Shown here: one piece after another, positions 1 through 62,252 of the stretch | How the letters are laid out: each line of letters begins with the position of its first letter | Position numbering within the stretch: the stretch's first letter is position 1 | Virus record (IMG/VR): IMGVR_UViG_3300025913_000006 | Coordinates: 1 to 62,252 of that record | DNA: 62,252 bases | Direction: 5' to 3' (one strand) | DNA from: a virus | The notes under the pieces: generated by a model | The model's input: the letters and a program-made list of their open reading frames with translations, nothing else | The model's database searches: none | What the model was told of the DNA's origin: nothing | Position numbers and translations under genes: made by a program

Positions 1-1740
1 ATCGTGGACGCGGCCGCAATCGGCACGTCCACAACCTCGATTTACGCGACCCTCTTTGACTATACGCTCTACCAACAAGGAACACCCTACGCGAACTGTT
101 TCATCGTAGGTGGAACCAACGGGGCTACCCCTTTAACGGGCTCTGACGCGACTCTGGCGAGCACTGGAGGGCAGTGTGGTTGGGAGAACTCGGCAACGCC
201 TATCTTGGAGGCAGAGAGCTTCTCGAATCCTGTCGTCGCTACCCCTCCTTCGGTGACGCTGAATAACACTGGCGTTGTAGTGAGTCTTGCGGGAAACGGC
301 ACAACATGGACGCCCGCAAGCACAACCCAGTTTTCCATCACGAACAGCGGAACGACAACCGGGGCGAGTATTACGTCTCAGTTGGTTTCTAGCTCAACTG
401 CGGCGACGGTGACCCTAAGTTCGGGCTCAACGGGAGGCACCCTAACACTGACAGATGGCACTAATTCATTTGTAATAGTATGTCAGCCTATGGTCACGAG
501 TCAGGCGGCGGCATCGCTTACTAACTCTATCTCGGTTGTTGCCGCACCTACGTTTTTGAATGGCCCGTATGAAGCTCAGCTTTGGCGGTCTACCAATTCG
601 AACAGTGGAACGACCGGAGCACCTGACCCTACGACCGATCCTGGGGCTACGAAGGTTTACGACCAGATGGGGATTACGGCGGGGGTTGCGCCTACGCCGT
701 ACGTGGATTCGTCGCCTTTGCCGGGGTGCGCGTTTTACACATGGCGCTTCATTGACAATGATTCACAAGTGGGCATTAGCCAGCAAACCGCCGTTGAGAA
801 TGGGAATAATGCAGTCCCCTTATTCTCCGTGTGGGGAGTTGGAGATTCGATCCTCAATTGTCATGTCGGAGGCCCCTTCGTCTGGGGAGGCTACTTGACC
901 ATCGTATCTGCTGGTTCTGGGTACTCACAAGGCACCACAACCTTGACCATAAATGGCATCCCCGGTGCGACCGCAGCATGTACTGTTACGGGTGGCGTTA
1001 TCACGAACGCTTGGTTTACTAACCCAGGGTTTGGAAATCTAAGCGAGTCTTCTCTGCCGACATGCACAGTGAATTCTTCGTCTGGAGGCGGTGGCGCAGT
1101 CATCACTGTTCAGCCAAGCGGGGGCGCTATGTTCCACATGCAACAGGCGCTAATGTCACGCTACGGGTGGAGGAATTTCCTAGTAAGCGACTGCGCGGTC
1201 ATTGGCGCGACCTCAAGAAATTGGGAGCCACACGGTGTTGACTCTAATAATTTGTGGTTACTCAAGAACGCAGAGAACGCCATTCAATCTCTCGATCCCT
1301 CAAACTGGGCTCACTCCGTTTTAATCATTGCCGTTGGAAGTAATGATGCCACGACTGGAGGGACGTCGGCAGCGACTTACCAGAGCAACGTGCAGGCCAT
1401 CATAACTGGCGTTAGGTCCGATGGGTTTCTTGGACCAATACTTCTTCGTGCGCCCATTTTCCGACCCGCCGCGACCCAAGCGCAAAACTATTTATTGCAA
1501 ACTTATAGATCTTCATTGCAGACTCTATCGAATACAAACGCGAATGTCTACTATGGAGGGTCCGACGATCCCTTCTCAAACTGGGTGAGCATCGGTAACC
1601 CAACGTTCACGACCTCTCCTTGGTTCGGAACGGACAGCATTCACCCCTCGGCCTACGGTCAAGCATTTATTGGCAGCGAATTTGCATCATGGATGATCTT
1701 CTTCCAGAATCTTATCGCGGGTAAGGTCATTGGAGGCTAA
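1..1740 (+). CDS. SGNH-esterase tail fibre, C-terminal part (gene continues from 61139 across the circular junction)
   Basis: This is the last 579 codons of a 908-aa protein; the reading frame runs in from 61139-62125 without interruption once the circle is closed. The C-terminal half carries the SGNH/GDSL hydrolase blocks: GDS at about residues 610-612 (nucleophile Ser, codon 847-849), GSND at about 775-778, and DSIHP with the catalytic Asp/His pair at about 874/877. About 160 residues lie between the GDS and GSND blocks. They include a Gly/Thr-rich stretch with a GSGY motif typical of phage fibre beta domains, so a structural domain seems to be inserted in the esterase fold. Such domains usually remove acyl groups from surface polysaccharide. 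The start at base 4 (GTG) is only the window edge, not a real start. Confidence 0.85.
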   Translation: MVDAAAIGTSTTSIYATLFDYTLYQQGTPYANCFIVGGTNGATPLTGSDATLASTGGQCGWENSATPILEAESFSNPVVATPPSVTLNNTGVVVSLAGNGTTWTPASTTQFSITNSGTTTGASITSQLVSSSTAATVTLSSGSTGGTLTLTDGTNSFVIVCQPMVTSQAAASLTNSISVVAAPTFLNGPYEAQLWRSTNSNSGTTGAPDPTTDPGATKVYDQMGITAGVAPTPYVDSSPLPGCAFYTWRFIDNDSQVGISQQTAVENGNNAVPLFSVWGVGDSILNCHVGGPFVWGGYLTIVSAGSGYSQGTTTLTINGIPGATAACTVTGGVITNAWFTNPGFGNLSESSLPTCTVNSSSGGGGAVITVQPSGGAMFHMQQALMSRYGWRNFLVSDCAVIGATSRNWEPHGVDSNNLWLLKNAENAIQSLDPSNWAHSVLIIAVGSNDATTGGTSAATYQSNVQAIITGVRSDGFLGPILLRAPIFRPAATQAQNYLLQTYRSSLQTLSNTNANVYYGGSDDPFSNWVSIGNPTFTTSPWFGTDSIHPSAYGQAFIGSEFASWMIFFQNLIAGKVIGG

Positions 1741-2366
1741 CGCTTCATCGCGGACTCTACATCCCTTCCTCTATGGATTCTCATCAGGAACGTTGATGGC
1801 TTCACCTCGCATCTAGGGTCACGAGACCAAGCGTTCAAGTGCTTGGTCTCCCCGAATGCTTCGATGTTTCGGTTATTCCTTTTGTTGGCGTGCTGCACGT
1901 CCATGGTAACCCACCTACAGTTTAAAGGTTCATAGTTGCCATCCGTGTTGATTCGGTCGATCGTCAAATGCTCTGCGTATCCATTTGCATCGGCCCACGT
2001 CATGAAAGCATCGGGGCTTAACTTCCACTCACTGCAAACACTTACGCCTTTCCCGCCATAAAATCGGTACGACTTGCACTTTGGATTATTGCAACGCTTA
2101 CACATATCAGCCCATATACTGTAGATACGAGTGCCTGCCCTGCCGTGGCGGGAGGCCTTTTTGTTGCCGAGCATGGAGCATCATCCGCAAGAAATGGTGT
2201 CACCGGCTAGCAGGCTACTGCCACTGATCCATTTCTGTTTTCCGCATTCGCAGGTAGCTAAGAAGAATTTATGCTGGCTTTTGGCTGAGTATTTTGTGAA
2301 GTTCTCACCAGTCAAAATAAGTTTCCCAAAACGGGCACCAGCAACAAGTATAGTGTGTCTGGCCAT
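1737..2366 (-). pseudogene. HNH-type homing-endonuclease-like gene interrupted by an in-frame TGA
   Basis: Two ORFs in the same frame form one recognisable protein. The first (2366 to 2181) has the usual N-terminal module with ARFGKLILTGE, CECGK and a C-terminal SCG. The second (2174 to 1737) carries SRHG, YGGKGVSVCSEW, TIDRINTDGNYEP and NCRWVT, the HNH-like signature of a phage endonuclease/DNA-binding family. In relatives SCG is followed directly by C. Here the codons are TGC GGA TGA TGC, so a single TGA (2181-2183) sits inside the expected SCGC motif with no frame change. ATG 2366 has a good ribosome site (GGAGGG). It may be a nonsense pseudogene, a two-part protein using ATG 2174, or readthrough. 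Confidence 0.7.
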
Positions 2367-2498
2367 TATCGAACCCTCCTATCGGTTCTTTTGTGGTCAG
2401 GATCGGGGCAGCGCTTCTACGCCCCCCGGTCCGAACCCCTTAATTTTACCTCTTTCCCCTTGCTTGGATACCTCCAGGGAATGACCCTGTTCTGCCGT

Positions 2499-2681
2499 TC
2501 ACTTCAACCTCCTGCTTTTAACGATGGCTCGCCACGAGTTAAGGCCAGAAAATATTAGACACAACAGCCCCAGCGGCCAATCTCCGTGGCGTCCGCTCAT
2601 GAATGCCCCGTACAAGCAAAACACGGAAACGCATGCGTGCATCCACCATTCAGTAGGCCTAATTTCAGATTTACTACTCAC
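2499..2681 (-). CDS. small membrane protein, GTG start
   Basis: A 60-aa product not assigned to a family. The GTG start at 2681 is supported by AGGAGGG about 8 nt upstream. Two hydrophobic stretches (roughly residues 14-28 and 36-47) flank a short polar turn, suggesting a hairpin-like inner-membrane protein, and the C-terminus is basic (VKSRRLK). It lies near the promoter-distal end of the leftward early operon, separated by short gaps from its neighbours instead of the usual 4-nt overlaps. Confidence 0.6.
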   Translation of the reverse strand: MSSKSEIRPTEWWMHACVSVFCLYGAFMSGRHGDWPLGLLCLIFSGLNSWRAIVKSRRLK

Positions 2682-2770
2682 CCTATCTCCCTCCTAACCA
2701 AAAAGCTATCGGCAGAATTAGCCTTCCGCAGTTTGGGTTATGCCTGACTCAATTTCGATCTTGGTAGCGC

Positions 2771-3148
2771 TCATCGAATATCCTCGGGAAGGGGTTCATT
2801 CGCGTGGTATTTCTTGACGGTGACCCAGTTTCCGTCAACGAAGGATTTTACGGCTACCCCAGCGCGTCCATTTTTACGCGCCCAAGACATCATCCATGAA
2901 AGAGAAATGGACTTTGCGTCTTCTCCATCCCACCTCCATTCATCCTTCATGCTGTCACCAGACGCGAACGCTTCAGCGTCTTCTTTTGAGTACGATGCTT
3001 GAACCCATCTACCGGAGTAGTCGGGGCGTCCGAACCAGGATCTTTTCGTTGGTCTGGATTCTCCATAGCAGCACCAATATTCCCGCTTGTCCGGCAACTC
3101 CAACCACGCAGGCTTCGCACTCAAATCAAGTTCTGTTTTCTCGTTCAT
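2771..3148 (-). CDS. hypothetical protein, 125 aa
   Basis: Unrecognised soluble protein rich in Trp (about nine), Lys and Glu. It starts at ATG 3148, overlapping the stop of the upstream gene as TAATG, so translation is probably coupled. The N-terminal part has a WLELPDKREYWCCYGE stretch and the C-terminal part VKSFVDGNWVTVKKYHANE, consistent with a small beta fold. There are no catalytic motifs or membrane segments. Confidence 0.65.
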   Translation of the reverse strand: MNEKTELDLSAKPAWLELPDKREYWCCYGESRPTKRSWFGRPDYSGRWVQASYSKEDAEAFASGDSMKDEWRWDGEDAKSISLSWMMSWARKNGRAGVAVKSFVDGNWVTVKKYHANEPLPEDIR

Positions 3149-3360
3149 TAAATGTCCCCCACAATCTGCGATCTCTTTTTGAAAGCATCCCTAATCACAA
3201 GAGCAATTCCGTGCGATGTCGCTTCACCTCCCGCCAACATCTCTGCGATTTCCTCCAATGCGTCAGCGGCGATCTTATCCATTTCGATGATCGTTTCTAC
3301 TGTGAGTTGAAGCCCACCAATCGGCGTCACTTTTCCATCACCGCCCATCGGAAACCCCAT
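3148..3360 (-). CDS. hypothetical protein, 70 aa
   Basis: A short, mostly helical acidic protein with no recognised family. The ATG at 3360 gives a Gly-rich N-terminus, followed by an amphipathic helix rich in Ala/Glu. The gene overlaps the end of the preceding 56-aa membrane gene by about 34 nt in another frame and its stop overlaps the next start (TAATG). No strong ribosome site is visible, so coupling to the upstream gene is likely. Confidence 0.6.
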   Translation of the reverse strand: MGFPMGGDGKVTPIGGLQLTVETIIEMDKIAADALEEIAEMLAGGEATSHGIALVIRDAFKKRSQIVGDI

Positions 3361-3497
3361 ACTCCGTAAGCCATCCCCTTTCGAGTCTTCGGCGTTTCCT
3401 TGACTTCCGTCTTCCCCCTAGAACACCCAACCCAAGTAGCTACAGCGACCGCACAGACGGCAATCGCAAGCCCTATGTCTGACCCACGGATCTTCAT
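3327..3497 (-). CDS. membrane microprotein, 56 aa
   Basis: This short ORF starts at ATG 3497 inside an ATGA overlap with the preceding 114-aa gene, the coupling used throughout this operon. It encodes a short basic N-terminus (MKIRGSD), one hydrophobic segment (about residues 8-23) and then a Cys in the context WVGCS, followed by a charged tail. It could be a single-pass membrane or lipid-anchored peptide. The 3' end overlaps the next gene by about 34 nt. No family recognised. Confidence 0.5.
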   Translation of the reverse strand: MKIRGSDIGLAIAVCAVAVATWVGCSRGKTEVKETPKTRKGMAYGVWGFRWAVMEK

Positions 3498-3838
3498 TTA
3501 CACTCCAAATCAGTCGGAGGAAGTGGAAGCCACCCAGACGGGAAAAGTTCGTCACCTTGCACGCTTTGCCATCGGTTTTGCATGAGTGATCTGTATCCAG
3601 TGCACCAAATCGGAACGCCATCAACGCTGTATTCTTCTGGTATCAGTAGAAGAATGATCTTCATGTCTTTTGGTGCTTCCTCCATCGGCCTCAACTGCAT
3701 AGCCTTAGAGAGGTTGGCTTTGGCCGACGATGCCTCCCAATTTGAGGGGTTATCGCGCTCGCAACAGCCGTCCATACTTAGTCCCTCTTCGTAAGCGGCC
3801 TTAATCGCTTCGGCGGATGACCATTCTACGCCCATCAT
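3494..3838 (-). CDS. hypothetical protein with DUF551-like ending, 114 aa
   Basis: The C-terminal half has the pattern MEEAPKDMKIILLL, then ...GWLPLPP near the end, which resembles phage DUF551-type proteins that close with W-x-P-L-P. The N-terminal half is a short helical segment. ATG 3838 overlaps the upstream stop as ATGA. Its function is unknown. It is distantly similar in architecture to the paralogous genes at 21361, 27193 and 27540. Confidence 0.7.
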   Translation of the reverse strand: MMGVEWSSAEAIKAAYEEGLSMDGCCERDNPSNWEASSAKANLSKAMQLRPMEEAPKDMKIILLLIPEEYSVDGVPIWCTGYRSLMQNRWQSVQGDELFPSGWLPLPPTDLECK

Positions 3839-4035
3839 TTCACCGCCCTGTTATTGAATGCGTATTTAAGATCAAGGGTTACATCCTTCCGCGTCTTTCG
3901 TGGCCGGTCATACCATTCGCCGCCTTCAAGTTTCCACTGCCAACCGTGGTTTCCAAGCCTCACAAAACCGATCAGCTTTGTTTTGCCGATTCGAACTTCG
4001 TACGCTTCGCCATCGTTCGTTTTTTTGTATGTCAT
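3835..4035 (-). CDS. hypothetical protein, 66 aa
   Basis: A small basic protein, probably all-beta followed by a short helix (FVRLGNHGWQWKLEGGEWY then KYAFNNR). It sits between two ATGA overlaps (4032-4035 and 3835-3838), so it is embedded in the coupled operon. No family or catalytic motif recognised. Confidence 0.65.
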   Translation of the reverse strand: MTYKKTNDGEAYEVRIGKTKLIGFVRLGNHGWQWKLEGGEWYDRPRKTRKDVTLDLKYAFNNRAVK

Positions 4036-4466
4036 CGAATACCCCTCGCGGCATCCCGCTCTACCTGGTCCGCTCTTTGCTCCACTTCCGCAAACTTCTC
4101 CCGCACTGCTTCATCAAGGTCAAAACCCAACCTATTTGCCAAAGAGTAGAGGACGATTGATAAGTCTGCCATTTCCTTTTTCATCTCCGATTCGTCGGAC
4201 GCATCGCAGGCGCACACGAATTCGTTGAATTCTTCGTGGAGTTTCCGTATCGTTCGCGGGATTGATTTCTCGTCCTTCTCTCCGAAAGTGCGCAACTGCC
4301 ACTCTGAAATGCGATCCTGAATACTCGCCGGCCGATATTCCACCAACTCATCAACGAAAAACACTCGCCCTGATTCGATACACACCCTCCCGTTCTCGCA
4401 CCATCTTACGAGTCCTATACAGACATGAGGGGATTCTTTTAGAGCTACGGGGGTTTGTTTGGTCAT
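4032..4466 (-). CDS. MazG-like nucleotide pyrophosphohydrolase
   Basis: A 144-aa protein with an all-alpha MazG/DUF550-type core in its C-terminal two thirds. It has the metal-binding HEEFNEF (EExxE) and EMADLSIVL (ExxD) motifs, spaced as in dNTP pyrophosphohydrolases. The family hydrolyses (d)NTPs to monophosphates, and phage copies are thought to tune nucleotide pools or blunt the stringent response. The start is placed at ATG 4466, which overlaps the upstream stop as ATGA; a longer ORF from 4481 would overlap the exonuclease gene. The N-terminal 40 residues are a short extra beta segment. Confidence 0.85.
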   Translation of the reverse strand: MTKQTPVALKESPHVCIGLVRWCENGRVCIESGRVFFVDELVEYRPASIQDRISEWQLRTFGEKDEKSIPRTIRKLHEEFNEFVCACDASDESEMKKEMADLSIVLYSLANRLGFDLDEAVREKFAEVEQRADQVERDAARGIR

Positions 4467-5059
4467 GAAGTCACCTTGCATCGCGAAAGCATTTCAACGT
4501 AACAGCGACCCGCGAGGATAGCGTCTTCTAGCGCCCCGTGAATTTCCGTTTCCCTGCTCATCCCCAAATGTTCCGCGACCGAATCCAGCGAATATTTCGG
4601 AATGTTCACCAAATGCCGAGCCGTCGCCATGATACAGGTCCACGTAGCTCCCAGAATCTCAGGGTAGGGCGAAAAAACGCCTCTCTCGGTCGCATGCCAT
4701 CCTCCCCCGTCAAATAGGTGGTTCCGATACGTTGCGAGGTCGTACGAGGCGTTGAAGGTCAAAACACGCAGGCTTCTCGCTTCATTCTGTCGCACGAACT
4801 TCTCAAGACGGTTGCATGACTCCAAAGGCGTCAATCCTTCCCGCTCCATTTGCTCCAACGTGATCCCTGAAATTGCCAGCGCGTTCGCGTCTACCTCCTT
4901 CGTAGGCTTACCGGTTTTGTAGTGAACGGGTTGTCGGATAATCCACTCATCGGATGCGATGACTTCTGAGTCTTCCATTAGGGCGATGCCGCACTGAACT
5001 GGGCATCCTAGCTGAGGGTTCTTGTGGCTTCCCTCCCAATCAAGAGCGAGAAACCTCAT
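4463..5059 (-). CDS. DnaQ-like 3'-5' exonuclease (DEDDh)
   Basis: A 198-aa exonuclease with the three Exo motifs in order: ALDWEG near the N-terminus (Asp/Glu pair), FNASYDL in the middle (Asp), and HGALEDA near the C-terminus (His plus Asp). This is the DEDDh pattern of proofreading and RNase T-type enzymes. It follows RecT with an ATGA overlap, which suggests a role in recombination or end processing alongside RecT and YqaJ. No polymerase domain is attached. A repair, trimming or RNA-turnover role is equally possible. Confidence 0.88.
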   Translation of the reverse strand: MRFLALDWEGSHKNPQLGCPVQCGIALMEDSEVIASDEWIIRQPVHYKTGKPTKEVDANALAISGITLEQMEREGLTPLESCNRLEKFVRQNEARSLRVLTFNASYDLATYRNHLFDGGGWHATERGVFSPYPEILGATWTCIMATARHLVNIPKYSLDSVAEHLGMSRETEIHGALEDAILAGRCYVEMLSRCKVTS

Positions 5060-6081
5060 TCTGCCATCACCAATTCGCGAAGCAGGGAATATAGGGCCTC
5101 AACCGTTTGCACACCTGACAATTGCGCTTGGCTGATAACCTTGTCTGGGTCAATGTCATCGGATTGACATGCGGTTCTGAATTCCTGCTCTTGCCTTTCG
5201 TCCATTCCGATTTGCTCGGCAAACGTTTGGCTTGTGACGATCACGGCCTTTTTGATCGCGTCGGAAGTCTTCGAAACTTGGCTTGTAGTGGTTGATCCAA
5301 CCGCTTCGGCATTCTCGGGTAACGCGTCGGGTGAATCGAAGTCGATAGCCGACCAATCCCCGGTTTCTGCGGCATCGTCAAACTGAACAAGTCGCGCCAC
5401 TTCGATGGACTTCGGAAGGAGTTTTGACCCTCCTTTCAGAACGGTCTTTTTTGCCATCTCTGCGTAGTGGTCAACCCAGGGACCCTTCGGACCATACTTC
5501 GCAGTGTCCTTGCCCGTTGCCGAGAATTCGTTCCGAATGCGTTCGATGGCTCGGCGGGTCATGACCCTGAATGATCTTGCGCCGCCCTTGATCCCAACTA
5601 CCATGTAAGCGTGGGTGATCGCTTTAGGGTCTATGGTTTCGTCCATCGGAACATGACGCAGTTTCGGATCTAGCCCTAACTCGTACTCGAATTCGTCACC
5701 CTCGTACACCACTTCAGCGGTGATGAAGTCAATGAGGCCAGACCGGTACATCAACGCCGCGATGCCCTTATAGTCGATGATTAACTGACACTCGTAGCAG
5801 GTTTTCTTGTTGTTCCAGAACGGCACCAAATGGGCCTCTCCGAGTGCTCCACCGGGCTCTAGCCCAAGTTCGACGGATTGAATCACGGAACGAAGGACGG
5901 AATTCGGTTCACACTGCAAAAGTGTCGGGTTTCGCATCGCGGCACCCAAGACGATCTTGATTACGCGTTGAGCGTCAAGCCCTTTCGCGGCCACGGCGGC
6001 GATGCTTTTCGAGCGAGAAACGAGAAGATCCTGAAGGACCTTTGCGGGCGGAATCGCCTCTTTGTTTGGTAGGTTTGACAT
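5056..6081 (-). CDS. recT: RecT family single-strand annealing protein
   Basis: A 341-aa protein with the conserved RecT core: PNSVLRSVIQSVELGLEPGG, the HLVPFWNN segment, IIDYKGIAALMYRSG, and the C-terminal WVDHYAEMAKKTVLK. RecT proteins coat ssDNA and anneal complementary strands, working with a partner exonuclease. The partner is probably the YqaJ gene immediately upstream. The last 90 residues are a variable acidic tail, as in other phage RecT proteins. The ribosome site is weak, so expression is probably coupled to the preceding gene. Confidence 0.95.
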   Translation of the reverse strand: MSNLPNKEAIPPAKVLQDLLVSRSKSIAAVAAKGLDAQRVIKIVLGAAMRNPTLLQCEPNSVLRSVIQSVELGLEPGGALGEAHLVPFWNNKKTCYECQLIIDYKGIAALMYRSGLIDFITAEVVYEGDEFEYELGLDPKLRHVPMDETIDPKAITHAYMVVGIKGGARSFRVMTRRAIERIRNEFSATGKDTAKYGPKGPWVDHYAEMAKKTVLKGGSKLLPKSIEVARLVQFDDAAETGDWSAIDFDSPDALPENAEAVGSTTTSQVSKTSDAIKKAVIVTSQTFAEQIGMDERQEQEFRTACQSDDIDPDKVISQAQLSGVQTVEALYSLLRELVMAE

Positions 6082-6086
6082 CTGTT

Positions 6087-7055
6087 TCAGGCGTTTTTGG
6101 ATCGGAAAGGAGTGACCAGCACGGGAACACCTTTCGCGTTGGTTTTGTAGGTGAACTTCTCGGGAATGCCGTCAATTGATACTTCCATCTCGGAAGCCTT
6201 TTCGTTCAGCATAAATTGTCGGACTTTGTTCTTAAGGTCCGTTTCGATTCGCTCGGCTTCGGCCTTTGCCTTTACGGCCACCGCGAGTTCTTGGACAACT
6301 TTGAACGTCTCTTCATCAGCGCAGCAAAGCTGTCCGTTGTCATACGAAGCCCTCTCAGATTGACTCCACTGGGTATCGCAATCCTGATGGGCCAACGGTG
6401 GCTCTTGCCCGAGTTCGATGTGCTTTTTCCACCACGCGATACAGAAGTTGCAGGCCGCCACTGCGTCCTCTTTCGGGAACACGTGGGCAAAGGCGCTTAA
6501 TTCGGGGTTGAAGGTGTAGGCGTACGTCTTAATCTCGCGGTCATCAATCAATGCAGCGAGAATCACGAGGTCAAACTTCCCGATCAGCATTTGCCACATG
6601 ATCTGAGTCATGTACTGCATCGGTATTTGGTCGGAACCATCTTGGCCGAAGTTTCGCGCTGCCCAATGTCCGACGCGTTTGCACTCAAGAGCTACGCGGA
6701 GTTTCTTCCCCTCGTATTTGATACCAATAATCTCCCGGTCTGGATTGCAACCCAGGAACGGAAATCTTGCGTCTCGGTACGTTTTGCTCTTAATGACGCG
6801 AGTCTTCAGCTCTTTCAGAAAGTAAGACCCCTTGAAGTTTCCGGACGCAAATTCCTGAGAGATGAATCCCTCCATGTAGGTACCTGCCCGCATTGGAATG
6901 TTGCTCACGTTCTCGGAGAGCCCCATCTTCGAAAGCCAAACCGAATGAGCCGAAGAGTAGGGGTGGATGTTCAGGATTGCTGCGACTTCGGTCGCCCCAA
7001 TGTAAAACCGCCTTTCCGTGAGCCACTGAATTCGTTCCGATTCAGCCTTTCTCAT
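6087..7055 (-). CDS. YqaJ-type viral recombinase/exonuclease
   Basis: A 322-aa member of the PD-(D/E)xK YqaJ family. Recognisable elements are RRFYIGATEVAAIL near the N-terminus, NPDRE (catalytic Asp region), ALECK (ExK) and the following QYMTQIMWQM helix. The start is set at ATG 7055, which overlaps the stop of the upstream 55-aa gene as ATGA; the longer ORF from 7127 would run back through that gene. These enzymes resect dsDNA to give 3' tails that RecT anneals, and adjacency to recT supports this pairing. Confidence 0.92.
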   Translation of the reverse strand: MRKAESERIQWLTERRFYIGATEVAAILNIHPYSSAHSVWLSKMGLSENVSNIPMRAGTYMEGFISQEFASGNFKGSYFLKELKTRVIKSKTYRDARFPFLGCNPDREIIGIKYEGKKLRVALECKRVGHWAARNFGQDGSDQIPMQYMTQIMWQMLIGKFDLVILAALIDDREIKTYAYTFNPELSAFAHVFPKEDAVAACNFCIAWWKKHIELGQEPPLAHQDCDTQWSQSERASYDNGQLCCADEETFKVVQELAVAVKAKAEAERIETDLKNKVRQFMLNEKASEMEVSIDGIPEKFTYKTNAKGVPVLVTPFRSKNA

Positions 7056-7219
7056 TTCATCAAACTCCAGACCCAAATCCCAACCATCGAACCCACCGTC
7101 AAGCAAAATCCAATCAAACAAGCCCAAACAGCGAACACAAGCGTAGGTCTTACTTCGTTATCTCGCTCTGTTACTTGGGGTTCATCCATGTAGGGAGCGA
7201 TCTTATCTAGGAGGGTCAT
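7052..7219 (-). CDS. small membrane protein, 55 aa
   Basis: It starts at ATG 7219 (ATGA overlap with the upstream gene) and ends in an ATGA overlap with the YqaJ start. The first about 25 residues are polar, then comes one clear transmembrane segment (LVFAVWACLIGFCLTVGSMV) close to the C-terminus. No family recognised. Confidence 0.65.
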   Translation of the reverse strand: MTLLDKIAPYMDEPQVTERDNEVRPTLVFAVWACLIGFCLTVGSMVGIWVWSLMK

Positions 7220-7434
7220 TTGCAACCACTCCATAGCTCGTCCCACTGCGCCTCCCTATACTCCACTGACTTTTGGTGGCACTCATTACATTCTCTGTAG
7301 GTTATCGTTTCTTCTGACCCCCAATCATTCCACCCGCGATCGATGGATACGAACATGATTTTTTCGCAACGTTCACACCTTCTGAAAAGTTTGATATTCT
7401 TCCAGTGAATCGAAAAAGAAAAGCTAATTGTCAT
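7216..7434 (-). CDS. small two-CxxC (zinc-ribbon-like) protein
   Basis: A 72-aa protein with CERC near residue 20 and CNEC near residue 49, a spacing suitable for one zinc ribbon. ATG 7434 overlaps the upstream stop as ATGA. Such mini zinc proteins in phage early operons often bind nucleic acid or host RNA polymerase, but nothing here shows which. Confidence 0.65.
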   Translation of the reverse strand: MTISFSFSIHWKNIKLFRRCERCEKIMFVSIDRGWNDWGSEETITYRECNECHQKSVEYREAQWDELWSGCK

Positions 7435-7676
7435 TTCCCTATCTCCTCCAACCTCTTCCGCGCGTCCTCATCCGTCAACAAATAAGCCTCTACTTCCTTC
7501 CGATCCTCTTCATCCAAAACTTGAAAGAAGTAGTCAAGCAGTAACGTGTCCGAAGGCTTCCCGTCTTTGTCCCAATACCCGGCACGCCTTAGCAGTAGAT
7601 GCGCCGCTCCGTTTGGCTCTAGTATCGTTTCTGTGGGTTTCCATCCTGTTCCTCCACATTCGGGGCAGTTGTTCAC
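7431..7676 (-). CDS. hypothetical protein with single CPxCGGTG motif
   Basis: The preferred start is GTG 7676, because it forms a GTGA overlap with the upstream stop like its neighbours; an ATG at 7742 would extend it 22 residues over the upstream gene. The product (81 aa) begins with CPECGGTGW, half a zinc knuckle, then continues with an acidic helical region (LDEEDRKEVEAYLLTDEDARKRLEE). Function unknown. Confidence 0.6.
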   Translation of the reverse strand: MNNCPECGGTGWKPTETILEPNGAAHLLLRRAGYWDKDGKPSDTLLLDYFFQVLDEEDRKEVEAYLLTDEDARKRLEEIGK

Positions 7677-7999
7677 TTTCGGGCCTTCATCATCATCGAA
7701 ACATACGTCATCACTGATTCGACTACCTGACTCGGAAGGCAATCCCCTGGATAAGCCAAATGGCCTTGTAGTGCCGCCATCGCAAACCTATCTCTCAACT
7801 CTCGGTCTTCTTCTGCCTTGATTAGAGCTAGGATCTCTTCGGGGGATTCCTTGACCAAGAATTCGTCAGTCTCCCCAGCGATTCGAAGCCAAGCATTCGC
7901 GTGAAGCGGGTTCAGCGTTGGCCCAAACTGCGATATAAGGTCGGCGCGAACCTGAAGCATCCTTCCGTTTTCTGCGTGCGTCAGCTTAATAAATCCCAT
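7673..7999 (-). CDS. FlbD-like N-terminal domain protein, 108 aa
   Basis: The N-terminal 60 residues (FIKLTHAENGRMLQVRADLI ... EFLVKESPEEILALI) fit the small FlbD-type beta domain seen in flagellar and phage proteins. The C-terminal part carries RDRFAMAALQGHLA, a motif common in uncharacterised phage proteins. ATG 7999 overlaps the stop of the upstream 41-aa gene as TGATG; a GTG at 8002 is possible. Role unknown. Confidence 0.65.
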   Translation of the reverse strand: MGFIKLTHAENGRMLQVRADLISQFGPTLNPLHANAWLRIAGETDEFLVKESPEEILALIKAEEDRELRDRFAMAALQGHLAYPGDCLPSQVVESVMTYVSMMMKARK

Positions 8000-8124
8000 C
8001 ACTCTTCCTCCACTTCTCCATCACAGCACCATGAGTAGTTATCGTACAGAACTTCGTCGGCCTCACCTCCACTGAACGGTACAGAGTAGGTAGCGCATTC
8101 TTGGTGACATTTGGTGCATATCAT
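7999..8124 (-). CDS. cysteine-rich microprotein, 41 aa
   Basis: ATG 8124 lies in an ATGA overlap with the upstream gene, and the stop (7999-8001) overlaps the next ATG as TGATG, so this short frame is enclosed by coupled genes on both sides. It has a CTKCHQEC cluster at the N-terminus and a CC pair near residue 33, enough for a zinc site, plus an acidic tail. Confidence 0.6.
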   Translation of the reverse strand: MICTKCHQECATYSVPFSGGEADEVLYDNYSWCCDGEVEEE

Positions 8125-8570
8125 GGCGTTACTCCGAGGTCATAGGCTACGAACGTTCCGTTGTTTCGAATGATGTTTTCGTAGATAGCGCGCAGGCGGT
8201 CGTTATCTACGGGGTAAGCCTTATACCATTCGTCATGATCGTTGAACGCCTCAAACTGAGCTTCCATCATATTTAGTGCGTCTTCATCTTGGGTCGGTAG
8301 TGTCGTTTCTTCTAGGTGCGCGCCATCCATTCGATGTCTCGCCAGAACCCATGCTCCGACCGCGCAAACCGTACACGGTTGACCAATTCGGATTGTCTCC
8401 GCTCCCTGTTCTACGGTACAGGCCGCGTATCTAGATGTTTCAAGGTATGTACCGCACTCTGCGATAAGCTTTTCGCTTTCTAGAAGTTCCAAAACATCTT
8501 TCGCAATCGCGACCCGCTGACCTTCTGGAGTCATCGCCTCAAACTCTTCTTTGGTTGGTGGTTTATACAT
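8121..8570 (-). CDS. conserved phage hypothetical protein with CxVCAVGA motif
   Basis: A 149-aa protein with QPCTVCAVGAWVLAR in the centre and DNDRLRAIYENIIRNNGTF at the C-terminus, a combination found in a widespread uncharacterised phage family. The start is placed at ATG 8570, preceded by GAGGAAGAG and overlapping the upstream gene by 8 nt; the ORF extends to 8582. Function unknown. Confidence 0.7.
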   Translation of the reverse strand: MYKPPTKEEFEAMTPEGQRVAIAKDVLELLESEKLIAECGTYLETSRYAACTVEQGAETIRIGQPCTVCAVGAWVLARHRMDGAHLEETTLPTQDEDALNMMEAQFEAFNDHDEWYKAYPVDNDRLRAIYENIIRNNGTFVAYDLGVTP

Positions 8571-9123
8571 TCTCTTCCTCAATCTTGATAGCCGATTCGG
8601 TTTCGTCGTCGTAGAGGTAGCCCATCGCCTTCATTTCCTCGTGAAGTTCTTTGATAAACTTCTGCATCTGACCGCATGCGTCGTAGATGATCGCGCGTGG
8701 CCTTGGCGGAAGTTGCTGCCATGCGTTTTGGTATAAGTCAAGCAACATGCGCTCGCACTCAGTGATGTCGATGGCGATCTTGTGGCACTTCTCGGCGTTG
8801 CACTCGGCGATGTACTCGTCACGCGTTCCCTCAGTGAATACGGTTACTGGCTGGTCATACCCCTGACCGCGAGCGATGTTCACTGCATCGTCAATGGCTT
8901 TGATGATTGATCCACCGAAGCCGTGTCCGGCAAAAACACCAGACGGGGCTTTCACTTGCGCCCTGTACCTTGGGTTGCATCGGCTGACCTCAATAATCGC
9001 CTTCACTTCCAGCCCTCCAACGGAGCACAGATACCGAACGTCCGAAACCAAACCTTGAAACTTCGGGCTTGCACCTTTCCTCTTGACTCTCGCCGGTCCT
9101 GTTTTCGGTTTCGATAGCCGCAA
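8563..9123 (-). CDS. hypothetical protein, start uncertain (possible frameshift)
   Basis: The first gene of the leftward operon, unrecognised. The open frame begins at TTG 9123 with no ribosome site, giving 186 aa: a basic N-terminus, a beta-rich middle (YRAQVKAPSGVFAGHGFGG) and a helical C-terminus. A textbook start, ATG 9158 with AGGAGA 5-7 nt upstream, lies in a different frame and would encode a 51-aa peptide beginning MEITVDRTYKPG before stopping. A one-base indel near 9123 would join the two, so either a frameshift or a separate leader ORF exists here. Confidence 0.55.
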   Translation of the reverse strand: MRLSKPKTGPARVKRKGASPKFQGLVSDVRYLCSVGGLEVKAIIEVSRCNPRYRAQVKAPSGVFAGHGFGGSIIKAIDDAVNIARGQGYDQPVTVFTEGTRDEYIAECNAEKCHKIAIDITECERMLLDLYQNAWQQLPPRPRAIIYDACGQMQKFIKELHEEMKAMGYLYDDETESAIKIEEENV

Positions 9124-9158
9124 CCGGGCTTGTACGTTCGATCTACTGTGATTTCCAT

Positions 9159-9273
9159 GTTTCTCCTATCGGTCTTGCCGATGTAAGGATAATATCACGT
9201 CCCGCGACAAAATGGTGAACTTTTTTAGAGTTTTTCATATTTTGTTTCCGCGATCCGTGATATTATGAATCCG
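9159..9273. promoter_or_regulatory. divergent control region with perfect 10-bp inverted repeat
   Basis: The only divergent gap between the leftward recombination operon and the rightward replication operon. ATAATATCAC (9189-9198) and its exact complement GTGATATTAT (9257-9266) flank about 58 bp that include A/T tracts. Each copy also reads as an extended -10 (TG-A-TATTAT) pointing outward, so the repeat may be both promoter and operator. The leftward transcript has a leader with AGGAGA; the rightward one seems leaderless. Confidence 0.6.
9261..9266 (+). promoter_or_regulatory. -10 box (TATTAT, extended TG) of leaderless gene 9274
   Basis: TATTAT preceded by TGA, ending exactly 7 nt before ATG 9274, so transcription would start at or next to the start codon. 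No good -35 is visible. Confidence 0.55.
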
Positions 9274-9456
9274 ATGGAGAACGAACAGATTCCCAAGCGG
9301 AAATATCGGAAGCTCACGATTCAAGAGCAAATCTCCCTGCGTGATCGGTACTGGAACCGAGTGCGTACGGGAGAGACAGTCCAGCAGATCGCAGACGACT
9401 ACAACGTTTGTGCGAGGAACCTAAAGAAGCGTGTAGACGCGATGGGGAAAGAATAA
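9274..9456 (+). CDS. small HTH-type regulator candidate, 60 aa
   Basis: First gene of the rightward operon. ATG 9274 is preferred over ATG 9265 because it lies 7 nt after a -10 box and no Shine-Dalgarno is present, so it should be leaderless. The product is basic and its C-terminal half (ETVQQIADDYNVCARNLKKR) looks like a helix-turn-helix similar to those in transposase/resolvase-type proteins. Its position beside the divergent operator suggests an early regulator. Its stop overlaps the next start as TAATG. Confidence 0.65.
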   Translation: MENEQIPKRKYRKLTIQEQISLRDRYWNRVRTGETVQQIADDYNVCARNLKKRVDAMGKE

Positions 9457-11072
9457 TGCAAGCCGTCATCACGAAGGCCCAGGCCAACCAATTGCTTGCG
9501 GACGGAAACGTCGCAGTGCGTCACCGAGCGGCATTTGAGGCCCGATACAACGAAAACCTTACCATTGACCTGTCCGCGCTCGCTGAAGAAGGCGTCACGT
9601 GGCTAAGCGAAAACGGCAGTGACTTAGTTAGGCGCAAGGTGACCACATATCAGCGACTCATGTCCAACCCGGTCGCCAAGATCGGCAAACTTGAGAACAT
9701 TCCTACGCTTATGCGATCGGTTCTAAAGGACGCGCCCAATAAATGGTTCTTTGCTCAAGAGGACGGAATTCTCGTTCCTTACTTCACGGTGAGTAGCGAG
9801 TACAGCAAGGGCGAACGCGATAATCCAGCGTTCGCGACCTTGACGATGGTCGCCTACTCTCACAGTGGACAGACTTCACGAAGTTTCAAATGGTCAACGG
9901 AGGACATCAGCGGGAAGACGATTTACGACCTACTTGGCGAGAAAAACCTCGTTGCCGAAGACGACGCTCTCGTGAAGGAATATCGTCAGCAGGTTAGTAA
10001 GTATCTCAAGTTGCGGAAACTCGTAGGCGTTCAGATGCTCGCGAAGGGAAGCGGACTCCGAATGGACGGGACAAGTTGGGAATACGTCAGAGAGGCGCAA
10101 CTCGTTGACGGCCAATCGACAAAGATCGTGCTTGATGAAGAAACGCCGGAACTGAAGGAGAATCGTAAGCGCGGCAGCACTTCAAAGTCTGAATCAGTCG
10201 CGATGAAGTTCTGGAGCAAGACGACAGACGATGAAGTAGAGGAAGTTCCGTACGAAGTCCCTACGCATCCGTTCTTGTATGTCTTTAGCCTTCGAACCCA
10301 TCGCTGGCTGGAAATGCATGTTGACAACTTAACTGATTACCGGTGGTCTGACGACATCAACGATAAGTTGGTCCTTCCTCCGGCGAACAAACGGTTAATC
10401 CGACTCCTTATCGAAAACACGGGTAACAACATGGCCGACATCATCGCGGGCAAGTCGGGCGGCGTGATTGTTCTCGCTTCAGGCCCTCCAGGAGTCGGCA
10501 AGACATTGACCGCCGAAGTCACGAGCGAGCTACTTCACAAGCCCCTCTATAGCGTCCAATGCAGCCAACTGGGGACCAAAGAGGAACTGATAGAGGAACG
10601 ACTCGGCAAAGTGCTCGCTAGGGCCTCACGATGGGGGGCGGTGATGCTTATTGACGAGTCAGACGTTTATGTGCGGACTCGTGGCGAGGACATCCAACAA
10701 AACGCAATCGTTGGCGTCTTCCTGCGCACCCTTGAGTATTACAACGGCTTCCTATTCTTGACAACGAACCGCGCCACGACGGTTGACGATGCGATCCTGT
10801 CTCGGTTGACCGCGCACGTTCGGTATCGACTTCCCAATATCGAAGATCGGCGCACTATCCTCAAGGTTCAGGCCGAAGCGTTGGGCGTCGAGTTATCGCG
10901 AGAGGTTATCGACCACGCGGTAAACCTGCCTCTTTCTGGTCGTGATATTCGAAGCGTTCTGAAGCTTGCGCGACTCGTCGGAAAGTCAGAAAACCGCCCA
11001 TTGGACGTCGATCTACTCAAATTCTGTCTTGAATACCAAGACGTAACCGAATCAAGCGAGGAAAATGTATGA
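9456..11072 (+). CDS. AAA+ ATPase
   Basis: A 538-aa protein starting at ATG 9456 (TAATG overlap). The N-terminal about 300 residues are a poorly conserved domain; the C-terminal AAA+ module has Walker A GPPGVGKT (about 343-350), Walker B MLIDES (about 397-402), a sensor-1 TTNR and an arginine-finger-like ILSRLTAHVRY. The core resembles classical AAA proteins (FtsH/Bcs1/p97-like), not the bacterial clamp loader. It sits two genes before a sliding clamp and upstream of the primase-helicase, so it may load the clamp or remodel replication complexes; that is inference. Confidence 0.88.
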   Translation: MQAVITKAQANQLLADGNVAVRHRAAFEARYNENLTIDLSALAEEGVTWLSENGSDLVRRKVTTYQRLMSNPVAKIGKLENIPTLMRSVLKDAPNKWFFAQEDGILVPYFTVSSEYSKGERDNPAFATLTMVAYSHSGQTSRSFKWSTEDISGKTIYDLLGEKNLVAEDDALVKEYRQQVSKYLKLRKLVGVQMLAKGSGLRMDGTSWEYVREAQLVDGQSTKIVLDEETPELKENRKRGSTSKSESVAMKFWSKTTDDEVEEVPYEVPTHPFLYVFSLRTHRWLEMHVDNLTDYRWSDDINDKLVLPPANKRLIRLLIENTGNNMADIIAGKSGGVIVLASGPPGVGKTLTAEVTSELLHKPLYSVQCSQLGTKEELIEERLGKVLARASRWGAVMLIDESDVYVRTRGEDIQQNAIVGVFLRTLEYYNGFLFLTTNRATTVDDAILSRLTAHVRYRLPNIEDRRTILKVQAEALGVELSREVIDHAVNLPLSGRDIRSVLKLARLVGKSENRPLDVDLLKFCLEYQDVTESSEENV

Positions 11073-11374
11073 CCGATCCCGATCTCAGCCCAACCGCTCA
11101 ACGCGCACTCCTTCACAAATCTCCAATGGATGCGATTGACTTCCTTCGGAGGATGGGAGCAATGCCGTACGAAATCCAATTCAACGAAGAGGTGGAGGAA
11201 TCCGAATCAGAACGCGAAGAGACTCGTGATGACGGAACGACGGTTGTTTACATAGAATCAGAAATCACGATCACCAAAGTTCAAATGCAAGATGAAAAAG
11301 AACTCTTCACTCCCCACAAATGCGAAGTAGCCATCCTTCAAATTAGGCTTGCGGTTGCGGAGGGGAGACTGTGA
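11069..11374 (+). CDS. acidic hypothetical protein, 101 aa
   Basis: Coupled to both neighbours (ATGA at 11069, GTGATG at 11371). An N-terminal helical part is followed by a strongly acidic central stretch (EEVEESESEREE) and a short beta/helical end. No family recognised. The position between the AAA+ ATPase and the clamp hints at a replication accessory role, without direct support. Confidence 0.65.
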   Translation: MTDPDLSPTAQRALLHKSPMDAIDFLRRMGAMPYEIQFNEEVEESESEREETRDDGTTVVYIESEITITKVQMQDEKELFTPHKCEVAILQIRLAVAEGRL

Positions 11375-12468
11375 TGGCAGAGAAGATTGTTTTGAATCGC
11401 AAAGAGATTTTCGCGGCGTCGAAATCTGCATTGCAGGCGACAAACTCTAAGTTCACGGACTTCATGATTTCTCCATGTGACGCTGGGCTTACCATTGCGG
11501 GCAGCAAAGATACTCTGTATATTGGGCGCACGATTGAAGGGCGGTTCGAATTTGAGGCGTTCAAAGTGTGCGCCTCCGATTTTCATAAAGGACTCAGCTC
11601 TCTTGAATCTGACACCGTGGAAATCGCCTCAGAAAAGCACAAAATCGGTGTTTATTCTGGGAATTCGTTGTTTCGGCTGCCGATAAATGAGGAGGTTGAA
11701 TCATTCCCTGACTACGCATATCTTTCTACGCCAGAGGAAGAAATGGATATCACTGGCACTGATATTAGACGGGCGCTTCTCGTGAAAGATTGTGTTGACC
11801 TCGTGGCGGGTCTCCCTACTTCGAAATGCGGAATCTATCTGATAGAAGAGCACGCAGTAGGATTCAACGGGCGATTTCTTATGCGCTCGAAGCTCAGCAC
11901 GGAATTTCCCGCAGGCAGACGAGACATCGGCCTATATCCTGAAGGGCTAAAGGTTGTCTCTGATCTTTCCGCCGACGCTGAGATTGTGAGGGTCCGATTG
12001 CATTCCGGGAGGGTCGAGTTTGTCGGCGATGGATTCAGAGTTGTAACAGGTCGAATCCCGTGCGGAATGCCAATTTTCGAAAAGAGCATCCGCGCCGAGT
12101 CGCCAACGACATGGATCGCGAACACCGAAGAGTTAGCATCGGCAGTACGTAGCGCGAATCTATACGGCCCTGTGAGCGTTGGCCTAGAGGTAGTCAATAA
12201 TCAGCTACGCGTCTTCACTGGTCATAGCGAAAGGCTCGGTTCTTCTGAATCGTTCGTTCAAGTGGAGGCATCGGGAGGCATCTCGCATGTTTTCATGAAT
12301 CCAGAAAATATATCTTCAGCCCTCAGTGCGATACAGTCCGAGAAGTGTGAAATCGGCCTGCTCTCCCAAACTCAGCCGGTATTCATCAAGCCGTTTGAGG
12401 GTGATGAAATATTTGCCGCCTCAGCCCCAATGCCAGTCCATGCGAATCTGCTCAAGGTGACGGCATGA
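11374..12468 (+). CDS. dnaN: DnaN-like DNA polymerase sliding clamp
   Basis: A 364-aa product, close to the 366 aa of bacterial beta clamps. Sequence features fit the three-domain DnaN fold: the ISPCDAGLTIAGSKDTLYIG strand pair in domain 1, FRLPINEEVESFPDY (the clamp RLPxxxxxxFP signature) near residue 100, and a C-terminal domain ending in a beta-rich PV-F region. The clamp encircles DNA and tethers polymerase and repair enzymes. The start is ATG 11374 with GGAGGGG upstream; GTG 11371 is the alternative. Phages of this size rarely carry their own bacterial-type clamp. Confidence 0.85.
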   Translation: MAEKIVLNRKEIFAASKSALQATNSKFTDFMISPCDAGLTIAGSKDTLYIGRTIEGRFEFEAFKVCASDFHKGLSSLESDTVEIASEKHKIGVYSGNSLFRLPINEEVESFPDYAYLSTPEEEMDITGTDIRRALLVKDCVDLVAGLPTSKCGIYLIEEHAVGFNGRFLMRSKLSTEFPAGRRDIGLYPEGLKVVSDLSADAEIVRVRLHSGRVEFVGDGFRVVTGRIPCGMPIFEKSIRAESPTTWIANTEELASAVRSANLYGPVSVGLEVVNNQLRVFTGHSERLGSSESFVQVEASGGISHVFMNPENISSALSAIQSEKCEIGLLSQTQPVFIKPFEGDEIFAASAPMPVHANLLKVTA

Positions 12469-12785
12469 AAAAATCCCCACTCAATAAGCTAAGCCAATCC
12501 CGCACAGCCAAGAATAGACGGGCTCAAGACGCACAGGATAGAAAGACTCTCAAAAAGCGAACCTTACTTTGCGAGCTATGCGAACAAGAAGGGTTCAGTG
12601 TCACCGCCGTTGACCTCCACCACATTAGAACCAAAGCTTCGCATCCAGAACTAAGACACGTACCGGCCAACTGGGTTGCTTTATGTAGGCATCACCATAC
12701 CTGTGCCCACGAGAACCCGAACGCTATGCGACAGTGGTTCATTGCCACGCGATCAGAAGACGCGAAGGAAATAGGACTATCATGA
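12465..12785 (+). CDS. HNH endonuclease-like protein
   Basis: A 106-aa protein with a basic N-terminus and an HNH core: CELCEQEGF, DLHHIRTK, PANWVALCRHHHTCAHENP. Cys pairs and the His-rich third motif suit a zinc-bound beta-beta-alpha nuclease. ATGA overlaps bind it to the clamp gene upstream and the RuvC-like gene downstream, suggesting a role in DNA processing during replication and not a free-standing homing element. Confidence 0.8.
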   Translation: MKKSPLNKLSQSRTAKNRRAQDAQDRKTLKKRTLLCELCEQEGFSVTAVDLHHIRTKASHPELRHVPANWVALCRHHHTCAHENPNAMRQWFIATRSEDAKEIGLS

Positions 12786-13261
12786 CAGTCGGAGCCATAG
12801 ATCCTGGGAATTCAGGTGCCGTGGCAGTCATCACGGACGGCAAAGTATTCGTCATACCCATGCCGATGATCGACGGTCACCCCAACATAGAAGAGATCGC
12901 GAACTATCTTTCACTATGCGACCTAGTTGTACTCGAAAAGATAGGCAACAGACCTGGGCAGTCATCGGTAGCGACCATGACAAGCGGTGTAAATTGGGGG
13001 ATGATACTCGCCATGTTGATGATGAAGCATATCCCTCACGAGATCGTTCAACCTCAGACTTGGAAGAAGGAGTTCGGCCTGAACGCGAAACGAGGATCGG
13101 CGAAACAATCGGTGAAGGAAATCAAGGAGGCCAGTGTCGCCCGCTGCAAGGCTCTGTACCCCGAAGTTAGTTTGCTTGCCACTCCAAACTCGCGGGTGGA
13201 TAAGCCGGACCTTGCAGAGGCAATTCTTATGGCAGAATTCGGAAGGAGGCTGAGGAAATGA
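12782..13261 (+). CDS. RuvC-like Holliday junction resolvase
   Basis: A 159-aa RNase H-fold nuclease. Acidic residues line up with RuvC: GAIDPGNSGA at the N-terminus (Asp), VVLEKIG (Glu) and DKPDLAEAILMAEFG at the C-terminus (Asp pair). The start is ATG 12782, in an ATGA overlap; the longer ORF from 12734 is not needed. It would resolve branched intermediates before packaging, consistent with the RecT/YqaJ recombination module on the other operon. Confidence 0.88.
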   Translation: MTVGAIDPGNSGAVAVITDGKVFVIPMPMIDGHPNIEEIANYLSLCDLVVLEKIGNRPGQSSVATMTSGVNWGMILAMLMMKHIPHEIVQPQTWKKEFGLNAKRGSAKQSVKEIKEASVARCKALYPEVSLLATPNSRVDKPDLAEAILMAEFGRRLRK

Positions 13262-13662
13262 AGGAAGCTAACTACGAAGCGCGAACAGTCCGAAGGCATT
13301 ACGTGACCCACGAAAGGGCGGTCGAAGTTCAAACGGGAGTGGACGATTTCGACATCCGAACAAGTAGAGTCGTGAAGTCATTTGCCCATATGGACGATGC
13401 GGCTATGTGGGTAGCCAGACAAGAAATGATGACACGTGTCCTCGCAGAATACGGCCCAAAGACAGACGCGCAATGGCATAACGCATGGGCGTCAGAGTTT
13501 CCTCCTGACCCAAAATGTGGATGCTGCAATGGCGACGATGAGTATTTCATGTTCGTTGAATCAGAGCGCGCAGACGGACTCTACTATTTTTGCAGGAAGG
13601 CGCGTAGGTCTTGTCTTTTTAATAGGCAAAAAGAATTAATGGACGGATGGAAAGAACAATGA
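13258..13662 (+). CDS. zinc-ribbon hypothetical protein, 134 aa
   Basis: N-terminal alpha/beta half (HYVTHERAVEVQTGVDDFDI) and a C-terminal half containing CGCC and a distant FCRKARRSC pair that could bind zinc. ATGA coupling to the genes on both sides. No family recognised. Confidence 0.65.
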   Translation: MKEANYEARTVRRHYVTHERAVEVQTGVDDFDIRTSRVVKSFAHMDDAAMWVARQEMMTRVLAEYGPKTDAQWHNAWASEFPPDPKCGCCNGDDEYFMFVESERADGLYYFCRKARRSCLFNRQKELMDGWKEQ

Positions 13663-13925
13663 AGTCATTAACCTTCAAACAAGCCAACCTACTCGACTAC
13701 CTTATAGACTTCCAAGAAGAGAAAGGTAGACCGCCAACTATTCGCGAACTTATGGAGCCGTTGAAAGTTACATCACTTCGCGGCGTCACTGTCCATCTCG
13801 ACGCACTTCACCGAAAGGGCTTCTTGACTCGTGATCCTTCTGCCAGATCAATCAAGGTCTTACGGAATCGTCACGGCGAGTTGATGAGCGAGAGGACTTG
13901 CCCGCATTGCGGAGGGAAATTGTGA
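13659..13925 (+). CDS. LexA-type DNA-binding domain protein without peptidase domain
   Basis: The 88-aa product begins LTFKQANLLDYLIDFQEEKG and continues RPPTIRELMEPL, then VTVHLDALHRKGFLTRD. This matches the winged-helix N-terminal domain of LexA almost end to end. The S24 self-cleavage domain is absent; instead the protein ends in CPHCGG, half a zinc knuckle. It should therefore bind DNA but not respond to RecA in the usual way. It might compete for host SOS boxes or control phage promoters. Start at ATG 13659 by ATGA overlap. Confidence 0.8.
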   Translation: MKSLTFKQANLLDYLIDFQEEKGRPPTIRELMEPLKVTSLRGVTVHLDALHRKGFLTRDPSARSIKVLRNRHGELMSERTCPHCGGKL

Positions 13926-14032
13926 CGTACGATCAAGTCCTGATTCAACTCGGAAAGACGGCACTGTTCATTCTATTCATCGCGTTCGTGGCTTCGATCA
14001 TTTACGCGATCTACCGGACGTGCAAATCATGA
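13922..14032 (+). CDS. single-pass membrane microprotein, 36 aa
   Basis: GTG 13922 overlaps the upstream stop (GTGA) and its own stop overlaps the next ATG (ATGA at 14029), so it fits tightly between real genes. After a short polar N-terminus one hydrophobic helix (LFILFIAFVASIIYAI) spans about residues 15-30, followed by a basic tail. No homologue recognised. Confidence 0.6.
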   Translation: MTYDQVLIQLGKTALFILFIAFVASIIYAIYRTCKS

Positions 14033-14580
14033 TAGAGGGCCACACGCAACGTTATAGGCATCCGGCCATTTGCCCTCAATGCGGAAAGGAGTTTTTATGC
14101 CGCGTTGGCGATCTAAACCGCGCCGAACGAATCGGAGCCCCTAGGTTTTGTGGCATTAAATGCGCAGGCTTATCCCATAGGCTTCGCGATCCACCTACAG
14201 AAGAAGAACGCAAGGCCAAGAAAAAGGCTTACGATGAGCAGCGACGTAAAGAAAAAGCCTCAGAGCTAAAGATCAAGAAAGCTGAGTATTACAAGCGAAC
14301 TGCAAATAGGGAGAAGGAGCGAGAAATCAGGCAGAAGAATATGCATAAGCACGTCGAATACTGCCGCAGACCAGAGTACAAGGAATACAAATCAGAATAC
14401 GACCAAATGTATCGCGCGAAGAAGTTCTACGGAGAATTTTACGAGGCCGCTATCGCGCTGATTAACCTCGAAACTGAAGTAGCGGAGCGCGTCGAAAAAG
14501 TAGACCGCGCAATCGCGAAAGGGACACTGAACAAGAGCCAAACAAGGAAACGAGAATATGAAAGACTTAACAGCAACTAA
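14029..14580 (+). CDS. zinc-finger and coiled-coil basic protein, 183 aa
   Basis: The N-terminal 50 residues hold CPQCGKEF and FCGIKCAG (a four-Cys finger). The remainder is a very Lys/Arg/Glu-rich helical region, probably coiled coil, ending with REYERLNSN. This layout occurs in uncharacterised phage DNA-binding proteins. The ATG is coupled to the microprotein upstream. Function unknown; DNA or RNA binding is likely from composition. Confidence 0.7.
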   Translation: MIEGHTQRYRHPAICPQCGKEFLCRVGDLNRAERIGAPRFCGIKCAGLSHRLRDPPTEEERKAKKKAYDEQRRKEKASELKIKKAEYYKRTANREKEREIRQKNMHKHVEYCRRPEYKEYKSEYDQMYRAKKFYGEFYEAAIALINLETEVAERVEKVDRAIAKGTLNKSQTRKREYERLNSN

Positions 14581-14764
14581 CCTCAAGCAAGCACTATGGG
14601 AAACCCTCAACGGGATCAAGGATGGGTCAATGCAGCCCGCACAAGGCGATTCTGTCGCCACTCAGGCACGGGAGATACTTCGAACCGTCAAGGTCCAATT
14701 GCAGGTGTCCCAGCAAGCCAAGCGGAGCATCCCGGCTGACGTGATTGGGTTCAGCGAGAAGTAA
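14558..14764 (+). CDS. conserved small phage protein, 68 aa
   Basis: Begins MKDLTATNLKQALWETLNGI and contains VATQAREILRTVK and IPADVIGFSE. These segments recur in a widespread family of short helical phage proteins of unknown role. It overlaps the 3' end of the preceding gene by 23 nt. AAGGAAACGAG lies about 5-14 nt upstream of ATG 14558. Confidence 0.75.
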   Translation: MKDLTATNLKQALWETLNGIKDGSMQPAQGDSVATQAREILRTVKVQLQVSQQAKRSIPADVIGFSEK

Positions 14765-14772
14765 GATCATCA

Positions 14773-14810
14773 GGAATCCTCCAACTTTTAGGAAATTGTT
14801 AGGGGATTCC
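14773..14810 (+). other. 13-bp imperfect hairpin after gene 14764
   Basis: The arms at 14773-14785 and 14798-14810 pair over 13 positions with one wobble and one mismatch around a 12-nt loop. There is no T tract after it, so it is more likely an RNA end-stabilising or processing structure than a terminator. Confidence 0.5.
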
Positions 14811-14818
14811 GAACCACC

Positions 14819-15005
14819 TTGCACCACCCACCCAAGATAGGATATTCTGTATCTGTCCCTCTTCTCGGGATGCGCGAAGTGAAGCCCGCGCCGAAGAACC
14901 CAATAGCCATGAAAAGCGTCCATAGTTCATACGTCGCCCTCGTTGGCGGTTGCGATCAGGTTTTATTGGGCCTGGCTTCATCCGCGCCGCCGCCGAGGGT
15001 TTTTT
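14819..15005 (+). ncRNA. candidate small RNA with own promoter and terminator
   Basis: No convincing gene lies in 14765-15030. TTGCAC (14819-14824), an 18-nt spacer and TATTCT (14843-14848) form a sigma-70-like promoter with a start near 14856. About 150 nt later the segment 14937-14949 pairs with 14987-14999 (6 bp, a 2x2 loop, 5 bp) and is followed at once by six T (15000-15005), an intrinsic terminator. A short structured RNA is the simplest reading. Alternatively the hairpin just ends the upstream operon and gives the HNH gene separate control. Confidence 0.4.
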
Positions 15006-15030
15006 CGTGCCCGAAGGTGACCTTCTCGTG

Positions 15031-15672
15031 ATGGAGCTACACGAGAAGGTTCGTGGCCTCAAATCCTACACGAACACGCAGGGAAAGAAAGCTTGGGAAA
15101 ACGAAGAGCGCCAGTTCATCGTCACCTCCAAGTATCCGATGATCCGGCAACGGCAAGCGGACGATTACATTCCCGAATGCGAAGCCTGCGCGGCAGGTGC
15201 CGTTGAGATATTTTTTGACCTCCGGGAAGATACAGGCGCGCTCGTTCTGAAATGCGCCTATTGTCTTCGGCCCGTTCAGGGAGGCTACGGAAGGCTTGGA
15301 TTCAGGGGGGGGTTCTCGGACAAAAAGGACCCATTACGAATATTCAAGCCACACGAGCGCATGGAGATTCTTCGGCGCGACCGGGTTCGCTGCTTCCTTT
15401 GTGGGGCAACTCCAGAAAGCGACGAGCTTGTTGCGGATCATATCGTTCCTCACGCATCCAAGGGTCCAACTGAGATACTGAACGGGATAACCTTGTGCGT
15501 CAGGTGCAATACCGCGAAATCGGACAAAGGAGATCCTGTTTTGATGCTCAATGCTCTCGCCCATACCCATCGAGACGCCGCGAAGGGCGATGGATTCGAG
15601 GGCCTTTTCTCTCTTGTTCGATCTATTGGAATTAACCTTAGAATGTGGAAAGAGCGCGAGGATGTCAAGTGA
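15031..15672 (+). CDS. HNH endonuclease, McrA-like
   Basis: A 213-aa protein; the start is set at ATG 15031 after the terminator-like hairpin, since the longer frame from 14950 would run through it. An N-terminal segment has a four-Cys ribbon (CEACAAG ... CAYC). The HNH core follows: RVRCFLCGATPE, ELVADHIVPHASKGP, NGITLCVRCNTAKSDKGDP. This is a Cys4-type HNH nuclease. Its stop overlaps the primase-helicase GTG start (GTGA), so it is translated with the replication proteins. Confidence 0.82.
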   Translation: MELHEKVRGLKSYTNTQGKKAWENEERQFIVTSKYPMIRQRQADDYIPECEACAAGAVEIFFDLREDTGALVLKCAYCLRPVQGGYGRLGFRGGFSDKKDPLRIFKPHERMEILRRDRVRCFLCGATPESDELVADHIVPHASKGPTEILNGITLCVRCNTAKSDKGDPVLMLNALAHTHRDAAKGDGFEGLFSLVRSIGINLRMWKEREDVK

Positions 15673-17702
15673 GCCAATCACCCCCAACCATTCTCGCCAT
15701 TTCCAAGGCCCTCACTCAGAGGCACGGCGTTTCCGTCATCCCCGTAGATTCAGACAAGCATCCGGCACTTAAAGACGCGGAAGGGAAAAGCCTTTCTTGG
15801 AAACCCTACCAAAGCGCCCGCATGACTTCGGATGAAGTCGCCCATTATTTCCAGCACGCGGACCGCATCGCCCTGATTTGCGGTCATGTGTCGGGTGATC
15901 TTGAAGTCCTTGATTTTGACGTTCCTGGATTCTTTGAGCGATGGCAGTCAGTCTTGATCGACAATGGACACGAGGAGCTACTAAACAGCCTTGTACGACA
16001 GAGAACCCCATCAGGCGGGTTCCACATCATCTACCGCGCCACTAACAAAGAGTCAAACCAAAAGCTTGCGCGAAGATACAAAGAAGACGGAAAGCCTGAA
16101 ATAGCCATCGAAACCAGAGGAGAAGGCGGATATATCGTCGCCTATCCTTCACCCGGTTACGAAATGGTCCATCGGAAACTATCCGAGATCCCAACGATTT
16201 CCGCAGAAGATCGAGACGCCTTGATCTATGCGGCGAAACTACTTGATGAAGTCGCAGAAGACGTGCGCAACCCACAGCCGGTAGCTAACGGCGTGGCCGG
16301 TAAACGTCCGGGCGATGAATTCAATGAACGGTCTACGTGGTCCGAAGTTCTTGAGCCCCACGGATGGGAAAGAATAGGATGCGTAGGCCCGCGAGAGTTG
16401 TGGCGGCGTCCCGGAAAGACCGGGAAGCACACAAGCGCCACAACTGGTAACGGGTGGGGTAAGGACCTTTTGAAGGTCTTCACAAGCAATGCTTACCCAC
16501 TCGAAGTAGACGGCGTGTATAGCAAGTTCTATGCCTACGCCATCTTGAACCACGGGGGTGATCCAGCGCAAGCGGCCTCCCAACTCGCAAAAGAAGGATA
16601 CGGAGAAAAACGAGAACAACCCCCCCAAGTAATTGGCCCGGTTACAGAGGCAGCAACAGACGCCCCCGCTAGACGGTTCCGGCTGTATTCCCTCGATGAA
16701 CTTCTCGCAATGCCTCCGAAGCCCATGTTAGTCAAAGGACTATTAGGAGTTCAAGACAGATGGATGCTCTTTGGCCCTCCTGGGTGCGGTAAATCGTTTT
16801 CTGCGGTTGACCTCATGGTGGCTATGGCGTCCGGAACTACGTGGGCATGTACGTTCGACCCGGTAAAGCCCTTAAAGGTTTTGTACTGTACGGGTGAAGG
16901 AAAGTTCGGGATGCCAAGGCGTCTCGCGGCTAACCTTAATTGGAATGCGATCACACATGATTCAGTTAAAGACAATATCCGGATGATCTTAGATGTACCG
17001 CAATTGTTCAACCTTAACCATGATCGCTCGATACTGGTAATGGCCAAGGAGATCACAGAAGACGGATGGGTTCCCGACGTTGTGATTTTGGATACTCTAA
17101 ATAAGGCCGCTCTCGGGAGCAAAGAAACTGACAATTCAGACGCCGCAATCGTGTGCGACACCGTTGCACAGGTAGGCGAGCTACTTGGCTGCTCTACGGG
17201 TCTTGTGCATCACCAAGGATGGGTAGGCGATAACCCTAGAGGAGCGTCAGCCTATCACGGTGACATGGATATGATTATCCGGCAGTCATTGGACCAAAAC
17301 CAGAAGACAGGAGAAATCCACTGTTACAAGTCAAAGGACGTCCCGCCATTCTCGCCGCTCGCATTTGCGATCACCGGGCATGACGGCAGCGCCGTTGTCG
17401 ATTGGAGGCGGTCAGGATTTGAGGCGGGTGACGATACGATCTCCATCGTGTTGCTCGTCATGAAGCAGAACCCAGACAGAGAGTGGTGGACGCCAACGGA
17501 GTTGAAGCAAGGCTACATGCCCCACCACAACGCCGACACGATCCGCAAGGCGTGCAAGCGAGAGAGCCAGAGTTTGACGGGCTTGATCTACTGGGACGGC
17601 AAGGATTTGCCCCCTCGGTACAAGCTCAAGAACTTCGGGAAGGACAACCGGACAACAACCGGACAACAACCGGACAGACTTTTTGGAGGCGAAAATGCGT
17701 AA
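15669..17702 (+). CDS. primase-polymerase / helicase fusion, replication initiator candidate
   Basis: A 677-aa two-domain replication protein. Residues about 1-220 match the prim-pol (AEP, PF09250-type) domain: LEVLDFDVPG with the metal-binding Asp-x-Asp, TPSGGFHIIYR and AIETRGEGGYIVAYPS. After a linker, a RecA-like hexameric helicase/RepA-type ATPase follows with LFGPPGCGKS (Walker A), VVILDTLNKA (Walker B) and VHHQGW. A winged-helix-like C-terminus ends in an Asn/Thr/Gly-rich tail encoded by the first iterons. GTG 15669 is preferred (GTGA overlap); ATG 15645 is possible. It should prime and unwind DNA at the adjacent iterons. Confidence 0.9.
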   Translation: MSQSPPTILAISKALTQRHGVSVIPVDSDKHPALKDAEGKSLSWKPYQSARMTSDEVAHYFQHADRIALICGHVSGDLEVLDFDVPGFFERWQSVLIDNGHEELLNSLVRQRTPSGGFHIIYRATNKESNQKLARRYKEDGKPEIAIETRGEGGYIVAYPSPGYEMVHRKLSEIPTISAEDRDALIYAAKLLDEVAEDVRNPQPVANGVAGKRPGDEFNERSTWSEVLEPHGWERIGCVGPRELWRRPGKTGKHTSATTGNGWGKDLLKVFTSNAYPLEVDGVYSKFYAYAILNHGGDPAQAASQLAKEGYGEKREQPPQVIGPVTEAATDAPARRFRLYSLDELLAMPPKPMLVKGLLGVQDRWMLFGPPGCGKSFSAVDLMVAMASGTTWACTFDPVKPLKVLYCTGEGKFGMPRRLAANLNWNAITHDSVKDNIRMILDVPQLFNLNHDRSILVMAKEITEDGWVPDVVILDTLNKAALGSKETDNSDAAIVCDTVAQVGELLGCSTGLVHHQGWVGDNPRGASAYHGDMDMIIRQSLDQNQKTGEIHCYKSKDVPPFSPLAFAITGHDGSAVVDWRRSGFEAGDDTISIVLLVMKQNPDREWWTPTELKQGYMPHHNADTIRKACKRESQSLTGLIYWDGKDLPPRYKLKNFGKDNRTTTGQQPDRLFGGENA

Positions 17703-17785
17703 CCGGACAACAACCGGACAGAACCGGACAAGATGTGATTTTAGGTTCAAATTGGAACCGGACAGTAACCGGACAAAGCCGGACA
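17648..17785 (+). repeat. nine CCGGACA iterons in three triplets, putative origin
   Basis: CCGGACA starts at 17648, 17659, 17670; 17703, 17714, 17724; 17758, 17769, 17779. Spacing within triplets is 10-11 bp (one helical turn), and the triplets recur at exactly 55 bp. Most copies extend to AACCGGACA. The array begins inside the 3' end of the primase-helicase gene and runs past its stop. Same-face direct repeats next to an initiator gene are the hallmark of iteron origins. Confidence 0.7.
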
Positions 17786-17928
17786 GCCTCGCGTATGCGT
17801 ACGCGCGCGCGGTAGTAAGCCCCCCTAAAGGGGGCTTATATACTCTCTCTTTAAGGACTGTATGCGGGTGCGCTAAAGCGCGCCCCCTGATGTGTCGGCA
17901 AGTTCTTCAGGGTGCCCAAGCAAAATGA
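17695..17928 (+). CDS. doubtful ORF across the iterons, 77 aa
   Basis: ATG 17695 has GGAGG 5 nt upstream and the frame stays open to an ATGA overlap at 17925, like genuine genes here. However, the N-terminal 30 residues are Asn-Arg-Thr-rich because they translate the iterons, and the frame also crosses the GC hairpin and an alternating purine-pyrimidine tract. It may be only an open frame over the origin. Confidence 0.25.
   Translation: MRNRTTTGQNRTRCDFRFKLEPDSNRTKPDSLAYAYARAVVSPPKGGLYTLSLRTVCGCAKARPLMCRQVLQGAQAK
17790..17837 (+). other. alternating purine-pyrimidine tract plus GC hairpin beside the iterons
   Basis: From 17790 to 17811 pyrimidine and purine alternate without a break for 22 nt (CGCGTATGCGTACGCGCGCG...), a Z-DNA-prone sequence. 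It is followed by an 8-bp hairpin (17817-17824 with 17830-17837) and then an A/T-rich stretch. Together with the iterons this looks like an origin or replication-control structure; the hairpin lacks a proper T tract for termination. Confidence 0.5.
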
Positions 17929-18131
17929 CCACGTTCTCCCGATCAGCCGTGGTGGCCGGTTCCGAAAATTGGGCGACCCACCCATCAGACTGGACGCCCG
18001 CCCAAAAACGAACCTGGGCCGATGCCACGAGGACCACAAGAAATCCAGACGAGAACGCGGCACTTGACTCTCAGGTCGCCGCACTCCGATCAACCCCACA
18101 AAAACCTATATCATTAACTGATAGTTTGTGA
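17925..18131 (+). CDS. hypothetical protein, 68 aa
   Basis: ATG 17925 overlaps the preceding ORF as ATGA. The product has an N-terminal MTTFSRSAVVAG segment and a WTPAQKRTWADATRTTRNPD stretch; no family is recognised. It ends one base before the -10 box of gene 18147. Support is limited to frame and coupling. Confidence 0.4.
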   Translation: MTTFSRSAVVAGSENWATHPSDWTPAQKRTWADATRTTRNPDENAALDSQVAALRSTPQKPISLTDSL

Positions 18132-18137
18132 TATACT
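18109..18137 (+). promoter_or_regulatory. promoter/operator of gene 18147
   Basis: TATACT (18132-18137) preceded by TGA forms an extended -10 that ends 9 nt before ATG 18147. Just upstream, TATCA (18109-18113) and TGATA (18119-18123) make a short inverted repeat at the -35 position, a possible operator. Confidence 0.45.
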
Positions 18138-18146
18138 TAGGGAGAT

Positions 18147-18848
18147 ATGGAAACGAAGCGTGAAGTTTGCGAAGTAGGGCGAAAGCTCGTGGAGTCGGCG
18201 GTGTTGTCGAAAGGGGCACATGGAAGTACGTTCGGTAAAAACTTAGCCGAACCGTGTGAAGTGTGCGTGATGGAGTTGCGAGCGCAAGTGGGTGCGCTGT
18301 GCGGATGGTTTCCGGAAGTCAAGACGGATTTCCCGAAAGGCGACTCGCGATGCCTTTCGAGGTTTTTGCACGTCATCAACGACCGATGCACGGATGAGCA
18401 GCGCGAAGAATTGAAGCAGTTTGTTTTGCTTGACTTGTCCAAAAAATCGGACGAACTGGAGGTGAAGCGAATCTACAGGTGTGCCGACTGGGCGGTTCGT
18501 GAGGTTGCTGTTCGGAGATTCAAGCGGATCGGTCGAGAGGATTTAGCCGAGAAGTTTGCCGCGTTTGATCCGATCACGGACAAAGTGAGCGCCCAAAAGG
18601 CGCGAGCCGATGCCGATGCCGCTGCCGCTGCCTATGCCGCTGCCGATGCCGATGCCGCTGCCGCTGCCGATGCCGCTGCCTATGCCGCTGCCGATGCCGA
18701 TGCCGCTGCCGCTGCCTATGCCGCTGCCGCTGCCGATGCCGCTGCCGCTGCCTATGCCGCTGCCGCTGCCGCTGCCTATGCCGATGCCGCTGCCGCGTGG
18801 CAAGCTACGCTTGCCTTTGTTCATGAGTTGATTGAGATGGAGGCTTAA
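18147..18848 (+). CDS. Ala/Asp/Tyr tandem-repeat protein, 233 aa
   Basis: Residues 1-150 form an ordinary mixed domain with several Cys (GREVCEVGR-like start, PCEVCVMEL, CADWAVREVAVRRF). Residues about 153-217 are almost pure Ala with regularly placed Asp and Tyr, encoded by hexamers of the form GCN GCC (18606-18796), and the end is an amphipathic helix. Similar Ala-rich helical-repeat proteins, some annotated as putative immunity proteins, occur in phages and bacteria. The repeat tract is expected to vary in length between relatives. The gene seems near-leaderless. Confidence 0.7.
   Translation: METKREVCEVGRKLVESAVLSKGAHGSTFGKNLAEPCEVCVMELRAQVGALCGWFPEVKTDFPKGDSRCLSRFLHVINDRCTDEQREELKQFVLLDLSKKSDELEVKRIYRCADWAVREVAVRRFKRIGREDLAEKFAAFDPITDKVSAQKARADADAAAAAYAAADADAAAAADAAAYAAADADAAAAAYAAAAADAAAAAYAAAAAAAYADAAAAWQATLAFVHELIEMEA
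18606..18796 (+). repeat. low-complexity GCTGCC/GATGCC/TATGCC hexamer tract
   Basis: About 32 near-identical 6-bp units differing only in one or two bases (GCT, GAT or TAT before GCC). Because of the 6-bp period all forward frames and one reverse frame stay open, which creates false ORFs on both strands. It is slippage-prone and keeps the coding frame if whole units are lost. Confidence 0.85.
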
Positions 18849-19037
18849 ATGGAAACGATCAAGCTACTTTTCGATGACAACACAGAGTTGCATGTAAGTT
18901 CAGGCAAAGAGGGGATATTCCTGTGGGCAAACGACAAGGATCGGCAATCGGACGTGATGGCCAACCCCTCTCCGCAACAGGTCCGCGAGTTAATCGACGC
19001 TCTAAGTCAAGCCTTGGCGTCAGGAGATGAGAAATGA
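18849..19037 (+). CDS. hypothetical protein, 62 aa
   Basis: Begins directly after the previous stop. A small predicted beta domain (IKLLFDDNTELHVSSGKEGI) is followed by a helix (PQQVRELIDALSQALASGDE). Unrecognised. The next start overlaps its stop (ATGA). Confidence 0.6.
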   Translation: METIKLLFDDNTELHVSSGKEGIFLWANDKDRQSDVMANPSPQQVRELIDALSQALASGDEK

Positions 19038-19600
19038 AACCGCATACGCTTTTGATCGTAAATGAACCCGGAAACGAACCCTCACATTGGCTTCACGTTC
19101 CGGACTTCGATTCTGACCCAGTTGAGATCGCTTGGCCTGCGTGGTCGTCTGAGCGAGAAGCGGCGTTTGCGTATGATGCGTTATTGCCCATGATGCGGAA
19201 ACTTCCCCCAGCGTCGGGGAAACGCGAACTCGCGGCGCTTATGGGTGAATGCGCTTTGAATCTAGTTGAGCGACCAAATGCGATATTAGTAAAAACTCGC
19301 ATCGCCGGATCTATTATTCCGAACCACATCGAAAGATCACTCGTGTCACGCATAGGAACGTTTTCCGAAGAAGTTGACGTCATGCGGAACTCGTTTTGGA
19401 AGTTCTGGGAATGTGCTCCAGGATCGTACACTGTGGAATGGCCGACAGGTGAAGCTATTTTTGGAGCTTGGGTTGATGCGTTCATGTTGGCCGTATGCGT
19501 TAAGTGCGAAGAAATGGACGCTAATGGAGTGGTTATACCAATGCCTGGCTATGAATCGGAAGATTCCGGTCAAGCCTTGGCAAGTGGGGAAGAGGCGTGA
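19034..19600 (+). CDS. hypothetical protein, 188 aa
   Basis: Unrecognised soluble alpha/beta protein. Noticeable stretches are HWLHVPDFDSDPVEIAWPAW, a KREFAALMGE-like helical region in the middle and SYTVEWPTGEAIFGAW toward the C-terminus. The tail (GQALASGEEA) resembles the end of the preceding protein (SQALASGDEK), a hint of local duplication of the 3' end. ATGA coupling upstream and GTGA downstream. Confidence 0.6.
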   Translation: MKPHTLLIVNEPGNEPSHWLHVPDFDSDPVEIAWPAWSSEREAAFAYDALLPMMRKLPPASGKRELAALMGECALNLVERPNAILVKTRIAGSIIPNHIERSLVSRIGTFSEEVDVMRNSFWKFWECAPGSYTVEWPTGEAIFGAWVDAFMLAVCVKCEEMDANGVVIPMPGYESEDSGQALASGEEA

Positions 19601-19788
19601 GGGTGTACTTAGTGAATCGGACGTATCCCGACAAGACATCAACCATCGTGGCGGTCACGAAAACGTTTGACCTCGCTGAGAAGAAGGCGTCCGCAATTGC
19701 CGAGCGCGACGGGCTAAGGCGTCAGTTCGATTACTGGGTCAGAGGTGATGAGTTAATCGAGATCGCTCAATGGGAGGTTTCGGAATGA
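19597..19788 (+). CDS. hypothetical protein, 63 aa
   Basis: GTG 19597 overlaps the preceding stop (GTGA). A short beta-alpha-beta-like protein with YLVNRTYPDKTSTIVAVTKT, then FDLAEKKASAIAERDGL and DELIEIAQWEV. Unrecognised. Confidence 0.6.
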   Translation: MRVYLVNRTYPDKTSTIVAVTKTFDLAEKKASAIAERDGLRRQFDYWVRGDELIEIAQWEVSE

Positions 19789-20084
19789 GGTTCCCGACGA
19801 AGTTTAGGGCGTGGAATCCGGCGATTAGGGGATTCGAGCGACCAGGCGCATCAAGAAAAGAATATTCGCTTGAGATATGGAATTTTGAAAACTGCGAACT
19901 CTCCGCATGCACGGAGATTGCCGACAAGAACGGGCAGTTGATTTGGACGGGGGATGTGCTTCGGCATTTCGCGGAAACAGAAGATTTCAGAGTTGACATC
20001 TGCGAAGAAAATCCGTTGACTTGGGTCCCGACTGTTTGGGCCAATTATGTGGTCATAGGCAACAAATGGGAAGGCGTCAAGTGA
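19785..20084 (+). CDS. YopX-like protein
   Basis: A 99-aa product starting at ATG 19785 (ATGA). The N-terminal FPTKFRAWNPAIRGFE and the central IADKNGQLIWTGDVL match the YopX family (PF09643) pattern FRAW ... D-KNG-x-I-x-x-GD. These are small phage proteins of unknown function often located in accessory operons. The C-terminus is short compared with typical YopX proteins. Confidence 0.72.
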   Translation: MRFPTKFRAWNPAIRGFERPGASRKEYSLEIWNFENCELSACTEIADKNGQLIWTGDVLRHFAETEDFRVDICEENPLTWVPTVWANYVVIGNKWEGVK

Positions 20085-20383
20085 ACTTCGGTGGTGGGTC
20101 TAATTTGCCTCCAGGATGCTCCGTACGCGACATCGAGGCAGCTATTGGGTGGGACGGACCTTACCGTATGCATTGCACCTGTGGGGCTTTCTTGCCTTTG
20201 TCGCCAGTACGCGTAGAAAATCACGACGCGTACATGGACTGTCCAGGATCGGACGTTGAAATGCCTGAATGGTTAGACTGCGACGTCAAAGGTACGCATG
20301 GCCCGCATAAGTTCCTTTTTGACACTTTCGTGGTTTCGGTTTACAAGTGCTCGAAATGCGGCAAGGAGAAAGAAGTCAAGTGA
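20081..20383 (+). CDS. two-zinc-ribbon hypothetical protein, 100 aa
   Basis: GTG 20081 overlaps the YopX-like stop. Four CxC/CxxC elements (MHCTCGAF, DCPGSD, DCDVKGTHGPH, CSKCGKEK) suggest one or two zinc sites. The N-terminal part is Gly/Pro-rich (GGGSNLPPGC). No family recognised. Confidence 0.6.
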   Translation: MNFGGGSNLPPGCSVRDIEAAIGWDGPYRMHCTCGAFLPLSPVRVENHDAYMDCPGSDVEMPEWLDCDVKGTHGPHKFLFDTFVVSVYKCSKCGKEKEVK

Positions 20384-20568
20384 GCACCTTCAAATCAATC
20401 CACCTAACCGACGAATACCGTAAGTATTTCGAAGAGCAACAAAGAGAGCTTGGGTTTAGTAATGCATCCGAGTTATGGAGAATGGCCGCAAGCAAGGGAA
20501 TAAAGGAGTTAGGCGGCAAGACCTTTCAGGAGTGGAAGGAGGAAAGGAAAGGAAATGAGTCAAGATGA
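20380..20568 (+). CDS. ribbon-helix-helix-like small protein
   Basis: A 62-aa product from GTG 20380. It begins with a short strand (FKSIHLTDEYRKYFEEQQ) followed by two helices (SNASELWRMAASKGIKEL), which suits a ribbon-helix-helix DNA-binding fold. A possible autoregulator of this accessory block; the target is not evident. Confidence 0.6.
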   Translation: MSTFKSIHLTDEYRKYFEEQQRELGFSNASELWRMAASKGIKELGGKTFQEWKEERKGNESR

Positions 20569-20755
20569 TCTTAAAAAGCTAATCGCCGCACAAGACGAGC
20601 TAATACTTCAAGCAAAGCGAGAACTCGGCGGACTAGAGTTTAATCGCGAAGCATTTTTGGAAATGTGCCGACATGAGGAAACAAGTATTGACACAAACAA
20701 CGAACACGGCATCCCAGTAAAGCGGTGTGACCTATGCGGGATGGAAGTGGAGTGA
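20555..20755 (+). CDS. hypothetical protein with C-terminal CxxC
   Basis: A 66-aa helical protein, N-terminal DDLKKLIAAQDELILQAKRE probably coiled coil, and RCDLCGMEVE at the end. It overlaps the preceding gene by 14 nt and the next one by TGATG. Confidence 0.6.
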   Translation: MSQDDLKKLIAAQDELILQAKRELGGLEFNREAFLEMCRHEETSIDTNNEHGIPVKRCDLCGMEVE

Positions 20756-21009
20756 TGGATATGATTAACTACGCGGCTGGATTGGTGGAGGAAATTTCCG
20801 ACAAGGACGAGATCATAGAAAGGCTTACGACTCGGTTGACTTTGGCAAACACCGCGCTAGATCAAGTGTATGCGATGTCCGAATATGACGGAAATGCATC
20901 TTACTGCGGAGAGATATTTGCGATTCAAGGAGTAGCCAGCCCATTAAGTTGGGATAACGAAGCCCTCTTTGCCGCCCTAAAAGAAAGACAGGAGAAGGAA
21001 ACGAAATGA
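20755..21009 (+). CDS. hypothetical coiled-coil protein, 84 aa
   Basis: Start at ATG 20755 in a TGATG overlap. Helical heptad-like region (VEEISDKDEIIERLTTRLTL) followed by a short Gly/Ser segment and a Lys/Glu-rich end. Unrecognised. Confidence 0.6.
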   Translation: MDMINYAAGLVEEISDKDEIIERLTTRLTLANTALDQVYAMSEYDGNASYCGEIFAIQGVASPLSWDNEALFAALKERQEKETK

Positions 21010-21194
21010 AGTTTGAGTACAAAGAAATCGAAGGCGAATACACCCCAGCGGGCCAAGACGGCTACGGTCGGTACGATGAATCAACAGCGTGCGTATCAGT
21101 CGAAGAACTTAACGCATGCGGCGCTGAAGGGTGGGAACTTGTCGCTATGGACCATTTTTGGAAACGAGCGATTCTCAAGAGGCAGTTGCTATGA
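21006..21194 (+). CDS. DUF4177-like protein, 62 aa
   Basis: The sequence starts KFEYKEIEGEY and ends LNACGAEGWELVAMDHFW ... AILKRQL. This follows the DUF4177 pattern of an N-terminal YEYK strand, then LN-x2-GxEGWELV and a final strand. Small, widely distributed, function unknown. ATGA overlaps on both sides. Confidence 0.7.
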   Translation: MKFEYKEIEGEYTPAGQDGYGRYDESTACVSVEELNACGAEGWELVAMDHFWKRAILKRQLL

Positions 21195-21364
21195 CCATAA
21201 CCCAACCCAAATTCAAACGCGGAGACAAAGTACGTTGCATCAAAGGCAAGTACAAGGGACAAACGGAGGAAGTCACCTTCGGAACAGAGAGTTATGTTCA
21301 CGCAAGGATAGACGGACAGATTAGGTTGTGGCACGTGGATGAGTGCGAGAAGGTGGAAGAGTGA
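21191..21364 (+). CDS. KOW-like small protein, 57 aa
   Basis: From ATG 21191 (ATGA): KFKRGDKVRCIKGKYKGQTE is a clear KOW-type beta segment, followed by VHARIDGQIRLWHVDECE. KOW motifs bind RNA or RNA polymerase in ribosomal and NusG proteins; an RNA-binding role is possible but not shown. Confidence 0.65.
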   Translation: MTITQPKFKRGDKVRCIKGKYKGQTEEVTFGTESYVHARIDGQIRLWHVDECEKVEE

Positions 21365-21684
21365 ATCAAGTAGAGCGAGCGTTTCGGGAAGGGGCCAAAG
21401 AGTGCTGGGAATTCTGTTATGGAGACCAGATTGAAAATCGTTGCGTGGATCGTTGGTGGGCATCATCAACCGCCCGCGCAGAGTCAAAGTTTACGGATGA
21501 ATTACCGAAGGAGGAAGGGCAATATTGGATTCTTCGCCCTGGAAAGCAACCAGAGATGTGCATGTTTCACTTCGATCATGGAGATTGGGGAACATGCGCC
21601 GAAACGATAGATGACGCATACAATGGCAAGGAATTACTTGGCGCGAAGTGGCTCCGAATCGAACTGCCCGAGGTTGCCGAATGA
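21361..21684 (+). CDS. member of a local paralogous family, 107 aa
   Basis: GTG 21361 (GTGA overlap). It shares an outline with the genes at 27193 and 27540: an N-terminal xVERAFREG-type helix, then an xxEEGQYWILRPG-type strand, and a closing KWLRIELPE. These may be three diverged copies; the function is unknown. ATGA coupling to the next gene. Confidence 0.65.
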   Translation: MNQVERAFREGAKECWEFCYGDQIENRCVDRWWASSTARAESKFTDELPKEEGQYWILRPGKQPEMCMFHFDHGDWGTCAETIDDAYNGKELLGAKWLRIELPEVAE

Positions 21685-21779
21685 GCCTCAAAATGTCTGG
21701 CAACGATAAAACAGTCGCATGGTGTTTGTTCTGCGTCTGTGCGTGCATTGTAGGGTCAGTGTGGGGCAAATCAAGATGA
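21681..21779 (+). CDS. membrane microprotein, 32 aa
   Basis: ATG 21681 and stop 21777-21779 both lie in ATGA overlaps with neighbours. One hydrophobic, Cys-rich helix (WCLFCVCACIVGSVWG) fills the C-terminal half. Too short for family assignment. Confidence 0.5.
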   Translation: MSLKMSGNDKTVAWCLFCVCACIVGSVWGKSR

Positions 21780-21880
21780 GCACTTGGGATCGAATTAAGC
21801 ATGTGGGCGATAGCGTCTGCCTTTGGTTTTTGGATTTGCTCGCAGGAATACTTGCGTCAAGCGGAGATGATGAAGAGTGA
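21776..21880 (+). CDS. microprotein, 34 aa
   Basis: Between an ATGA overlap (21776) and a GTGA overlap (21877). The sequence has an amphipathic/hydrophobic helix (VCLWFLDLLAGILA) and an acidic end (GDDEE). Unrecognised. Confidence 0.5.
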   Translation: MSTWDRIKHVGDSVCLWFLDLLAGILASSGDDEE

Positions 21881-22209
21881 AAGACGAAGCAACAAGGGAA
21901 GTGTTAGTTAAGGCTAGGGAGTTGGTGGAAAAAGGGTGGACGAAGGGGGCAATGGCCCGCAATAAATATAGACACCGAGTTCAATTCGACAGCCTATGCG
22001 CGGTGAAGTTCTGCGCGATTGGCGCGATCAGCCGTTCAGCCAAGGATCGCCCATCGGATCAGGAAAAGTTGGATATTAGCGCTCGCAAAGCGATCAGGAA
22101 GATCAACGAACTAGATTCTATTTCAGTGTTCAATGACTCGGATGACACCACCAAAGCCGACGTCCTCGCTGCATTCGACAAGGCAATTGCGTACGCGAGT
22201 GAGCAATGA
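21877..22209 (+). CDS. DUF6197-like phage protein, 110 aa
   Basis: GTG 21877. The pattern LVKARELVEKGWTKGAMA, then LCAVKFCAIGAISR, and ADVLAAFDKAIAYA at the C-terminus matches a common phage family of unknown function (DUF6197). It is complete in length for this family. Confidence 0.75.
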   Translation: MKDEATREVLVKARELVEKGWTKGAMARNKYRHRVQFDSLCAVKFCAIGAISRSAKDRPSDQEKLDISARKAIRKINELDSISVFNDSDDTTKADVLAAFDKAIAYASEQ

Positions 22210-22478
22210 TCTGGATTGTCCGGGACATCCAAGAGCATGACGGGTGGAGAATCGTTTCCGTGTGGGACGCCGAGGACAAGGCCCGAAAATCGGCTCTCGA
22301 ATACGTTAATCAAGAAAACGAGCGCATCGCCTCGTACCACGCGCATTTTGAGAGCAAAAGACCGCTGGAGTTACTTGAACCAAGTGACAAATACCCAAAC
22401 AGTTGGAATCGCGGACACCAATGGGTGGACTTCACGGGGTACGAGTTGAACGCCGTCGTTCCTTACCCGTACGCATAG
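22206..22478 (+). CDS. hypothetical protein, 90 aa
   Basis: Last gene of the rightward replication/accessory operon, coupled by ATGA. Soluble, Trp- and Glu-rich (MIWIVRDIQEHDGWRIVSVW). Unrecognised. A convergent terminator follows 64 bp later. Confidence 0.6.
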   Translation: MIWIVRDIQEHDGWRIVSVWDAEDKARKSALEYVNQENERIASYHAHFESKRPLELLEPSDKYPNSWNRGHQWVDFTGYELNAVVPYPYA

Positions 22479-22541
22479 CCCGCATGTTCTGAGTGCCAAA
22501 CCTAAGCAAGGACGCCTCTACGGGCATTCTAGGGGCAAAAG

Positions 22542-22575
22542 AAAGGCCATCCCGTGTTTAGTTGGGATGGCCTTT
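22542..22575. terminator. bidirectional intrinsic terminator between convergent operons
   Basis: A perfect 12-bp stem (22542-22553 with 22564-22575) with a 10-nt loop; the outer A/T pairs provide a T-run on both strands. It separates the rightward operon ending at 22478 from the leftward gene ending at 22577. Confidence 0.9.
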
Positions 22576-22576
22576 C

Positions 22577-22885
22577 TTATCTTGACGGTTTCAGGTCTTC
22601 TGATCGGAAGCCAAGGTATGGCCCCGAGAAACCTTCGAGATCAAGATAGATAGTGTCGTCACGCACGAGTTTGATAGTCGCGCAAAACCCCTTGTGAATC
22701 CCGCGAAGTATCTCTACGCGGTTCCCTTCGATAAATTCCGATTTGAGTTTTAGCTGAGACCAAATCTCTTGCAGTGTCGTCTTTTCGTCAGATGTGCATC
22801 GAACCCGAAATATCTCAGATCGGGTCTCGCGGACTGTCGCCTTTGGTCGGCCTGATCCTGGACGTTTGCCGCCGTGCCCGTTCAT
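22577..22885 (-). CDS. hypothetical protein with GGKRPGSGRPK motif, 102 aa
   Basis: Start at ATG 22885 (ATGA overlap; the longer frame from 22936 is unnecessary). The N-terminus GHGGKRPGSGRPKA is a basic, AT-hook-like motif frequent in phage small DNA-binding proteins. Then comes a region typical of ribbon-helix-helix proteins (EIFRVRCTSDEKTTLQEIWS) and a beta-rich C-terminus (KLVRDDTIYLDLEG). Confidence 0.65.
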   Translation of the reverse strand: MNGHGGKRPGSGRPKATVRETRSEIFRVRCTSDEKTTLQEIWSQLKLKSEFIEGNRVEILRGIHKGFCATIKLVRDDTIYLDLEGFSGPYLGFRSEDLKPSR

Positions 22886-23103
22886 TCGCCGCACTTTGCT
22901 CCGCCGTCTCGTTGACGCACCTCCGAAGCAGACCATCCCGCGTCGAATATCTCTTGCATCTCATCAAGTGTCATGTGGTGCAAAACGTAGCTGTTGTCTG
23001 TGTCTTTCGGAAGTTCTCCGAGATGCTCCTTTGCGAACTTCCGAAAGTCTCGGATCTGAACCGAGTAAGGGACGAATCGAAGTTTGCGCTTAGTTGGGCT
23101 CAT
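22882..23103 (-). CDS. hypothetical protein, 73 aa
   Basis: From ATG 23103, overlapping the upstream stop as ATGA. Basic N-terminus (SPTKRKLRFVPYS), then a helical stretch (MTLDEMQEIFDAGWSASEV). Unrecognised. Confidence 0.6.
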   Translation of the reverse strand: MSPTKRKLRFVPYSVQIRDFRKFAKEHLGELPKDTDNSYVLHHMTLDEMQEIFDAGWSASEVRQRDGGAKCGE

Positions 23104-23480
23104 TTTTCCGTCCATACGACGCACCTAGACTTAACGGCCATAACGTTTTCGTAATGGAAGACTACGACAGGCCATTTTTGATAATCCTCACGGAGGGCCA
23201 TACGAACCTTTTCGAATCTTCCTCCTATGCGCTCCTTGAGCCATCCGTAGTCAATCACACATTTTGGGTCGAACTCATTAATCTGCGATCGCTTGATATA
23301 GGTGCGTCCCTTTCGGATTTCGCATTCAATGAATGATCGGGCACATCCAATGTGATACTCCCCGAAAGCGTAAGCAAATACATCACCTCGGTCAAGCCTT
23401 TTTGCGTGGCCACACCATTTACATGCGCTTTGCGCGTTGGTTAAAGTAGTTTCGACTTCTGTCTCAATCTTCCTATTCAT
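23100..23480 (-). CDS. hypothetical Cys-containing protein, 126 aa
   Basis: ATG 23480 with AGGAG about 10 nt upstream; TGCTACTAT on the minus strand near 23517-23525 is a likely extended -10, so this gene has a normal leader. CKWCGHAKR and HIGCARSFIEC form a plausible zinc site in the N-terminal half. The C-terminal half is alpha/beta. Unrecognised. Confidence 0.65.
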   Translation of the reverse strand: MNRKIETEVETTLTNAQSACKWCGHAKRLDRGDVFAYAFGEYHIGCARSFIECEIRKGRTYIKRSQINEFDPKCVIDYGWLKERIGGRFEKVRMALREDYQKWPVVVFHYENVMAVKSRCVVWTEK

Positions 23481-23582
23481 TTCCGTATTTCTCCTGCCCT
23501 CTCGTTGAGGACATGAATATAGTAGCACGTAATCAAGATGGATGCAAGCAGTTTTTCAAAAATAGGCAAAGAAAAATAGAAA

Positions 23583-23612
23583 AAGCCCCACGATCCGAAA
23601 ACCGTGAGGCTT
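23583..23612 (-). terminator. intrinsic terminator, minus strand
   Basis: A 10-bp stem with one mismatch (23583-23592 with 23603-23612), loop 10 nt. Reading on the minus strand it is followed by a T-rich run, so it ends the transcript of gene 23667-23975 and its upstream neighbours. About 185 bp (23481-23666) contains no gene. Confidence 0.7.
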
Positions 23613-23666
23613 GAGAATATTCGCTGAGGTTATGGGCTCAGGTTCAAAAGTGGTAAAATAACGAGG

Positions 23667-23975
23667 TTAGTCGCTCTTTGAAAATTCGTTCAGAATCTCC
23701 CCAATGCGCCAAGCGGCGTTGTCCTTGCACTGATCGTATCCATCCCAGTATTCGCCCTTTCCTTCGTGTGATTCGGCGTTCATGCTTACGATCAGTGCCC
23801 GTAGTTTCCGAATCAGTTCAGTCTCTGAGCGTTGGTCCCATAGACGCCAAGCTTCGTCCGATGAATTGCTATATCCGTGGATCAATGCGCAAACGTCGCA
23901 CGTGATTCGATACCAGCCGTCAACGATTCGTAGTTCGGGTTCGTGCCCGCAGAAAGGACAAGATAGATGGTTCAT
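23667..23975 (-). CDS. Lar-like zinc-ribbon protein, 102 aa
   Basis: The N-terminus SCPFCGHEPELRIVDGWYRI then CDVCALIHGYSNSSDEAWRLW matches the Lar/restriction-alleviation type zinc ribbon (CPFCG ... C-x2-C ... EA--W). In lambdoid phages Lar modulates EcoKI; many homologues are only Lar-like. The C-terminal 45 residues are an extra helical segment. A role against host restriction is possible but unproven. Confidence 0.68.
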   Translation of the reverse strand: MNHLSCPFCGHEPELRIVDGWYRITCDVCALIHGYSNSSDEAWRLWDQRSETELIRKLRALIVSMNAESHEGKGEYWDGYDQCKDNAAWRIGEILNEFSKSD

Positions 23976-24012
23976 GGTTTGGTGTCCTCAGTAAGTACAG
24001 AGAGGGAGAGGA

Positions 24013-24273
24013 TTATGGCAATCTCCAAGCTGAAGGTATATCGGCGGCGCAAGCGTACATGCAACCGTCTGCAAAGGACTTGCGATTTTGCTTTCGCTTC
24101 CAGCGCTTGTTCAGGACTGCAACATCGGGCACTCCATGATCCTCCCATGGTCCAACAACGAAATTGTAGGTCCGACGAGAGGTTAGGCAGTCGCGAACAA
24201 ATAGGCGCCCATTGACCATGACACACTCGATTTCACCTGTGCAGGTTCTATATGTAGGTTCAAAATTATTCAT
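24013..24273 (-). CDS. hypothetical protein, 86 aa
   Basis: ATG 24273 overlaps the upstream stop (ATGA). Basic C-terminal half (KRWKRKQNRKSFADGCMYAC); N-terminal beta-like segment (TGEIECVMVNGRLFVRD). Other frames here are also open but do not fit the coupling. Unrecognised. Confidence 0.6.
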   Translation of the reverse strand: MNNFEPTYRTCTGEIECVMVNGRLFVRDCLTSRRTYNFVVGPWEDHGVPDVAVLNKRWKRKQNRKSFADGCMYACAADIPSAWRLP

Positions 24274-24869
24274 TTAGTTTCCCAGTAAGGAGTAGAGAGA
24301 AGTTCTTCGATAGCGTCAGCGGCAGAGATGGAACCAGAGCGCAGGCCGTCGCAAAACACGGGATCATCGACGCTCCACTGGGTCTCTCTCAATCGGGTGG
24401 CAAGCTCTGAGAACTTACGTCTAAGGGAATCAAGTTCAGATTCAGGGGGAGCAATGGGTTCGTCTACGACATCAAAAGAGCCTCGCGCGCCTACTTTGAT
24501 TTTCTGTCCTACGAACTCGATCACATGGTAATCGGCGTTCCCTGGTCCCAAGAACAGGTCGTTGGCGGTCACGGCTCCGATTGTCAATAGGTATTTGGCA
24601 TCGTTCAAATCCTTGCAAGCGCCAGCGCGGACCATAGCGTCGGCCAATGAGGTCGAAAGAGGAATGTTCAATTCAGAAGTGGTCATTTCAGTTGGCCTTA
24701 CTGGAGCGTGCGGGGGTAAATTCGAACTTAGACATCCGATAACGCCATCAGCGTAGACATCGAAATTTATCATGGAAGCGTAAGGGGCGCAATTTTCGTC
24801 AAGGTAAATCATTGCATCTTCGCCCGAGATCGTTTGAGCGTTGGCCTTTTCGAGTTGAGTTTTGGTCAT
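24270..24869 (-). CDS. hypothetical protein, 199 aa
   Basis: First gene of its leftward unit. Start at ATG 24869 with AAAAGGAA upstream; a TTG at 24890 would put the ribosome site inside the gene. Features are an N-terminal helical segment, a Pro-rich linker (NLPPHAPVRPTEM), a central region ending KIKVGARGSFDVV and a C-terminal helical stretch (DSLRRKFSELATRLRETQW). Unrecognised. Confidence 0.65.
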   Translation of the reverse strand: MTKTQLEKANAQTISGEDAMIYLDENCAPYASMINFDVYADGVIGCLSSNLPPHAPVRPTEMTTSELNIPLSTSLADAMVRAGACKDLNDAKYLLTIGAVTANDLFLGPGNADYHVIEFVGQKIKVGARGSFDVVDEPIAPPESELDSLRRKFSELATRLRETQWSVDDPVFCDGLRSGSISAADAIEELLSTPYWETK

Positions 24870-24891
24870 TTTGGGGTTCCTTTTAGACAAT

Positions 24892-24906
24892 CTGGTACTG
24901 TGCCAG
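24892..24906. promoter_or_regulatory. 15-bp dyad upstream of gene 24869
   Basis: CTGGTACTGTGCCAG is a near-perfect palindrome just downstream of a minus-strand TAACCT box (24909-24914), in the position expected for an operator or a leader hairpin. The LexA-like and XRE proteins are candidate binders; nothing shows which. Confidence 0.3.
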
Positions 24907-24976
24907 TTAGGTTAAGTTAGGTATCACGCTTCGCGTGCAAGGCGAAAGCAAAGTTCTATACCGATCGTTCGGGAAA

Positions 24977-25186
24977 TTAGCCGATTGACTTAGCCAGAGC
25001 CTCCGCTGCAGCCTTCATCGTCTTGTACTTGATGTCTCTCGACCCAGTGATAAACCACCAGCCCTGAGAGCGTCCACGCTTTGTGTAGAAGCATCCAGTC
25101 CATTCGACGGTTCCGATTTCCACGCCATCCAGAAACACAGGATTCGGTGCGCATTCAGCGGTTCGCTTTACAGTCACGTTGCTCAT
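24977..25186 (-). CDS. hypothetical protein, 69 aa
   Basis: Start ATG 25186 is chosen from an open frame extending to 25360, because TATGAT lies 10 nt upstream and the longer frame would collide with the divergent promoter of gene 25298. Basic, beta-rich N-terminus (FLDGVEIGTVEWTGCFYTKR) and an Ala/Lys helix at the end. Unrecognised. Confidence 0.6.
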   Translation of the reverse strand: MSNVTVKRTAECAPNPVFLDGVEIGTVEWTGCFYTKRGRSQGWWFITGSRDIKYKTMKAAAEALAKSIG

Positions 25187-25196
25187 CACGTCCACC

Positions 25197-25202
25197 ATCA
25201 TA
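25197..25202 (-). promoter_or_regulatory. -10 box TATGAT of gene 25186
   Basis: TATGAT on the minus strand ends 10 nt before ATG 25186, leaving at most a 3-nt leader. GGTGG in between is a weak alternative ribosome site. Confidence 0.4.
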
Positions 25203-25261
25203 CGCGACCCATCGAAGAAAAGCAACCCTCTGAGAGATATTCCTAAAATATCCCGTAGATA

Positions 25262-25290
25262 TTGCAAGGACTGCGGAAACGTGGTAGAAT
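25262..25290 (+). promoter_or_regulatory. promoter of leaderless gene 25298
   Basis: TTGCAA (25262-25267), a 17-nt spacer, and TAGAAT (25285-25290) with an extended TG. The -10 ends exactly 7 nt before ATG 25298, so the mRNA should begin at the start codon. Confidence 0.7.
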
Positions 25291-25297
25291 TGGTGTG

Positions 25298-25780
25298 ATG
25301 GGAACAAGAGGATCTTTCGGTTTTCGGCACAACGAGCAAGACGTACTTGCCTACAACCATTTTGATAGCTACCCAGACGGTCTAGGACTTGACGTGCTGG
25401 CTTTCGCGGTGAAGTACGCAAACCAGCTACCGAAGCTACGCGAATTGGTTGTAGCGCTCCAAGTGGTAAGTCTGGATATGACGCCGACGCCTGAGCAGAT
25501 CGTAAAATGTGCGCCGTACACAAATCTGGGAGTAAGCCGCCAAAGCACTGACGACTGGTATTGCTTGCTTCGGGAGTGCCAGGGCGATTTAGACAAAACC
25601 CTGGAATCAGGATTCGTCTTGGAATGCCTAGATAGGGGCGAATATTCGTACATTTTGAACCTAGATGACGCCACATTCGAGGCTTACGACGGCGACGAAA
25701 AGCGCGGATCTTGGCCGCTAACCGCTCTGCCTGACGGAAAAGAATTCATGGCGGCATTTAGCTCTGAGGACGACGAATGA
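25298..25780 (+). CDS. conserved phage protein (MGTRG...NHFDSYPDG family), 160 aa
   Basis: Leaderless ATG 25298, 36 nt inside the open frame. The N-terminus MGTRGSFGFRHNEQD and YNHFDSYPDGLG are hallmarks of a phage-encoded family found in many phages without known function. The C-terminal part has EYSYILNLDDATFEAYDG. A TTG at 25262 coincides with the -35 box and is unlikely to be a start. Coupled to the next gene by ATGA. Confidence 0.75.
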   Translation: MGTRGSFGFRHNEQDVLAYNHFDSYPDGLGLDVLAFAVKYANQLPKLRELVVALQVVSLDMTPTPEQIVKCAPYTNLGVSRQSTDDWYCLLRECQGDLDKTLESGFVLECLDRGEYSYILNLDDATFEAYDGDEKRGSWPLTALPDGKEFMAAFSSEDDE

Positions 25781-26013
25781 GCCAACCCGAAAAGCGATCC
25801 AAAGAACCCAAAACCTCGTCCCTCAAACTCAACTTGAGCCCATCGGACCATGACAGATGGGCGCGCGCTGCCAGAGTGGCAAATATGCCTCTGAATACGT
25901 ACATTCGGAAGGCAACTGAAGAGTTAATTGCGATGGATGAGGCACGAAAGAAGCGCCGCGAGATGCTAGAAGCCGTCCAAGTCGAATACTTCGACACACT
26001 CAGAGAATCGTAA
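25777..26013 (+). CDS. ribbon-helix-helix-like protein, 78 aa
   Basis: SSLKLNLSPSDHDRWARAAR followed by NMPLNTYIRKATEELIAMDE is a typical Arc/MetJ-type strand-helix-helix arrangement. ATGA overlap with the preceding gene. It may repress the promoters at 25262 or 26039, which flank this unit. Confidence 0.65.
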   Translation: MSQPEKRSKEPKTSSLKLNLSPSDHDRWARAARVANMPLNTYIRKATEELIAMDEARKKRREMLEAVQVEYFDTLRES

Positions 26014-26038
26014 ATAGGTTCACTTGATTATATCTGGG

Positions 26039-26044
26039 TAGAAT
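26039..26044 (+). promoter_or_regulatory. -10 box TAGAAT of leaderless gene 26052
   Basis: TAGAAT ends 7 nt before GTG 26052, the same hexamer and spacing as at gene 25298. No convincing -35 at the 17-nt position. Confidence 0.5.
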
Positions 26045-26051
26045 AGAATGC

Positions 26052-26231
26052 GTGAGGAAGAGCCACGGAGGCAAAAGAAAGGGTGCCGGGGCGCCGAGAA
26101 AAGACCCAGGTGGCAGTAAGAGGGAAGAGTTCAGCTACTTCCTCACAAAAGAAGAGGACAGGAAGCTGCGGGAGATCGTGAAGGAAATGCGGAAGGCAGG
26201 AGAAAGTGGGAACGATGAGTTTATTGGGTGA
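26052..26231 (+). CDS. small basic protein with GGKRKGAGAPRK motif, 59 aa
   Basis: Starts at GTG 26052. The N-terminus GGKRKGAGAPRKDPGG is the AT-hook-like phage motif also present in gene 22577. A helical segment follows (YFLTKEEDRKLREIVKEM). Leaderless by promoter position; no ribosome site. Confidence 0.65.
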   Translation: MRKSHGGKRKGAGAPRKDPGGSKREEFSYFLTKEEDRKLREIVKEMRKAGESGNDEFIG

Positions 26232-26237
26232 TGAGAG

Positions 26238-26540
26238 ATGAGCGCAGACAACTGGGCAAGATGCCCACGATGCGACGACCGTGCAGTCAAGGCGCACAAA
26301 GAAGCAATGGACGTGATTCGAGCCAAGTACGGCAAAGTGAGCGCCGACGAGTGGGACAAGCTACGAGCTACGATCACCGAGAAGCATGGCGCGGACACCG
26401 AGACGTTTCGCGAGGACTACGAGGTCGGAATATGGGGCGGGAAATTCAATGTCACGTATCGCGGGCATTGTTCGGTTTGTGGCCTTAAGCATGAATTCGA
26501 CCGGAGCGAACCGATCACTGGATACGAGGTGCCAGCGTGA
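26238..26540 (+). CDS. two-CxxC zinc protein, 100 aa
   Basis: ARCPRCDDRAVKAH near the N-terminus and GHCSVCGLKHEF near the C-terminus form a split zinc ribbon around a helical insert (KYGKVSADEWDKLRATITEK). Common phage layout, function unknown. Confidence 0.65.
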   Translation: MSADNWARCPRCDDRAVKAHKEAMDVIRAKYGKVSADEWDKLRATITEKHGADTETFREDYEVGIWGGKFNVTYRGHCSVCGLKHEFDRSEPITGYEVPA

Positions 26541-26590
26541 CCAACCCCAACGAGTCAAGCCCTGTAGGGTGTACGGTGTGGGTGCCATGA
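26537..26590 (+). CDS. possible 17-aa coupled peptide
   Basis: GTG 26537 overlaps the preceding stop and its TGA overlaps ATG 26587, so it bridges two genes by 4-nt overlaps at both ends. The peptide (MTNPNESSPVGCTVWVP) may only carry ribosomes to the next start. Confidence 0.3.
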   Translation: MTNPNESSPVGCTVWVP

Positions 26591-26847
26591 CCAAGAGGAG
26601 AAATAAGTTCAACATCGGCGACACCGTTTATCTGGTTGAGCCTTACGCGCTTGATGTACATTCGGTTGAACCAAAGAAATTCATACCCGCTGGATGGCCG
26701 TGCGAGGTTTTATACCTCCCTGACTACAAACAAGATGAAACTGTGCCAGATAGATTAGCTCCGGGCGCAGACTGCTATGTGGTGATGCCAGACGGCGGCA
26801 AGTTCGAAGAGGACAAGTTATTTCTACCAGAGGGATTTTTCCAATGA
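26587..26847 (+). CDS. hypothetical protein, 86 aa
   Basis: Starts at ATG 26587 (MTKRRNKFNIGDTVYLVEPY). Beta-rich with a KFxxGDxV-type opening, similar in outline to SH3-like/KOW barrels, and DCYVVMPDGGKFEEDKLFL at the end. ATGA coupling downstream. Confidence 0.6.
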   Translation: MTKRRNKFNIGDTVYLVEPYALDVHSVEPKKFIPAGWPCEVLYLPDYKQDETVPDRLAPGADCYVVMPDGGKFEEDKLFLPEGFFQ

Positions 26848-27017
26848 CCCCAATCATCGTAACGGAGATACTGGAAGTAGGACGGGATATTTTGGTTGAC
26901 GCGTGGCAGGTTAACAAGATGTTTTCGGACGCAATGTACAAAGCTTCTTTGGGGCAGTGCGATTACCCTAATAGAAGGGGATCGAGGGTGACCGTAACAG
27001 TAGAGGTATTGGAATGA
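26844..27017 (+). CDS. hypothetical protein, 57 aa
   Basis: Set by ATGA overlaps at both ends (26844, 27014). N-terminal strand/helix (MTPIIVTEILEVGRDILVDAW) and a basic beta-like end (RRGSRVTVTVEVLE). The end resembles the C-terminus of the next gene (GKIVIEVTARWEE). Unrecognised. Confidence 0.55.
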   Translation: MTPIIVTEILEVGRDILVDAWQVNKMFSDAMYKASLGQCDYPNRRGSRVTVTVEVLE

Positions 27018-27196
27018 CCGGAAACGAAGCAACCGTAACCAGAGAATTCAACTTGCCGCACGAGTGGAACTACGAACCGCTATACGAGTTCGCGCATAAC
27101 GTAGCAGGTGAGTCAATCGTAAACCTCCTAGAAAAGGTAGGTAGACCAACATCAGGAAAGATCGTCATTGAAGTGACGGCAAGGTGGGAAGAGTGA
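27014..27196 (+). CDS. hypothetical protein, 60 aa
   Basis: ATG 27014 (ATGA) to GTGA overlap at 27193. Helical N-terminal half (YEPLYEFAHNVAGESIVNLL), short beta C-terminus. Unrecognised. Confidence 0.6.
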   Translation: MTGNEATVTREFNLPHEWNYEPLYEFAHNVAGESIVNLLEKVGRPTSGKIVIEVTARWEE

Positions 27197-27543
27197 ACGA
27201 GTTAGAGAAAGCTTTCAAGGAAATCGTTACGGGCATGTATGAGACATGGCAGGATCGAAGCCCGCGCGACGAATGGATTGAAGACTACTGGCAGACATTC
27301 GTCCAAAAAGCTGGCATCGCATCGCCTGCCCATATGGAACCTCCAAAGTGGACACAAGAGAAACCAGTTGAGGTGGGGCTCTACAGAAATTGGTCTGAAC
27401 GGGGAGGTTTTGCTGGCGCGTACTTTGAGGTGGGAAGGTCAGGACAATTGGAGGACATGGGAGGATTCGGCGCCAATCATTATCCGCCTAATCTTTGGTG
27501 GCTCCGAATCGAAGACGTAGCCCCTCCAGAGGTTGGATCATGA
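27193..27543 (+). CDS. member of the local paralogous family, 116 aa
   Basis: GTG 27193. NELEKAFKEIVTGMYETWQD, then EKPVEVGLYRNWSERGG and LWWLRIEDVAPPE: the same order of helix, 'xPxEVGLY' strand and closing WLRIE as in genes 21361 and 27540. Function unknown. Confidence 0.65.
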   Translation: MNELEKAFKEIVTGMYETWQDRSPRDEWIEDYWQTFVQKAGIASPAHMEPPKWTQEKPVEVGLYRNWSERGGFAGAYFEVGRSGQLEDMGGFGANHYPPNLWWLRIEDVAPPEVGS

Positions 27544-27863
27544 CTAAGATAGAACAGGCGTTTGCGCACGGCTATGATCTCGGCCGCTTCGATGGACAGA
27601 TGGGATCGGAGCGCAATTGCACAATAACGCCGTTTATCGAATCACTCAAAGGCGAGTGGTCCCAAGTTCCTCCTACTGAAGAGGGATGGTATTGGTATCG
27701 ACATTTGCTGGACCGCGAAACAATCATGGTTCGACTTCGATTCCATCCAAAAGGTCACTTGGAAGATTCAGATGGCATCACCCTCGGTGAGCACTGCGAC
27801 ACAAGCCCTGGTCTCCCGTGGTGGCAACGCATAGAAGAACCAGAGCCACCGAGGGAAGGATGA
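27540..27863 (+). CDS. member of the local paralogous family, 107 aa
   Basis: ATG 27540 (ATGA). TKIEQAFAHGYDLGRFDG, then VPPTEEGWYWYRHLLDRE and LPWWQRIEEPEPP. Adjacent to its presumed paralogue 27193; tandem duplication followed by divergence is the simplest explanation. Confidence 0.65.
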   Translation: MTKIEQAFAHGYDLGRFDGQMGSERNCTITPFIESLKGEWSQVPPTEEGWYWYRHLLDRETIMVRLRFHPKGHLEDSDGITLGEHCDTSPGLPWWQRIEEPEPPREG

Positions 27864-28192
27864 TCGAGGAAAAAGTAAACGACCTTCAGCAACTCATGAA
27901 GGAAATCTTTGAGGTCGGACACATGGCAGTTGAGCCCAAGATAGAACGCAAGGTCAACAAGCTAGTCAGCCGAGCGGCAAAGGAAGCAAAACGAGGAAGA
28001 TGCGCCACCTCGATTGCGTGCATGACCAAGGATGCCGGGTTTATCAAGGAACAAGCGGAACGCTTGGGGTTCCACTGTAAGGTTCGAACAAGTCTAGTAT
28101 TCGATATGTTCTCGGTTGTTTATGTCTGGGGATGGAGTAAGACTGTGTTCACGCATCCTTGGATTTACGGCTACGATCAGGAGGTAAGTTAA
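27860..28192 (+). CDS. hypothetical protein, 110 aa
   Basis: ATG 27860 (ATGA). N-terminal amphipathic helix (EKVNDLQQLMKEIFEVGHM), a central basic segment (KLVSRAAKEAKRGR) and a beta-rich C-terminus (FDMFSVVYVWGWSKTVFTH). Unrecognised. Confidence 0.6.
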   Translation: MIEEKVNDLQQLMKEIFEVGHMAVEPKIERKVNKLVSRAAKEAKRGRCATSIACMTKDAGFIKEQAERLGFHCKVRTSLVFDMFSVVYVWGWSKTVFTHPWIYGYDQEVS

Positions 28193-28195
28193 ACC

Positions 28196-28822
28196 ATGTC
28201 CAACCCAAATGGCGCTGACACGCCGTACAGTGTCCTCGGCAAAATCCACGATTTCAAATCGAAGGGGATCACGAATCTGATTCGCTACATTTCCCCCAAC
28301 TCGTCCACCTTCCCGAACAAGTGCTTAACTGGCGAGGAAATCGCGGCGATCCACTCGGTAGAGGGAATGAAGATCGGCATGGTTTGGGAGACAATGGGCG
28401 ATCACGTCGGGTTCTTTTCGGCTCAGCAGGGACAATCGGACGCATCTAAGGTCCTCGCGTTCCTGAAGGCGCACAATGTTCCGAATTTCGACACGCAGAA
28501 CAATCCCCTGGGGATCTTCTTCGCGGTTGACTTCGATGCTTCGGAGGATGACGTAAACGGTCCAATCATGGAATACTTCACGGTCGTACACAATGCCCTA
28601 AGAGCGGCGGGATACTTGACGGGGGTCTATGGATCGGGATACGTAACGAATGCCATCGTGAGCGCCGGATACGCCCACTACGCATGGGTTGCGCAATCGA
28701 CCGGATGGAGTGGATACGCGGCAGGAAAGGCCCTCGCGGACATCATTCAAGGCCCAACGCAGAACATCTGCGGCATTGATTGCGATACCAACGTGGTCGT
28801 GAATGAGAAGTGTTTATGGTGA
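28196..28822 (+). CDS. DUF1906 (Rv2525c-like) glycoside-hydrolase-like protein, candidate endolysin
   Basis: A 208-aa single-domain protein; GGAGG lies about 11 nt upstream of ATG 28196. ITNLIRYISPNSSTFPNKCL, LGIFFAVDFDASEDDV, GYLTGVYGSGYV and YAWVAQSTGWSGY follow the TIM-barrel DUF1906 family, related to GH25 lysozymes. The acidic VDFDAS strand end corresponds to the putative catalytic site. Small membrane proteins follow at 29448-31582, so this is the best candidate lysin. No signal peptide, so a holin would be required. A virion-associated role remains possible. Confidence 0.8.
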   Translation: MSNPNGADTPYSVLGKIHDFKSKGITNLIRYISPNSSTFPNKCLTGEEIAAIHSVEGMKIGMVWETMGDHVGFFSAQQGQSDASKVLAFLKAHNVPNFDTQNNPLGIFFAVDFDASEDDVNGPIMEYFTVVHNALRAAGYLTGVYGSGYVTNAIVSAGYAHYAWVAQSTGWSGYAAGKALADIIQGPTQNICGIDCDTNVVVNEKCLW

Positions 28823-28862
28823 TTTTTAGGTTCAATCTGGAAAGTCCAAGGGGCAGAAAAAC

Positions 28863-29036
28863 TTGACCTTCCCTCCCAAAAAAGTGAAGCACCTCAGCGT
28901 AAGGATGACCGAAAAGGACTACCGAAGAATCATGCGTTTAGCTGAGAGTGAGGGCAAGTCTATTTCAAGCTGGGTTGAGTCGGAGTTGGGGAAGGTTATT
29001 GCGGGGAAGACTGAAGATAAATGGAAACAGACCTAG
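28863..29036 (+). CDS. ribbon-helix-helix-like small protein, 57 aa
   Basis: TTG 28863 with AAGGGG about 9 nt upstream. VKHLSVRMTEKDYRRIMRLA followed by GKSISSWVESELGKVI is a strong strand-helix-helix match to Arc-type DNA-binding proteins. Its end overlaps the next gene's start by 16 nt. Likely a local regulator at the lysis region. Confidence 0.65.
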   Translation: MTFPPKKVKHLSVRMTEKDYRRIMRLAESEGKSISSWVESELGKVIAGKTEDKWKQT

Positions 29037-29383
29037 AGAAATTTGAACGCACAATGCGAGGGTGGCTCAAAGACAACCCTGGACACAAGTCGCGCCACGA
29101 ATACGACACGCCGAGTTCTCGCGAGTTGATAGCGATGGGAGAAGTTGTTGTCCCGTGGTTGCTCGACTATGCCCGTGTCGGAAACTCGTGGCTCGCGTTC
29201 TATGCGATAGACCAGATTGCGGGTGGACCGACTATAGAAGAGGAAATGCGCGGTAGGCTAGAGATTATTCTCGACGCGTTCCTATCGTGGGGCGAAGAAA
29301 AGGGATACGGGTTTTGGCCTCAGCATCGCCACGAGCAAGCACTGCGAAACGAAGCCGCAGAGAAGGCGGCAATCGTATATTAA
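29021..29383 (+). CDS. hypothetical protein, 120 aa
   Basis: Largely helical; MRGWLKDNPGHKSRHEYDTP, then VVVPWLLDYARVGNSWLAFY and a C-terminal helix. The repeating helical pattern is reminiscent of HEAT-like pairs, but no family can be assigned. Confidence 0.6.
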   Translation: METDLEKFERTMRGWLKDNPGHKSRHEYDTPSSRELIAMGEVVVPWLLDYARVGNSWLAFYAIDQIAGGPTIEEEMRGRLEIILDAFLSWGEEKGYGFWPQHRHEQALRNEAAEKAAIVY

Positions 29384-29447
29384 CTCACGGATCGCCCGCA
29401 ATCTTTGACAAAATCCCCACGGATGGTCTACGGTCAGTCTAAGAGCC

Positions 29448-29588
29448 ATGATAAGCGAAAAAGCTGAACGCATCACATCAACGCATTGGAAGTGCGAGAG
29501 ACGCCAAGAATCGTTGTTGAGAATCCATTGCGTGGGTGGTATCGTAGTCCTAAGCCTGATTACTCTGGCTTTGGTCCTAATGCAATGA
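29448..29588 (+). CDS. single-pass membrane protein, 46 aa
   Basis: ATG 29448 to an ATGA overlap at 29585. Polar/basic N-terminal 27 residues then one hydrophobic helix (GGIVVLSLITLALVLM) at the extreme C-terminus. In the lysis region; could be a small holin or spanin component. TTGACA at 29406-29411 may belong to a promoter for this unit. Confidence 0.55.
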   Translation: MISEKAERITSTHWKCERRQESLLRIHCVGGIVVLSLITLALVLMQ

Positions 29589-29845
29589 ACAGATGGTCAG
29601 ACAGATTGCTTGCCCTTGCCGTGGTTCTAATGCTGATGACTGCTGTCGGAATGGGCGTCAGCACGTCACAGAAATCAAAGCTCGAAACGCGCGTTGAGCT
29701 TATCGAAGCGAACGCCAAACTTTATAAGGCCCATGATGACGAAACCGTAGCGGCCAAGAAGCAGTTTGAAGCTATGATGAGTGATACAAGGAAGCTGCTC
29801 GGGCAGATTGAAGATGTCCTCGGCCTTGCGAAAGGAGCAAAATAA
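29585..29845 (+). CDS. membrane-anchored coiled-coil protein, 86 aa (spanin-like candidate)
   Basis: ATG 29585 in an ATGA overlap; the frame is open from 29486 but the coupled start is preferred. After NRWSD an N-terminal transmembrane helix (LLALAVVLMLMTAVGMGV) leads into a long charged helix (KSKLETRVELIEANAKLYKA ... DTRKLLGQIEDVLGLAKG). This layout suits an inner-membrane spanin subunit or accessory lysis protein. Confidence 0.6.
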   Translation: MNRWSDRLLALAVVLMLMTAVGMGVSTSQKSKLETRVELIEANAKLYKAHDDETVAAKKQFEAMMSDTRKLLGQIEDVLGLAKGAK

Positions 29846-30024
29846 TGCCTGTTTCAATCACATCAGACGACTGGTCAACTCTTGCCGCTCAGATGACAGA
29901 GGGAGGATATACGATTGACGGGCCTACGCTCGCATCTTCTGGGTTCATGTCCAACCCTCCAACTGCCCTTCAGATTGCTCTAGTGAAGGCACTGGTAGCT
30001 GCATGGAAGGCAAAAAACCCGTAA
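29845..30024 (+). CDS. hypothetical protein, 59 aa
   Basis: ATG 29845 overlaps the preceding stop (TAATG) with GGAG upstream. Ser/Thr/Ala-rich, no membrane segment. Unrecognised. Confidence 0.6.
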   Translation: MPVSITSDDWSTLAAQMTEGGYTIDGPTLASSGFMSNPPTALQIALVKALVAAWKAKNP

Positions 30025-30035
30025 GGTCATCGTCA

Positions 30036-30389
30036 ATGGATGCCCTGTTCAAAAAGATCAAGGAGTCTGGCATAGGATGGGCGCTCGTCCTTGTATTTTT
30101 TGCCGCGTACAACCTTGGGTCTGTCCTATCGGGATTTTCTAACCGGCAGGACAAGACGGATGCGAACACTGCGTTGAATGCCAAGGCAATCGCGGACGCA
30201 AACGCAGCTTCAGCCAAGGCCACAGAAGCCCAGACCAAAGCCCTTGAATCGTTGACTGGTCAGTTCACGAGCTTTCAAAAAGATTTCGCCGCGAACACAT
30301 TAGACCAAGCGAAGCAACTCGTTTATTTGAGAGACAAGGCCAACGAGTTCAGCCAAAGGCTCGACCGTATAGAGCAATCCAAGAAATGA
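30036..30389 (+). CDS. membrane-anchored Ala-rich coiled-coil protein, 117 aa
   Basis: ATG 30036 has AAGG upstream; ATG 30003 would overlap the previous gene by 22 nt. One N-terminal membrane helix (GWALVLVFFAAYNLGSVLSG) and a long periplasmic-type helix with Ala/Lys repeats (ADANAASAKATEAQTKALES). A second spanin-like or structural anchor in this region. Confidence 0.6.
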   Translation: MDALFKKIKESGIGWALVLVFFAAYNLGSVLSGFSNRQDKTDANTALNAKAIADANAASAKATEAQTKALESLTGQFTSFQKDFAANTLDQAKQLVYLRDKANEFSQRLDRIEQSKK

Positions 30390-30757
30390 ACAAGAACGCC
30401 GGCCAAGCGGAGTTGTTGCGCTTCACATGCAAAGTGATCTTCTCGGCTCAAATGGTCATCAACCTAGCTTTACCTGCGTACAGAGGCGTTCACGAATCAC
30501 CGGCCATGCGTGCAATCATCGCGACTCTCGGGAGAGAACTGGTACTGTCCTCGTCCATCACCACGGCGGTTTTCCTGATGTTGGGATTCTGGGCAAGAGA
30601 ACTAAGGGTCATGGGAGGGCTTGCGCACGCCATTCTGTGCCTCGTGATAAGCATGGTGGCTATGAGGTCGGGGTACTACGATTCAGCGGCCATATGGGCC
30701 GTGTACGCGTTCGGGGGGTCTATGCTTGCAGCAACGGGGGTGAGACGTGAGCGTTAG
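30386..30757 (+). CDS. multi-pass membrane protein, holin candidate, 123 aa
   Basis: ATGA overlap at 30386. Three to four hydrophobic segments (about residues 15-33, 50-68, 77-93, 101-116) and a basic C-terminal tail (TGVRRER), typical of class I holins. Identification rests on topology and position next to the DUF1906 protein only. Confidence 0.6.
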   Translation: MNKNAGQAELLRFTCKVIFSAQMVINLALPAYRGVHESPAMRAIIATLGRELVLSSSITTAVFLMLGFWARELRVMGGLAHAILCLVISMVAMRSGYYDSAAIWAVYAFGGSMLAATGVRRER

Positions 30758-31028
30758 CCCTAACGAACTCGCGTCGTATATCGGTGCCGTCGCTACCATC
30801 GCTGGCGGATTTGCTGGAGCCGTCAAATGGTTGGACGCGCGAAGGGAAAGGGATCGCAAAGAGGGTGATGCGAAGATAGAAAAGCTCGAAGCGAGAATTG
30901 CAAAGCTCGAAAACGAACACCTGACGGGACGGCGGCATATCGTAGAGGCAATCAGTCTGTGCCCGAAGGGAGCGGAGTACACGCAGCTCAGTGCCCATTT
31001 GGTTGCGGCGGCAGATGCGTTATCATAA
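30747..31028 (+). CDS. membrane plus coiled-coil protein, 93 aa
   Basis: GTG 30747, overlapping the previous gene by 11 nt. One hydrophobic segment (YIGAVATIAGGFAGAVKWL), then a charged coiled coil (REGDAKIEKLEARIAKLENE-like) and a C-terminal helix. Resembles small phage anti-holin or accessory lysis proteins in layout. Confidence 0.6.
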   Translation: MSVSPNELASYIGAVATIAGGFAGAVKWLDARRERDRKEGDAKIEKLEARIAKLENEHLTGRRHIVEAISLCPKGAEYTQLSAHLVAAADALS

Positions 31029-31031
31029 GGT

Positions 31032-31352
31032 ATGCACTTCCGCAGGAATCGTCCACGAAGGGTAGCCATTAACCACTTCCCAAGCAATGCGCCAAACCGG
31101 TCGCTTGGGAATCGCGGATCGTCGTGGCTTGGAAGCGGACGCGTAGCGCAAGCGGAAAGAAATCGTCTTGCGTCTTGGGAAGATTGGGATCATCCTTATC
31201 CGGCTGAATTTGACTTCGAATATTACGATTCGTTTTTCTGGGAAGATGATTACCCGACTGATTGCGTGGAGCGATTTAGCTATAGAATTGGAGAACGCAC
31301 GCTCCGCAGAAACCTTCCATCACTATTTGCAGGGACACCCTTATCTGTATGA
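31032..31352 (+). CDS. hypothetical protein, 106 aa
   Basis: Basic Arg/Asn-rich N-terminal half and a strongly acidic aromatic stretch in the middle (EFDFEYYDSFFWEDDYP). ATGA overlap with the next gene supports the frame. Unrecognised. Confidence 0.55.
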   Translation: MHFRRNRPRRVAINHFPSNAPNRSLGNRGSSWLGSGRVAQAERNRLASWEDWDHPYPAEFDFEYYDSFFWEDDYPTDCVERFSYRIGERTLRRNLPSLFAGTPLSV

Positions 31353-31582
31353 CCCCTCAACCCACCCAAAGCCACCTCGCATACTGGCGTGACATCGTTA
31401 TGTACGGCACCATCGCAGGATTGACCGCGTACGGCCTCACGCACGACCCATTGACCGCGAGAGACTACGCAGGCATCATGTTGGCCGTCCTGATCGCAGT
31501 GAAAGGTAAAATGTCCCCAGGTAAGGACCAAGCACAAGGAACGTCCGACGCAACCAAGGGCGACACGTCCCCGACCACATAG
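31349..31582 (+). CDS. membrane protein, 77 aa
   Basis: Two hydrophobic segments (IVMYGTIAGLTAYGL and YAGIMLAVLIAV) and a polar Lys/Ser/Thr-rich C-terminal tail. A second holin candidate. A terminator follows 30 nt after the stop. Confidence 0.6.
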   Translation: MTPQPTQSHLAYWRDIVMYGTIAGLTAYGLTHDPLTARDYAGIMLAVLIAVKGKMSPGKDQAQGTSDATKGDTSPTT

Positions 31583-31611
31583 ACTTTTAACCCCGCTCAT
31601 CCCCTCAATTA

Positions 31612-31644
31612 GCCCTCGTATCTCGCCATGCGGGGGCATTTTTT
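31612..31644 (+). terminator. intrinsic terminator after the lysis region
   Basis: GCCCTCG (31612-31618) pairs with CGGGGGC (31631-31637), one wobble, 12-nt loop, then A and six T (31639-31644). Its 3' arm also contains the TGCGGGG that matches the tRNA acceptor strand of the next element. Confidence 0.75.
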
Positions 31645-31724
31645 AAAGTAATCTGAGTTCAGCTTGGTAGAACGCGTGGCTCATAACCACGAGGCCGAGG
31701 GTTCAAATCCCTCCCCCGCACCCA
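31629..31724 (+). tRNA. tRNA-Met(CAT)-like element with displaced 5' acceptor strand
   Basis: 31657-31724 folds as a tRNA body: D-stem GTTC/GAAC around AGCTTGGTA, anticodon stem CGTGG/CCACG with loop CTCATAA (anticodon CAT at 31682-31684), 5-nt variable loop, T-stem GAGGG/CCCTC with TTCAAAT, then CCCCGCA, C and an encoded CCA. The matching 5' acceptor strand TGCGGGG is present at 31629-31635 but 19-21 nt too far upstream, inside a terminator arm. It is therefore not a standard functional tRNA. It may be an interrupted tRNA, a tRNA-derived attachment sequence or a tRNA-like structure. Confidence 0.6.
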
Positions 31725-31787
31725 ATTTCCCCAGCCACAAACAGTTGTCCGCATAGGGCAGCGACGGGGTGAACAACTGGGGATGCT

Positions 31788-31818
31788 TTGCCTTCTTAGG
31801 TTTTCTGTGCTAACCTAA
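31788..31818 (+). promoter_or_regulatory. promoter with overlapping operator for the morphogenesis operon
   Basis: TTGCCT (31788-31793), exactly 17 nt, then TAACCT (31811-31816), which ends 7 nt before ATG 31824. TTAGGTT (31796-31802) and AACCTAA (31812-31818) form a perfect 7-bp inverted repeat covering the spacer and -10, ideal for repression. Probably a main late promoter. Confidence 0.65.
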
Positions 31819-31823
31819 ATGAT

Positions 31824-32198
31824 ATGGCAACCGTCACGCCCGTATTCGCCCTATCTGTTCCGCAGGACTCACCCGTACTTGCAGGGGAGAAGTTCTCTGT
31901 CCGTGGTCCCACGAAGTCTGTAGGTGATGGCCTGATCGGCAACTTCATCGCGAACTCGTTCAAGAAGATCGGAGCGCAGGCAACGGGAGCGATGCAACTC
32001 CTGAAGAATCCAGACGGAACGTATACGCTTGGCGAGCAGGCCGACATCACTGATACGATCATGGGACTTGAGACGGACCTATACAAGCATCGCCTCACTC
32101 AGAACTTGACCCCGATTGAGGCCGAGATTTACTTGAAGTTTCTGCCCGAAGGCGCGACGGTTTCATTGGTCGGCACGTTTGCATTTGAGGTCGCATGA
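31824..32198 (+). CDS. hypothetical protein at head of late operon, 124 aa
   Basis: Leaderless ATG 31824. No signal peptide; central basic helical region (IANSFKKIGAQATGAMQLL) and a C-terminal LPEGATVSLVGTFAFEVA beta segment. Unrecognised; probably virion-related from its position. ATGA overlap with the next gene. Confidence 0.6.
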   Translation: MATVTPVFALSVPQDSPVLAGEKFSVRGPTKSVGDGLIGNFIANSFKKIGAQATGAMQLLKNPDGTYTLGEQADITDTIMGLETDLYKHRLTQNLTPIEAEIYLKFLPEGATVSLVGTFAFEVA

Positions 32199-32572
32199 AA
32201 CTCGACACGAACCTCAGCGCAATCCTTCTCATTGGGGCAGTTATAGCGCTCATTGCCCTATCTGGTATTGCGGAAGGTCAAGTAGGCGCAAGCGCAATCT
32301 ACGATTCGCAGACGCACAAAGCTTATGCAGTATTCACTACGCAAATCAAAACGCTTGCGCTACAAGGTCCCGTCTCGCTCAATCTTGAGGGTTTCGCGGG
32401 CTCGTCTACCGGAGCCGGATCAACTCTCGTTGGCGGTTCTGCTCTATGCGTCTCTTATGGGTTTAAGGCGCTCGGTAAACCGTTCTCGTTTGATTTCGGT
32501 CCTAGTTTCGAAGTAATTGGAGATCGTAAGCCAGGGTGGGGATTGTTCTTTGGAGTGGGGGCGAAGTTTTAG
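32195..32572 (+). CDS. exported beta-barrel-like protein, 125 aa
   Basis: A signal-peptide-like N-terminus (KLDTNLSAILLIGAVIALIA then LSGIAEGQ) is followed by alternating polar/hydrophobic strands and ends GWGLFFGVGAKF, a terminal aromatic residue as in outer-membrane barrel proteins. If real, it points to a host with an outer membrane. Phage-encoded outer-membrane proteins can block receptors or alter permeability. Family not recognised. Confidence 0.6.
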   Translation: MKLDTNLSAILLIGAVIALIALSGIAEGQVGASAIYDSQTHKAYAVFTTQIKTLALQGPVSLNLEGFAGSSTGAGSTLVGGSALCVSYGFKALGKPFSFDFGPSFEVIGDRKPGWGLFFGVGAKF

Positions 32573-32573
32573 G

Positions 32574-32867
32574 ATGGGTGCAATTGATCCAGGATCGACA
32601 ATGTATGATAAAGGAGTCGTATTTAACGCCGTCAAGCGCATTGCGCAAGACCCGCCGCCATTTCAGGTAGATGTTCCCGCGATGCTCGAAACCTTCGAGT
32701 TATATGAGTCAGCACTTCAAGCCATAGCCGGTAACGATGCAGATGCTTGGCTGGAAAGTCGCGGCGGTAAGTTTGTGCAGGAGATAGGCGATGGTGACAA
32801 TGCTATAAACATGCAGCGCGTAGCCCGCAAAGCGTTAGGTAAAGAATTCTTTTGGGATGGTTCCTGA
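32574..32867 (+). CDS. hypothetical protein, 97 aa
   Basis: Start at ATG 32574 just after the previous stop, or at ATG 32601, which has the better AGGATCG site. Helical, acidic C-terminal half (ELYESALQAIAGNDADAWLE). TGATG overlap downstream. Unrecognised. Confidence 0.55.
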   Translation: MGAIDPGSTMYDKGVVFNAVKRIAQDPPPFQVDVPAMLETFELYESALQAIAGNDADAWLESRGGKFVQEIGDGDNAINMQRVARKALGKEFFWDGS

Positions 32868-33052
32868 TGGAAAGCAGTAAACGAAGAGTGGAGCGGCTGA
32901 TTAGTAGGATAAAGACCGACAACCGAAGGCGCGAAGATCAGTACACACTCATTAAAAACCTGACTCCTCAAATATCAAAGGCATTCGTTGCGTTTCAGAA
33001 TCAAAAGGCCGCAGTGTATTTCAATGAAGCATTTGGCAAGTCTGATGTATAA
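32867..33052 (+). CDS. basic hypothetical protein, 61 aa
   Basis: ATG 32867 in a TGATG overlap. Strongly basic helix (SSKRRVERLISRIKTDNRRR) then a helical end. Possible nucleic-acid binding; unrecognised. Confidence 0.55.
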   Translation: MESSKRRVERLISRIKTDNRRREDQYTLIKNLTPQISKAFVAFQNQKAAVYFNEAFGKSDV

Positions 33053-33086
33053 TCCGACTGCTACGGCTACGCGACGATCATCACCA

Positions 33087-33123
33087 GGCCACCCTTTCGT
33101 TTCCGGGGTGGCCCTCCTTTTTT
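33087..33123 (+). terminator. intrinsic terminator
   Basis: Perfect 8-bp stem GGCCACCC (33087-33094) / GGGTGGCC (33106-33113), 11-nt loop, then CTCC and six T. It ends the unit 31824-33052 only 5 nt before the next gene's ATG. Confidence 0.85.
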
Positions 33124-33128
33124 AAGCC

Positions 33129-34688
33129 ATGCCTACACCGCTAACTCTTGGACCTGTTTCATCAGTAGGTCGTGGCGGGACAACGCTTTCGTGGACGATC
33201 CCTGGCACGAGTGGAATTGCTTCGGCTGCCGGGTTTGTTGCTGGGTCCAAAGTTCCCTATCTTAGGTTCCAGATCAACCCAGGTGGTGGCGGAGGACTGG
33301 GTTCGCTCCCCGGAGAGATCGACGTGTACGGAAACACGTGGGCGATTGCAGACCCTACCAACTCTATCGCGCTTGTAGGGGATTCGGTCGGCATTGGTGA
33401 CATATCGGGGATCATCAACCACGCTACTAATGAAGGGGCAGTGTGCCATTCGTCAAGCGTCCCAGTGTTTACACTTCCGACGACTGGGCTAAGCCTCTCT
33501 ACGCTCAACGGAGGCGGTTACTACATCTACGTTGGGCTCTCCACTCCTTCGGGGGGAACCATCTCGGTCGCCGCGTCGGGCAACTACCAAATCAACGGTG
33601 GAGCGCTAGTTCCGTGGAGCGCGCCAACTGGGGTTGTGACCCTGAATATTCAGCAGACCCCAGGGGACACGACCGCGAATGTAATGGGGGCGTGGATCAT
33701 CATGCTTTCGGGCTACCCGAGTTCTCAACCTTCCGCAAGCGTGTCGGTTACCCCTGACGTTCGCGGGCAGGTGCAGAATACAGTCCATAACGCCGCGTTC
33801 ACTGTCGCTTTGTCGAATAGTTTTGGAGGGTCAGCAAGTGGCGCTGGAAGTCCAGGGATAACACTCCTCACACCGGCCACAACCATTTCTATCCCGCTAA
33901 GCGGCGGTTCTGGAATCGGGTCGTTTAATCAGTTGGGCGCTTACTCTGGAGGTCCCCCTACGAACGGCCAATGGGTGTGGAGCGGCAACTATGCGGTTTC
34001 GCCCGTTGTCGTTGCGAATTCGATCATCGTAAACCAAATTTCAGCTTCGACGGGCTCGCTTCAATTCAGGGGAAAAACAGGTGGCCCGACGTTCGGCGGT
34101 ACGATTGGAGTTAATGGCGGTTCTACGATGGCCGCGTTTTCAAGTGGATGCGACGAAATGACAACGGCTTACCTTTCTGATGTTCTGGACTTTTACGCGC
34201 AGTTCACTGACCCGGCGACGGGGGCACCTGCGAACCCAACGGGGACGCCTACGTTTAGGATCTACAACCAACTAAACGGGACAGTTCTTGCCACGGGAAC
34301 ATTGACCCAGCTTGACAGTGGTAGCACCGTGGGATTCTTTGGGGCCTCAGTGACGTTAAATGGCTCATACACCGTTGGTCATTGCTACGTGGTCGTTGTA
34401 CTCGCGACGGTAGCCACGGTCTCCCAGGAGGGCATCGTAGAGCGGTTCATTGTTAGGGACACGATTTCCAACACGGTGTTTGGTGGAGCGGACCCAGGGC
34501 CGATCATTGGGCGGCCAACTACAATCGGTGGGCTTATTAGCACGATCTATCGGTACCTCGTGAATTTCCAGTCCGTTGATAAGCTGGCCCAGACCCAGAC
34601 TCTTTACTCAGATGATAATTCTACGGTGATGCTTTCGGGGTCGATCACGGCAAATTCACAAAACACGACCAAGGGAAAGATGTCGTAG
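33129..34688 (+). CDS. large beta-rich virion/adhesin-type protein, 519 aa
   Basis: Gly/Ser/Thr-rich throughout with short strands and no membrane segment, as in phage fibres or baseplate-proximal proteins. The C-terminal 180 residues (YLSDVLDFYAQFTDPATG then GTPTFRIYNQLNGTVLATG) look like the Ig/BppU-like domain often present in tail-associated structural proteins. ATG 33129 has neither a ribosome site nor a -10 at the leaderless distance and follows a terminator by 5 nt, so how it is expressed is unclear. Confidence 0.65.
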   Translation: MPTPLTLGPVSSVGRGGTTLSWTIPGTSGIASAAGFVAGSKVPYLRFQINPGGGGGLGSLPGEIDVYGNTWAIADPTNSIALVGDSVGIGDISGIINHATNEGAVCHSSSVPVFTLPTTGLSLSTLNGGGYYIYVGLSTPSGGTISVAASGNYQINGGALVPWSAPTGVVTLNIQQTPGDTTANVMGAWIIMLSGYPSSQPSASVSVTPDVRGQVQNTVHNAAFTVALSNSFGGSASGAGSPGITLLTPATTISIPLSGGSGIGSFNQLGAYSGGPPTNGQWVWSGNYAVSPVVVANSIIVNQISASTGSLQFRGKTGGPTFGGTIGVNGGSTMAAFSSGCDEMTTAYLSDVLDFYAQFTDPATGAPANPTGTPTFRIYNQLNGTVLATGTLTQLDSGSTVGFFGASVTLNGSYTVGHCYVVVVLATVATVSQEGIVERFIVRDTISNTVFGGADPGPIIGRPTTIGGLISTIYRYLVNFQSVDKLAQTQTLYSDDNSTVMLSGSITANSQNTTKGKMS

Positions 34689-34699
34689 TGCTAACTAAG

Positions 34700-34708
34700 T
34701 GATAGCAT
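34700..34708 (+). promoter_or_regulatory. extended -10 (TGATAGCAT) before gene 34725
   Basis: Located in the 36-nt gap before ATG 34725. It leaves a short leader containing AAGG, so this gene has a normal ribosome site. Confidence 0.4.
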
Positions 34709-34724
34709 AAGGTAAGGTTCAAAA

Positions 34725-35141
34725 ATGCTCAGGCCCACACTCACGTTCACCATCAGCGAAGGAACTCACCCTTCCACTTCGGTCAACCTTGACGATTTCT
34801 CGGTTCCGTTCCCCGGTGCAGTCGGTTCGCTGGTTTCGTCGCTCATTGAAAACGAACTCGCGAAAGAGACGTTGAAGGCGGCGGGATCGGCATGGGTAAC
34901 GCAGACCGTGAACCCAGAAGACCAGACACAGGTCACCTATCAACTCGCGGAATTGATTGCAGTTGATGCAGGCATTATTCCTCTACCTGATTCGCTTAAG
35001 TCCATATCTCTTCACGAGAACATCAGCCAGGGAGAATACGACGCATTCCGCAAGTTCCTTGGTGATACGGTGAAAGTTGAAGGCGAGTTGACGTTCACAA
35101 GGATTGAGGACATCAGCGAAACGGTAAAGGAAGGTTCGTAA
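34725..35141 (+). CDS. hypothetical protein before terminase, 138 aa
   Basis: Mixed alpha/beta; DFSVPFPGAVGSLVSSLIEN, then YQLAELIAVDAGIIPLPDSL and a C-terminal beta/acidic segment. No known domain. Immediately before the terminase genes, so part of packaging or virion assembly by context only. Confidence 0.6.
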   Translation: MLRPTLTFTISEGTHPSTSVNLDDFSVPFPGAVGSLVSSLIENELAKETLKAAGSAWVTQTVNPEDQTQVTYQLAELIAVDAGIIPLPDSLKSISLHENISQGEYDAFRKFLGDTVKVEGELTFTRIEDISETVKEGS

Positions 35142-35145
35142 ATCA

Positions 35146-35604
35146 GTGGCTCGAAAAGCCAAAGATAAACCAGAATCTACGCTTACGGAAGCTCAACTCC
35201 AAGCGCGCCGCGAAAACGGAAAGCTTGGAGGAAGGCCACGGAAGAAATTAGGTCGAACCCGCATGGAAATGCTGGAAGAGATCGGAAGCACGCTTACGGT
35301 CACAGGAAAAACGATTGACGAGCAATCAACGATTGCGTTAGCTGACGCTATCGTAGCGGGAGAATGGGAAGCCGTCAAATGGTGGAAAGACCAAAGGATG
35401 GGAACGGCCAAGAGCACGGTTGAACTCAAGACGCTACCGCCAGAGGATCTTGTTCAAGCGATGGGGGCAGCGCTTCACGATATTCTAGGGGAAGAACAAA
35501 AACTTGATGAACTTGACGCGCAAAGGATCTATATAACGTGGGTAGAGCGAGCAATACAACTTATCAATCCGGAGGTATTGCCCAGCTTGCCAGTGCTTTA
35601 TTAG
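35146..35604 (+). CDS. terS: terminase small subunit candidate
   Basis: GTG 35146, 152 aa. Basic N-terminus with RRENGKLGGRPRKKLGRTRM, a common opening of phage small terminases and other DNA-binding proteins, then a helical region (TIALADAIVAGEWEAVKWWK) and an acidic helical C-terminus. It overlaps the large subunit by 67 nt. Assignment is from position and composition, not a definite family match. Confidence 0.6.
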   Translation: MARKAKDKPESTLTEAQLQARRENGKLGGRPRKKLGRTRMEMLEEIGSTLTVTGKTIDEQSTIALADAIVAGEWEAVKWWKDQRMGTAKSTVELKTLPPEDLVQAMGAALHDILGEEQKLDELDAQRIYITWVERAIQLINPEVLPSLPVLY

Positions 35605-36902
35605 AAGTCCCAAAGTTAAACAAGGTCAAGCGCGTTCCGTGGAGAAGCATAGCTAAGCCCTATCAAATACGTCCTGAAAATTGTTTGCACTGGGCAATGA
35701 TTTGCGGGAGAGGGGCCGGAAAAACGCGTGCCGCTGCTGAAAGGCTGAGAGAGCGTATTCTTTCAGGGAAGGCAAAGCGGATTTCTCTTATCGGCGCGAC
35801 ATTCGCCGACGTTCGCGATACGATGGTTGAAGGCGAGTCTGGGCTAGAGGCCGTGTGCGGCGATCTTTTCGAGACATACAACCGATCCATCGGAGAGATA
35901 CGCTTCAAGGGCGGAGCGCAAGCTAAGTTCTTTTCTGGCGAAGAACCAGATCGTTTACGCGGTCCTCAATCTACTGACGTATGGGGGGACGAGCTTGCAA
36001 GTTGGACGCGGGCAGAGGAAACGTTTGACATGGCGATGTTCGGCCTTCGGTTAGGCGAGCCTGAGGCTATTTGGACGACAACGCCACGCGCCATAAAAGT
36101 CATTAAGGGTCTGATTGCAAATAAGAGTTGCAAGGTCACCCGAGGTTCAACCTATGCCAACCGAGATAACTTGGCCCCTGAATTTTTCGAAGCGGTCATT
36201 AAGAAATACGAAGGCACAACGCTTGGCAGGCAGGAAATAGAGGGCGAAATCCTTGACGATGTTCAGGGGGCATTATGGAAACGAGAGTGGTTCGAAACTG
36301 AGGGTTTCCGATATGAACCAGCTACCGGCATTGAGGACGGGCGTTTAGTCTTCTATCCACCCGAAGGCCTGCAAAAGGTGGTCGTGGCTATCGACCCAAG
36401 CGTCACAGACCCAGAGCGAAGAAAGAACAAAACCAAAGATCCCGATACGTGCGGCCTAGTCGTCGCAGGGTCTGACGAGATCGGTCATGGCCATGTCTTT
36501 GGGGATTACACTAAGATCATGTCTCCCGGAGAATGGGCAGCAAAGGCCGTGAAACTCTACGACTTTTTTAGCGCGTCTTGTATCGTTGCTGAGGCAAACC
36601 AGGGCGGCGAGTTGATCCGCGAGGTTATTCGGTCCATTTCTTCAAATGTAAACGTCGTTCTCGTTCATGCGTCTATGGCAAAGAGACCAAGAGCCGAACC
36701 CCTTGCGATGCTTTACGAGCAGGGTAGGTTTCATCATCACGGGACTTTCTTGGACCTTGAAGACCAGCTAACGACATGGGACGCTACCGATCCTTCCGCA
36801 AAATCACCTGGCAATTTAGATGCATTAACTTGGGCCGGTCATGGTTTAGGGCTATGCGTTGCAACCGGAACGCGGGTATACGATAGAGTGTTATCACGTT
36901 GA
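35538..36902 (+). CDS. terL: terminase large subunit
   Basis: A 454-aa protein with the ATPase motifs WAMICGRGAGKTRAAAERL (Walker A), DVWGDELASW (Walker B, catalytic Glu) and IWTTTPRA (coupling motif). RNase H-like nuclease motifs follow: VVVAIDPSVTD, CIVAEANQGG and NLDALTWAGHG. It cuts and pumps phage DNA into proheads. The only long-frame start is GTG 35538 within the small-subunit gene and has no clear ribosome site; translational coupling is likely. Confidence 0.95.
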   Translation: MGRASNTTYQSGGIAQLASALLEVPKLNKVKRVPWRSIAKPYQIRPENCLHWAMICGRGAGKTRAAAERLRERILSGKAKRISLIGATFADVRDTMVEGESGLEAVCGDLFETYNRSIGEIRFKGGAQAKFFSGEEPDRLRGPQSTDVWGDELASWTRAEETFDMAMFGLRLGEPEAIWTTTPRAIKVIKGLIANKSCKVTRGSTYANRDNLAPEFFEAVIKKYEGTTLGRQEIEGEILDDVQGALWKREWFETEGFRYEPATGIEDGRLVFYPPEGLQKVVVAIDPSVTDPERRKNKTKDPDTCGLVVAGSDEIGHGHVFGDYTKIMSPGEWAAKAVKLYDFFSASCIVAEANQGGELIREVIRSISSNVNVVLVHASMAKRPRAEPLAMLYEQGRFHHHGTFLDLEDQLTTWDATDPSAKSPGNLDALTWAGHGLGLCVATGTRVYDRVLSR

Positions 36903-37264
36903 AAGCATTCCAACTTCTCACTGTTCTCGAAAAAGAACCGACGACCGACGATTATTCGGCTGAGTGGCTGTACTCCTTACTGCGAAGGTCAGGATTCAAC
37001 ATCCATAGCGAAGCCTACGGAAAAGGCGTTAGGCGCGTTGATTCGGCAGTGTGTTGGGTGGAATGGGCCAAGGCTTGCGGTAGATGGTCAAAGAAGCCCA
37101 GAGAGGGCAGAGCGGTGGTTGTTCAAACCGACCCATTCACTCTTTTGGGTGTGTATGCGGGAGAACGAGAAACCTTGCTCCAAATCGCACGACCTGGCGT
37201 TGTGATCGGAATTCACCCCGCATCGGTGGTCGGGTATATCGACCTGACGAAATTGAGAGCATAA
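36899..37264 (+). CDS. hypothetical protein, 121 aa, TTG start
   Basis: TTG 36899 overlaps the terminase stop as TTGA, and its own stop overlaps the next ATG as TAATG. Helical N-terminal half (FQLLTVLEKEPTTDDYSAEW) and a beta-rich C-terminal half ending GVVIGIHPASVVGYIDLTKL. Unrecognised. Confidence 0.6.
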   Translation: MKAFQLLTVLEKEPTTDDYSAEWLYSLLRRSGFNIHSEAYGKGVRRVDSAVCWVEWAKACGRWSKKPREGRAVVVQTDPFTLLGVYAGERETLLQIARPGVVIGIHPASVVGYIDLTKLRA

Positions 37265-37452
37265 TGATAGCGATGGACGCAGAGACACAACAGGCATTCG
37301 AAAAGAAGCACGTCAGCCACAAGATCGACGCCGGATTGATGGAAGAACTTCAGTCACTCCATTCCTTGGAGGCGTTTCACCTTGCACTCAGTCAGCTTTT
37401 CTTTGTTCTCCCCGATGGACATTACACGTTGACCTTGGAGAGAAGTGCTTAA
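37264..37452 (+). CDS. hypothetical helical protein, 62 aa
   Basis: ATG 37264 in a TAATG overlap. Mostly helical (AETQQAFEKKHVSHKIDAGL). It overlaps the next gene by 8 nt. Unrecognised. Confidence 0.6.
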   Translation: MIAMDAETQQAFEKKHVSHKIDAGLMEELQSLHSLEAFHLALSQLFFVLPDGHYTLTLERSA

Positions 37453-37702
37453 CCCCGAAACTGGGTACGTGGTTCAGATTCGAGGGTCGGCTACCGATCT
37501 TTACAGACTTCATCACATGATCCAAGGTGGGGCGGACATTCGCAACGAACCCGACACAGACGAGGTGAACGACCGCGTAATGACGGTTCGAGTGCCAGGG
37601 TCTATCGCTATTTGCGGGCATTCGATCACGAATGTAAAGCACGGCCATGAAGTGCCTGAAATCCTCGCGGAAGACCTATTAAGCGGTGAGTACCAATCTT
37701 AG
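37445..37702 (+). CDS. hypothetical protein, 85 aa
   Basis: GTG 37445 with GGAGAGAA just upstream. Possible beta-alpha-beta fold (GYVVQIRGSATDLYRLHHMI, later VMTVRVPGSIAICGHS). Unrecognised. Confidence 0.55.
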   Translation: MLNPETGYVVQIRGSATDLYRLHHMIQGGADIRNEPDTDEVNDRVMTVRVPGSIAICGHSITNVKHGHEVPEILAEDLLSGEYQS

Positions 37703-37721
37703 GGCTTACTCTTTTGCCCGG

Positions 37722-37727
37722 TAGAGT
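37722..37727 (+). promoter_or_regulatory. -10 box TAGAGT of leaderless gene 37735
   Basis: TAGAGT ends exactly 7 nt before ATG 37735; a weak TTAGGG lies 17 nt upstream. An internal promoter within the head-gene cluster. Confidence 0.5.
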
Positions 37728-37734
37728 CGCGGTG

Positions 37735-38046
37735 ATGATCGACGCCAGCCAAGTGCGTACGGGGCCTATCCTGCTAACCGAAGACACTCTAAGCAAGTGG
37801 GACCAGTTGGACCGCGTAGGACTTGAACCATTGAAAGGTGAAGTGGTCGCAGTCGGCAGGCAGAGAGGGCGAGTTCCCATGCCGAAGGTAGGACAGACTT
37901 TAGCTTTGAAGCGCGGAGGCCTGACGGTGGAGCATAACGATTTCGACATCCCAACGGTAGGCGCGATGGTTCCTGAAGGGTTCGCGCTACGAATTTACGG
38001 AGTCGGTGAAGAGTGGACGGATGGCGTTCACGGAGAATTACAATGA
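37735..38046 (+). CDS. GroES-like/co-chaperonin-fold candidate, 103 aa
   Basis: Start at ATG 37735 (leaderless position); TTG 37714 and GTG 37729 are alternatives. The sequence VGLEPLKGEVVAVGRQRGRV, PKVGQTLALKRGG and later VPEGFALRIYGVGE has the order of short strands, basic loop and 'G-x-V' turns seen in GroES-type small barrels, and it lies next to capsid genes as phage co-chaperonins do. The match is weak and unconfirmed. Confidence 0.5.
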   Translation: MIDASQVRTGPILLTEDTLSKWDQLDRVGLEPLKGEVVAVGRQRGRVPMPKVGQTLALKRGGLTVEHNDFDIPTVGAMVPEGFALRIYGVGEEWTDGVHGELQ

Positions 38047-38441
38047 GCGGTATTCGATCAATCCCACCGTACGTGCAAGCCTTTGGGGAGAATCCCGAAT
38101 TCCCCGCTGGCCCGCTCGCTGAATTGCCATATGGCCCAGAAGCATATTCGATCAACGTAATGGCCGAACGCGATTTCCTTCGCGATGCGTTCCTACTGGT
38201 GATTACCGCTCGTCTGAACCGACGCGACATTGCGCGGGTTAAATATTTCCTAACCCCGAACGGATGGGCAAAAGCAGGGGATGGCGCAACCGCTGGCCCC
38301 ACGCTGTTCGTTCCGCATGAGTGCGTGACGGTTGATGTGCCGGATACGCGCCGGATCGTAGAACTCGAAGCTCGCATCAAGGCATTAGAGCGAGCCCTGT
38401 ATCACGCTGAGGCACGAATTGAAGAGGCGAAGACCGCGTGA
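38043..38441 (+). CDS. hypothetical protein, 132 aa
   Basis: ATG 38043 (ATGA). Pro-rich N-terminal half (PEFPAGPLAELPYGPEAY), then a helical/basic centre and a C-terminal coiled coil (RRIVELEARIKALERALYHA). Unrecognised. Confidence 0.6.
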   Translation: MSGIRSIPPYVQAFGENPEFPAGPLAELPYGPEAYSINVMAERDFLRDAFLLVITARLNRRDIARVKYFLTPNGWAKAGDGATAGPTLFVPHECVTVDVPDTRRIVELEARIKALERALYHAEARIEEAKTA

Positions 38442-38839
38442 TCTACGAAACCCAAGAGCAGTTAAACGAAGCCCTTACGCTTTGGCAAGAGCGGCTTCAG
38501 TTGAGGGATTGGACAATTCGCGCGACTCTCGTTTCGCCGCGTGAACTTGAGGATGCTGACGGTGATATACACGTCCACATCCCGCTAAAGGCCGCGTTCA
38601 TTCGAATATGCACAGAGCAGCACGATAAGGCGAAGCTGATTACGGAAATGGATCAGGAACGCGCTTTGGTTCACGAGTTGATTCACATTCACATGGAACC
38701 TCTTTGGCCCGAAGACGCCGCCACGGATAGTCTTGAATGGCGAATGGCCGAGCAGGCCACGCAAGCGTTGACATTGAGTGTTATCGCAGCGTGGCACCAA
38801 GATTTGGCCGCAGGGCGAAAGGTGATCCAAGGTGCTTAA
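38438..38839 (+). CDS. HExxH metalloprotease-like protein, 133 aa
   Basis: GTG 38438 (GTGA). ERALVHELIHIHMEPLWPED contains a consensus HExxH zinc-binding motif with a following His, as in SprT-like and small phage metallopeptidases. A downstream Glu (AEQATQALTLS helix) could be the third ligand. Its position directly before the portal allows a maturation-protease role, but such short proteins are also called only 'HELIH proteins'. Confidence 0.65.
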   Translation: MIYETQEQLNEALTLWQERLQLRDWTIRATLVSPRELEDADGDIHVHIPLKAAFIRICTEQHDKAKLITEMDQERALVHELIHIHMEPLWPEDAATDSLEWRMAEQATQALTLSVIAAWHQDLAAGRKVIQGA

Positions 38840-40730
38840 AATCCCCGAGAACAAGCACGAGCAGATAGCAAAGGCTATCTGCGCCGACATTCGCGAATCA
38901 GAGCGTCAAAAGTCTGAGCTTGTCGAGCGATGGATTAGGCTCCGCGCGATTCACGATTGCGAAGAAAATACATCGCAGGTTCAGCTAATCGAGGGCATGA
39001 AACCGTACATGATCCCCTTGTCTCGCACAAAGGCAGACAGGATTCTTGGGGCGGTTGTTGATGGCATCACTGGGTTAAACCCTTACGTCCAAGCCTACGA
39101 CCAAGGGAATCTGAACGATAACCTTGATGACGTCGTTGCCGACTTAATGACCCTCGCGGAGGACGCAGGTGACGTACAAGCAATCAGAGAGGGAGTAGAG
39201 GACGCAATCCTCACCAACTGCGGTGTGTGGCGCATACGACCGTTAATTGACGAGCCTGCGTACGATTCGCCTCAGTCCGATGAGATCGGAGGAAACGCGA
39301 CGCGTCTTGATTGGGAGTCAATCGACCCGCTAGACGTTTGCTGCTACCCTCCGTATTACGGAACGTTCGCGGCGGCGAAAACCGTTGGGCATCGTTGGTC
39401 AGAACTTCTTTACCGAGTCAAAGACCAAATGGAGGGCAAGAACCCTCGCTACTTCAAATACGATTTGAAGGGCGGCGATGACCCAGGAAACAGACACCGA
39501 ACACCTGACGAAGAAATCGAAGGCGTCTATTCCCCAAACGAAGTCGCAGACGGCTTTGTAGACCTTTGGGAAGTCATCACGGAACTTGACATCAAAGGCG
39601 ACGGCAATCGTAAGAAATACCTTTGCATCGTCGCGTTCTCGGAAGAGAAGCTACTTTCGATTCAGGAGTATCCGTACAAGATCCCGTGGTACATCGAAGT
39701 CCGAACGAACCGAGAGAGGAAGAAGATTTTCCCGTCGTCTTCGGTCATGCAGCGTTGTCAAGGATTGCAGCTTGCCTACTCTGATTCCATGACGGCAGGC
39801 ATTCAAGCGTTCTTTGCATCTTTAGGTCCGATCATCCTTTTAAGCGGCGGTGGCGCGATGGCGAAAGTCTCGCAAGCAAAACCGTTCATGATGGTTGAGG
39901 TCCCCGCCGAAGTAAAGATTCAGACCGTCACATCTACCCCTAATCTTCAAGAGCTTCCGTTCGTCACCGAGAAGATAGAAGAGACGATGGACGCTCTAAC
40001 TGGGATTGGCAGAACGGGCACAGGGCAGCAATTACCGCCGTCTACGACCGCAACTGAGGTAGACGCCATTACAGCCGCTCAGAACGAAGCCAAGGACCAA
40101 TACACGCAGGTTGTAGCCGGTTCGGTTGAAAGGGCAATGAATCTTCTGTATGAGTTCTATCAGATTCATTACGACGACCTGAAGAAGCAATACGGTGATA
40201 AATTGGTAGCTGACGGAGCGTTCATCAAGAGTCGAACCCCTCAGTTAAAGGTCAACGGGAAGAACGGCTCTCAGAATTCGTCTTTGGTTCTTCAGAAGCT
40301 TCAAATGCTACTGAACCTGATAAGCAACTCCCAGAATAACGGCGCGTCACCCAAGTACGACATCGGGAAGATTATCGACCAAATGGCGCAGTTGCTTGAC
40401 CTTCCATTTTCTCTTTCGAGGTTGGAAATGGATCAAGCCCCCGCCCAACCGGCTCAGCCCAATCAGCCCCCACCGGGCGATATGGCCCAAATAATGGCCA
40501 TCCTCACTCACCCTGAAGTAGTGCAACTTTTATTGCAGGGTGAACCATTGCCGCAGATTCTACAGACATTACAAAATGGACCCCAAAGCACTCCGCAAGA
40601 TAGCAGTGTCCCTCCATCAGGCCCAGGTATCGGCCCCGCAGTTGAAGGAGTTCCACCGAACGAGCCCAATCCTTCAGGCTTACCACCAATACCTAACGTT
40701 GCTCCTTCAGGAGAACCGCCGCCTATGTAG
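38832..40730 (+). CDS. portal protein, P22-like
   Basis: A 632-aa protein; GTG 38832 overlaps the preceding gene by 8 nt. Helical N-terminus, conserved blocks PYMIPLSRTKADRILGAVVD, LDWESIDPLDVCCYPPYYGT and TATEVDAITAAQNEAKDQYT, and a Pro/Gln-rich C-terminal tail of about 120 residues. Length and block order resemble P22-type portals, the dodecameric DNA channel at one capsid vertex. The tail is overlapped by another gene in a different frame from 40576. Confidence 0.88.
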   Translation: MLKIPENKHEQIAKAICADIRESERQKSELVERWIRLRAIHDCEENTSQVQLIEGMKPYMIPLSRTKADRILGAVVDGITGLNPYVQAYDQGNLNDNLDDVVADLMTLAEDAGDVQAIREGVEDAILTNCGVWRIRPLIDEPAYDSPQSDEIGGNATRLDWESIDPLDVCCYPPYYGTFAAAKTVGHRWSELLYRVKDQMEGKNPRYFKYDLKGGDDPGNRHRTPDEEIEGVYSPNEVADGFVDLWEVITELDIKGDGNRKKYLCIVAFSEEKLLSIQEYPYKIPWYIEVRTNRERKKIFPSSSVMQRCQGLQLAYSDSMTAGIQAFFASLGPIILLSGGGAMAKVSQAKPFMMVEVPAEVKIQTVTSTPNLQELPFVTEKIEETMDALTGIGRTGTGQQLPPSTTATEVDAITAAQNEAKDQYTQVVAGSVERAMNLLYEFYQIHYDDLKKQYGDKLVADGAFIKSRTPQLKVNGKNGSQNSSLVLQKLQMLLNLISNSQNNGASPKYDIGKIIDQMAQLLDLPFSLSRLEMDQAPAQPAQPNQPPPGDMAQIMAILTHPEVVQLLLQGEPLPQILQTLQNGPQSTPQDSSVPPSGPGIGPAVEGVPPNEPNPSGLPPIPNVAPSGEPPPM

Positions 40731-40866
40731 CGTGGCCGATGCAGATTTAGATTTGCGTCGCTATCAAGGTGCTTGCATAATATTGGGTAGGATTATCGAC
40801 GGGGCCGTCATCGAACATCTCGCGGACGCTCTTTCGGAGTTAGAAAAGGAAAAGCTACATGCCTGA
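40576..40866 (+). CDS. hypothetical protein overlapping the portal 3' end, 96 aa
   Basis: ATG 40576 gives a frame that overlaps the portal gene by 155 nt. The product is a plausible helical protein (ALRKIAVSLHQAQVSAPQLK, then DLRRYQGACIILGRIIDGAV) and its second half matches a small helical protein often found after portals. A later start (GTG near 40734) would avoid the overlap and give about 44 aa. No ribosome site supports ATG 40576. Confidence 0.55.
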   Translation: MDPKALRKIAVSLHQAQVSAPQLKEFHRTSPILQAYHQYLTLLLQENRRLCSVADADLDLRRYQGACIILGRIIDGAVIEHLADALSELEKEKLHA

Positions 40867-41482
40867 AGACATCATTTCTTTTGAAGATCCAGAAGTAGAG
40901 GAAACGGAGACTCCCGAAGAGGAAGTAAAACCGGAAACTCCTTCATACGTGACGATGGCGCAGTTTGACCAGAGCATGGGCAAACTTGCGGACCTAATCC
41001 AAACTCTCGTTCCGAAAGCCCCGAGTGCTCAAAAGCAAGCGGAAGATCCTACGTGGGAAGAGAAGATTTACACCGCCGCCGCCGAAAAAGCTACGGCGCA
41101 GATCATGGAAGTCAACCGGCCCATGATGCTTAGCGGTCTCATTCAAAAGATCGCAGGGTCTTATTCTGAAGACGTTCAATCTCAGCTTGAGGGCCTAATC
41201 TCTCACCTTAACGGCGCTCAACTGTACAACGTGACCCAGAACCCTGCCGACCTTAAACAGCTTCGCCTTATGGCCGCGGGACTTCATTCCGAAGCACAAG
41301 AGAAACCAGATCCGAAGAAGAAGGAAGAAAAGGTTAAAGCCCCGGTCTCTTCTCCGTCTGGTTCCGTAGGTGCGGCGACGATCAACGAAAGCGACCTAGC
41401 TAACGAATATTGGCGTAACTTCTCCGATGTACCCGGTTTCACTAAGGACATGGCAAAGCGAATGGCTAAGGACAACGCGTAA
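40859..41482 (+). CDS. scaffolding protein candidate
   Basis: 207 aa, acidic Glu/Pro-rich N-terminus (EDIISFEDPEVEETETPEEE), a long helical middle (MLSGLIQKIAGSYSEDVQSQ) and a basic C-terminal tail. Position between portal and capsid, composition and helical content are typical of internal scaffold proteins. No sequence signature proves it. Confidence 0.7.
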   Translation: MPEDIISFEDPEVEETETPEEEVKPETPSYVTMAQFDQSMGKLADLIQTLVPKAPSAQKQAEDPTWEEKIYTAAAEKATAQIMEVNRPMMLSGLIQKIAGSYSEDVQSQLEGLISHLNGAQLYNVTQNPADLKQLRLMAAGLHSEAQEKPDPKKKEEKVKAPVSSPSGSVGAATINESDLANEYWRNFSDVPGFTKDMAKRMAKDNA

Positions 41483-41877
41483 TGGCAACTGAAGCACCTC
41501 CCAAGCGCGGGCGACCCGCTAAGACTCATTCCGAACCAAAGTCGGATACTCGAACCGTGACGATGGGGAAGACGGCGGAAGAAGTTGATTTCCCTCGCCT
41601 TCAGAACTACAAGAACATGGGTTACGAGATCAAGGATGACGGGTATCAGTACGTCATGACCGGTTCTCAGAAAGAGTTCGAGGCTCGGCAGAAAGGTTAT
41701 CAGAGACAGGCCATTGCACAAGCCGAACGAGTTAGTGACCCTCGCGACCATGAGGGAGACAACAGTAAGGAGAGGACGATTTCGCGGACGTCTCGCGTAC
41801 AGATGACTGCCGATCAGATTCTAGGGAACGAGAACGTTGCTCCAGATATTGACGACGAGGATTTCGTAAACCCGTAA
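41482..41877 (+). CDS. hypothetical basic protein, 131 aa
   Basis: TAATG overlap at 41482. N-terminal PPKRGRPAKTHSEPK is AT-hook-like; the C-terminal half is charged with an acidic end (PDIDDEDFVNP). Between scaffold and capsid genes. Function unknown, possibly head assembly or DNA interaction. Confidence 0.6.
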   Translation: MATEAPPKRGRPAKTHSEPKSDTRTVTMGKTAEEVDFPRLQNYKNMGYEIKDDGYQYVMTGSQKEFEARQKGYQRQAIAQAERVSDPRDHEGDNSKERTISRTSRVQMTADQILGNENVAPDIDDEDFVNP

Positions 41878-41934
41878 GGTTTCACGGCGCAATCATGCGC
41901 AATTGTTAGACAATCATTCTCTAGGAGAACAGAC

Positions 41935-42498
41935 ATGCAACCAGGCGTTTTCAATGGATTCACGCGGCTCCGCCCCGCGATTGGTTTCACTGAGTTCACA
42001 GTAATCGAACTCCCCGTAAACGCGTCTCAGACGATCAAGTTTTACGATTTTCTGTCTACGTCCAGCGGTAAGGTGAGCCAAGCAATTGCGCTTCCGACTG
42101 CGGGAACGTCTACGCTGTCTGGCGGCAATCTTCCTATCACGGGAGTTGCGACCGCTCCGATTACGACCGATGCCAGTGGCAACGAAACGGCAGGTGGTCA
42201 GACTCGCACCACGACCACAGTAGCGATCTTCAATGACGACCTGAACGTTCTGTTGCAGTGCGCCACGACCAATGGTGCGTCGCAGACTCTTGCGAACTAC
42301 ACCCAGGGAACGGCGTATCAGTTAGGGCGTTTTCAAAATGCTGGCGGAACGGCAAGTTGGTACTTCCTTTCGCCCACGACCACGAACGGGGAAATGGTCT
42401 TTATAGAGATCCCCCAGGACCTAAAGGGTTCCACATCCACCTATCCGGCTGTTTGGTGCAAGGCGGCGTTCTCCGCTACGGTTCGGCAGTTCGCGTAA
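41935..42498 (+). CDS. capsid-associated beta-rich protein, 187 aa
   Basis: AGGAGA lies about 7-12 nt before ATG 41935. Thr/Ser/Ala-rich with short strands; TVIELPVNASQTIKFYDFLS and WYFLSPTTTNGEMVFIEIPQ. Position immediately before the major capsid gene suggests a head decoration or cement protein. Family not recognised. Confidence 0.65.
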   Translation: MQPGVFNGFTRLRPAIGFTEFTVIELPVNASQTIKFYDFLSTSSGKVSQAIALPTAGTSTLSGGNLPITGVATAPITTDASGNETAGGQTRTTTTVAIFNDDLNVLLQCATTNGASQTLANYTQGTAYQLGRFQNAGGTASWYFLSPTTTNGEMVFIEIPQDLKGSTSTYPAVWCKAAFSATVRQFA

Positions 42499-42508
42499 GG
42501 AGTAAGAC

Positions 42509-43417
42509 ATGGCACGAATTGAATCTATCTCGCTCCCATTTCAGCACGCCGGTCTCGACCGGATTGTTGAGCTTTATCGCGACAAGCTTCCCAAGCGATA
42601 CCCCGCGTTCAACCACATCATCACGAATAAGCAGGCTTACTACCGGATGGCCCAGGAAGGTGACTTCCCCGCCGCGACGGTAATGAACCAGGGCACGGGC
42701 GTTTCGTTCGAGGACTACAAGACGGGCCCGTACAAGGACTTCACGGGAATCAAGCGCGGTATTGGATTCGCGGTTGCTCGTGAGGTTGTGGAGTCGGACG
42801 TTTATGGCGTCGTCAAGAAAAGAGGTCCTAAGATGGCGCGGGCGATGGTCCGCACTATTGAGGCCGACATGGCGAACCAGATGAACCTTGCTACGTCCAC
42901 GGTGGTTACCCCTCCGGACGGCGTTGCGTTGGCTGGAACCCACACGTACGACGGCGGAACGTTCTCTAACGTCATCACGGGCAACCCTGCGTTGTCAATC
43001 ACTGCTCTTGAGCAAGCTATTCAAGAGATGATGATTCAACCGTCGCAAACGGGTGACTTCCTCATGCTGGATGGTCCGTACAACCTCTTGGTTCCCCCTC
43101 AGTTGTACATGCTCGCCAAGCGACTTGTAGACACCACTCGCGGTTTGCCTCAGACGCTGAACAACGACATTAACGCCGTGAACTCACTCGGGTTCATCAA
43201 GGACGTTATCGTCAACCCGTTCTTCACGTCTCCCACTGCGTGGATGCTTGTTGTGGCCGACGACGAAGAGAATCCTATGAAGATGCTCAACCGTCGCGAC
43301 TTCGACACCCAGGAAGAGTTCGACAAGGTGAAGGACGTTCAGATTGTAGTTTGTACGCAGATTTGGGCGCGCATGCTCCAAGACTGGCGCGGGTCGTGCT
43401 ACTCCGCCGGTCAGTAG
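42509..43417 (+). CDS. major capsid protein
   Basis: A 302-aa protein with features of HK97-fold capsids: an N-terminal helical arm, an E-loop-like stretch (VSFEDYKTGPYKDFTGIKRG), helices (MARAMVRTIEADMANQMNLA) and a C-terminal A-domain region (FDKVKDVQIVVCTQIWARML). No N-terminal cleavage region is obvious. The ribosome site (AAGGAG) is good. Location after portal and scaffold is standard. Confidence 0.85.
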   Translation: MARIESISLPFQHAGLDRIVELYRDKLPKRYPAFNHIITNKQAYYRMAQEGDFPAATVMNQGTGVSFEDYKTGPYKDFTGIKRGIGFAVAREVVESDVYGVVKKRGPKMARAMVRTIEADMANQMNLATSTVVTPPDGVALAGTHTYDGGTFSNVITGNPALSITALEQAIQEMMIQPSQTGDFLMLDGPYNLLVPPQLYMLAKRLVDTTRGLPQTLNNDINAVNSLGFIKDVIVNPFFTSPTAWMLVVADDEENPMKMLNRRDFDTQEEFDKVKDVQIVVCTQIWARMLQDWRGSCYSAGQ

Positions 43418-43444
43418 ACTTTGTTTCAATAGGAGGTAATTAAC

Positions 43445-44431
43445 ATGCCAGGGGAAGGAACAACGTTTGCCGGGAAGCTGCTGGTGCTCCAAGCCGGTCA
43501 CGCTACTGGTGGCCTTGCATTCAAGGAGGGCACTCCAAACGGAGGCCCTTACCAATCCGTCATCTACAACTTTCAGACTGGAGGGTCTAACGGCCTTCTC
43601 GCTGATGTCTTGTTTGGTCAGACTGCGAACCTGACGATCCTATCTGACGCCGCTGTGCCTAAGAGTCAGCGGCTCTATCCGACTAGTGTCGATCTTGAGG
43701 TCAGCGGACCAACTGCATGGGCAGGCGGCACGGCGGTTATTCTTCAGGACTCGGCGGCTTATCCGTTTGCGTATTACCCGTTGGTTGCGCTTCAGGGGAT
43801 GCAGACTATCAAGCTTCCGGGCTCTCAGCGCTTTGCGGCACTTGCCCCTACGGTGGCTTCGTATGCTGCGGGAGTCATGACGTTCGCGGCGTCTACCTTC
43901 ACGGGGACGAACTCGATTGCCAATACTCCATTCCGGGTTATATCGGGGACTGGGGCCGGGCAGACGGGAATCGTCAGCGCGAATACGACCACGACAGTAA
44001 CGCCGGTTACCACTCTCTTGACTGCGCTCGATAACACGTCCGTGGTTCAGTTCTACTACTGGATTGCGACGGCAGGGGCGGCAACAACCATCACGGCGTC
44101 CAACGGAACGTTTGTGGCGAACGCTCTCAAGCAGGGTTACTCGGTGGTTATCATCGCTGGTACGGGAGCGGGTCAGGTGCGAGCCATCACGGCTAACACT
44201 TCCACGGCTCTTACTGTAGCGACTTGGGACACGAACCCAGATAACACGTCCATTTTCGCAGTGACAACCAATCCTGCGCTTATGGGTTCCGTGGATTTGG
44301 GAATCTCGTCTAAGGCCGCTTACGGGTCGGTTCAATCGTCAACCGGTACGGGTATCGTTGCAGCCCTCCTTGGGACGTTTTCGGGTGGTTCCCCGATCCG
44401 TCTCTTTGGTTCGGGATATGCTAACTACTAA
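43445..44431 (+). CDS. head decoration/virion protein with internal repeats, 328 aa
   Basis: GGAGG precedes ATG 43445 by about 8 nt. Beta-rich and nearly devoid of Lys/Arg. Two copies of a motif of about 80-90 residues each contain a V-x-x-GTGAGQ core followed by ANT-rich strands (about residues 165-205 and 235-275). Such repeats fit surface decoration or short head fibres. Stop overlaps the next start (TAATG). Confidence 0.65.
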   Translation: MPGEGTTFAGKLLVLQAGHATGGLAFKEGTPNGGPYQSVIYNFQTGGSNGLLADVLFGQTANLTILSDAAVPKSQRLYPTSVDLEVSGPTAWAGGTAVILQDSAAYPFAYYPLVALQGMQTIKLPGSQRFAALAPTVASYAAGVMTFAASTFTGTNSIANTPFRVISGTGAGQTGIVSANTTTTVTPVTTLLTALDNTSVVQFYYWIATAGAATTITASNGTFVANALKQGYSVVIIAGTGAGQVRAITANTSTALTVATWDTNPDNTSIFAVTTNPALMGSVDLGISSKAAYGSVQSSTGTGIVAALLGTFSGGSPIRLFGSGYANY

Positions 44432-45237
44432 TGATCAATGCTCCTAGTAGCTTTCTTGGGATGAACCTCGGAAACGGGGGACAGACTCAACCCCAGAGTA
44501 CAGGGAATGTATTCTCGCCGCAAGGGTTGAAGGCTCAGGAGAAGGCGTACGGGACGGGTGGAGATAATCCGCTCGCCCCGATTGCGCGTGAAAGCCAAGC
44601 TGGGCTCTACGGTGGGATTGCACAGGGAACACAGTTCGCCAACAATCTAGAACCTCAACGAGAGGGGATTCTTAACAACATGCTGGGTTACCAGTCGGTT
44701 GGGGGAATTCAGAGCGAAGCAGCAAGAGCGGCGAACGCGATCAATCAGAACGCCGCTCAGTCTGGCAATAGGGCGGCTTTGGCGCTACAAGGTATGGGTT
44801 ACAGTTCAGGTGCGGCAGGTGGTGCTTTAGCTTCTTCGTATCAGCAAGGCGCGAATCAGGTCAACGCGTCGAACCAACATTTTTACGACCCGGCTTACAT
44901 TTCGTCTGTGCTTCAAGGTGCATACGGGACAGTGTTGCAGGGTCAGCAAAACCCATTACTTCAGCAAGCTGCGGCACTTGAACCCATTATAACTGGGCAG
45001 AACGCTACTAATTACGCTCAGCGAGGTCAGGGTCTTTTAGGTGCTATCGCTCCCATCGCAGGGCAAATCATGGGCGGTCCTCTTGGGTCTCGTCTCTTGG
45101 GTGGAGGATCTAGTTCGCAAGGACCATCAACCGTTTACCCTCAAGACGTTGGCGCGGGTCCTACTTATAGCGGATCGCTGTATCCTTCGCAAAACACTCC
45201 CGGTCCTTGGGCTGGCGGGTATGTACCTTATCAGTAA
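44431..45237 (+). CDS. ejection/internal virion protein candidate, 268 aa
   Basis: Gln/Ala/Gly/Asn-rich with little charge, no membrane segment until a Gly-rich hydrophobic region (GAIAPIAGQIMGGPLG). This composition is typical of P22/T7-type ejection proteins that leave the virion with DNA. Follows capsid genes and precedes two similar larger proteins. Confidence 0.6.
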   Translation: MINAPSSFLGMNLGNGGQTQPQSTGNVFSPQGLKAQEKAYGTGGDNPLAPIARESQAGLYGGIAQGTQFANNLEPQREGILNNMLGYQSVGGIQSEAARAANAINQNAAQSGNRAALALQGMGYSSGAAGGALASSYQQGANQVNASNQHFYDPAYISSVLQGAYGTVLQGQQNPLLQQAAALEPIITGQNATNYAQRGQGLLGAIAPIAGQIMGGPLGSRLLGGGSSSQGPSTVYPQDVGAGPTYSGSLYPSQNTPGPWAGGYVPYQ

Positions 45238-45250
45238 GGGATAATGAGAT

Positions 45251-47158
45251 ATGGGCCTCAACGCCACTCTTTTAGGTGCTCAGTTAGCGGGCGCGATGGC
45301 GCAAAACCCTATGTCGGATCAAGGAACGCAAGGCATTCCCTACGTTCCTTCTCAGGCCCCACAGCCTTATAACTTTGTACAACAGCCCGCGCCGCAAGGC
45401 CCTGGCCCGTGGGCACCTTCCGATACGGGCCCCTACGCTCCAAAGCTAGACGCGGCCACCATCGGCACGTCTGAACCACCGCAACAAACTCCGGTTCTTC
45501 CGGCAGTTCCTAAGAAGTCGGACGTAGGGCCATTTATCGGAGCAGACAAATCAAACCAGAACGCGAAATCGGATCAGGTTTTCAATCAGGTGTCCGATTT
45601 GTACTCTGGCGTTGCTCCAGAAGCTCCGAGCATCACGAGTGACTTAAAGCAACCGACGCCCGACACAAATCAATCGCGTCTCGATACGCTACTAAATTCG
45701 GCACCCAAGGAAGACCCACGAATTCAGGTGGCTAGGGATGCGGCCACGGCACTACTGTCAAAGCTAGACCCAAACTCGGAAACCTTTCTCGCTCCTCCGA
45801 AGTATCCGGGGATGAGCATTGGTCAAGCGTTGGTAGGTATTGCAGGCGCTCTTGCAACTCAGAGTAACCCCCACGCTCAGTTTGTGGCCCAGTACATACA
45901 GAGTCTCGGTAACGCGGTTCAGCAGCAGTACGGCAACACGTTGCAGGGTTGGCAAGTAGCTCGCGAAGCGATCAAGGATCAGGCCCAGAACCTTCTAGGT
46001 CAGGCGAGTTCTTTACAGAACTACCAAGCTGAGATTTACAAGGCCAACATCGGACCTTACGGAAGAGGTTTGGTTGCGGACATGAACAACCAAGGCAAGT
46101 TGAACGTTGCTCAGATTCAACAGGCCGGTTTGCTTCAAAGAAATCTCCAAACGAACAACTCCCGCGAGACGGTTCAGGCTTTAAGGGACTTCAACAACGC
46201 ATCATCGTCGCCAGAACAACGCAAATTAGCATGGGCGGCTGTAGTTAAGTCTGACCCTCGTTACGAGCAGATTGACCCGCAGGTGGTACAGGCAGGATTG
46301 GACACGCCGTCTGGGAAGTTCCTTCTTGAGAAGGCGCAGGCGCAGAACCAAGGGGCATTGTCAACGCTAAACACCGCTAAGGCGGCGACCGAAACGGCGT
46401 TGCTTCAGCCCAGGATTGACGACTATAAAGCCAAGTTCGATCTTCAAGAAGGAGGGGCGTTTGCGGCTCTCCAAAAAGGGTTCAACCTTGACGCCGAAGC
46501 CAAAAAGACAATCGAGCAGACCAAAGAAATGCCCGAACAGTTGGCGAACCAAACGATCACCGCCAAGGCTACGGCGCAAAGGTCGCAGGCTTACGCGGAT
46601 AACATCGCGAATACGGCACAGTACCAGAAAGGTTTGCTTCAGATCGGAAACGACAAGTTGACCCTTCAGCAGGCAGCGGATTTAGCGAATGCCGGTAAAG
46701 CATCCGCTCAGTCTTTGGCGAATCAAGCAACCGCAGTTAGAGCCCAGGGTCAGAAGATGATTCAAGGCGCGGCGGCGTTGGGTGACACTGAAGCACAGGC
46801 GGACCAAATCGCGCAGGGCAATAGGCTTCTTGGTACGGCAAACTCCCTTCAGCAGCAAGCTAAAGCAACGTTTGATTCTGCTAGCAAGGCGCTATCAAAG
46901 GTTCAGTTTTACAACGATAAGGGCAATCCGTCACCGGCTCAGACACTTGCACCCAAAGCGACTGGTACTGGATCGAACGCCGTGAATCAAGCCAACGCGG
47001 CTACGCCTTTGAGTTTCGCCGGTATCTCGATTGACCGAAGCAACCAAGAGCAGGTGAACGAGTATCTTCGCGCGCAGGATGCGATTTCAAAAGGCAAATC
47101 CCCTGACGCGGTGATGTCTCTGTTTAAGCAGAGGATGAAGACTCTACAGGGAGGGTGA
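45251..47158 (+). CDS. large Gln/Ala-rich internal virion protein, 635 aa
   Basis: N-terminal 100 residues Pro-rich, then long helical regions rich in Gln/Ala (ALRDFNNASSSPEQRKLAWA, KASAQSLANQATAVRAQGQK). No catalytic motifs. Likely an ejection protein working with the neighbours on both sides. The start ATG 45251 is weakly supported (AAGGGATAATG). Confidence 0.6.
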   Translation: MGLNATLLGAQLAGAMAQNPMSDQGTQGIPYVPSQAPQPYNFVQQPAPQGPGPWAPSDTGPYAPKLDAATIGTSEPPQQTPVLPAVPKKSDVGPFIGADKSNQNAKSDQVFNQVSDLYSGVAPEAPSITSDLKQPTPDTNQSRLDTLLNSAPKEDPRIQVARDAATALLSKLDPNSETFLAPPKYPGMSIGQALVGIAGALATQSNPHAQFVAQYIQSLGNAVQQQYGNTLQGWQVAREAIKDQAQNLLGQASSLQNYQAEIYKANIGPYGRGLVADMNNQGKLNVAQIQQAGLLQRNLQTNNSRETVQALRDFNNASSSPEQRKLAWAAVVKSDPRYEQIDPQVVQAGLDTPSGKFLLEKAQAQNQGALSTLNTAKAATETALLQPRIDDYKAKFDLQEGGAFAALQKGFNLDAEAKKTIEQTKEMPEQLANQTITAKATAQRSQAYADNIANTAQYQKGLLQIGNDKLTLQQAADLANAGKASAQSLANQATAVRAQGQKMIQGAAALGDTEAQADQIAQGNRLLGTANSLQQQAKATFDSASKALSKVQFYNDKGNPSPAQTLAPKATGTGSNAVNQANAATPLSFAGISIDRSNQEQVNEYLRAQDAISKGKSPDAVMSLFKQRMKTLQGG

Positions 47159-47159
47159 T

Positions 47160-50100
47160 ATGTCGGACTCGGCACAGAACCCTTACGATTCCCTTCCTTC
47201 GGCTTTACCCTCAGATCCGTACGGGAAACTGCCTGAAGGCAATCCTTACGATTCACTTCCTTCAAGGCCTGAACCTTCGCTTAAGGGCCAGATAGGGTTT
47301 CTGCCAGGCATGAAGGGTAACGCCACTCCGAGTGGTGGGCTTCCTATTCCCGAAGGCATGGCCGATCCGATGGCGCAGTATGTCAAAAAGGCTACTGGCG
47401 GCGGTCCTGTCGGTCCCGCGTCTCCATCATCATTCAATGTCACGTCAGTTCCGCTGAACTCGGCAGGGTCAGGTTCAGGCGTTCTCGTGAACCCTGAAAA
47501 ACAAAGCGCAGTTCAGCTTCCTCAGAACGCGTCAACGCAGGTGAGGATTCGAAGCGCACCTGATCCTAATATGGGGTGGAGTGACGTAGTAAACCAAATC
47601 TCTGCGCTTAAAACGTTGCAGCAAAACGGTGGACTCAATCCAGACCAAGACATCTATCTTTCGAATCTTCACGATCTAGCCAGACAGAAACTCCAGGGAC
47701 TGCAACCTCAAGTTCAGAGACTCGAAAACGGAGGGATTACTGGACCTTCGGATGCTCAGTCCTACCAGAACATGAAGCAGGCAAGAGACGCGCTACAGCA
47801 GGCGGTGCAGGTACGCCCAGTGGCTCAAGTTATGGCGCGAACCGCTCAGGCAAATATCAATGCAGGAAGCGACACGTACAACGTGAACCCGTTAGCGGTT
47901 GCAGGACCTGACGCAAAGAACTTCACCCCAGAGGCGATGATGGTTCAGGCGGGTAAGACGACCGACCCTAAGAAGCAAGCCGCACTCCTCAACAAGGCGG
48001 CATCTATGCAGGCCGGGAATGCAGCGCAGGCCCAGCAAGATATGAACGACCCCATGAGAACGGGAACGTTGTCGGACATCGCCGAAAGTATCAACGCTCC
48101 TATCAAAAGGGGCATCATGGCCGCGACCGTGCCGGGACCGCTAAAGGGGACAGCGTACGATCAAGTAGCGGAAGCGGTCGCGGATAATATTCTTGGGGCC
48201 ATCAACCCTGCTAGCGTTGCCAGTTTCATAGGCGGTGCTATTCAGAACCCCGGAGGAACGTTAAGTGCGATTGACGAGCAGGCTCAGAAAGCGCTATTCC
48301 TGAAGAAATCGGACAGCCTGAAGGATTACGCATCTTCAGTTATCCAGACAGCGATGCTCGCTCACGGATTGAATCACGGCGTTGCATCACTTTCTGATTT
48401 AGCCTCAGACTCGCGCATCGCAGCAAAGTTGGCCCAAGAGACGGGAGTTTCTGTACCGAAGGCGCAAGAGGCCATTAACGGGGCTATCGGGGATATTTCG
48501 AAGACATCCGCGACTGAAATTCCCCCTGCAACATCAAGCGAGCGTACTGTGCCGCCAATCGTTGAGCCCAGTAAATCTCCGGACATCAACCCGCCGCTGA
48601 TCGGTGAATTCAACGCTTTGCGAACGAATGGCGGGAAGCTTCATTTTACGGACGAAACGCATGACGCTCTAATCAAGGAACTAGGTCTAACTCCTGACCA
48701 AATCGAATCGACGGGCACGATTAAAGGCGCGACGTACGTTCCACGTGAAACACCCATTCAGCCCACCGTAGAGCCCACTGTAGCCCAAGATCACCCGGCC
48801 CCGCAAGGAACGCGTGTAGGCGAAACGTGGCGCAATCCTGATACCGGCACGACGTACGAAATCACCGCGCAGCAAGGCGATAAACTTTCTGTATCTGTTA
48901 CCCATGATGGCAAAGTTGAGAACCCCGTCCGCGTGACAGATAAGGCTTTCGATTCGAGAGTCAACGCGGAGCAAGGTTTCGAGCCTGTAAAGCCCCAGCC
49001 CAATCCAGACGCTATCAATGGGCTATCAAATTTCGCCCAAGAGAGACAAATCGCCGCAGGTCAGTTCACGCAACCCGAAAAACTTGCACCGATAGACCAC
49101 GAAGCGGCTATCAACGCCGCGAAGGGAACAACCATTCCCCAAGGTGAAGAACTCGCCAAGGAAATCGCCAAGCAGAACCGACCGTTCAGCGCAGCGGAGC
49201 ACGCGGTTCTACTTCAGGCAGGCAGAGAGTTTGAGATTCAAGCGAACGCAGCGGTGGATGCAAGAGACGCGGCTATCAAATCTGGCGACGCTGGCCAAAT
49301 CGAAAAGGCCCAGACTGAGTACGAAAAGATTCGCGACCGTCATCAAGAGTTCGTAGACAATGTTCAAAAAGGAAAGGGTGCGTGGAGCCAGACGGGCAAT
49401 GCCCTTCAGCGAGGTTTAGCCCTTGACGAAGGAAATCCCGCGATGGTCAGAGCGGAAGCGGTCAGGGCGAAGAATAAGGTAAATCAAGGCCCTAAACTCT
49501 CCCTGACGCCTGAAGAGGAGGCCAAGGTACTTCAAGGGTCAAAAGCTTACAAAGAGGCCGTAGCGCGGGCAGAAGCGGCGGAAAATGAGGCGATGAGGCT
49601 AAAAGCAGAGAGTACCGCTAGGCTAGAAACAAAGGCCGCACGCTCTCCGCGAACGCAAGTAAAAATCGAAGCGATTAGGGGCGAAAGACAAGCCGCAATT
49701 GATGCGCTGAAAAAATTACCGCTTGAGGCCCTTTCGCGTGCGTCGGCCAACCCTTTAGATATTCCGATTGAAGCCGCCAGACAACTCGGCATCATCGCGA
49801 AAACCTTCGCGCAAGAAGGTGTGGCGAATCTCGAAGAATTGGTCAACAAGGTCAATGCCCATCTCAAAGAGAATGGGATTCCTGAACAGTCTGACCGAAC
49901 TATCTATCGTGCGTTGGCAGGTCACGGGTTAGAGGAAGTGCGGACACCATCCGAAGCCACATTGAAACTCAACCAGTTAAAGGCTCACGCTGATTTGATT
50001 GAGCGCATCAATAGGTTGATGGAGGGTAATCCTTACAAGAAGCCAACCGCAAAGGGTCCTGTTTCTGATTCAGTGGAGGGCCTACGAAAAGCGTACGCCG

Positions 50101-52322
50101 ATCTAAAGAAGCAATCGGGGGTGGACGCCCCAGATCCCGTGAAAAGGCTTCAGGGGTCAATTGACAAGGCTTTAACTGTGCTTGAGCACGGGAAGGACGA
50201 GTCACTTCCGAATCCCACGGACACACCCGAGGTTGCAGCGATGCGAAAGCGTCTCGCGGACATCCGAGGCAAGATTTCCGAGAAGTATGCAACGCCCGTT
50301 GAACAAGCCAAAATTGACGCTCTCGCCAAGAAGATCGCGGACGCGAACGATGTTTTGGCGAAGGGTAAGCCAACACCAAAACCCGGTGAAGTTGGGCCAC
50401 CTACTGAAAACGTAGACAAACTCACGAAAGAACTTGCGGACGTGAAGCGATCCATCGCGGACAAATATCAGACTCCAGCGGAGGAAGCCAAACTCAATTC
50501 GATCAACAAGAGGATTCAGAACGCGGAATCCAAACTTGAGAACGGACCCAAACCCGCCAAGGTAACGCCCGAAGGTCCCCCAACGGCCCAAATTGACGCC
50601 GCACAAAAAGCCCTTGACGCGAAGCTGAAAGAGGTTTCTGATAAGTACGCAACGCCCGAAGAAAAGGCCAAGGTTGATTCACTCCAGAAGAGAATCACCA
50701 ACGCGAAAGATCGCCTAGAGAATGGCCCCACGGTTAAGCCCACAAAGGAAGGGCCGCCGACTGAGGATGTCGCGAAGCTTCAGAAGGAACTCAAAAAGGT
50801 TCAGGATCAGATCAAGGCAAAGGCGAAGCCAAACGAATCCCAGGTTATCGACAACCTTCGGAAGAAGCAAGCCGATCTTGAAGATCAGTTGGCGACGGGA
50901 CGACGACCCGCAAAAACTCCCAAGCCCGAAACGCCTGACTCAATTAAGAAAGCGAAGCAGGATCTAAACGACGCCGCATCTCGTGTTCGTTTGACTGATC
51001 GCATGGCAGCCCTTCAGGATCAAATCGACACGAAGACTTTCCCGGAGAAGAAGATGCCAAGAGAAGGACCGCCCGATGTTCAGAAACTGAGAGCGGATGT
51101 TAAGCAGCGAGCACTAGAGGCCCAACAACTTCGCGATGAAATCCAGCGCAAGGCAGAGTTTGACCAGAAAACAAACCTCCAGAAAGCAGGGGTTTACGCG
51201 GCACAGACATTCCAAGGGTTAAGCCGAAACCTGAAACTTGCTATACACGCGTCAGCGCCATTCATGCAAGGACGCAAGGTTTTATTTGTTGACCCCAAGG
51301 CATGGCTTCAGTCATGGGGGCCAATGATACACGGGTACATGAGCGGCGACGCGGCGGCGAACGCTCAGCTTGCCCGATTCCATGCCGATCCACTTTGGGA
51401 CAAAGCTCATGCGTCTGGTATCTCTGAAGTTCTAGCGCAACCTCACGGATCTTTGACTCAGATGGAAGAGAGTATTCGGGCTGATTTGTCGGACAGAATC
51501 CCCTACCTCAATAAGGTGTTTTCTCACTCAGGAGCGGCGTTTAACGGATTTCTGAATGAGGCACGATGGCAAATGTTCAAGCACGCATCAGAGATTTCGC
51601 AAGATCCAAAGTATCTCGCAGCGATGGCGAGGGAAATCGGAACGATGACGGGACGAAGCACGTCGAAGCTATCCAAGCAAGTCGCTCCCGCAGGTGCCTT
51701 CATATTCTCGCCACGGTATACAGTTTCTAAGTGGGAATACGCTACCGGCAAGCCATTGCGCGGGACTGATTCGATTCAGGCGAGGAACCAAATCGCTCAG
51801 AACTACGGAAAGGTAGCGCTTGGCTATACAGTCGCAGGATTGGCGGCGGCTCAATTCTTTGGCGGGAAACTCGACCTTAACCCGAAATCATCTAATTTCG
51901 GAAGGCTGAATATCGGCAAGAACGATATCGACCTATTTACGCAAGAAGGCGAACCCATTAAACTCGTCGCTCAATCGTTAATGGGTTCAATCTCAGCGGC
52001 TGGCAATGCGGCAAAGGCGAACCCAGCGCAAACTTTAGGCCGCTACGGAGAGAATAAGCTCTTACCTGCGCTGAGACTTCCGCTTGACCTCGCACAAGGA
52101 AACTTTGACGAAGAAGGGCACCATACCGTTGGAGCGTTCGATAAGGCAGGACCCAAGCAGCACCCTTACGACTGGGGGCAACAGTTAAAGGATTTGATCT
52201 CACCCATCTCGGTTCAAGGTCCAATTGATGAATACAAGAAGGGTGCGAATCTTGCCCCCTTGAGTTTCCTTGGGATAGGCACGCGCGCACATACTGCACC
52301 ATCACCGACACGAAGGAAGTAG
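47160..52322 (+). CDS. giant 1720-aa internal/ejection protein with coiled-coil repeats
   Basis: GGAGGG lies about 6 nt before ATG 47160. Order of parts: Pro-rich N-terminus; Gln-rich helices; hydrophobic segment near residue 340-360 (NILGAINPASVASFIGGAIQ); mixed middle; then from about residue 1010 to 1290 five or six imperfect 60-70-residue units with KYATPEE.AK.D.L.K.I..A, L..G.KP, GPPTE and coiled-coil heptads. The C-terminal 350 residues (NLKLAIHASAPFMQGRKVLF, WEYATGKPLRGTDSIQARNQ) resemble the C-terminal part of large polyvalent phage proteins injected into the host. No enzyme motif recognised. Confidence 0.7.
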   Translation: MSDSAQNPYDSLPSALPSDPYGKLPEGNPYDSLPSRPEPSLKGQIGFLPGMKGNATPSGGLPIPEGMADPMAQYVKKATGGGPVGPASPSSFNVTSVPLNSAGSGSGVLVNPEKQSAVQLPQNASTQVRIRSAPDPNMGWSDVVNQISALKTLQQNGGLNPDQDIYLSNLHDLARQKLQGLQPQVQRLENGGITGPSDAQSYQNMKQARDALQQAVQVRPVAQVMARTAQANINAGSDTYNVNPLAVAGPDAKNFTPEAMMVQAGKTTDPKKQAALLNKAASMQAGNAAQAQQDMNDPMRTGTLSDIAESINAPIKRGIMAATVPGPLKGTAYDQVAEAVADNILGAINPASVASFIGGAIQNPGGTLSAIDEQAQKALFLKKSDSLKDYASSVIQTAMLAHGLNHGVASLSDLASDSRIAAKLAQETGVSVPKAQEAINGAIGDISKTSATEIPPATSSERTVPPIVEPSKSPDINPPLIGEFNALRTNGGKLHFTDETHDALIKELGLTPDQIESTGTIKGATYVPRETPIQPTVEPTVAQDHPAPQGTRVGETWRNPDTGTTYEITAQQGDKLSVSVTHDGKVENPVRVTDKAFDSRVNAEQGFEPVKPQPNPDAINGLSNFAQERQIAAGQFTQPEKLAPIDHEAAINAAKGTTIPQGEELAKEIAKQNRPFSAAEHAVLLQAGREFEIQANAAVDARDAAIKSGDAGQIEKAQTEYEKIRDRHQEFVDNVQKGKGAWSQTGNALQRGLALDEGNPAMVRAEAVRAKNKVNQGPKLSLTPEEEAKVLQGSKAYKEAVARAEAAENEAMRLKAESTARLETKAARSPRTQVKIEAIRGERQAAIDALKKLPLEALSRASANPLDIPIEAARQLGIIAKTFAQEGVANLEELVNKVNAHLKENGIPEQSDRTIYRALAGHGLEEVRTPSEATLKLNQLKAHADLIERINRLMEGNPYKKPTAKGPVSDSVEGLRKAYADLKKQSGVDAPDPVKRLQGSIDKALTVLEHGKDESLPNPTDTPEVAAMRKRLADIRGKISEKYATPVEQAKIDALAKKIADANDVLAKGKPTPKPGEVGPPTENVDKLTKELADVKRSIADKYQTPAEEAKLNSINKRIQNAESKLENGPKPAKVTPEGPPTAQIDAAQKALDAKLKEVSDKYATPEEKAKVDSLQKRITNAKDRLENGPTVKPTKEGPPTEDVAKLQKELKKVQDQIKAKAKPNESQVIDNLRKKQADLEDQLATGRRPAKTPKPETPDSIKKAKQDLNDAASRVRLTDRMAALQDQIDTKTFPEKKMPREGPPDVQKLRADVKQRALEAQQLRDEIQRKAEFDQKTNLQKAGVYAAQTFQGLSRNLKLAIHASAPFMQGRKVLFVDPKAWLQSWGPMIHGYMSGDAAANAQLARFHADPLWDKAHASGISEVLAQPHGSLTQMEESIRADLSDRIPYLNKVFSHSGAAFNGFLNEARWQMFKHASEISQDPKYLAAMAREIGTMTGRSTSKLSKQVAPAGAFIFSPRYTVSKWEYATGKPLRGTDSIQARNQIAQNYGKVALGYTVAGLAAAQFFGGKLDLNPKSSNFGRLNIGKNDIDLFTQEGEPIKLVAQSLMGSISAAGNAAKANPAQTLGRYGENKLLPALRLPLDLAQGNFDEEGHHTVGAFDKAGPKQHPYDWGQQLKDLISPISVQGPIDEYKKGANLAPLSFLGIGTRAHTAPSPTRRK

Positions 52323-52360
52323 CATAAAACTCAAAACCATTTTGCATCGCCGTTCATCCC

Positions 52361-52369
52361 TGCTACACT
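52361..52369 (+). promoter_or_regulatory. extended -10 (TGCTACACT) before the basic microproteins
   Basis: In the 66-nt gap after the 1720-aa gene. Transcription would begin near 52377 in a short leader with AAAGGA upstream of ATG 52389. Confidence 0.4.
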
Positions 52370-52388
52370 CCCTTAAAGGATAAGTCCC

Positions 52389-52514
52389 ATGAAAAAGAAA
52401 GCGAACATGATCCCCGATCTCGACATGAAGAAGACCAACGTTCCCGCGCCGAAGACGTCTAAGGCCCCCGGAATGAAGAAGACCAGTGGCGACACTTGGC
52501 CGAGGAAGAAATGA
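52389..52514 (+). CDS. basic microprotein, 41 aa
   Basis: Nearly a third Lys, with KKTNVPAPKTSKAPGMKKTS. It ends in an ATGA overlap with the next small gene. Composition suggests a disordered DNA- or RNA-binding peptide; the position at the end of the morphogenesis operon fits a virion-packaged peptide. Confidence 0.6.
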   Translation: MKKKANMIPDLDMKKTNVPAPKTSKAPGMKKTSGDTWPRKK

Positions 52515-52666
52515 AGAAGAACCCCGTAAAAGGGAAGGGTCCCAAGAAAGGCGGCGTACTGAGCATCCTCATTGGGAAGACTCCTTCGCCTATTCCGGGT
52601 ATCGCTAAGGCCATGAAATCCAAGGCTCCAATGCCGAAGATGCCCATGCCGAAGAAAGGAAAGTAA
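52511..52666 (+). CDS. basic Pro/Lys-rich microprotein, 51 aa
   Basis: ATG 52511 (ATGA). Begins KKNPVKGKGPKKGG and ends with repeated MPK units (APMPKMPMPKKGK), with a short hydrophobic stretch between. Protamine-like composition. No homologue recognised. Confidence 0.6.
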   Translation: MKKNPVKGKGPKKGGVLSILIGKTPSPIPGIAKAMKSKAPMPKMPMPKKGK

Positions 52667-52668
52667 TC

Positions 52669-52884
52669 ATGGCGAAGCTCACCGCAGCAAAACGCAAGGC
52701 CCTTCCAACGAAGGATTTCGCGGGGCCTGATAGGAGTTATCCAGTTCAAGACAAATCCCACGCCCGCAACGCACTTGCCCGTGTATCCGAAATGGAGAAC
52801 AGAGGGAAGATGCCAAAAGCTGTAGCCGATGGCATCCGAGCGAAAGCGGACAAGGTATTGGGCAAGTCTTCTAAGAAGAAGTAG
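52669..52884 (+). CDS. small basic protein with DUF6582-like motif, 71 aa
   Basis: KALPTKDFAGPDRSYPVQDK followed by HARNALARVSE matches a conserved phage segment (LP-x3-FAxPxxRxYPIxDxxHAxxAL) found in structural and peptidase-linked proteins. Lys-rich C-terminus (GKSSKKK). Third of three consecutive basic small proteins. It overlaps the convergent gene by 14 nt. Confidence 0.7.
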   Translation: MAKLTAAKRKALPTKDFAGPDRSYPVQDKSHARNALARVSEMENRGKMPKAVADGIRAKADKVLGKSSKKK

Positions 52885-53170
52885 GCCATTGACCGCTTTC
52901 GACGTCATGTCTGGAAGCGGTCTTTTCCTGTACATGCGGCGCATCCATGTCTAGCCGACGCAGGACGGTGAATTCGCCCCGTTTGTCATGGCGCACGACA
53001 CGAAGGTCCCACGGAAGGACCTTGAATATGTCAGGTTGTGCGGCGATCAACTCGTCTGACACTTGAACGTAATCCGTATCAGGGTCAACCCACTCGAAGC
53101 GGAGCTTTAGACTTCCCCTAATGAGGTCATCTTCTCGGGTGCATTTGATTTCAGATACAGATTCGTTCAT
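52871..53170 (-). CDS. hypothetical protein, 99 aa
   Basis: Downstream of the 970-aa tail gene with its own probable -10 (53180-53185) and no ribosome site. Beta-rich (GSLKLRFEWVDPDTDYVQVS), acidic. Unrecognised. Confidence 0.6.
   Translation of the reverse strand: MNESVSEIKCTREDDLIRGSLKLRFEWVDPDTDYVQVSDELIAAQPDIFKVLPWDLRVVRHDKRGEFTVLRRLDMDAPHVQEKTASRHDVESGQWPTSS
52891..52926 (+). terminator. intrinsic terminator of the morphogenesis operon
   Basis: GACCGCTT (52891-52898) pairs with AAGCGGTC (52915-52922), 16-nt loop, then four T. It lies inside the 3' end of the convergent gene 52871-53170. Confidence 0.7.
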
Positions 53171-53179
53171 TTCGGTCTT

Positions 53180-53185
53180 ATCTTA
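53180..53185 (-). promoter_or_regulatory. -10 box TAAGAT (extended TG) of gene 53170
   Basis: Minus-strand TGATAAGAT overlaps the stop codon of the tail gene and ends 9 nt before ATG 53170. Confidence 0.4.
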
Positions 53186-56098
53186 TCACGAACCGGTATC
53201 CGCACCGTCGCCATCAAATCCAGTCGTCTCAATCGAAGCAAGGTAGACGTGCGACCCTGAAGGCGAGGTACCTCCTAAACTGACCTGAATGCCCGTACTG
53301 TGGACTCCAGGGAAATTAGGGGCAATGTCGAAACGAACGCACCTAGGTCCCGTCACGGCGGTGTTAATCGACCCCGAAGATGTCAAAGGCGTCGCCCGGT
53401 CAACCGTGGCCCTGTTCGTGGTCAGCGTCCCCATATTCGCATCGCAGTTGACGACCATCCTTCGAACCCTGACGCCGTGGAACCCATCTGACTTGATCTC
53501 GGGGAAGTTGAGTTGCCACGCCACCCCCGAGATGCCAGCGTCCGAAGTTTGCCCGTACGTGACGTGCTCGAAAAGCTGACCCGTCAAGTCGCACCCGATC
53601 AAATGGGTTTTCGTTCCAGATCGGTAGCAGAGCAAAGTAGACGCACCCTGAACCGCAGTCGGGAAAACATCGGTGTACCAAACTGAGTCTTGAAGTCTCG
53701 TTGACTCGGAGTAGTCCCAAACCAAAGCGAAGGTATTAGGAGTCGTGATCGTGGCTGTAGACGGTGAAATCGCGAGGTAGTAAAGTTCCTCTTTCACTGA
53801 GGCGCACGCAAAAGGAATTCGAGCATCGGGGACGGCTTGGAGTAGACCCTCTACGATATTCCTTGAGACGGCATACGGGTACATCCCCGCATAAGGAATG
53901 GCCGGGTTGATTCCGTATCTGATAATGTGCCCATCGGTAGCCCACATCATCCAACCCGTCTGGAAGGCCGCTACAGACTTCGGAGCGTAGGTGCCCTGTT
54001 CGTAGGTTCTCGCCCTCTTAGAAAGGGATGCAGCATCCCAACCGGTGACCTGAGACACGGTTCTGTCCGTGAAGATGAACACAGACGAAACACCGTTCGC
54101 TGGTGACCCTTCTCCTTCGTTTCCAGCTTGAAGAGAACCGATAGACAGTAGGGCTTGAATCGTTTCCCCGTCGATTGTAAGGGACGTTCCCGACTCTGGA
54201 ATAAGGTTCCCGTTTGAGTCGTTCTGAGCGAGCGCGTAGAACTGAAACGGTCTTTCGGCGGTGGAAATCCACAATGTGCTTTTGAACCCAACCAACAATC
54301 TTTCGGAAGTGATCGCCATTGGGATACCGGCGGGCAAACACAGCACCGCACCAGATAGCGCAGGCCACCCAAAATCCTGATCGAAGTAGTTGACGAACGT
54401 TCTTGCAGAACCCGCGATTCCGCCCGTGTAGTTCCACGCAGAACCCGACCAAGTTCCTAGAATAATGTCCGCAACAAGGAACGGTTGGGATTCGCCGGGT
54501 TCCTGCGCATACAAGAGCCCTCGGTCTATCCCGTTGTTTAGATCGGCCTGTAGCGGGTTGGGAATCGTGACCACGTAGTCATAGAAGAACCTCGCGTCGT
54601 CTGCAATAGGAACAGAAGCAGCAGGGGTCTTGCCCTGGATTACCGTTGGGTATTGAGTAGACGGACCGATCTGCCTAGCGTCGGTCGCCATGTAAGCCGC
54701 CGCGAAAGTTGTTGTTCCTTGAAACTGCCCTGATCCCGCCATCAAGAAGGGGAAGAACTCAATCGTAATTGGAGGGGCGTTTCCTTGCCACTGCATCGTA
54801 ATTGACGTCACGTTCGTAAGGTCGAACGGAGTTGTAGTGGGGATAGGGTAGGCGATCTGTTCGACCCCGATAACTCGACCTTGCGGTTGAATATCAGACC
54901 TACTCAAAAAGATCGGAGTCCCAAAATCAGTGGTTGGGTTATAGAGAGACATCGAATGCCCCGAACCATCCCCCAAAGTGAGTTGCATCTGTTGCCAGAA
55001 ATTGCTAACTCCTGTCTCGACGGTTCCACCTGAAGTGTAAGCACCTGACCCCACCGAATTATTGAGGGTGAACTGAGTTGCGCTCGTGACCGTGATAACC
55101 CAAACGCCATTCGCGGCGGTGTTACCTGCGACTCCTTGGATGAGAACCGTTTGCCCTGATGCTAAGTAGTGGTTACCTGACGTCGTGACCTGAATCAGAA
55201 CTCCGGCCCCGGTGGTGGTCGAGATGTTCACCGAATACCATGCGTCCGCAATCATCACGAACTGCGTGGATTTGCTTAGGTCAAGCGGAGTCGAAAACGC
55301 GACCTTGGAAGTTGCCGAGACATAGGCGTTTAGGATCTCGCCCGTCATTCCAAATGCGCCGTTGAATAACTGCATCTGAGTGGCGTCGGAATTCGTGAAC
55401 GTCCAAGATCCCGACGCTGCAAGCGGCCATTGGTTGTTGAAGCCTGTCGAAAATGATAGCGAAGCGTTAGCAATTGGCACAGGGGGTTGGTAGACAATCG
55501 CGATGCCATAGCCGCCTCCGAACGTCGCCCCGTTGGATTTTCCGTAAATCAGGGGATTGTTGTCCCCGTTCTGAATCACAACCAGGTCGTATTCGGTGTT
55601 TCCGTTGTACGTTCTATCTCGAATGACTTGGAATTCAACTCGCGAGGCAGGAAAGGAGCTTTTGTACGGAAGTAAAGCGTTCTGAAGGTTCGTGGCACCG
55701 TAAGGCCCCGTAGATCCAGAAGTGATTTGCGTCCACGTCGCCCCGAAATCGGTGGACTTCCACACGTTCACCCCGGTTACGTTTATAACTCCGGGCTGAG
55801 AGCCGATGGCGGTGAAAATAGTGGGAACTCCATCCTGTTCGCATTCGTAAGTTCCATAACACCATCCCGCGATAGACGGAACGTTTCCGATTACCGTCAA
55901 CGGTAACCGCACAACAGGACGGCCCCATCGCCCCCTTACATTTTGAGCTAAGGAAACCTTTCCGGGGGGAAGTGACATCGAAGGCGCGTCGGAATTCTGC
56001 CCCGTGAAGTTTATGGGGATTCCCTGCGGCGTGTTTCCTCCGACAAGAGGAATAAGGGCATCGGGGGCCGGAGGTTGAGGGGGCTTAGGGGCGGCCAT
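53186..56098 (-). CDS. large tail protein (nozzle/hub type), 970 aa
   Basis: Starts at ATG 56098 (TAATG overlap). Pro-rich N-terminus, then WGRPVVRLPLTVIG and long beta-rich regions with repeated Trp-Gly turns (NVWKSTDFGATWTQITSGST), suggesting a propeller. Phage proteins with this layout form the tail nozzle or stabilisation ring in podoviruses (P22 gp10/T7 gp12-like role). No enzymatic motif. Placed directly after the head-tail connector, which supports a short-tail structure. Confidence 0.7.
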   Translation of the reverse strand: MAAPKPPQPPAPDALIPLVGGNTPQGIPINFTGQNSDAPSMSLPPGKVSLAQNVRGRWGRPVVRLPLTVIGNVPSIAGWCYGTYECEQDGVPTIFTAIGSQPGVINVTGVNVWKSTDFGATWTQITSGSTGPYGATNLQNALLPYKSSFPASRVEFQVIRDRTYNGNTEYDLVVIQNGDNNPLIYGKSNGATFGGGYGIAIVYQPPVPIANASLSFSTGFNNQWPLAASGSWTFTNSDATQMQLFNGAFGMTGEILNAYVSATSKVAFSTPLDLSKSTQFVMIADAWYSVNISTTTGAGVLIQVTTSGNHYLASGQTVLIQGVAGNTAANGVWVITVTSATQFTLNNSVGSGAYTSGGTVETGVSNFWQQMQLTLGDGSGHSMSLYNPTTDFGTPIFLSRSDIQPQGRVIGVEQIAYPIPTTTPFDLTNVTSITMQWQGNAPPITIEFFPFLMAGSGQFQGTTTFAAAYMATDARQIGPSTQYPTVIQGKTPAASVPIADDARFFYDYVVTIPNPLQADLNNGIDRGLLYAQEPGESQPFLVADIILGTWSGSAWNYTGGIAGSARTFVNYFDQDFGWPALSGAVLCLPAGIPMAITSERLLVGFKSTLWISTAERPFQFYALAQNDSNGNLIPESGTSLTIDGETIQALLSIGSLQAGNEGEGSPANGVSSVFIFTDRTVSQVTGWDAASLSKRARTYEQGTYAPKSVAAFQTGWMMWATDGHIIRYGINPAIPYAGMYPYAVSRNIVEGLLQAVPDARIPFACASVKEELYYLAISPSTATITTPNTFALVWDYSESTRLQDSVWYTDVFPTAVQGASTLLCYRSGTKTHLIGCDLTGQLFEHVTYGQTSDAGISGVAWQLNFPEIKSDGFHGVRVRRMVVNCDANMGTLTTNRATVDRATPLTSSGSINTAVTGPRCVRFDIAPNFPGVHSTGIQVSLGGTSPSGSHVYLASIETTGFDGDGADTGS

Positions 56099-56769
56099 TA
56101 TCTAATTCTCGTGGGGAAGTACGCAGAAGCAGGGAAGAACCCGGACTGCCCTTGTGTTTGCATAGACACGATATGCTCGTGATTCGCCTGTAATTCGCTG
56201 TCTGACATCATTTGCCAGTAGGGTTGTTGGGCTGGGTTATCTACCGCCGTCCACTTGGCGTACATTTCGTACAGATAGTAGTTGTCCGACAATAGAGAGG
56301 CGGGGACGTTATCCCCAACATCCAATGCCACCCACTTGGAGCAATACAGGACGATTCGAGGGTAAGTCTGAACACTTGAAAATGAAGGAATAGGCACAAG
56401 CCCAACTGTCAACGATCCTGAATCTAAAACATCCGAAGCCGAGACATAGTAATCCGTGGGCTGGCCCTGATACGTGGGGCTTCGCCATCCCCATTGAGAT
56501 ACATCCAACCAATCGGTTGAACTCTCAGTGAGGGGGTTTTGCGTGTTAGCGTCTTGCTGGAAATACGCAGACTCGATCTTGGTTACCGAAGGGTCAAGCG
56601 CATATTCCCTTTGCTGGGCAACAAGGGTGATGTAGACGACTCCGTTTCGAAGCTGAATCCTTGACAGTAGCTTCTTGTGGGCATCGTTAAACAGACTGAG
56701 TTGCGTTGCCGCGTCCACGTCAGGGAATTTGATGGCGAACTTATCGAGGACTTGCTGAACGGTGCTCAT
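56098..56769 (-). CDS. head-tail connector/adaptor candidate, 223 aa
   Basis: STVQQVLDKFAIKFPDVDAA at the N-terminus, then LRNGVVYITLVAQQREYALD and a C-terminal helical region (YEMYAKWTAVDNPAQQPYWQ). The family places such proteins between portal and tail, like P22 gp4 or T7 gp11. ATGA coupling with gene 56766 upstream. Function inferred from layout. Confidence 0.7.
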   Translation of the reverse strand: MSTVQQVLDKFAIKFPDVDAATQLSLFNDAHKKLLSRIQLRNGVVYITLVAQQREYALDPSVTKIESAYFQQDANTQNPLTESSTDWLDVSQWGWRSPTYQGQPTDYYVSASDVLDSGSLTVGLVPIPSFSSVQTYPRIVLYCSKWVALDVGDNVPASLLSDNYYLYEMYAKWTAVDNPAQQPYWQMMSDSELQANHEHIVSMQTQGQSGFFPASAYFPTRIR

Positions 56770-57146
56770 GGTTTGTTACCGAATCGCGGCCAATACTTCT
56801 TGCTTCGACGAGGATCGGGAGCGTAGGCCCTCAAATACCATCGCCCATCAATATTCACCATAGCACTCGGAGCGCCGTATAGGCCGGTTGCCGCGCAAAT
56901 CCGAATCGGATAGTCTGTGATGGAGTTAGGCTTATCTCTCTGAACCATCGTCATGTGACTCGGTGGGACTGTTTCTATCGAATCCCAATCCGTGTCTGGG
57001 TCCAATGCTTCGGGGTCGATCACATCCCCAGGCCAGTTCCCATCGTCAATCGCACCGCCTCCAAAAACCACCGTCACCGTGGAAATCGCATCGTTATAGT
57101 TCTCCCCTCCCATCCAATACGAAAGGGGCGGCGCTGGATAGAACAT
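56766..57146 (-). CDS. hypothetical protein in tail unit, 126 aa
   Basis: ATG 57146 is 6 nt after TATAAT, so probably leaderless; the ORF extends to 57215 but that would cross the promoter. Contains an acidic Asp/Gly/Trp-rich middle (WPGDVIDPEALDPDTDWDSI) and a basic C-terminus. First gene of the inverted tail segment; unrecognised. Confidence 0.6.
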   Translation of the reverse strand: MFYPAPPLSYWMGGENYNDAISTVTVVFGGGAIDDGNWPGDVIDPEALDPDTDWDSIETVPPSHMTMVQRDKPNSITDYPIRICAATGLYGAPSAMVNIDGRWYLRAYAPDPRRSKKYWPRFGNKP

Positions 57147-57152
57147 GAAAAG

Positions 57153-57158
57153 ATTATA
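57153..57158 (-). promoter_or_regulatory. -10 box TATAAT of tail operon
   Basis: Consensus TATAAT on the minus strand, 6 nt before ATG 57146. The overlapping + strand sequence may serve gene 57177. Confidence 0.6.
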
Positions 57159-57176
57159 CGATAGCAGCGCGCAGGC

Positions 57177-57410
57177 GTGGAAGATCACCGCAAAGCGGTA
57201 GCTATTGAATCGCACGGGCCGCGTATTGGAGCCGCAACAGAACCAACCAACTTCATAATCCAGCGTTATGCGAAGGTGATGTTTGTGCAGCTTTGTATAA
57301 CGATTATTATGATAGTTGGCCGCAAGGAGGCGGTACGCGATAGCGCTCCGGTCGAAACTGGACGGTCAATGCGGAGGCGTGATTGGTTTTGGGCTCAGGT
57401 GCTATCATAG
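57177..57410 (+). CDS. possible membrane protein, 77 aa
   Basis: GTG 57177. Central hydrophobic segment (VMFVQLCITIIMIVG) between polar N-terminal and basic C-terminal parts. The stop lies in the -10 box of the next gene. No family; support is only frame and composition. Confidence 0.45.
   Translation: MEDHRKAVAIESHGPRIGAATEPTNFIIQRYAKVMFVQLCITIIMIVGRKEAVRDSAPVETGRSMRRRDWFWAQVLS
57400..57408 (+). promoter_or_regulatory. extended -10 TGCTATCAT of gene 57419
   Basis: Ends 10 nt before ATG 57419, leaving at most a 3-nt leader. Confidence 0.5.
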
Positions 57411-57418
57411 AGAAAGCA

Positions 57419-57736
57419 ATGAGCACCGACGAACAAGATTTGATCCTGGTTAGGGTTGTCAAGGAGAACCTAAGCCTTGAGCGAGAGATTGCATTCCGCA
57501 AAATTCAGCTTGGCGAGTTCAAGGTCGCGCTGAAGGAGGCAGTCAAGGCAATTGAATTTGAGTTATCTTCAGACGGCGACAAATTGAATGCGGCCATTCT
57601 TGGTGAGCGACCGACTGCGGATCGATTGAAGAAGATGCCGAACGCCGAGAAGATCACTGAGGCATCTGAGGCGCTTTCGACGGCGGTAACTGCTCACAAA
57701 AAGACGCAGGAGACTTTGCGAAACTTAGGCCTGTAA
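57419..57736 (+). CDS. coiled-coil hypothetical protein, 105 aa
   Basis: Start at ATG 57419; the frame is open from 57383. Almost entirely helical with heptad-like patterns (VRVVKENLSLEREIAFRKIQ, KVALKEAVKAIEFELSSDGD). Unrecognised. Confidence 0.6.
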   Translation: MSTDEQDLILVRVVKENLSLEREIAFRKIQLGEFKVALKEAVKAIEFELSSDGDKLNAAILGERPTADRLKKMPNAEKITEASEALSTAVTAHKKTQETLRNLGL

Positions 57737-57759
57737 GCCGCATGGCGTGGGCTTGGCGC

Positions 57760-58242
57760 TCAGTTGCCTGACGTGGCGTCGAACTGCCAGCAATCGCTCA
57801 TCATGGCTTTTGATGCGTCTACGGGGCACAGAGTGTTGTTTGCGCCAATCTTCGCGAACTGAAAATCTCCCCACACTTTCCCAGCCTTTCCGTTTACTTC
57901 GATATGGATGTCGTGGCCGTCCGTCCTCCATTTCCCGACGCTGGTAACGTTTGTCTTACAGTTGGTAACCGTGCATATGTTTCCTTTTTCGGAAAGAGTG
58001 AGGATCTCCGGGAGAACCATATTGCCCCATGTGTTTCCGCGAATGCGCTCGGCGAATTTTTCGATTGACGTTGGCTCTTTGTATGGATGAATCCTGCCGT
58101 AAATATAGAGAGTCGCGAACCCAATGGGAATGATGGACCCCATGAGGATCACTGCGACGTTCCCTGCCACATTGCGCGCCTTCTGCTTGAACGTGAACCA
58201 GCGCTCCCAACTTTCTATTTCTTCTCGCGCGTCAACGCCCAT
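57760..58242 (-). CDS. membrane-anchored exported protein, 160 aa
   Basis: ATG 58242 with GGAGG about 7 nt upstream. A transmembrane segment (AVILMGSIIPIGFATLYIYG) near residues 29-49, then an extracytoplasmic-looking domain with four Cys (ICTVTNC, later CPVDASKAMMSDC). The same frame is open to 58488, but that extension overlaps the preceding gene and is not likely coding. Confidence 0.6.
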   Translation of the reverse strand: MGVDAREEIESWERWFTFKQKARNVAGNVAVILMGSIIPIGFATLYIYGRIHPYKEPTSIEKFAERIRGNTWGNMVLPEILTLSEKGNICTVTNCKTNVTSVGKWRTDGHDIHIEVNGKAGKVWGDFQFAKIGANNTLCPVDASKAMMSDCWQFDATSGN

Positions 58243-58481
58243 GCTCCACCTCCGATTGCCGCGAACTGAACAAACAGTCGTGTCCAATCCGTGACGCGTC
58301 CTTCTGCCTCTTGCCCGAAAAGGAACGTGTATCCTGCCCAATACCGATGACCGTACGGGTTCGTGTGCTCCATCGGCGGGAAGACAAACATTAGGGCTCC
58401 GATTGCAATAGCAATCCACCAGACGACACGCGTTCGTGTGACCACGGCGCGATTGTAATTCACAATCACCAAAAACCGCAA
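58215..58481 (-). CDS. multi-pass membrane protein, 88 aa
   Basis: Frame open from TTG 58481; GTG 58469 or 58463 are alternatives. Hydrophobic segments about residues 19-34 and 72-85 flank a polar aromatic region (EHTNPYGHRYWAGYTFLFG). Overlaps the next gene by 28 nt. Possibly functions with it at the cell envelope. Confidence 0.55.
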   Translation of the reverse strand: MRFLVIVNYNRAVVTRTRVVWWIAIAIGALMFVFPPMEHTNPYGHRYWAGYTFLFGQEAEGRVTDWTRLFVQFAAIGGGAWALTREKK

Positions 58482-58498
58482 CCTTCATCGGTAAGGCT

Positions 58499-58735
58499 AT
58501 GCGGAAAACATCTGTTCATGACCGCCTAGCATTGGAACTGAAGGCGGCAAGAGAAAAGGCTGGGATCAGTCAGCGCGACATGGCGCATCGGCTAGGGACA
58601 AACCAGACGGCGGTCTGTTTTATTGAGAACGGGACGCAGAGCGTGCGTGTGACCGACCTAATCGCATGGTGTGAGATATTGACCCTGGACCCTTGCGAGG
58701 TGCTACGCGCATCCTTCAGCCAGACCAACCATTGA
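58499..58735 (+). CDS. XRE-family HTH regulator, 78 aa
   Basis: DRLALELKAAREKAGISQRD, then MAHRLGTNQTAVCFIENGTQ is a standard Cro/C1-type helix-turn-helix with conserved I-S-Q and turn. A single-domain Cro-like protein without a cleavage domain. Divergent from the membrane genes at 58215-58481, so it may regulate that intergenic promoter. Confidence 0.82.
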   Translation: MRKTSVHDRLALELKAAREKAGISQRDMAHRLGTNQTAVCFIENGTQSVRVTDLIAWCEILTLDPCEVLRASFSQTNH

Positions 58736-58748
58736 CTTGCCCGGTTGG

Positions 58749-58757
58749 TGATAGGAT
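58749..58757 (+). promoter_or_regulatory. extended -10 TGATAGGAT of gene 58766
   Basis: Ends 8 nt before ATG 58766. TTGACT at 58732-58737 lies too close (14 nt) for a standard -35. Confidence 0.45.
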
Positions 58758-58765
58758 GGGCGGCG

Positions 58766-59017
58766 ATGGATAAATCCTTCTACTTGCAGTACGTCAGAAA
58801 CGCGATAACTAGGCTTGATGAGCAGGTTGGCACTTTTGAGGGGCGAAATTTCCTGGGCGCTAAAGAGATCATCGAAATGATGATGCGAGTGCGAGCGGAG
58901 CTTATTGCAGAGCAGAGCGAAGCGGTCCTTCTCCCGGACGATACAGACTGGGTTGCCCGGTTTCGGGAGAAATTAACTCCACTGCCGGGAAAACATGGTC
59001 CCAGATTTTCTCTGTAA
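58766..59017 (+). CDS. hypothetical protein, 83 aa
   Basis: ATG 58766 (leaderless position) inside a frame open from 58745. Helical (NAITRLDEQVGTFEGRNFLG, AKEIIEMMMRVRAELIAEQS) with a basic C-terminus. Unrecognised. Confidence 0.55.
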   Translation: MDKSFYLQYVRNAITRLDEQVGTFEGRNFLGAKEIIEMMMRVRAELIAEQSEAVLLPDDTDWVARFREKLTPLPGKHGPRFSL

Positions 59018-59078
59018 CTCCAGCATGAGCTTCGGTTAGGCACCAACACCAAAATCGCCCCGGAAGACATCGAGCCTT

Positions 59079-59118
59079 GAAAATGGACGTCGCGACCACG
59101 CTCGTGGCGTCCATTTTC
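59079..59118. repeat. 11-bp inverted repeat with nested 5-bp stem
   Basis: GAAAATGGACG (59079-59089) and its exact complement (59108-59118); the 18-nt interior contains CCACG/CGTGG, so a two-tier hairpin can form. On both strands the outer end is A/T-rich, so weak bidirectional termination after gene 59017 is possible. Confidence 0.7.
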
Positions 59119-59178
59119 GGTAGACCTGCCTCGGAAACGTTTTGGGGCCGCGAAGGATGTCCCAACTTCATAAGGAAC

Positions 59179-59220
59179 TTATTATGCGAAGCAAATGTGA
59201 TGTGTTGCTTCGCATAATAA
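59179..59220. repeat. perfect 16-bp inverted repeat
   Basis: TTATTATGCGAAGCAA (59179-59194) and its exact complement (59205-59220) around a 10-nt loop ATGTGATGTG. No T tract beyond the arms' own A/T ends, so a cruciform, protein-binding dyad or RNA hairpin is as likely as a terminator. Confidence 0.75.
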
Positions 59221-59384
59221 TGGATTATGAGAGTTGGTTTGAGCGCAAGGCGTAGGATGCGGCGAAGTAAATGCCTCATATCTTCATCTTACACCGAAAC
59301 CTAACCGAAGTCGATCTCCGTGATCGACCTTCCCGAAGGGAGCAAGGGCCGACCGAGTTTTGGAGATACGAAGTGATATCATGA

Positions 59385-59393
59385 TGCTATACT
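59385..59393 (+). promoter_or_regulatory. extended -10 (TGCTATACT-type) of leaderless gene 59401
   Basis: TATACT (59388-59393) preceded by TGC ends exactly 7 nt before ATG 59401. Probable promoter of the fibre operon. GATATCATGAT just upstream is a possible operator. Confidence 0.6.
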
Positions 59394-59400
59394 CAGGCTT

Positions 59401-59742
59401 ATGGGGTACTCGGTAGACCGTCTTTCGAATTTGCTCGTGTCATTTACGGCGGCGACGTCTACGTCTGCTTCTCAACTCTCCGCGAACGCTGGGTGGACGG
59501 GGCTCGCGTCGGGTCAACAACAGTCTTTGTCTTCGGTTTGGCTCACCAACAACGACGTTTCCGCAACCATTTTTGTAGGATTCTCAAACACGGTTTCGTC
59601 TACTTCTTACTTCTACGCTTTACCCCCGCAGGGGATTTTGCCTGTAGACCTCCAGCATATGGGACGAGGTCCATTTACGAAACTTTGGGTCGTCGCCTCA
59701 ACGGGGGCCCCGAATATCACCGTTTCTCTCATGGGGGCGTAG
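59401..59742 (+). CDS. small beta-rich structural protein, 113 aa
   Basis: Leaderless ATG 59401. Ser/Thr-rich strands with SVWLTNNDVSATIFVGFSNT and KLWVVASTGAPNITVSLMGA, the pattern of small phage surface or decoration proteins. First gene of the fibre cluster; family not recognised. Confidence 0.6.
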   Translation: MGYSVDRLSNLLVSFTAATSTSASQLSANAGWTGLASGQQQSLSSVWLTNNDVSATIFVGFSNTVSSTSYFYALPPQGILPVDLQHMGRGPFTKLWVVASTGAPNITVSLMGA

Positions 59743-59745
59743 GTC

Positions 59746-60615
59746 GTGAATTATAAGTATTGGATTGCTCCCGCTGTCGCTACGGGGGCTTTCGTCATTA
59801 TGGGGTTTGGAGTCATGCAGGCAGGACTCGTTCAGGGCATCTACCAAAACCCTCAGCCAACCCTTACGAACGGCCAAACAACCCCGTTGCAGATTGACAT
59901 TAACGGGAATCTGAAGACCACGGCAGTGATGCCGAACTGGCCCACGGGCACACTCCCCGTTTCAGACTCAGCCGCCGAAGCGAGCCTAGCGCAAATTATC
60001 ACCGAGCTTTCAGGCCCCCTTCAGGTTGGTAATTTCCCTGCTTCTCAAGTCGTGTCTGGCTCAGTGGGCGTAACTGGCGCAGTTGGGGTCAATAATTTTC
60101 CGACAACCTATCCCGTCACCGGGACATTTTGGCAAGCTACCCAACCCATAAGCGGAACTGTCACCGCGAACGTTCAGGGCGGCAATTCTACGGCGGTAAA
60201 GGTAGATGGATCGGCGGTTACGCAACCTGTTTCCTTGGCGTCATCCCCGTTGCCTGCCGGAGCGGCTACGGCAGCAAATCAGTCGACCGAGATAGCCGCA
60301 CTCAATTCAATCAGCGCATCTGTATCAAGCCCAAGCACCCCATCGTACAGCGGTAAGTTAATCACCTTTACGGCGGGAACGTTGCTCAAAAGTGGGTCAG
60401 GCGTTCTGCACACGATCAACGTTACAAAAACTGGAGTGCTTTCGAGTTTTCAAGTTTACGATGGGACATCTACAGGTGGGACGCTCATGGTTGACGGGAC
60501 GACGGTCATTAGCGGTGTATCCCCTCCGATTTTGCTGGATTATGCGTTCACGAATGGCCTTTATGTAGTGTCCGCAGGCACGACAGCTCCTGCTTTTACG
60601 GTGACATGGAAATGA
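59746..60615 (+). CDS. surface protein with N-terminal hydrophobic anchor, 289 aa
   Basis: GTG 59746. A hydrophobic segment (WIAPAVATGAFVIMGFGVMQ) is followed by GLVQGIYQNPQPTLTNGQTT, shared with the next gene, then low-complexity Ser/Thr/Val strands and a C-terminal beta domain (HTINVTKTGVLSSFQVYDGT). Phage fibres rarely carry a membrane or export signal. Coupled to the next gene by ATGA. Confidence 0.6.
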   Translation: MNYKYWIAPAVATGAFVIMGFGVMQAGLVQGIYQNPQPTLTNGQTTPLQIDINGNLKTTAVMPNWPTGTLPVSDSAAEASLAQIITELSGPLQVGNFPASQVVSGSVGVTGAVGVNNFPTTYPVTGTFWQATQPISGTVTANVQGGNSTAVKVDGSAVTQPVSLASSPLPAGAATAANQSTEIAALNSISASVSSPSTPSYSGKLITFTAGTLLKSGSGVLHTINVTKTGVLSSFQVYDGTSTGGTLMVDGTTVISGVSPPILLDYAFTNGLYVVSAGTTAPAFTVTWK

Positions 60616-61142
60616 AGTTAATTCCGATTGCGTTGACTGCGCTCGTTGGCGCTGGGGGAATCTTTGGCATTTACCAGGGAGGTTTAGTCCAAGGCGTTTA
60701 CAGCTCAGGCGGCGTAACCCTCGTGAACGGCCAGACCGCCCCGTTGCAGTTAAACGCAAGTGGGCAGCTTATCACATCAGGGTCAGGTGGAGGTGGCGGA
60801 GGAGGTGGCGTAATCCCCGCGGGCAGCACATACGAGAACGCCAACTCAAACGGAACCCCGATCACCACGGCTACTACGGTCCAAATCTTCGCCGCCGTCG
60901 CAAGCAACAAGCACCACGCTTGGATTCAATTTTCAAATAGTTCGACAACCGGAACGGTCGTTCAGATACTCGACGGGTCAACGATTATTTCTGAAACGTA
61001 CTGCGCTCCTTCTGGGGGTGGGTTATCTGACGCAATTCCCGTCGCTCTTTACGGTTCGACAAACACAAGCCTTTCGATCAAAGTTCTGACGGCGGGCGCT
61101 TCGATTTATTGGACGGTCCGAGGGTTCTACGCTACAACATGA
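60612..61142 (+). CDS. paralogous surface protein with hydrophobic N-terminus, 176 aa
   Basis: ATG 60612 (ATGA; ATG 60606 also in frame). N-terminal segment KLIPIALTALVGAGGIFGIY and GLVQGVYSSGGVTLVNGQTA repeat the start of the preceding protein. A Gly-8 run follows and then a C-terminal beta domain (IFAAVASNKHHAWIQFSNSS). Likely tandem duplication. ATGA coupling to the fibre gene. Confidence 0.6.
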   Translation: MKLIPIALTALVGAGGIFGIYQGGLVQGVYSSGGVTLVNGQTAPLQLNASGQLITSGSGGGGGGGGVIPAGSTYENANSNGTPITTATTVQIFAAVASNKHHAWIQFSNSSTTGTVVQILDGSTIISETYCAPSGGGLSDAIPVALYGSTNTSLSIKVLTAGASIYWTVRGFYATT

Positions 61143-62252
61143 GACGCCTATTCATCCTTCTTCTCGTTGCGCTTTCTGCTTGTTCGTTTGGGAACATCGG
61201 GAATCTTTGGTATGCGGCATCCAAGAAAACCTTAGTAGTTCCAACGATCCTTTCGAACTATCCTGACCCTGGGTATGTAGCGACTTTAGCGGCGGCAGGT
61301 GAAACGTTCTCTTTGGAGCATAGGACGGCTTTTGCGGCTGACGGGAACTTTACGAGGTGGGTTCATCCGTATACGACGGGGGCACAACCGTTTCCAACGG
61401 TAACGTTTCTCCAGGACACTAACGGAGCTTCGGGTACTGGGTCGGCACTAACTGCGGGAAACCCCGAGTTCCAGGCTTGGACCGGTTCTGACGGAACGTG
61501 GGGGACAGACATCGGCGGGGCTTCTCTAGCCGGAACAATGACCGCTACCGTGAATGCTTTCACCGTCGCCCCAACCAGCTATACGGTCGCCGCCCCAACT
61601 GGTAGTTCCGGCCAAAAACAAACCGCTACACTCTCCGCGTCAGATTTCATCCTCAGCGGGTCGCAACTCGTCTTCAATGGCTTTGGATCGGCTGACGTCA
61701 CAGGCAAAGACTACCTAGTTGCGCCTGCGATCACAGCGACGGGCGGCACCGGCACTCTCACTGCAACCCTCGACCTCTTAAATTTCAACGCCACGAGTGG
61801 AGTGGGCACGGTCTTTCTCGGCACTGGGTCAAACATCCCGTCCGGAGCCTCACAGGGATCATTCGGTAACTATTACCGACCCGCCGCGAAATGTACGGCC
61901 AACCAAAGGTTCTGCATAGCTTTCCTCGCGAACCAAACCACGATTGGAACAGGTATTTCGCTTCGGTTGTCCCCCACGGGAAACAAGCACTACCAAGTTC
62001 AATGCAGTGGGACGACGCTAAAGATATTCGCCTTCGCTGATTTCCGAACGGGAGGATCGCCAAATACTTCGACCACGGTCGCATCATCCCCAACGTTTAC
62101 TCAGCTAACCGTAAGTCACATCTACATCGTGGACGCGGCCGCAATCGGCACGTCCACAACCTCGATTTACGCGACCCTCTTTGACTATACGCTCTACCAA
62201 CAAGGAACACCCTACGCGAACTGTTTCATCGTAGGTGGAACCAACGGGGCTA
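61139..62252 (+). CDS. tail fibre/esterase, N-terminal part with lipobox (continues at base 1)
   Basis: ATG 61139 overlaps the preceding stop (ATGA). Codons 1-329 end at 62125; 62126-62252 duplicate 1-127. The N-terminus MRRLFILLLVALSACSFGN is a textbook lipoprotein signal with lipobox L-S-A-C (Cys15). Beta-rich fibre-like sequence follows, and the SGNH esterase is encoded at 1-1740. The whole product is 908 aa. It may be a virion fibre, or a phage lipoprotein placed on the infected cell. Confidence 0.8.
   Translation, partial: MRRLFILLLVALSACSFGNIGNLWYAASKKTLVVPTILSNYPDPGYVATLAAAGETFSLEHRTAFAADGNFTRWVHPYTTGAQPFPTVTFLQDTNGASGTGSALTAGNPEFQAWTGSDGTWGTDIGGASLAGTMTATVNAFTVAPTSYTVAAPTGSSGQKQTATLSASDFILSGSQLVFNGFGSADVTGKDYLVAPAITATGGTGTLTATLDLLNFNATSGVGTVFLGTGSNIPSGASQGSFGNYYRPAAKCTANQRFCIAFLANQTTIGTGISLRLSPTGNKHYQVQCSGTTLKIFAFADFRTGGSPNTSTTVASSPTFTQLTVSHIYIVDAAAIGTSTTSIYATLFDYTLYQQGTPYANCFIVGGTNGA
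62126..62252. repeat. 127-bp direct repeat of the window start
   Basis: Identical to 1-127. Both copies lie inside one continuous reading frame. The exact length equals a common maximal assembly k-mer, so it most likely marks closure of a circular contig, not a true terminal repeat. Confidence 0.95.

Follow-up and report, generated by a model that had tools for sequence, protein, structure and literature searches.

Leaderless genes of the TA-led type have been described across bacteria of many phyla, and Deinococcota and Actinomycetota are groups known for leaderless genes (PMC3160421). Among phages, Cluster O mycobacteriophages have predicted leaderless promoters, some of them divergent, with the +1 position on the first nucleotide of the start codon (PMC4351075), and the middle and late promoters of Thermus phage P23-45 belong to an extended −10 class that is less affected by gp39 (PMC7403470). 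Here we analysed a 62,252-base IMG/VR virus record with 52% GC from an unclassified phage, the whole of which is called the window below. It encodes RecE/RecT, a primase-polymerase, an AAA ATPase and a large terminase. Its structural region has no near match among 50,697 phage records, and scans of viral contigs with six other proteins revealed no relative with more than one or two genes in common.

The window resembles TA-led genes (Zheng et al. 2011, PMC3160421) in the TANNNT core, in the lack of a Shine–Dalgarno (SD) site and in the mixture with SD-led genes; the first T of the box, about 12 bp upstream of the start in TA-led genes, is at 13 for most sites here. In contrast to TA-led genes, the boxes of the window mostly carry TGN and their gaps to the start have modes of 7 and 9 nt instead of 6, and TA-led genes are chromosomal whereas the window is a phage. 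The likeness to Cluster O mycobacteriophages, drawn from promoter descriptions, lies in predicted phage promoters, some of them divergent, whose +1 would fall on the start codon; Cluster O promoters are described as SigA-like and have a known mycobacterial host (PMC4351075), unlike those of the window. The likeness to P23-45 is an extended −10 class across phage operons, for which a −35 would be dispensable. The first 42 kb of P23-45, run as a positive control, gave no spacing peak of the leaderless kind. That phages have leaderless promoters was known before, and the window adds a new, well-defined instance, not a new kind.

TANNNT boxes upstream of start codons

A sequence-only reading of the window had listed twelve starts preceded by TANNNT boxes. 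Six boxes lie exactly 7 nt before the start (9274, 25298, 26052, 31824, 37735 and 59401), and the six further ones, with all twelve boxes and gaps confirmed as exact, have gaps of 9 nt (18147), 10 nt (25186, minus strand), 9 nt (53170, minus), 6 nt (57146, minus), 10 nt (57419) and 8 nt (58766). Gene starts were taken from a coding-potential model that is blind to promoters and SD sites and called about 105 genes, and these independently called starts were compared with dinucleotide shuffles of each 40-nt upstream region. TANNNT at gap 7 was observed 6 times versus 1.24 in shuffles (p = 0.001), and at gap 6–8 9 times versus 3.7 (p = 0.009), so the proposed enrichment is significant but modest. 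When starts corrected by homology or by the sequence-only reading were allowed, the counts became 7 and 11, respectively. The longer pattern TGNTANNNT was found 5 times at gap 6–10, versus 0.46 in shuffles (p = 0.001).

TANNNT occurs 1006 times in the window and is overall not over-represented. When other offsets of the real sequence served as the background, enrichment was weaker, with 14 boxes versus 7.2 at gaps 6–10 (P = 0.016) and P = 0.058 in a looser any-start test, and due to this TANNNT alone is a modest signal. The statement that most of the twelve starts are first genes of transcription units holds for eight, but not for 18147, 26052, 37735 and 53170, where the previous gene on the same strand is 15–38 nt away. 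Weak members of the twelve are 26052, 37735, 57419 and 58766.

Extended −10 motif

As a description of the motif, TANNNT captures the core and is incomplete: the fuller motif is TGNTANNNT (TG.TA...T) without an enriched −35. TGN precedes the box at 8/12 sites, compared with a share of 5.5% among the 1006 TANNNT of the whole window (P = 3e-8), and this excess, which the sequence-only reading did not name, is a stronger signal than TANNNT itself. Since that reading may have been drawn to promoter-like sequence, the TGN test was repeated independently of its list. With every called or alternative start included, unselected, 6 of 21 TANNNT at gaps 5–10 carried TGN (P = 0.0007). Moreover, TGNTANNNT was the most enriched of 1024 NN.NN...N patterns 6–11 nt before starts (7/55 before starts, P = 5.6e-7, or about 6e-4 when corrected), and it ranked top among 20 permutations of its own letters.

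A −35 element was not enriched at the twelve sites (mean best match 2.42 versus 2.38 of 6, P = 0.86). The two −35 hexamers reported at 25262 (TTGCAA) and 31788 (TTGCCT) are present with 17-nt spacers, each matching TTGACA at 4/6 positions, and with the minus strand before 25186 they bring TTG at the 17-nt position to 3/12 sites (P = 0.004, post hoc).

Individual predicted sites

The strongest sites would be those of 9274, 25298, 31824 and 59401. At 9258–9274 (+), TGATATTAT lies 7 nt before ATG 9274, which opens the replication operon with a small protein followed by the AAA ATPase (9456–11072). TTGCAA-17-TAGAAT with TGN lies 7 nt before ATG 25298 (25262–25298, +), and TTGCCT-17-TAACCT with TGN lies 7 nt before ATG 31824 (31788–31824, +), the promoter of which is preceded by a terminator-like hairpin at 31612–31637. 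At 59374–59401 (+), TGCTATACT (59385) lies 7 nt before ATG 59401 and is overlapped by a second box, TGATATCAT, at 59374.

Ranked next would be 58766, 57146, 18147, 53170, and 57419 or 25186/25189. TGATAGGAT lies 8 nt before ATG 58766 (58749–58766, +), which begins an 83-aa ORF not called as coding by the gene model. The first gene of the minus-strand operon 57146–53186 has TATAAT 6 nt and TGCTATCGT 11 nt before its ATG (57146–57166, −). For ATG 18147 (18129–18147, +), TGATATACT at 9 nt predicts a leader of about 2 nt; a second box, TGATAGTTT, stands at 18119, and the end of the upstream gene is 15 nt away. The same spacing and predicted leader of about 2 nt apply to TGATAAGAT before ATG 53170 (53170–53188, −), a box that overlaps the end of the upstream gene. 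TGCTATCAT lies 10 nt before ATG 57419 (57400–57419, +), which has a rival start, the in-frame TTG 57383 with a good GGAGG site. Divergent to 25298, TTGCTT-17-TATGAT without TGN (25186–25225, −) lies 10 nt before ATG 25186 and exactly 7 nt before the in-frame GTG 25189, and the GTG fits the 7-nt spacing better than the ATG.

The two remaining boxes, both without TGN, are weak: TAGAAT 7 nt before GTG 26052 (26039–26052, +), with a short ORF and the previous gene 38 nt away, and TAGAGT 7 nt before ATG 37735 (37722–37735, +), with the previous gene 32 nt away. As a separate observation, extended −10 elements form overlapping tandem pairs, spaced 10 and 11 nt, at 18119–18137 (TGATAGTTTGTGATATACT) and 59374–59393 (TGATATCATGATGCTATACT).

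Shine–Dalgarno sites

It had been claimed that most of the twelve starts lack a convincing SD site while internal genes use 4-nt overlaps or normal sites, and the SD contrast agrees with our results. Anti-SD binding of the twelve upstream regions was no better than that of random sequence (P = 0.13) and weaker than that of other genes (P = 0.006), which themselves show strong SD use (P = 3e-19 versus random). We then listed every TGNTANNNT within 45 nt of a start. At gaps of 7–11 nt (9274, 18147, 25298, 31824, 53170, 57146, 57419, 58766 and 59401) there was no SD between box and start, whereas of the extended −10 sites with leaders of at least 9 nt, four of five had an SD, 29537 being the exception without one.

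The predicted leadered promoters are TGATAGCAT at 34700–34725 (+), separated from ATG 34725 by a leader of about 9 nt with AAGG in it; TGCTACACT at 52361–52389 (+), where AAAGGA stands in a leader of about 12 nt before ATG 52389; TGATATTAT at 9158–9197 (−), with AGGAG in a leader of about 23 nt upstream of ATG 9158; and an extended −10 at 23527 (−) with AGGAG in its leader. A further extended −10 at 4504 (−) has a gap of 14 nt, a leader of about 7 nt and no SD, and the boxes of 18147 and 59401 are each overlapped by a long-gap site, at 18119 and 59374, respectively. The promoters of 9158 (−) and 9274 (+) are divergent and share an intergenic region; both modes would thus be present in this phage, even within one divergent region, with 9158 predicted to be leadered and 9274 leaderless.

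Start codon of 25298

The ORF at 25298 was overlooked by the coding-score gene caller, so its start is a correction to the gene calls. The family phrog_30528 aligns to the 25298 protein (MGTR...) from residue 1, and all phage homologues begin at that residue (MGTR/MGTRG); judged by these alignments, the predicted start is secured. A scan of viral contigs for the MGTRG family gave L064 and L065 only. Conservation of the leaderless layout in distant homologues was considered and rejected: their upstream regions differ, and two have SD-like sites. For the remaining downstream proteins of the twelve, no homologue that fixes the N-terminus was found.

Interpretation and alternative explanations

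We consider it likely, with a probability of roughly three in four, that the boxes belong to extended −10 promoters read by a host sigma factor, of which about eight or nine would give transcripts with no leader or almost none, beside internal genes that are SD-led. The bases of this reading are the −10 geometry, the SD absence, the independent TGN signal and the homology-fixed start at 25298, and from these we infer promoter activity, exact 5′ ends and leaderless translation. The boxes would be −10 elements recognized by the host housekeeping sigma factor, in promoters mostly of the extended −10 class (TGN-TANNNT) for which a −35 would not be needed. Transcription would begin at the start codon, or no more than about 4 nt from it, at about eight or nine sites. 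If these mRNAs are leaderless or nearly so, the ribosome must start at the 5′-terminal AUG without an SD; for the downstream genes of these operons, translation would rely on overlaps or on SD sites of the usual kind, and SD-bearing leaders would follow further extended −10 promoters. Leaderless transcription had been put forward for the twelve sites as a whole; about eight or nine of them are best read in this way, and the generality of the proposal was overstated, as SD-bearing leadered extended −10s (34700, 52361, 9197− and 23527−) and the weak sites 26052 and 37735 count against it. Other counterpoints are that there are twelve sites in a single genome without close relatives, that a gap of 7 exceeds by 1 nt the mode of 6 found in classical leaderless genomes, and that gaps of 9–10 give a leader of 2–4 nt. 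The outcome is a testable promoter map for a phage without close relatives.

Ordinary leadered genes might produce the same picture if the boxes were chance A/T-rich matches and the real promoters lay further upstream. The commonness of TANNNT and its lack of overall over-representation fit this, as do the weak enrichment versus other offsets (P = 0.016–0.058) and the choice by eye among alternative starts in the sequence-only reading; but the shuffle value at gap 7, the TGN excess with its top rank among 1024 patterns, and the missing SD at these starts in a phage that otherwise uses SD all argue against chance, and we regard it as unlikely. Wrong start codons would be a different matter: the promoters could be real while translation starts further downstream, so that the mRNAs are leadered. 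Most downstream proteins have no homologue to fix the N-terminus, and alternative in-frame starts exist. However, 25298 is fixed by homologues, the named ATGs stand at a constant distance from the box, which is not expected of wrong starts, and no SD-led downstream start was seen in a non-systematic look, making this explanation quite improbable.

The last alternative concerns the polymerase. TGN in 8/12 sites without an enriched −35 could reflect the action of a phage-encoded sigma-remodelling factor, similar to gp39 of P23-45, by which host polymerase is redirected to promoters of the extended −10 class; the middle and late promoters of P23-45 are of this class and less affected by gp39 (PMC7403470). 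On the other side, no such factor came to light in the window, and at three sites TTG stands where a −35 would be (P = 0.004, post hoc, as above). A factor of this kind is also not needed, because some bacteria themselves show TGN-rich leaderless promoters, and we consider it very improbable.

Host of the phage

The boxes had been taken as a clue to a host in Deinococcota or Actinobacteriota, and this clue is not supported: boxes in the DNA tested from those groups peak at gap 6–7 and are mostly without TGN, whereas those of the window peak at gaps 7 and 9. In reference DNA subjected to the same test, the expected gap-6/7 peak was recovered in Deinococcus radiodurans MP1, Thermus thermophilus pTT27 and several Actinomycetota, which indicates that the method works; Ignavibacteria and Bacillota samples gave no peak. 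TGN accompanied the box in 12/133 cases in the Deinococcota and Actinomycetota DNA tested, versus 8/12 in the window (Fisher 1e-5) and 6/21 at its unselected starts (P = 0.02). In the Acidobacteriota sampled the share was 29/111 (Fisher 5e-4 versus 12/133), and the unselected starts of the window are like them (P = 0.79).

In the Acidobacteriota MAGs G001 and G021 (L071–L078, L100, L146–L152), leaderless-type promoters carry TGN much more frequently than in Deinococcota and most Actinomycetota sampled, which is possibly a phylum- or class-level promoter difference. Their TGN share and gap spread of 6–10 resemble the window, and in G001 the gaps likewise peak at both 7 and 9; protein searches gave no host link. 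Acidobacteriota are not uniform, as G012, G020 and G061–G080 lack the TGN-rich leaderless pattern, and one actinomycete, G051, also has TGN. Relatives of the terminase at 44–46% occur equally in single genomes of Acidobacteriota, Actinomycetota and Gemmatimonadota, and the terminase is therefore uninformative on the host. The portal-position protein had no match in 297 Acidobacteriota, and the best genome match of RecT was an Acidobacteriota MAG at 35%, amid a wide spread of phyla. Codon usage was best matched by an Actinomycetota genome of similar GC (G056) and was dropped, because this match follows base composition.

Due to the non-uniform Acidobacteriota, the TGN of G051 and the uninformative protein homology, Acidobacteriota are a lead only, and the promoter boxes do not tell which bacterium the phage infects. 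TANNNT alone is no host clue, since TA-led genes occur in many phyla (PMC3160421). Tentatively, and we think this rather unlikely, the host may come from an under-studied phylum such as Acidobacteriota, in which TGN-extended, −35-independent promoters 7–10 nt before the start would be the normal opening of operons; if so, promoter geometry would be a usable host signature for uncultivated phages. TGN share and leaderless spacing appear to differ between bacterial groups and could become a host clue.

Other features of the window

The first ORF (1–1740) begins 4 bases into the record, has a GDSL-like lipase domain and is probably truncated by the record end. In the leftward operon, adjoining the tail region, a 970-aa protein (53186–56098, −) has no PHROG match and a sub-threshold match to an E1 FCCH domain (5.7e-6). 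Between the terminator-like hairpin and the promoter of 31824 lies a tRNA-Met-like sequence (31656–31713, +) with anticodon CAU (Rfam, 46.7 bits), whose D-arm has no matching 5′ acceptor strand beside it and which ARAGORN did not call. Candidate readings are a degenerate phage tRNA or an attachment-site remnant. The protein scans showed no integrase, and as an attachment site pointing to the host the sequence was rejected, no near-identical match having been found. Finally, TTCACA-17-TATTCT with TGN, matching 9/12 of the consensus, points rightwards at 7372–7400 (+) in a gap of a leftward operon (7235–7430) where there is no rightward gene, and it is possibly a promoter of an antisense or small RNA.
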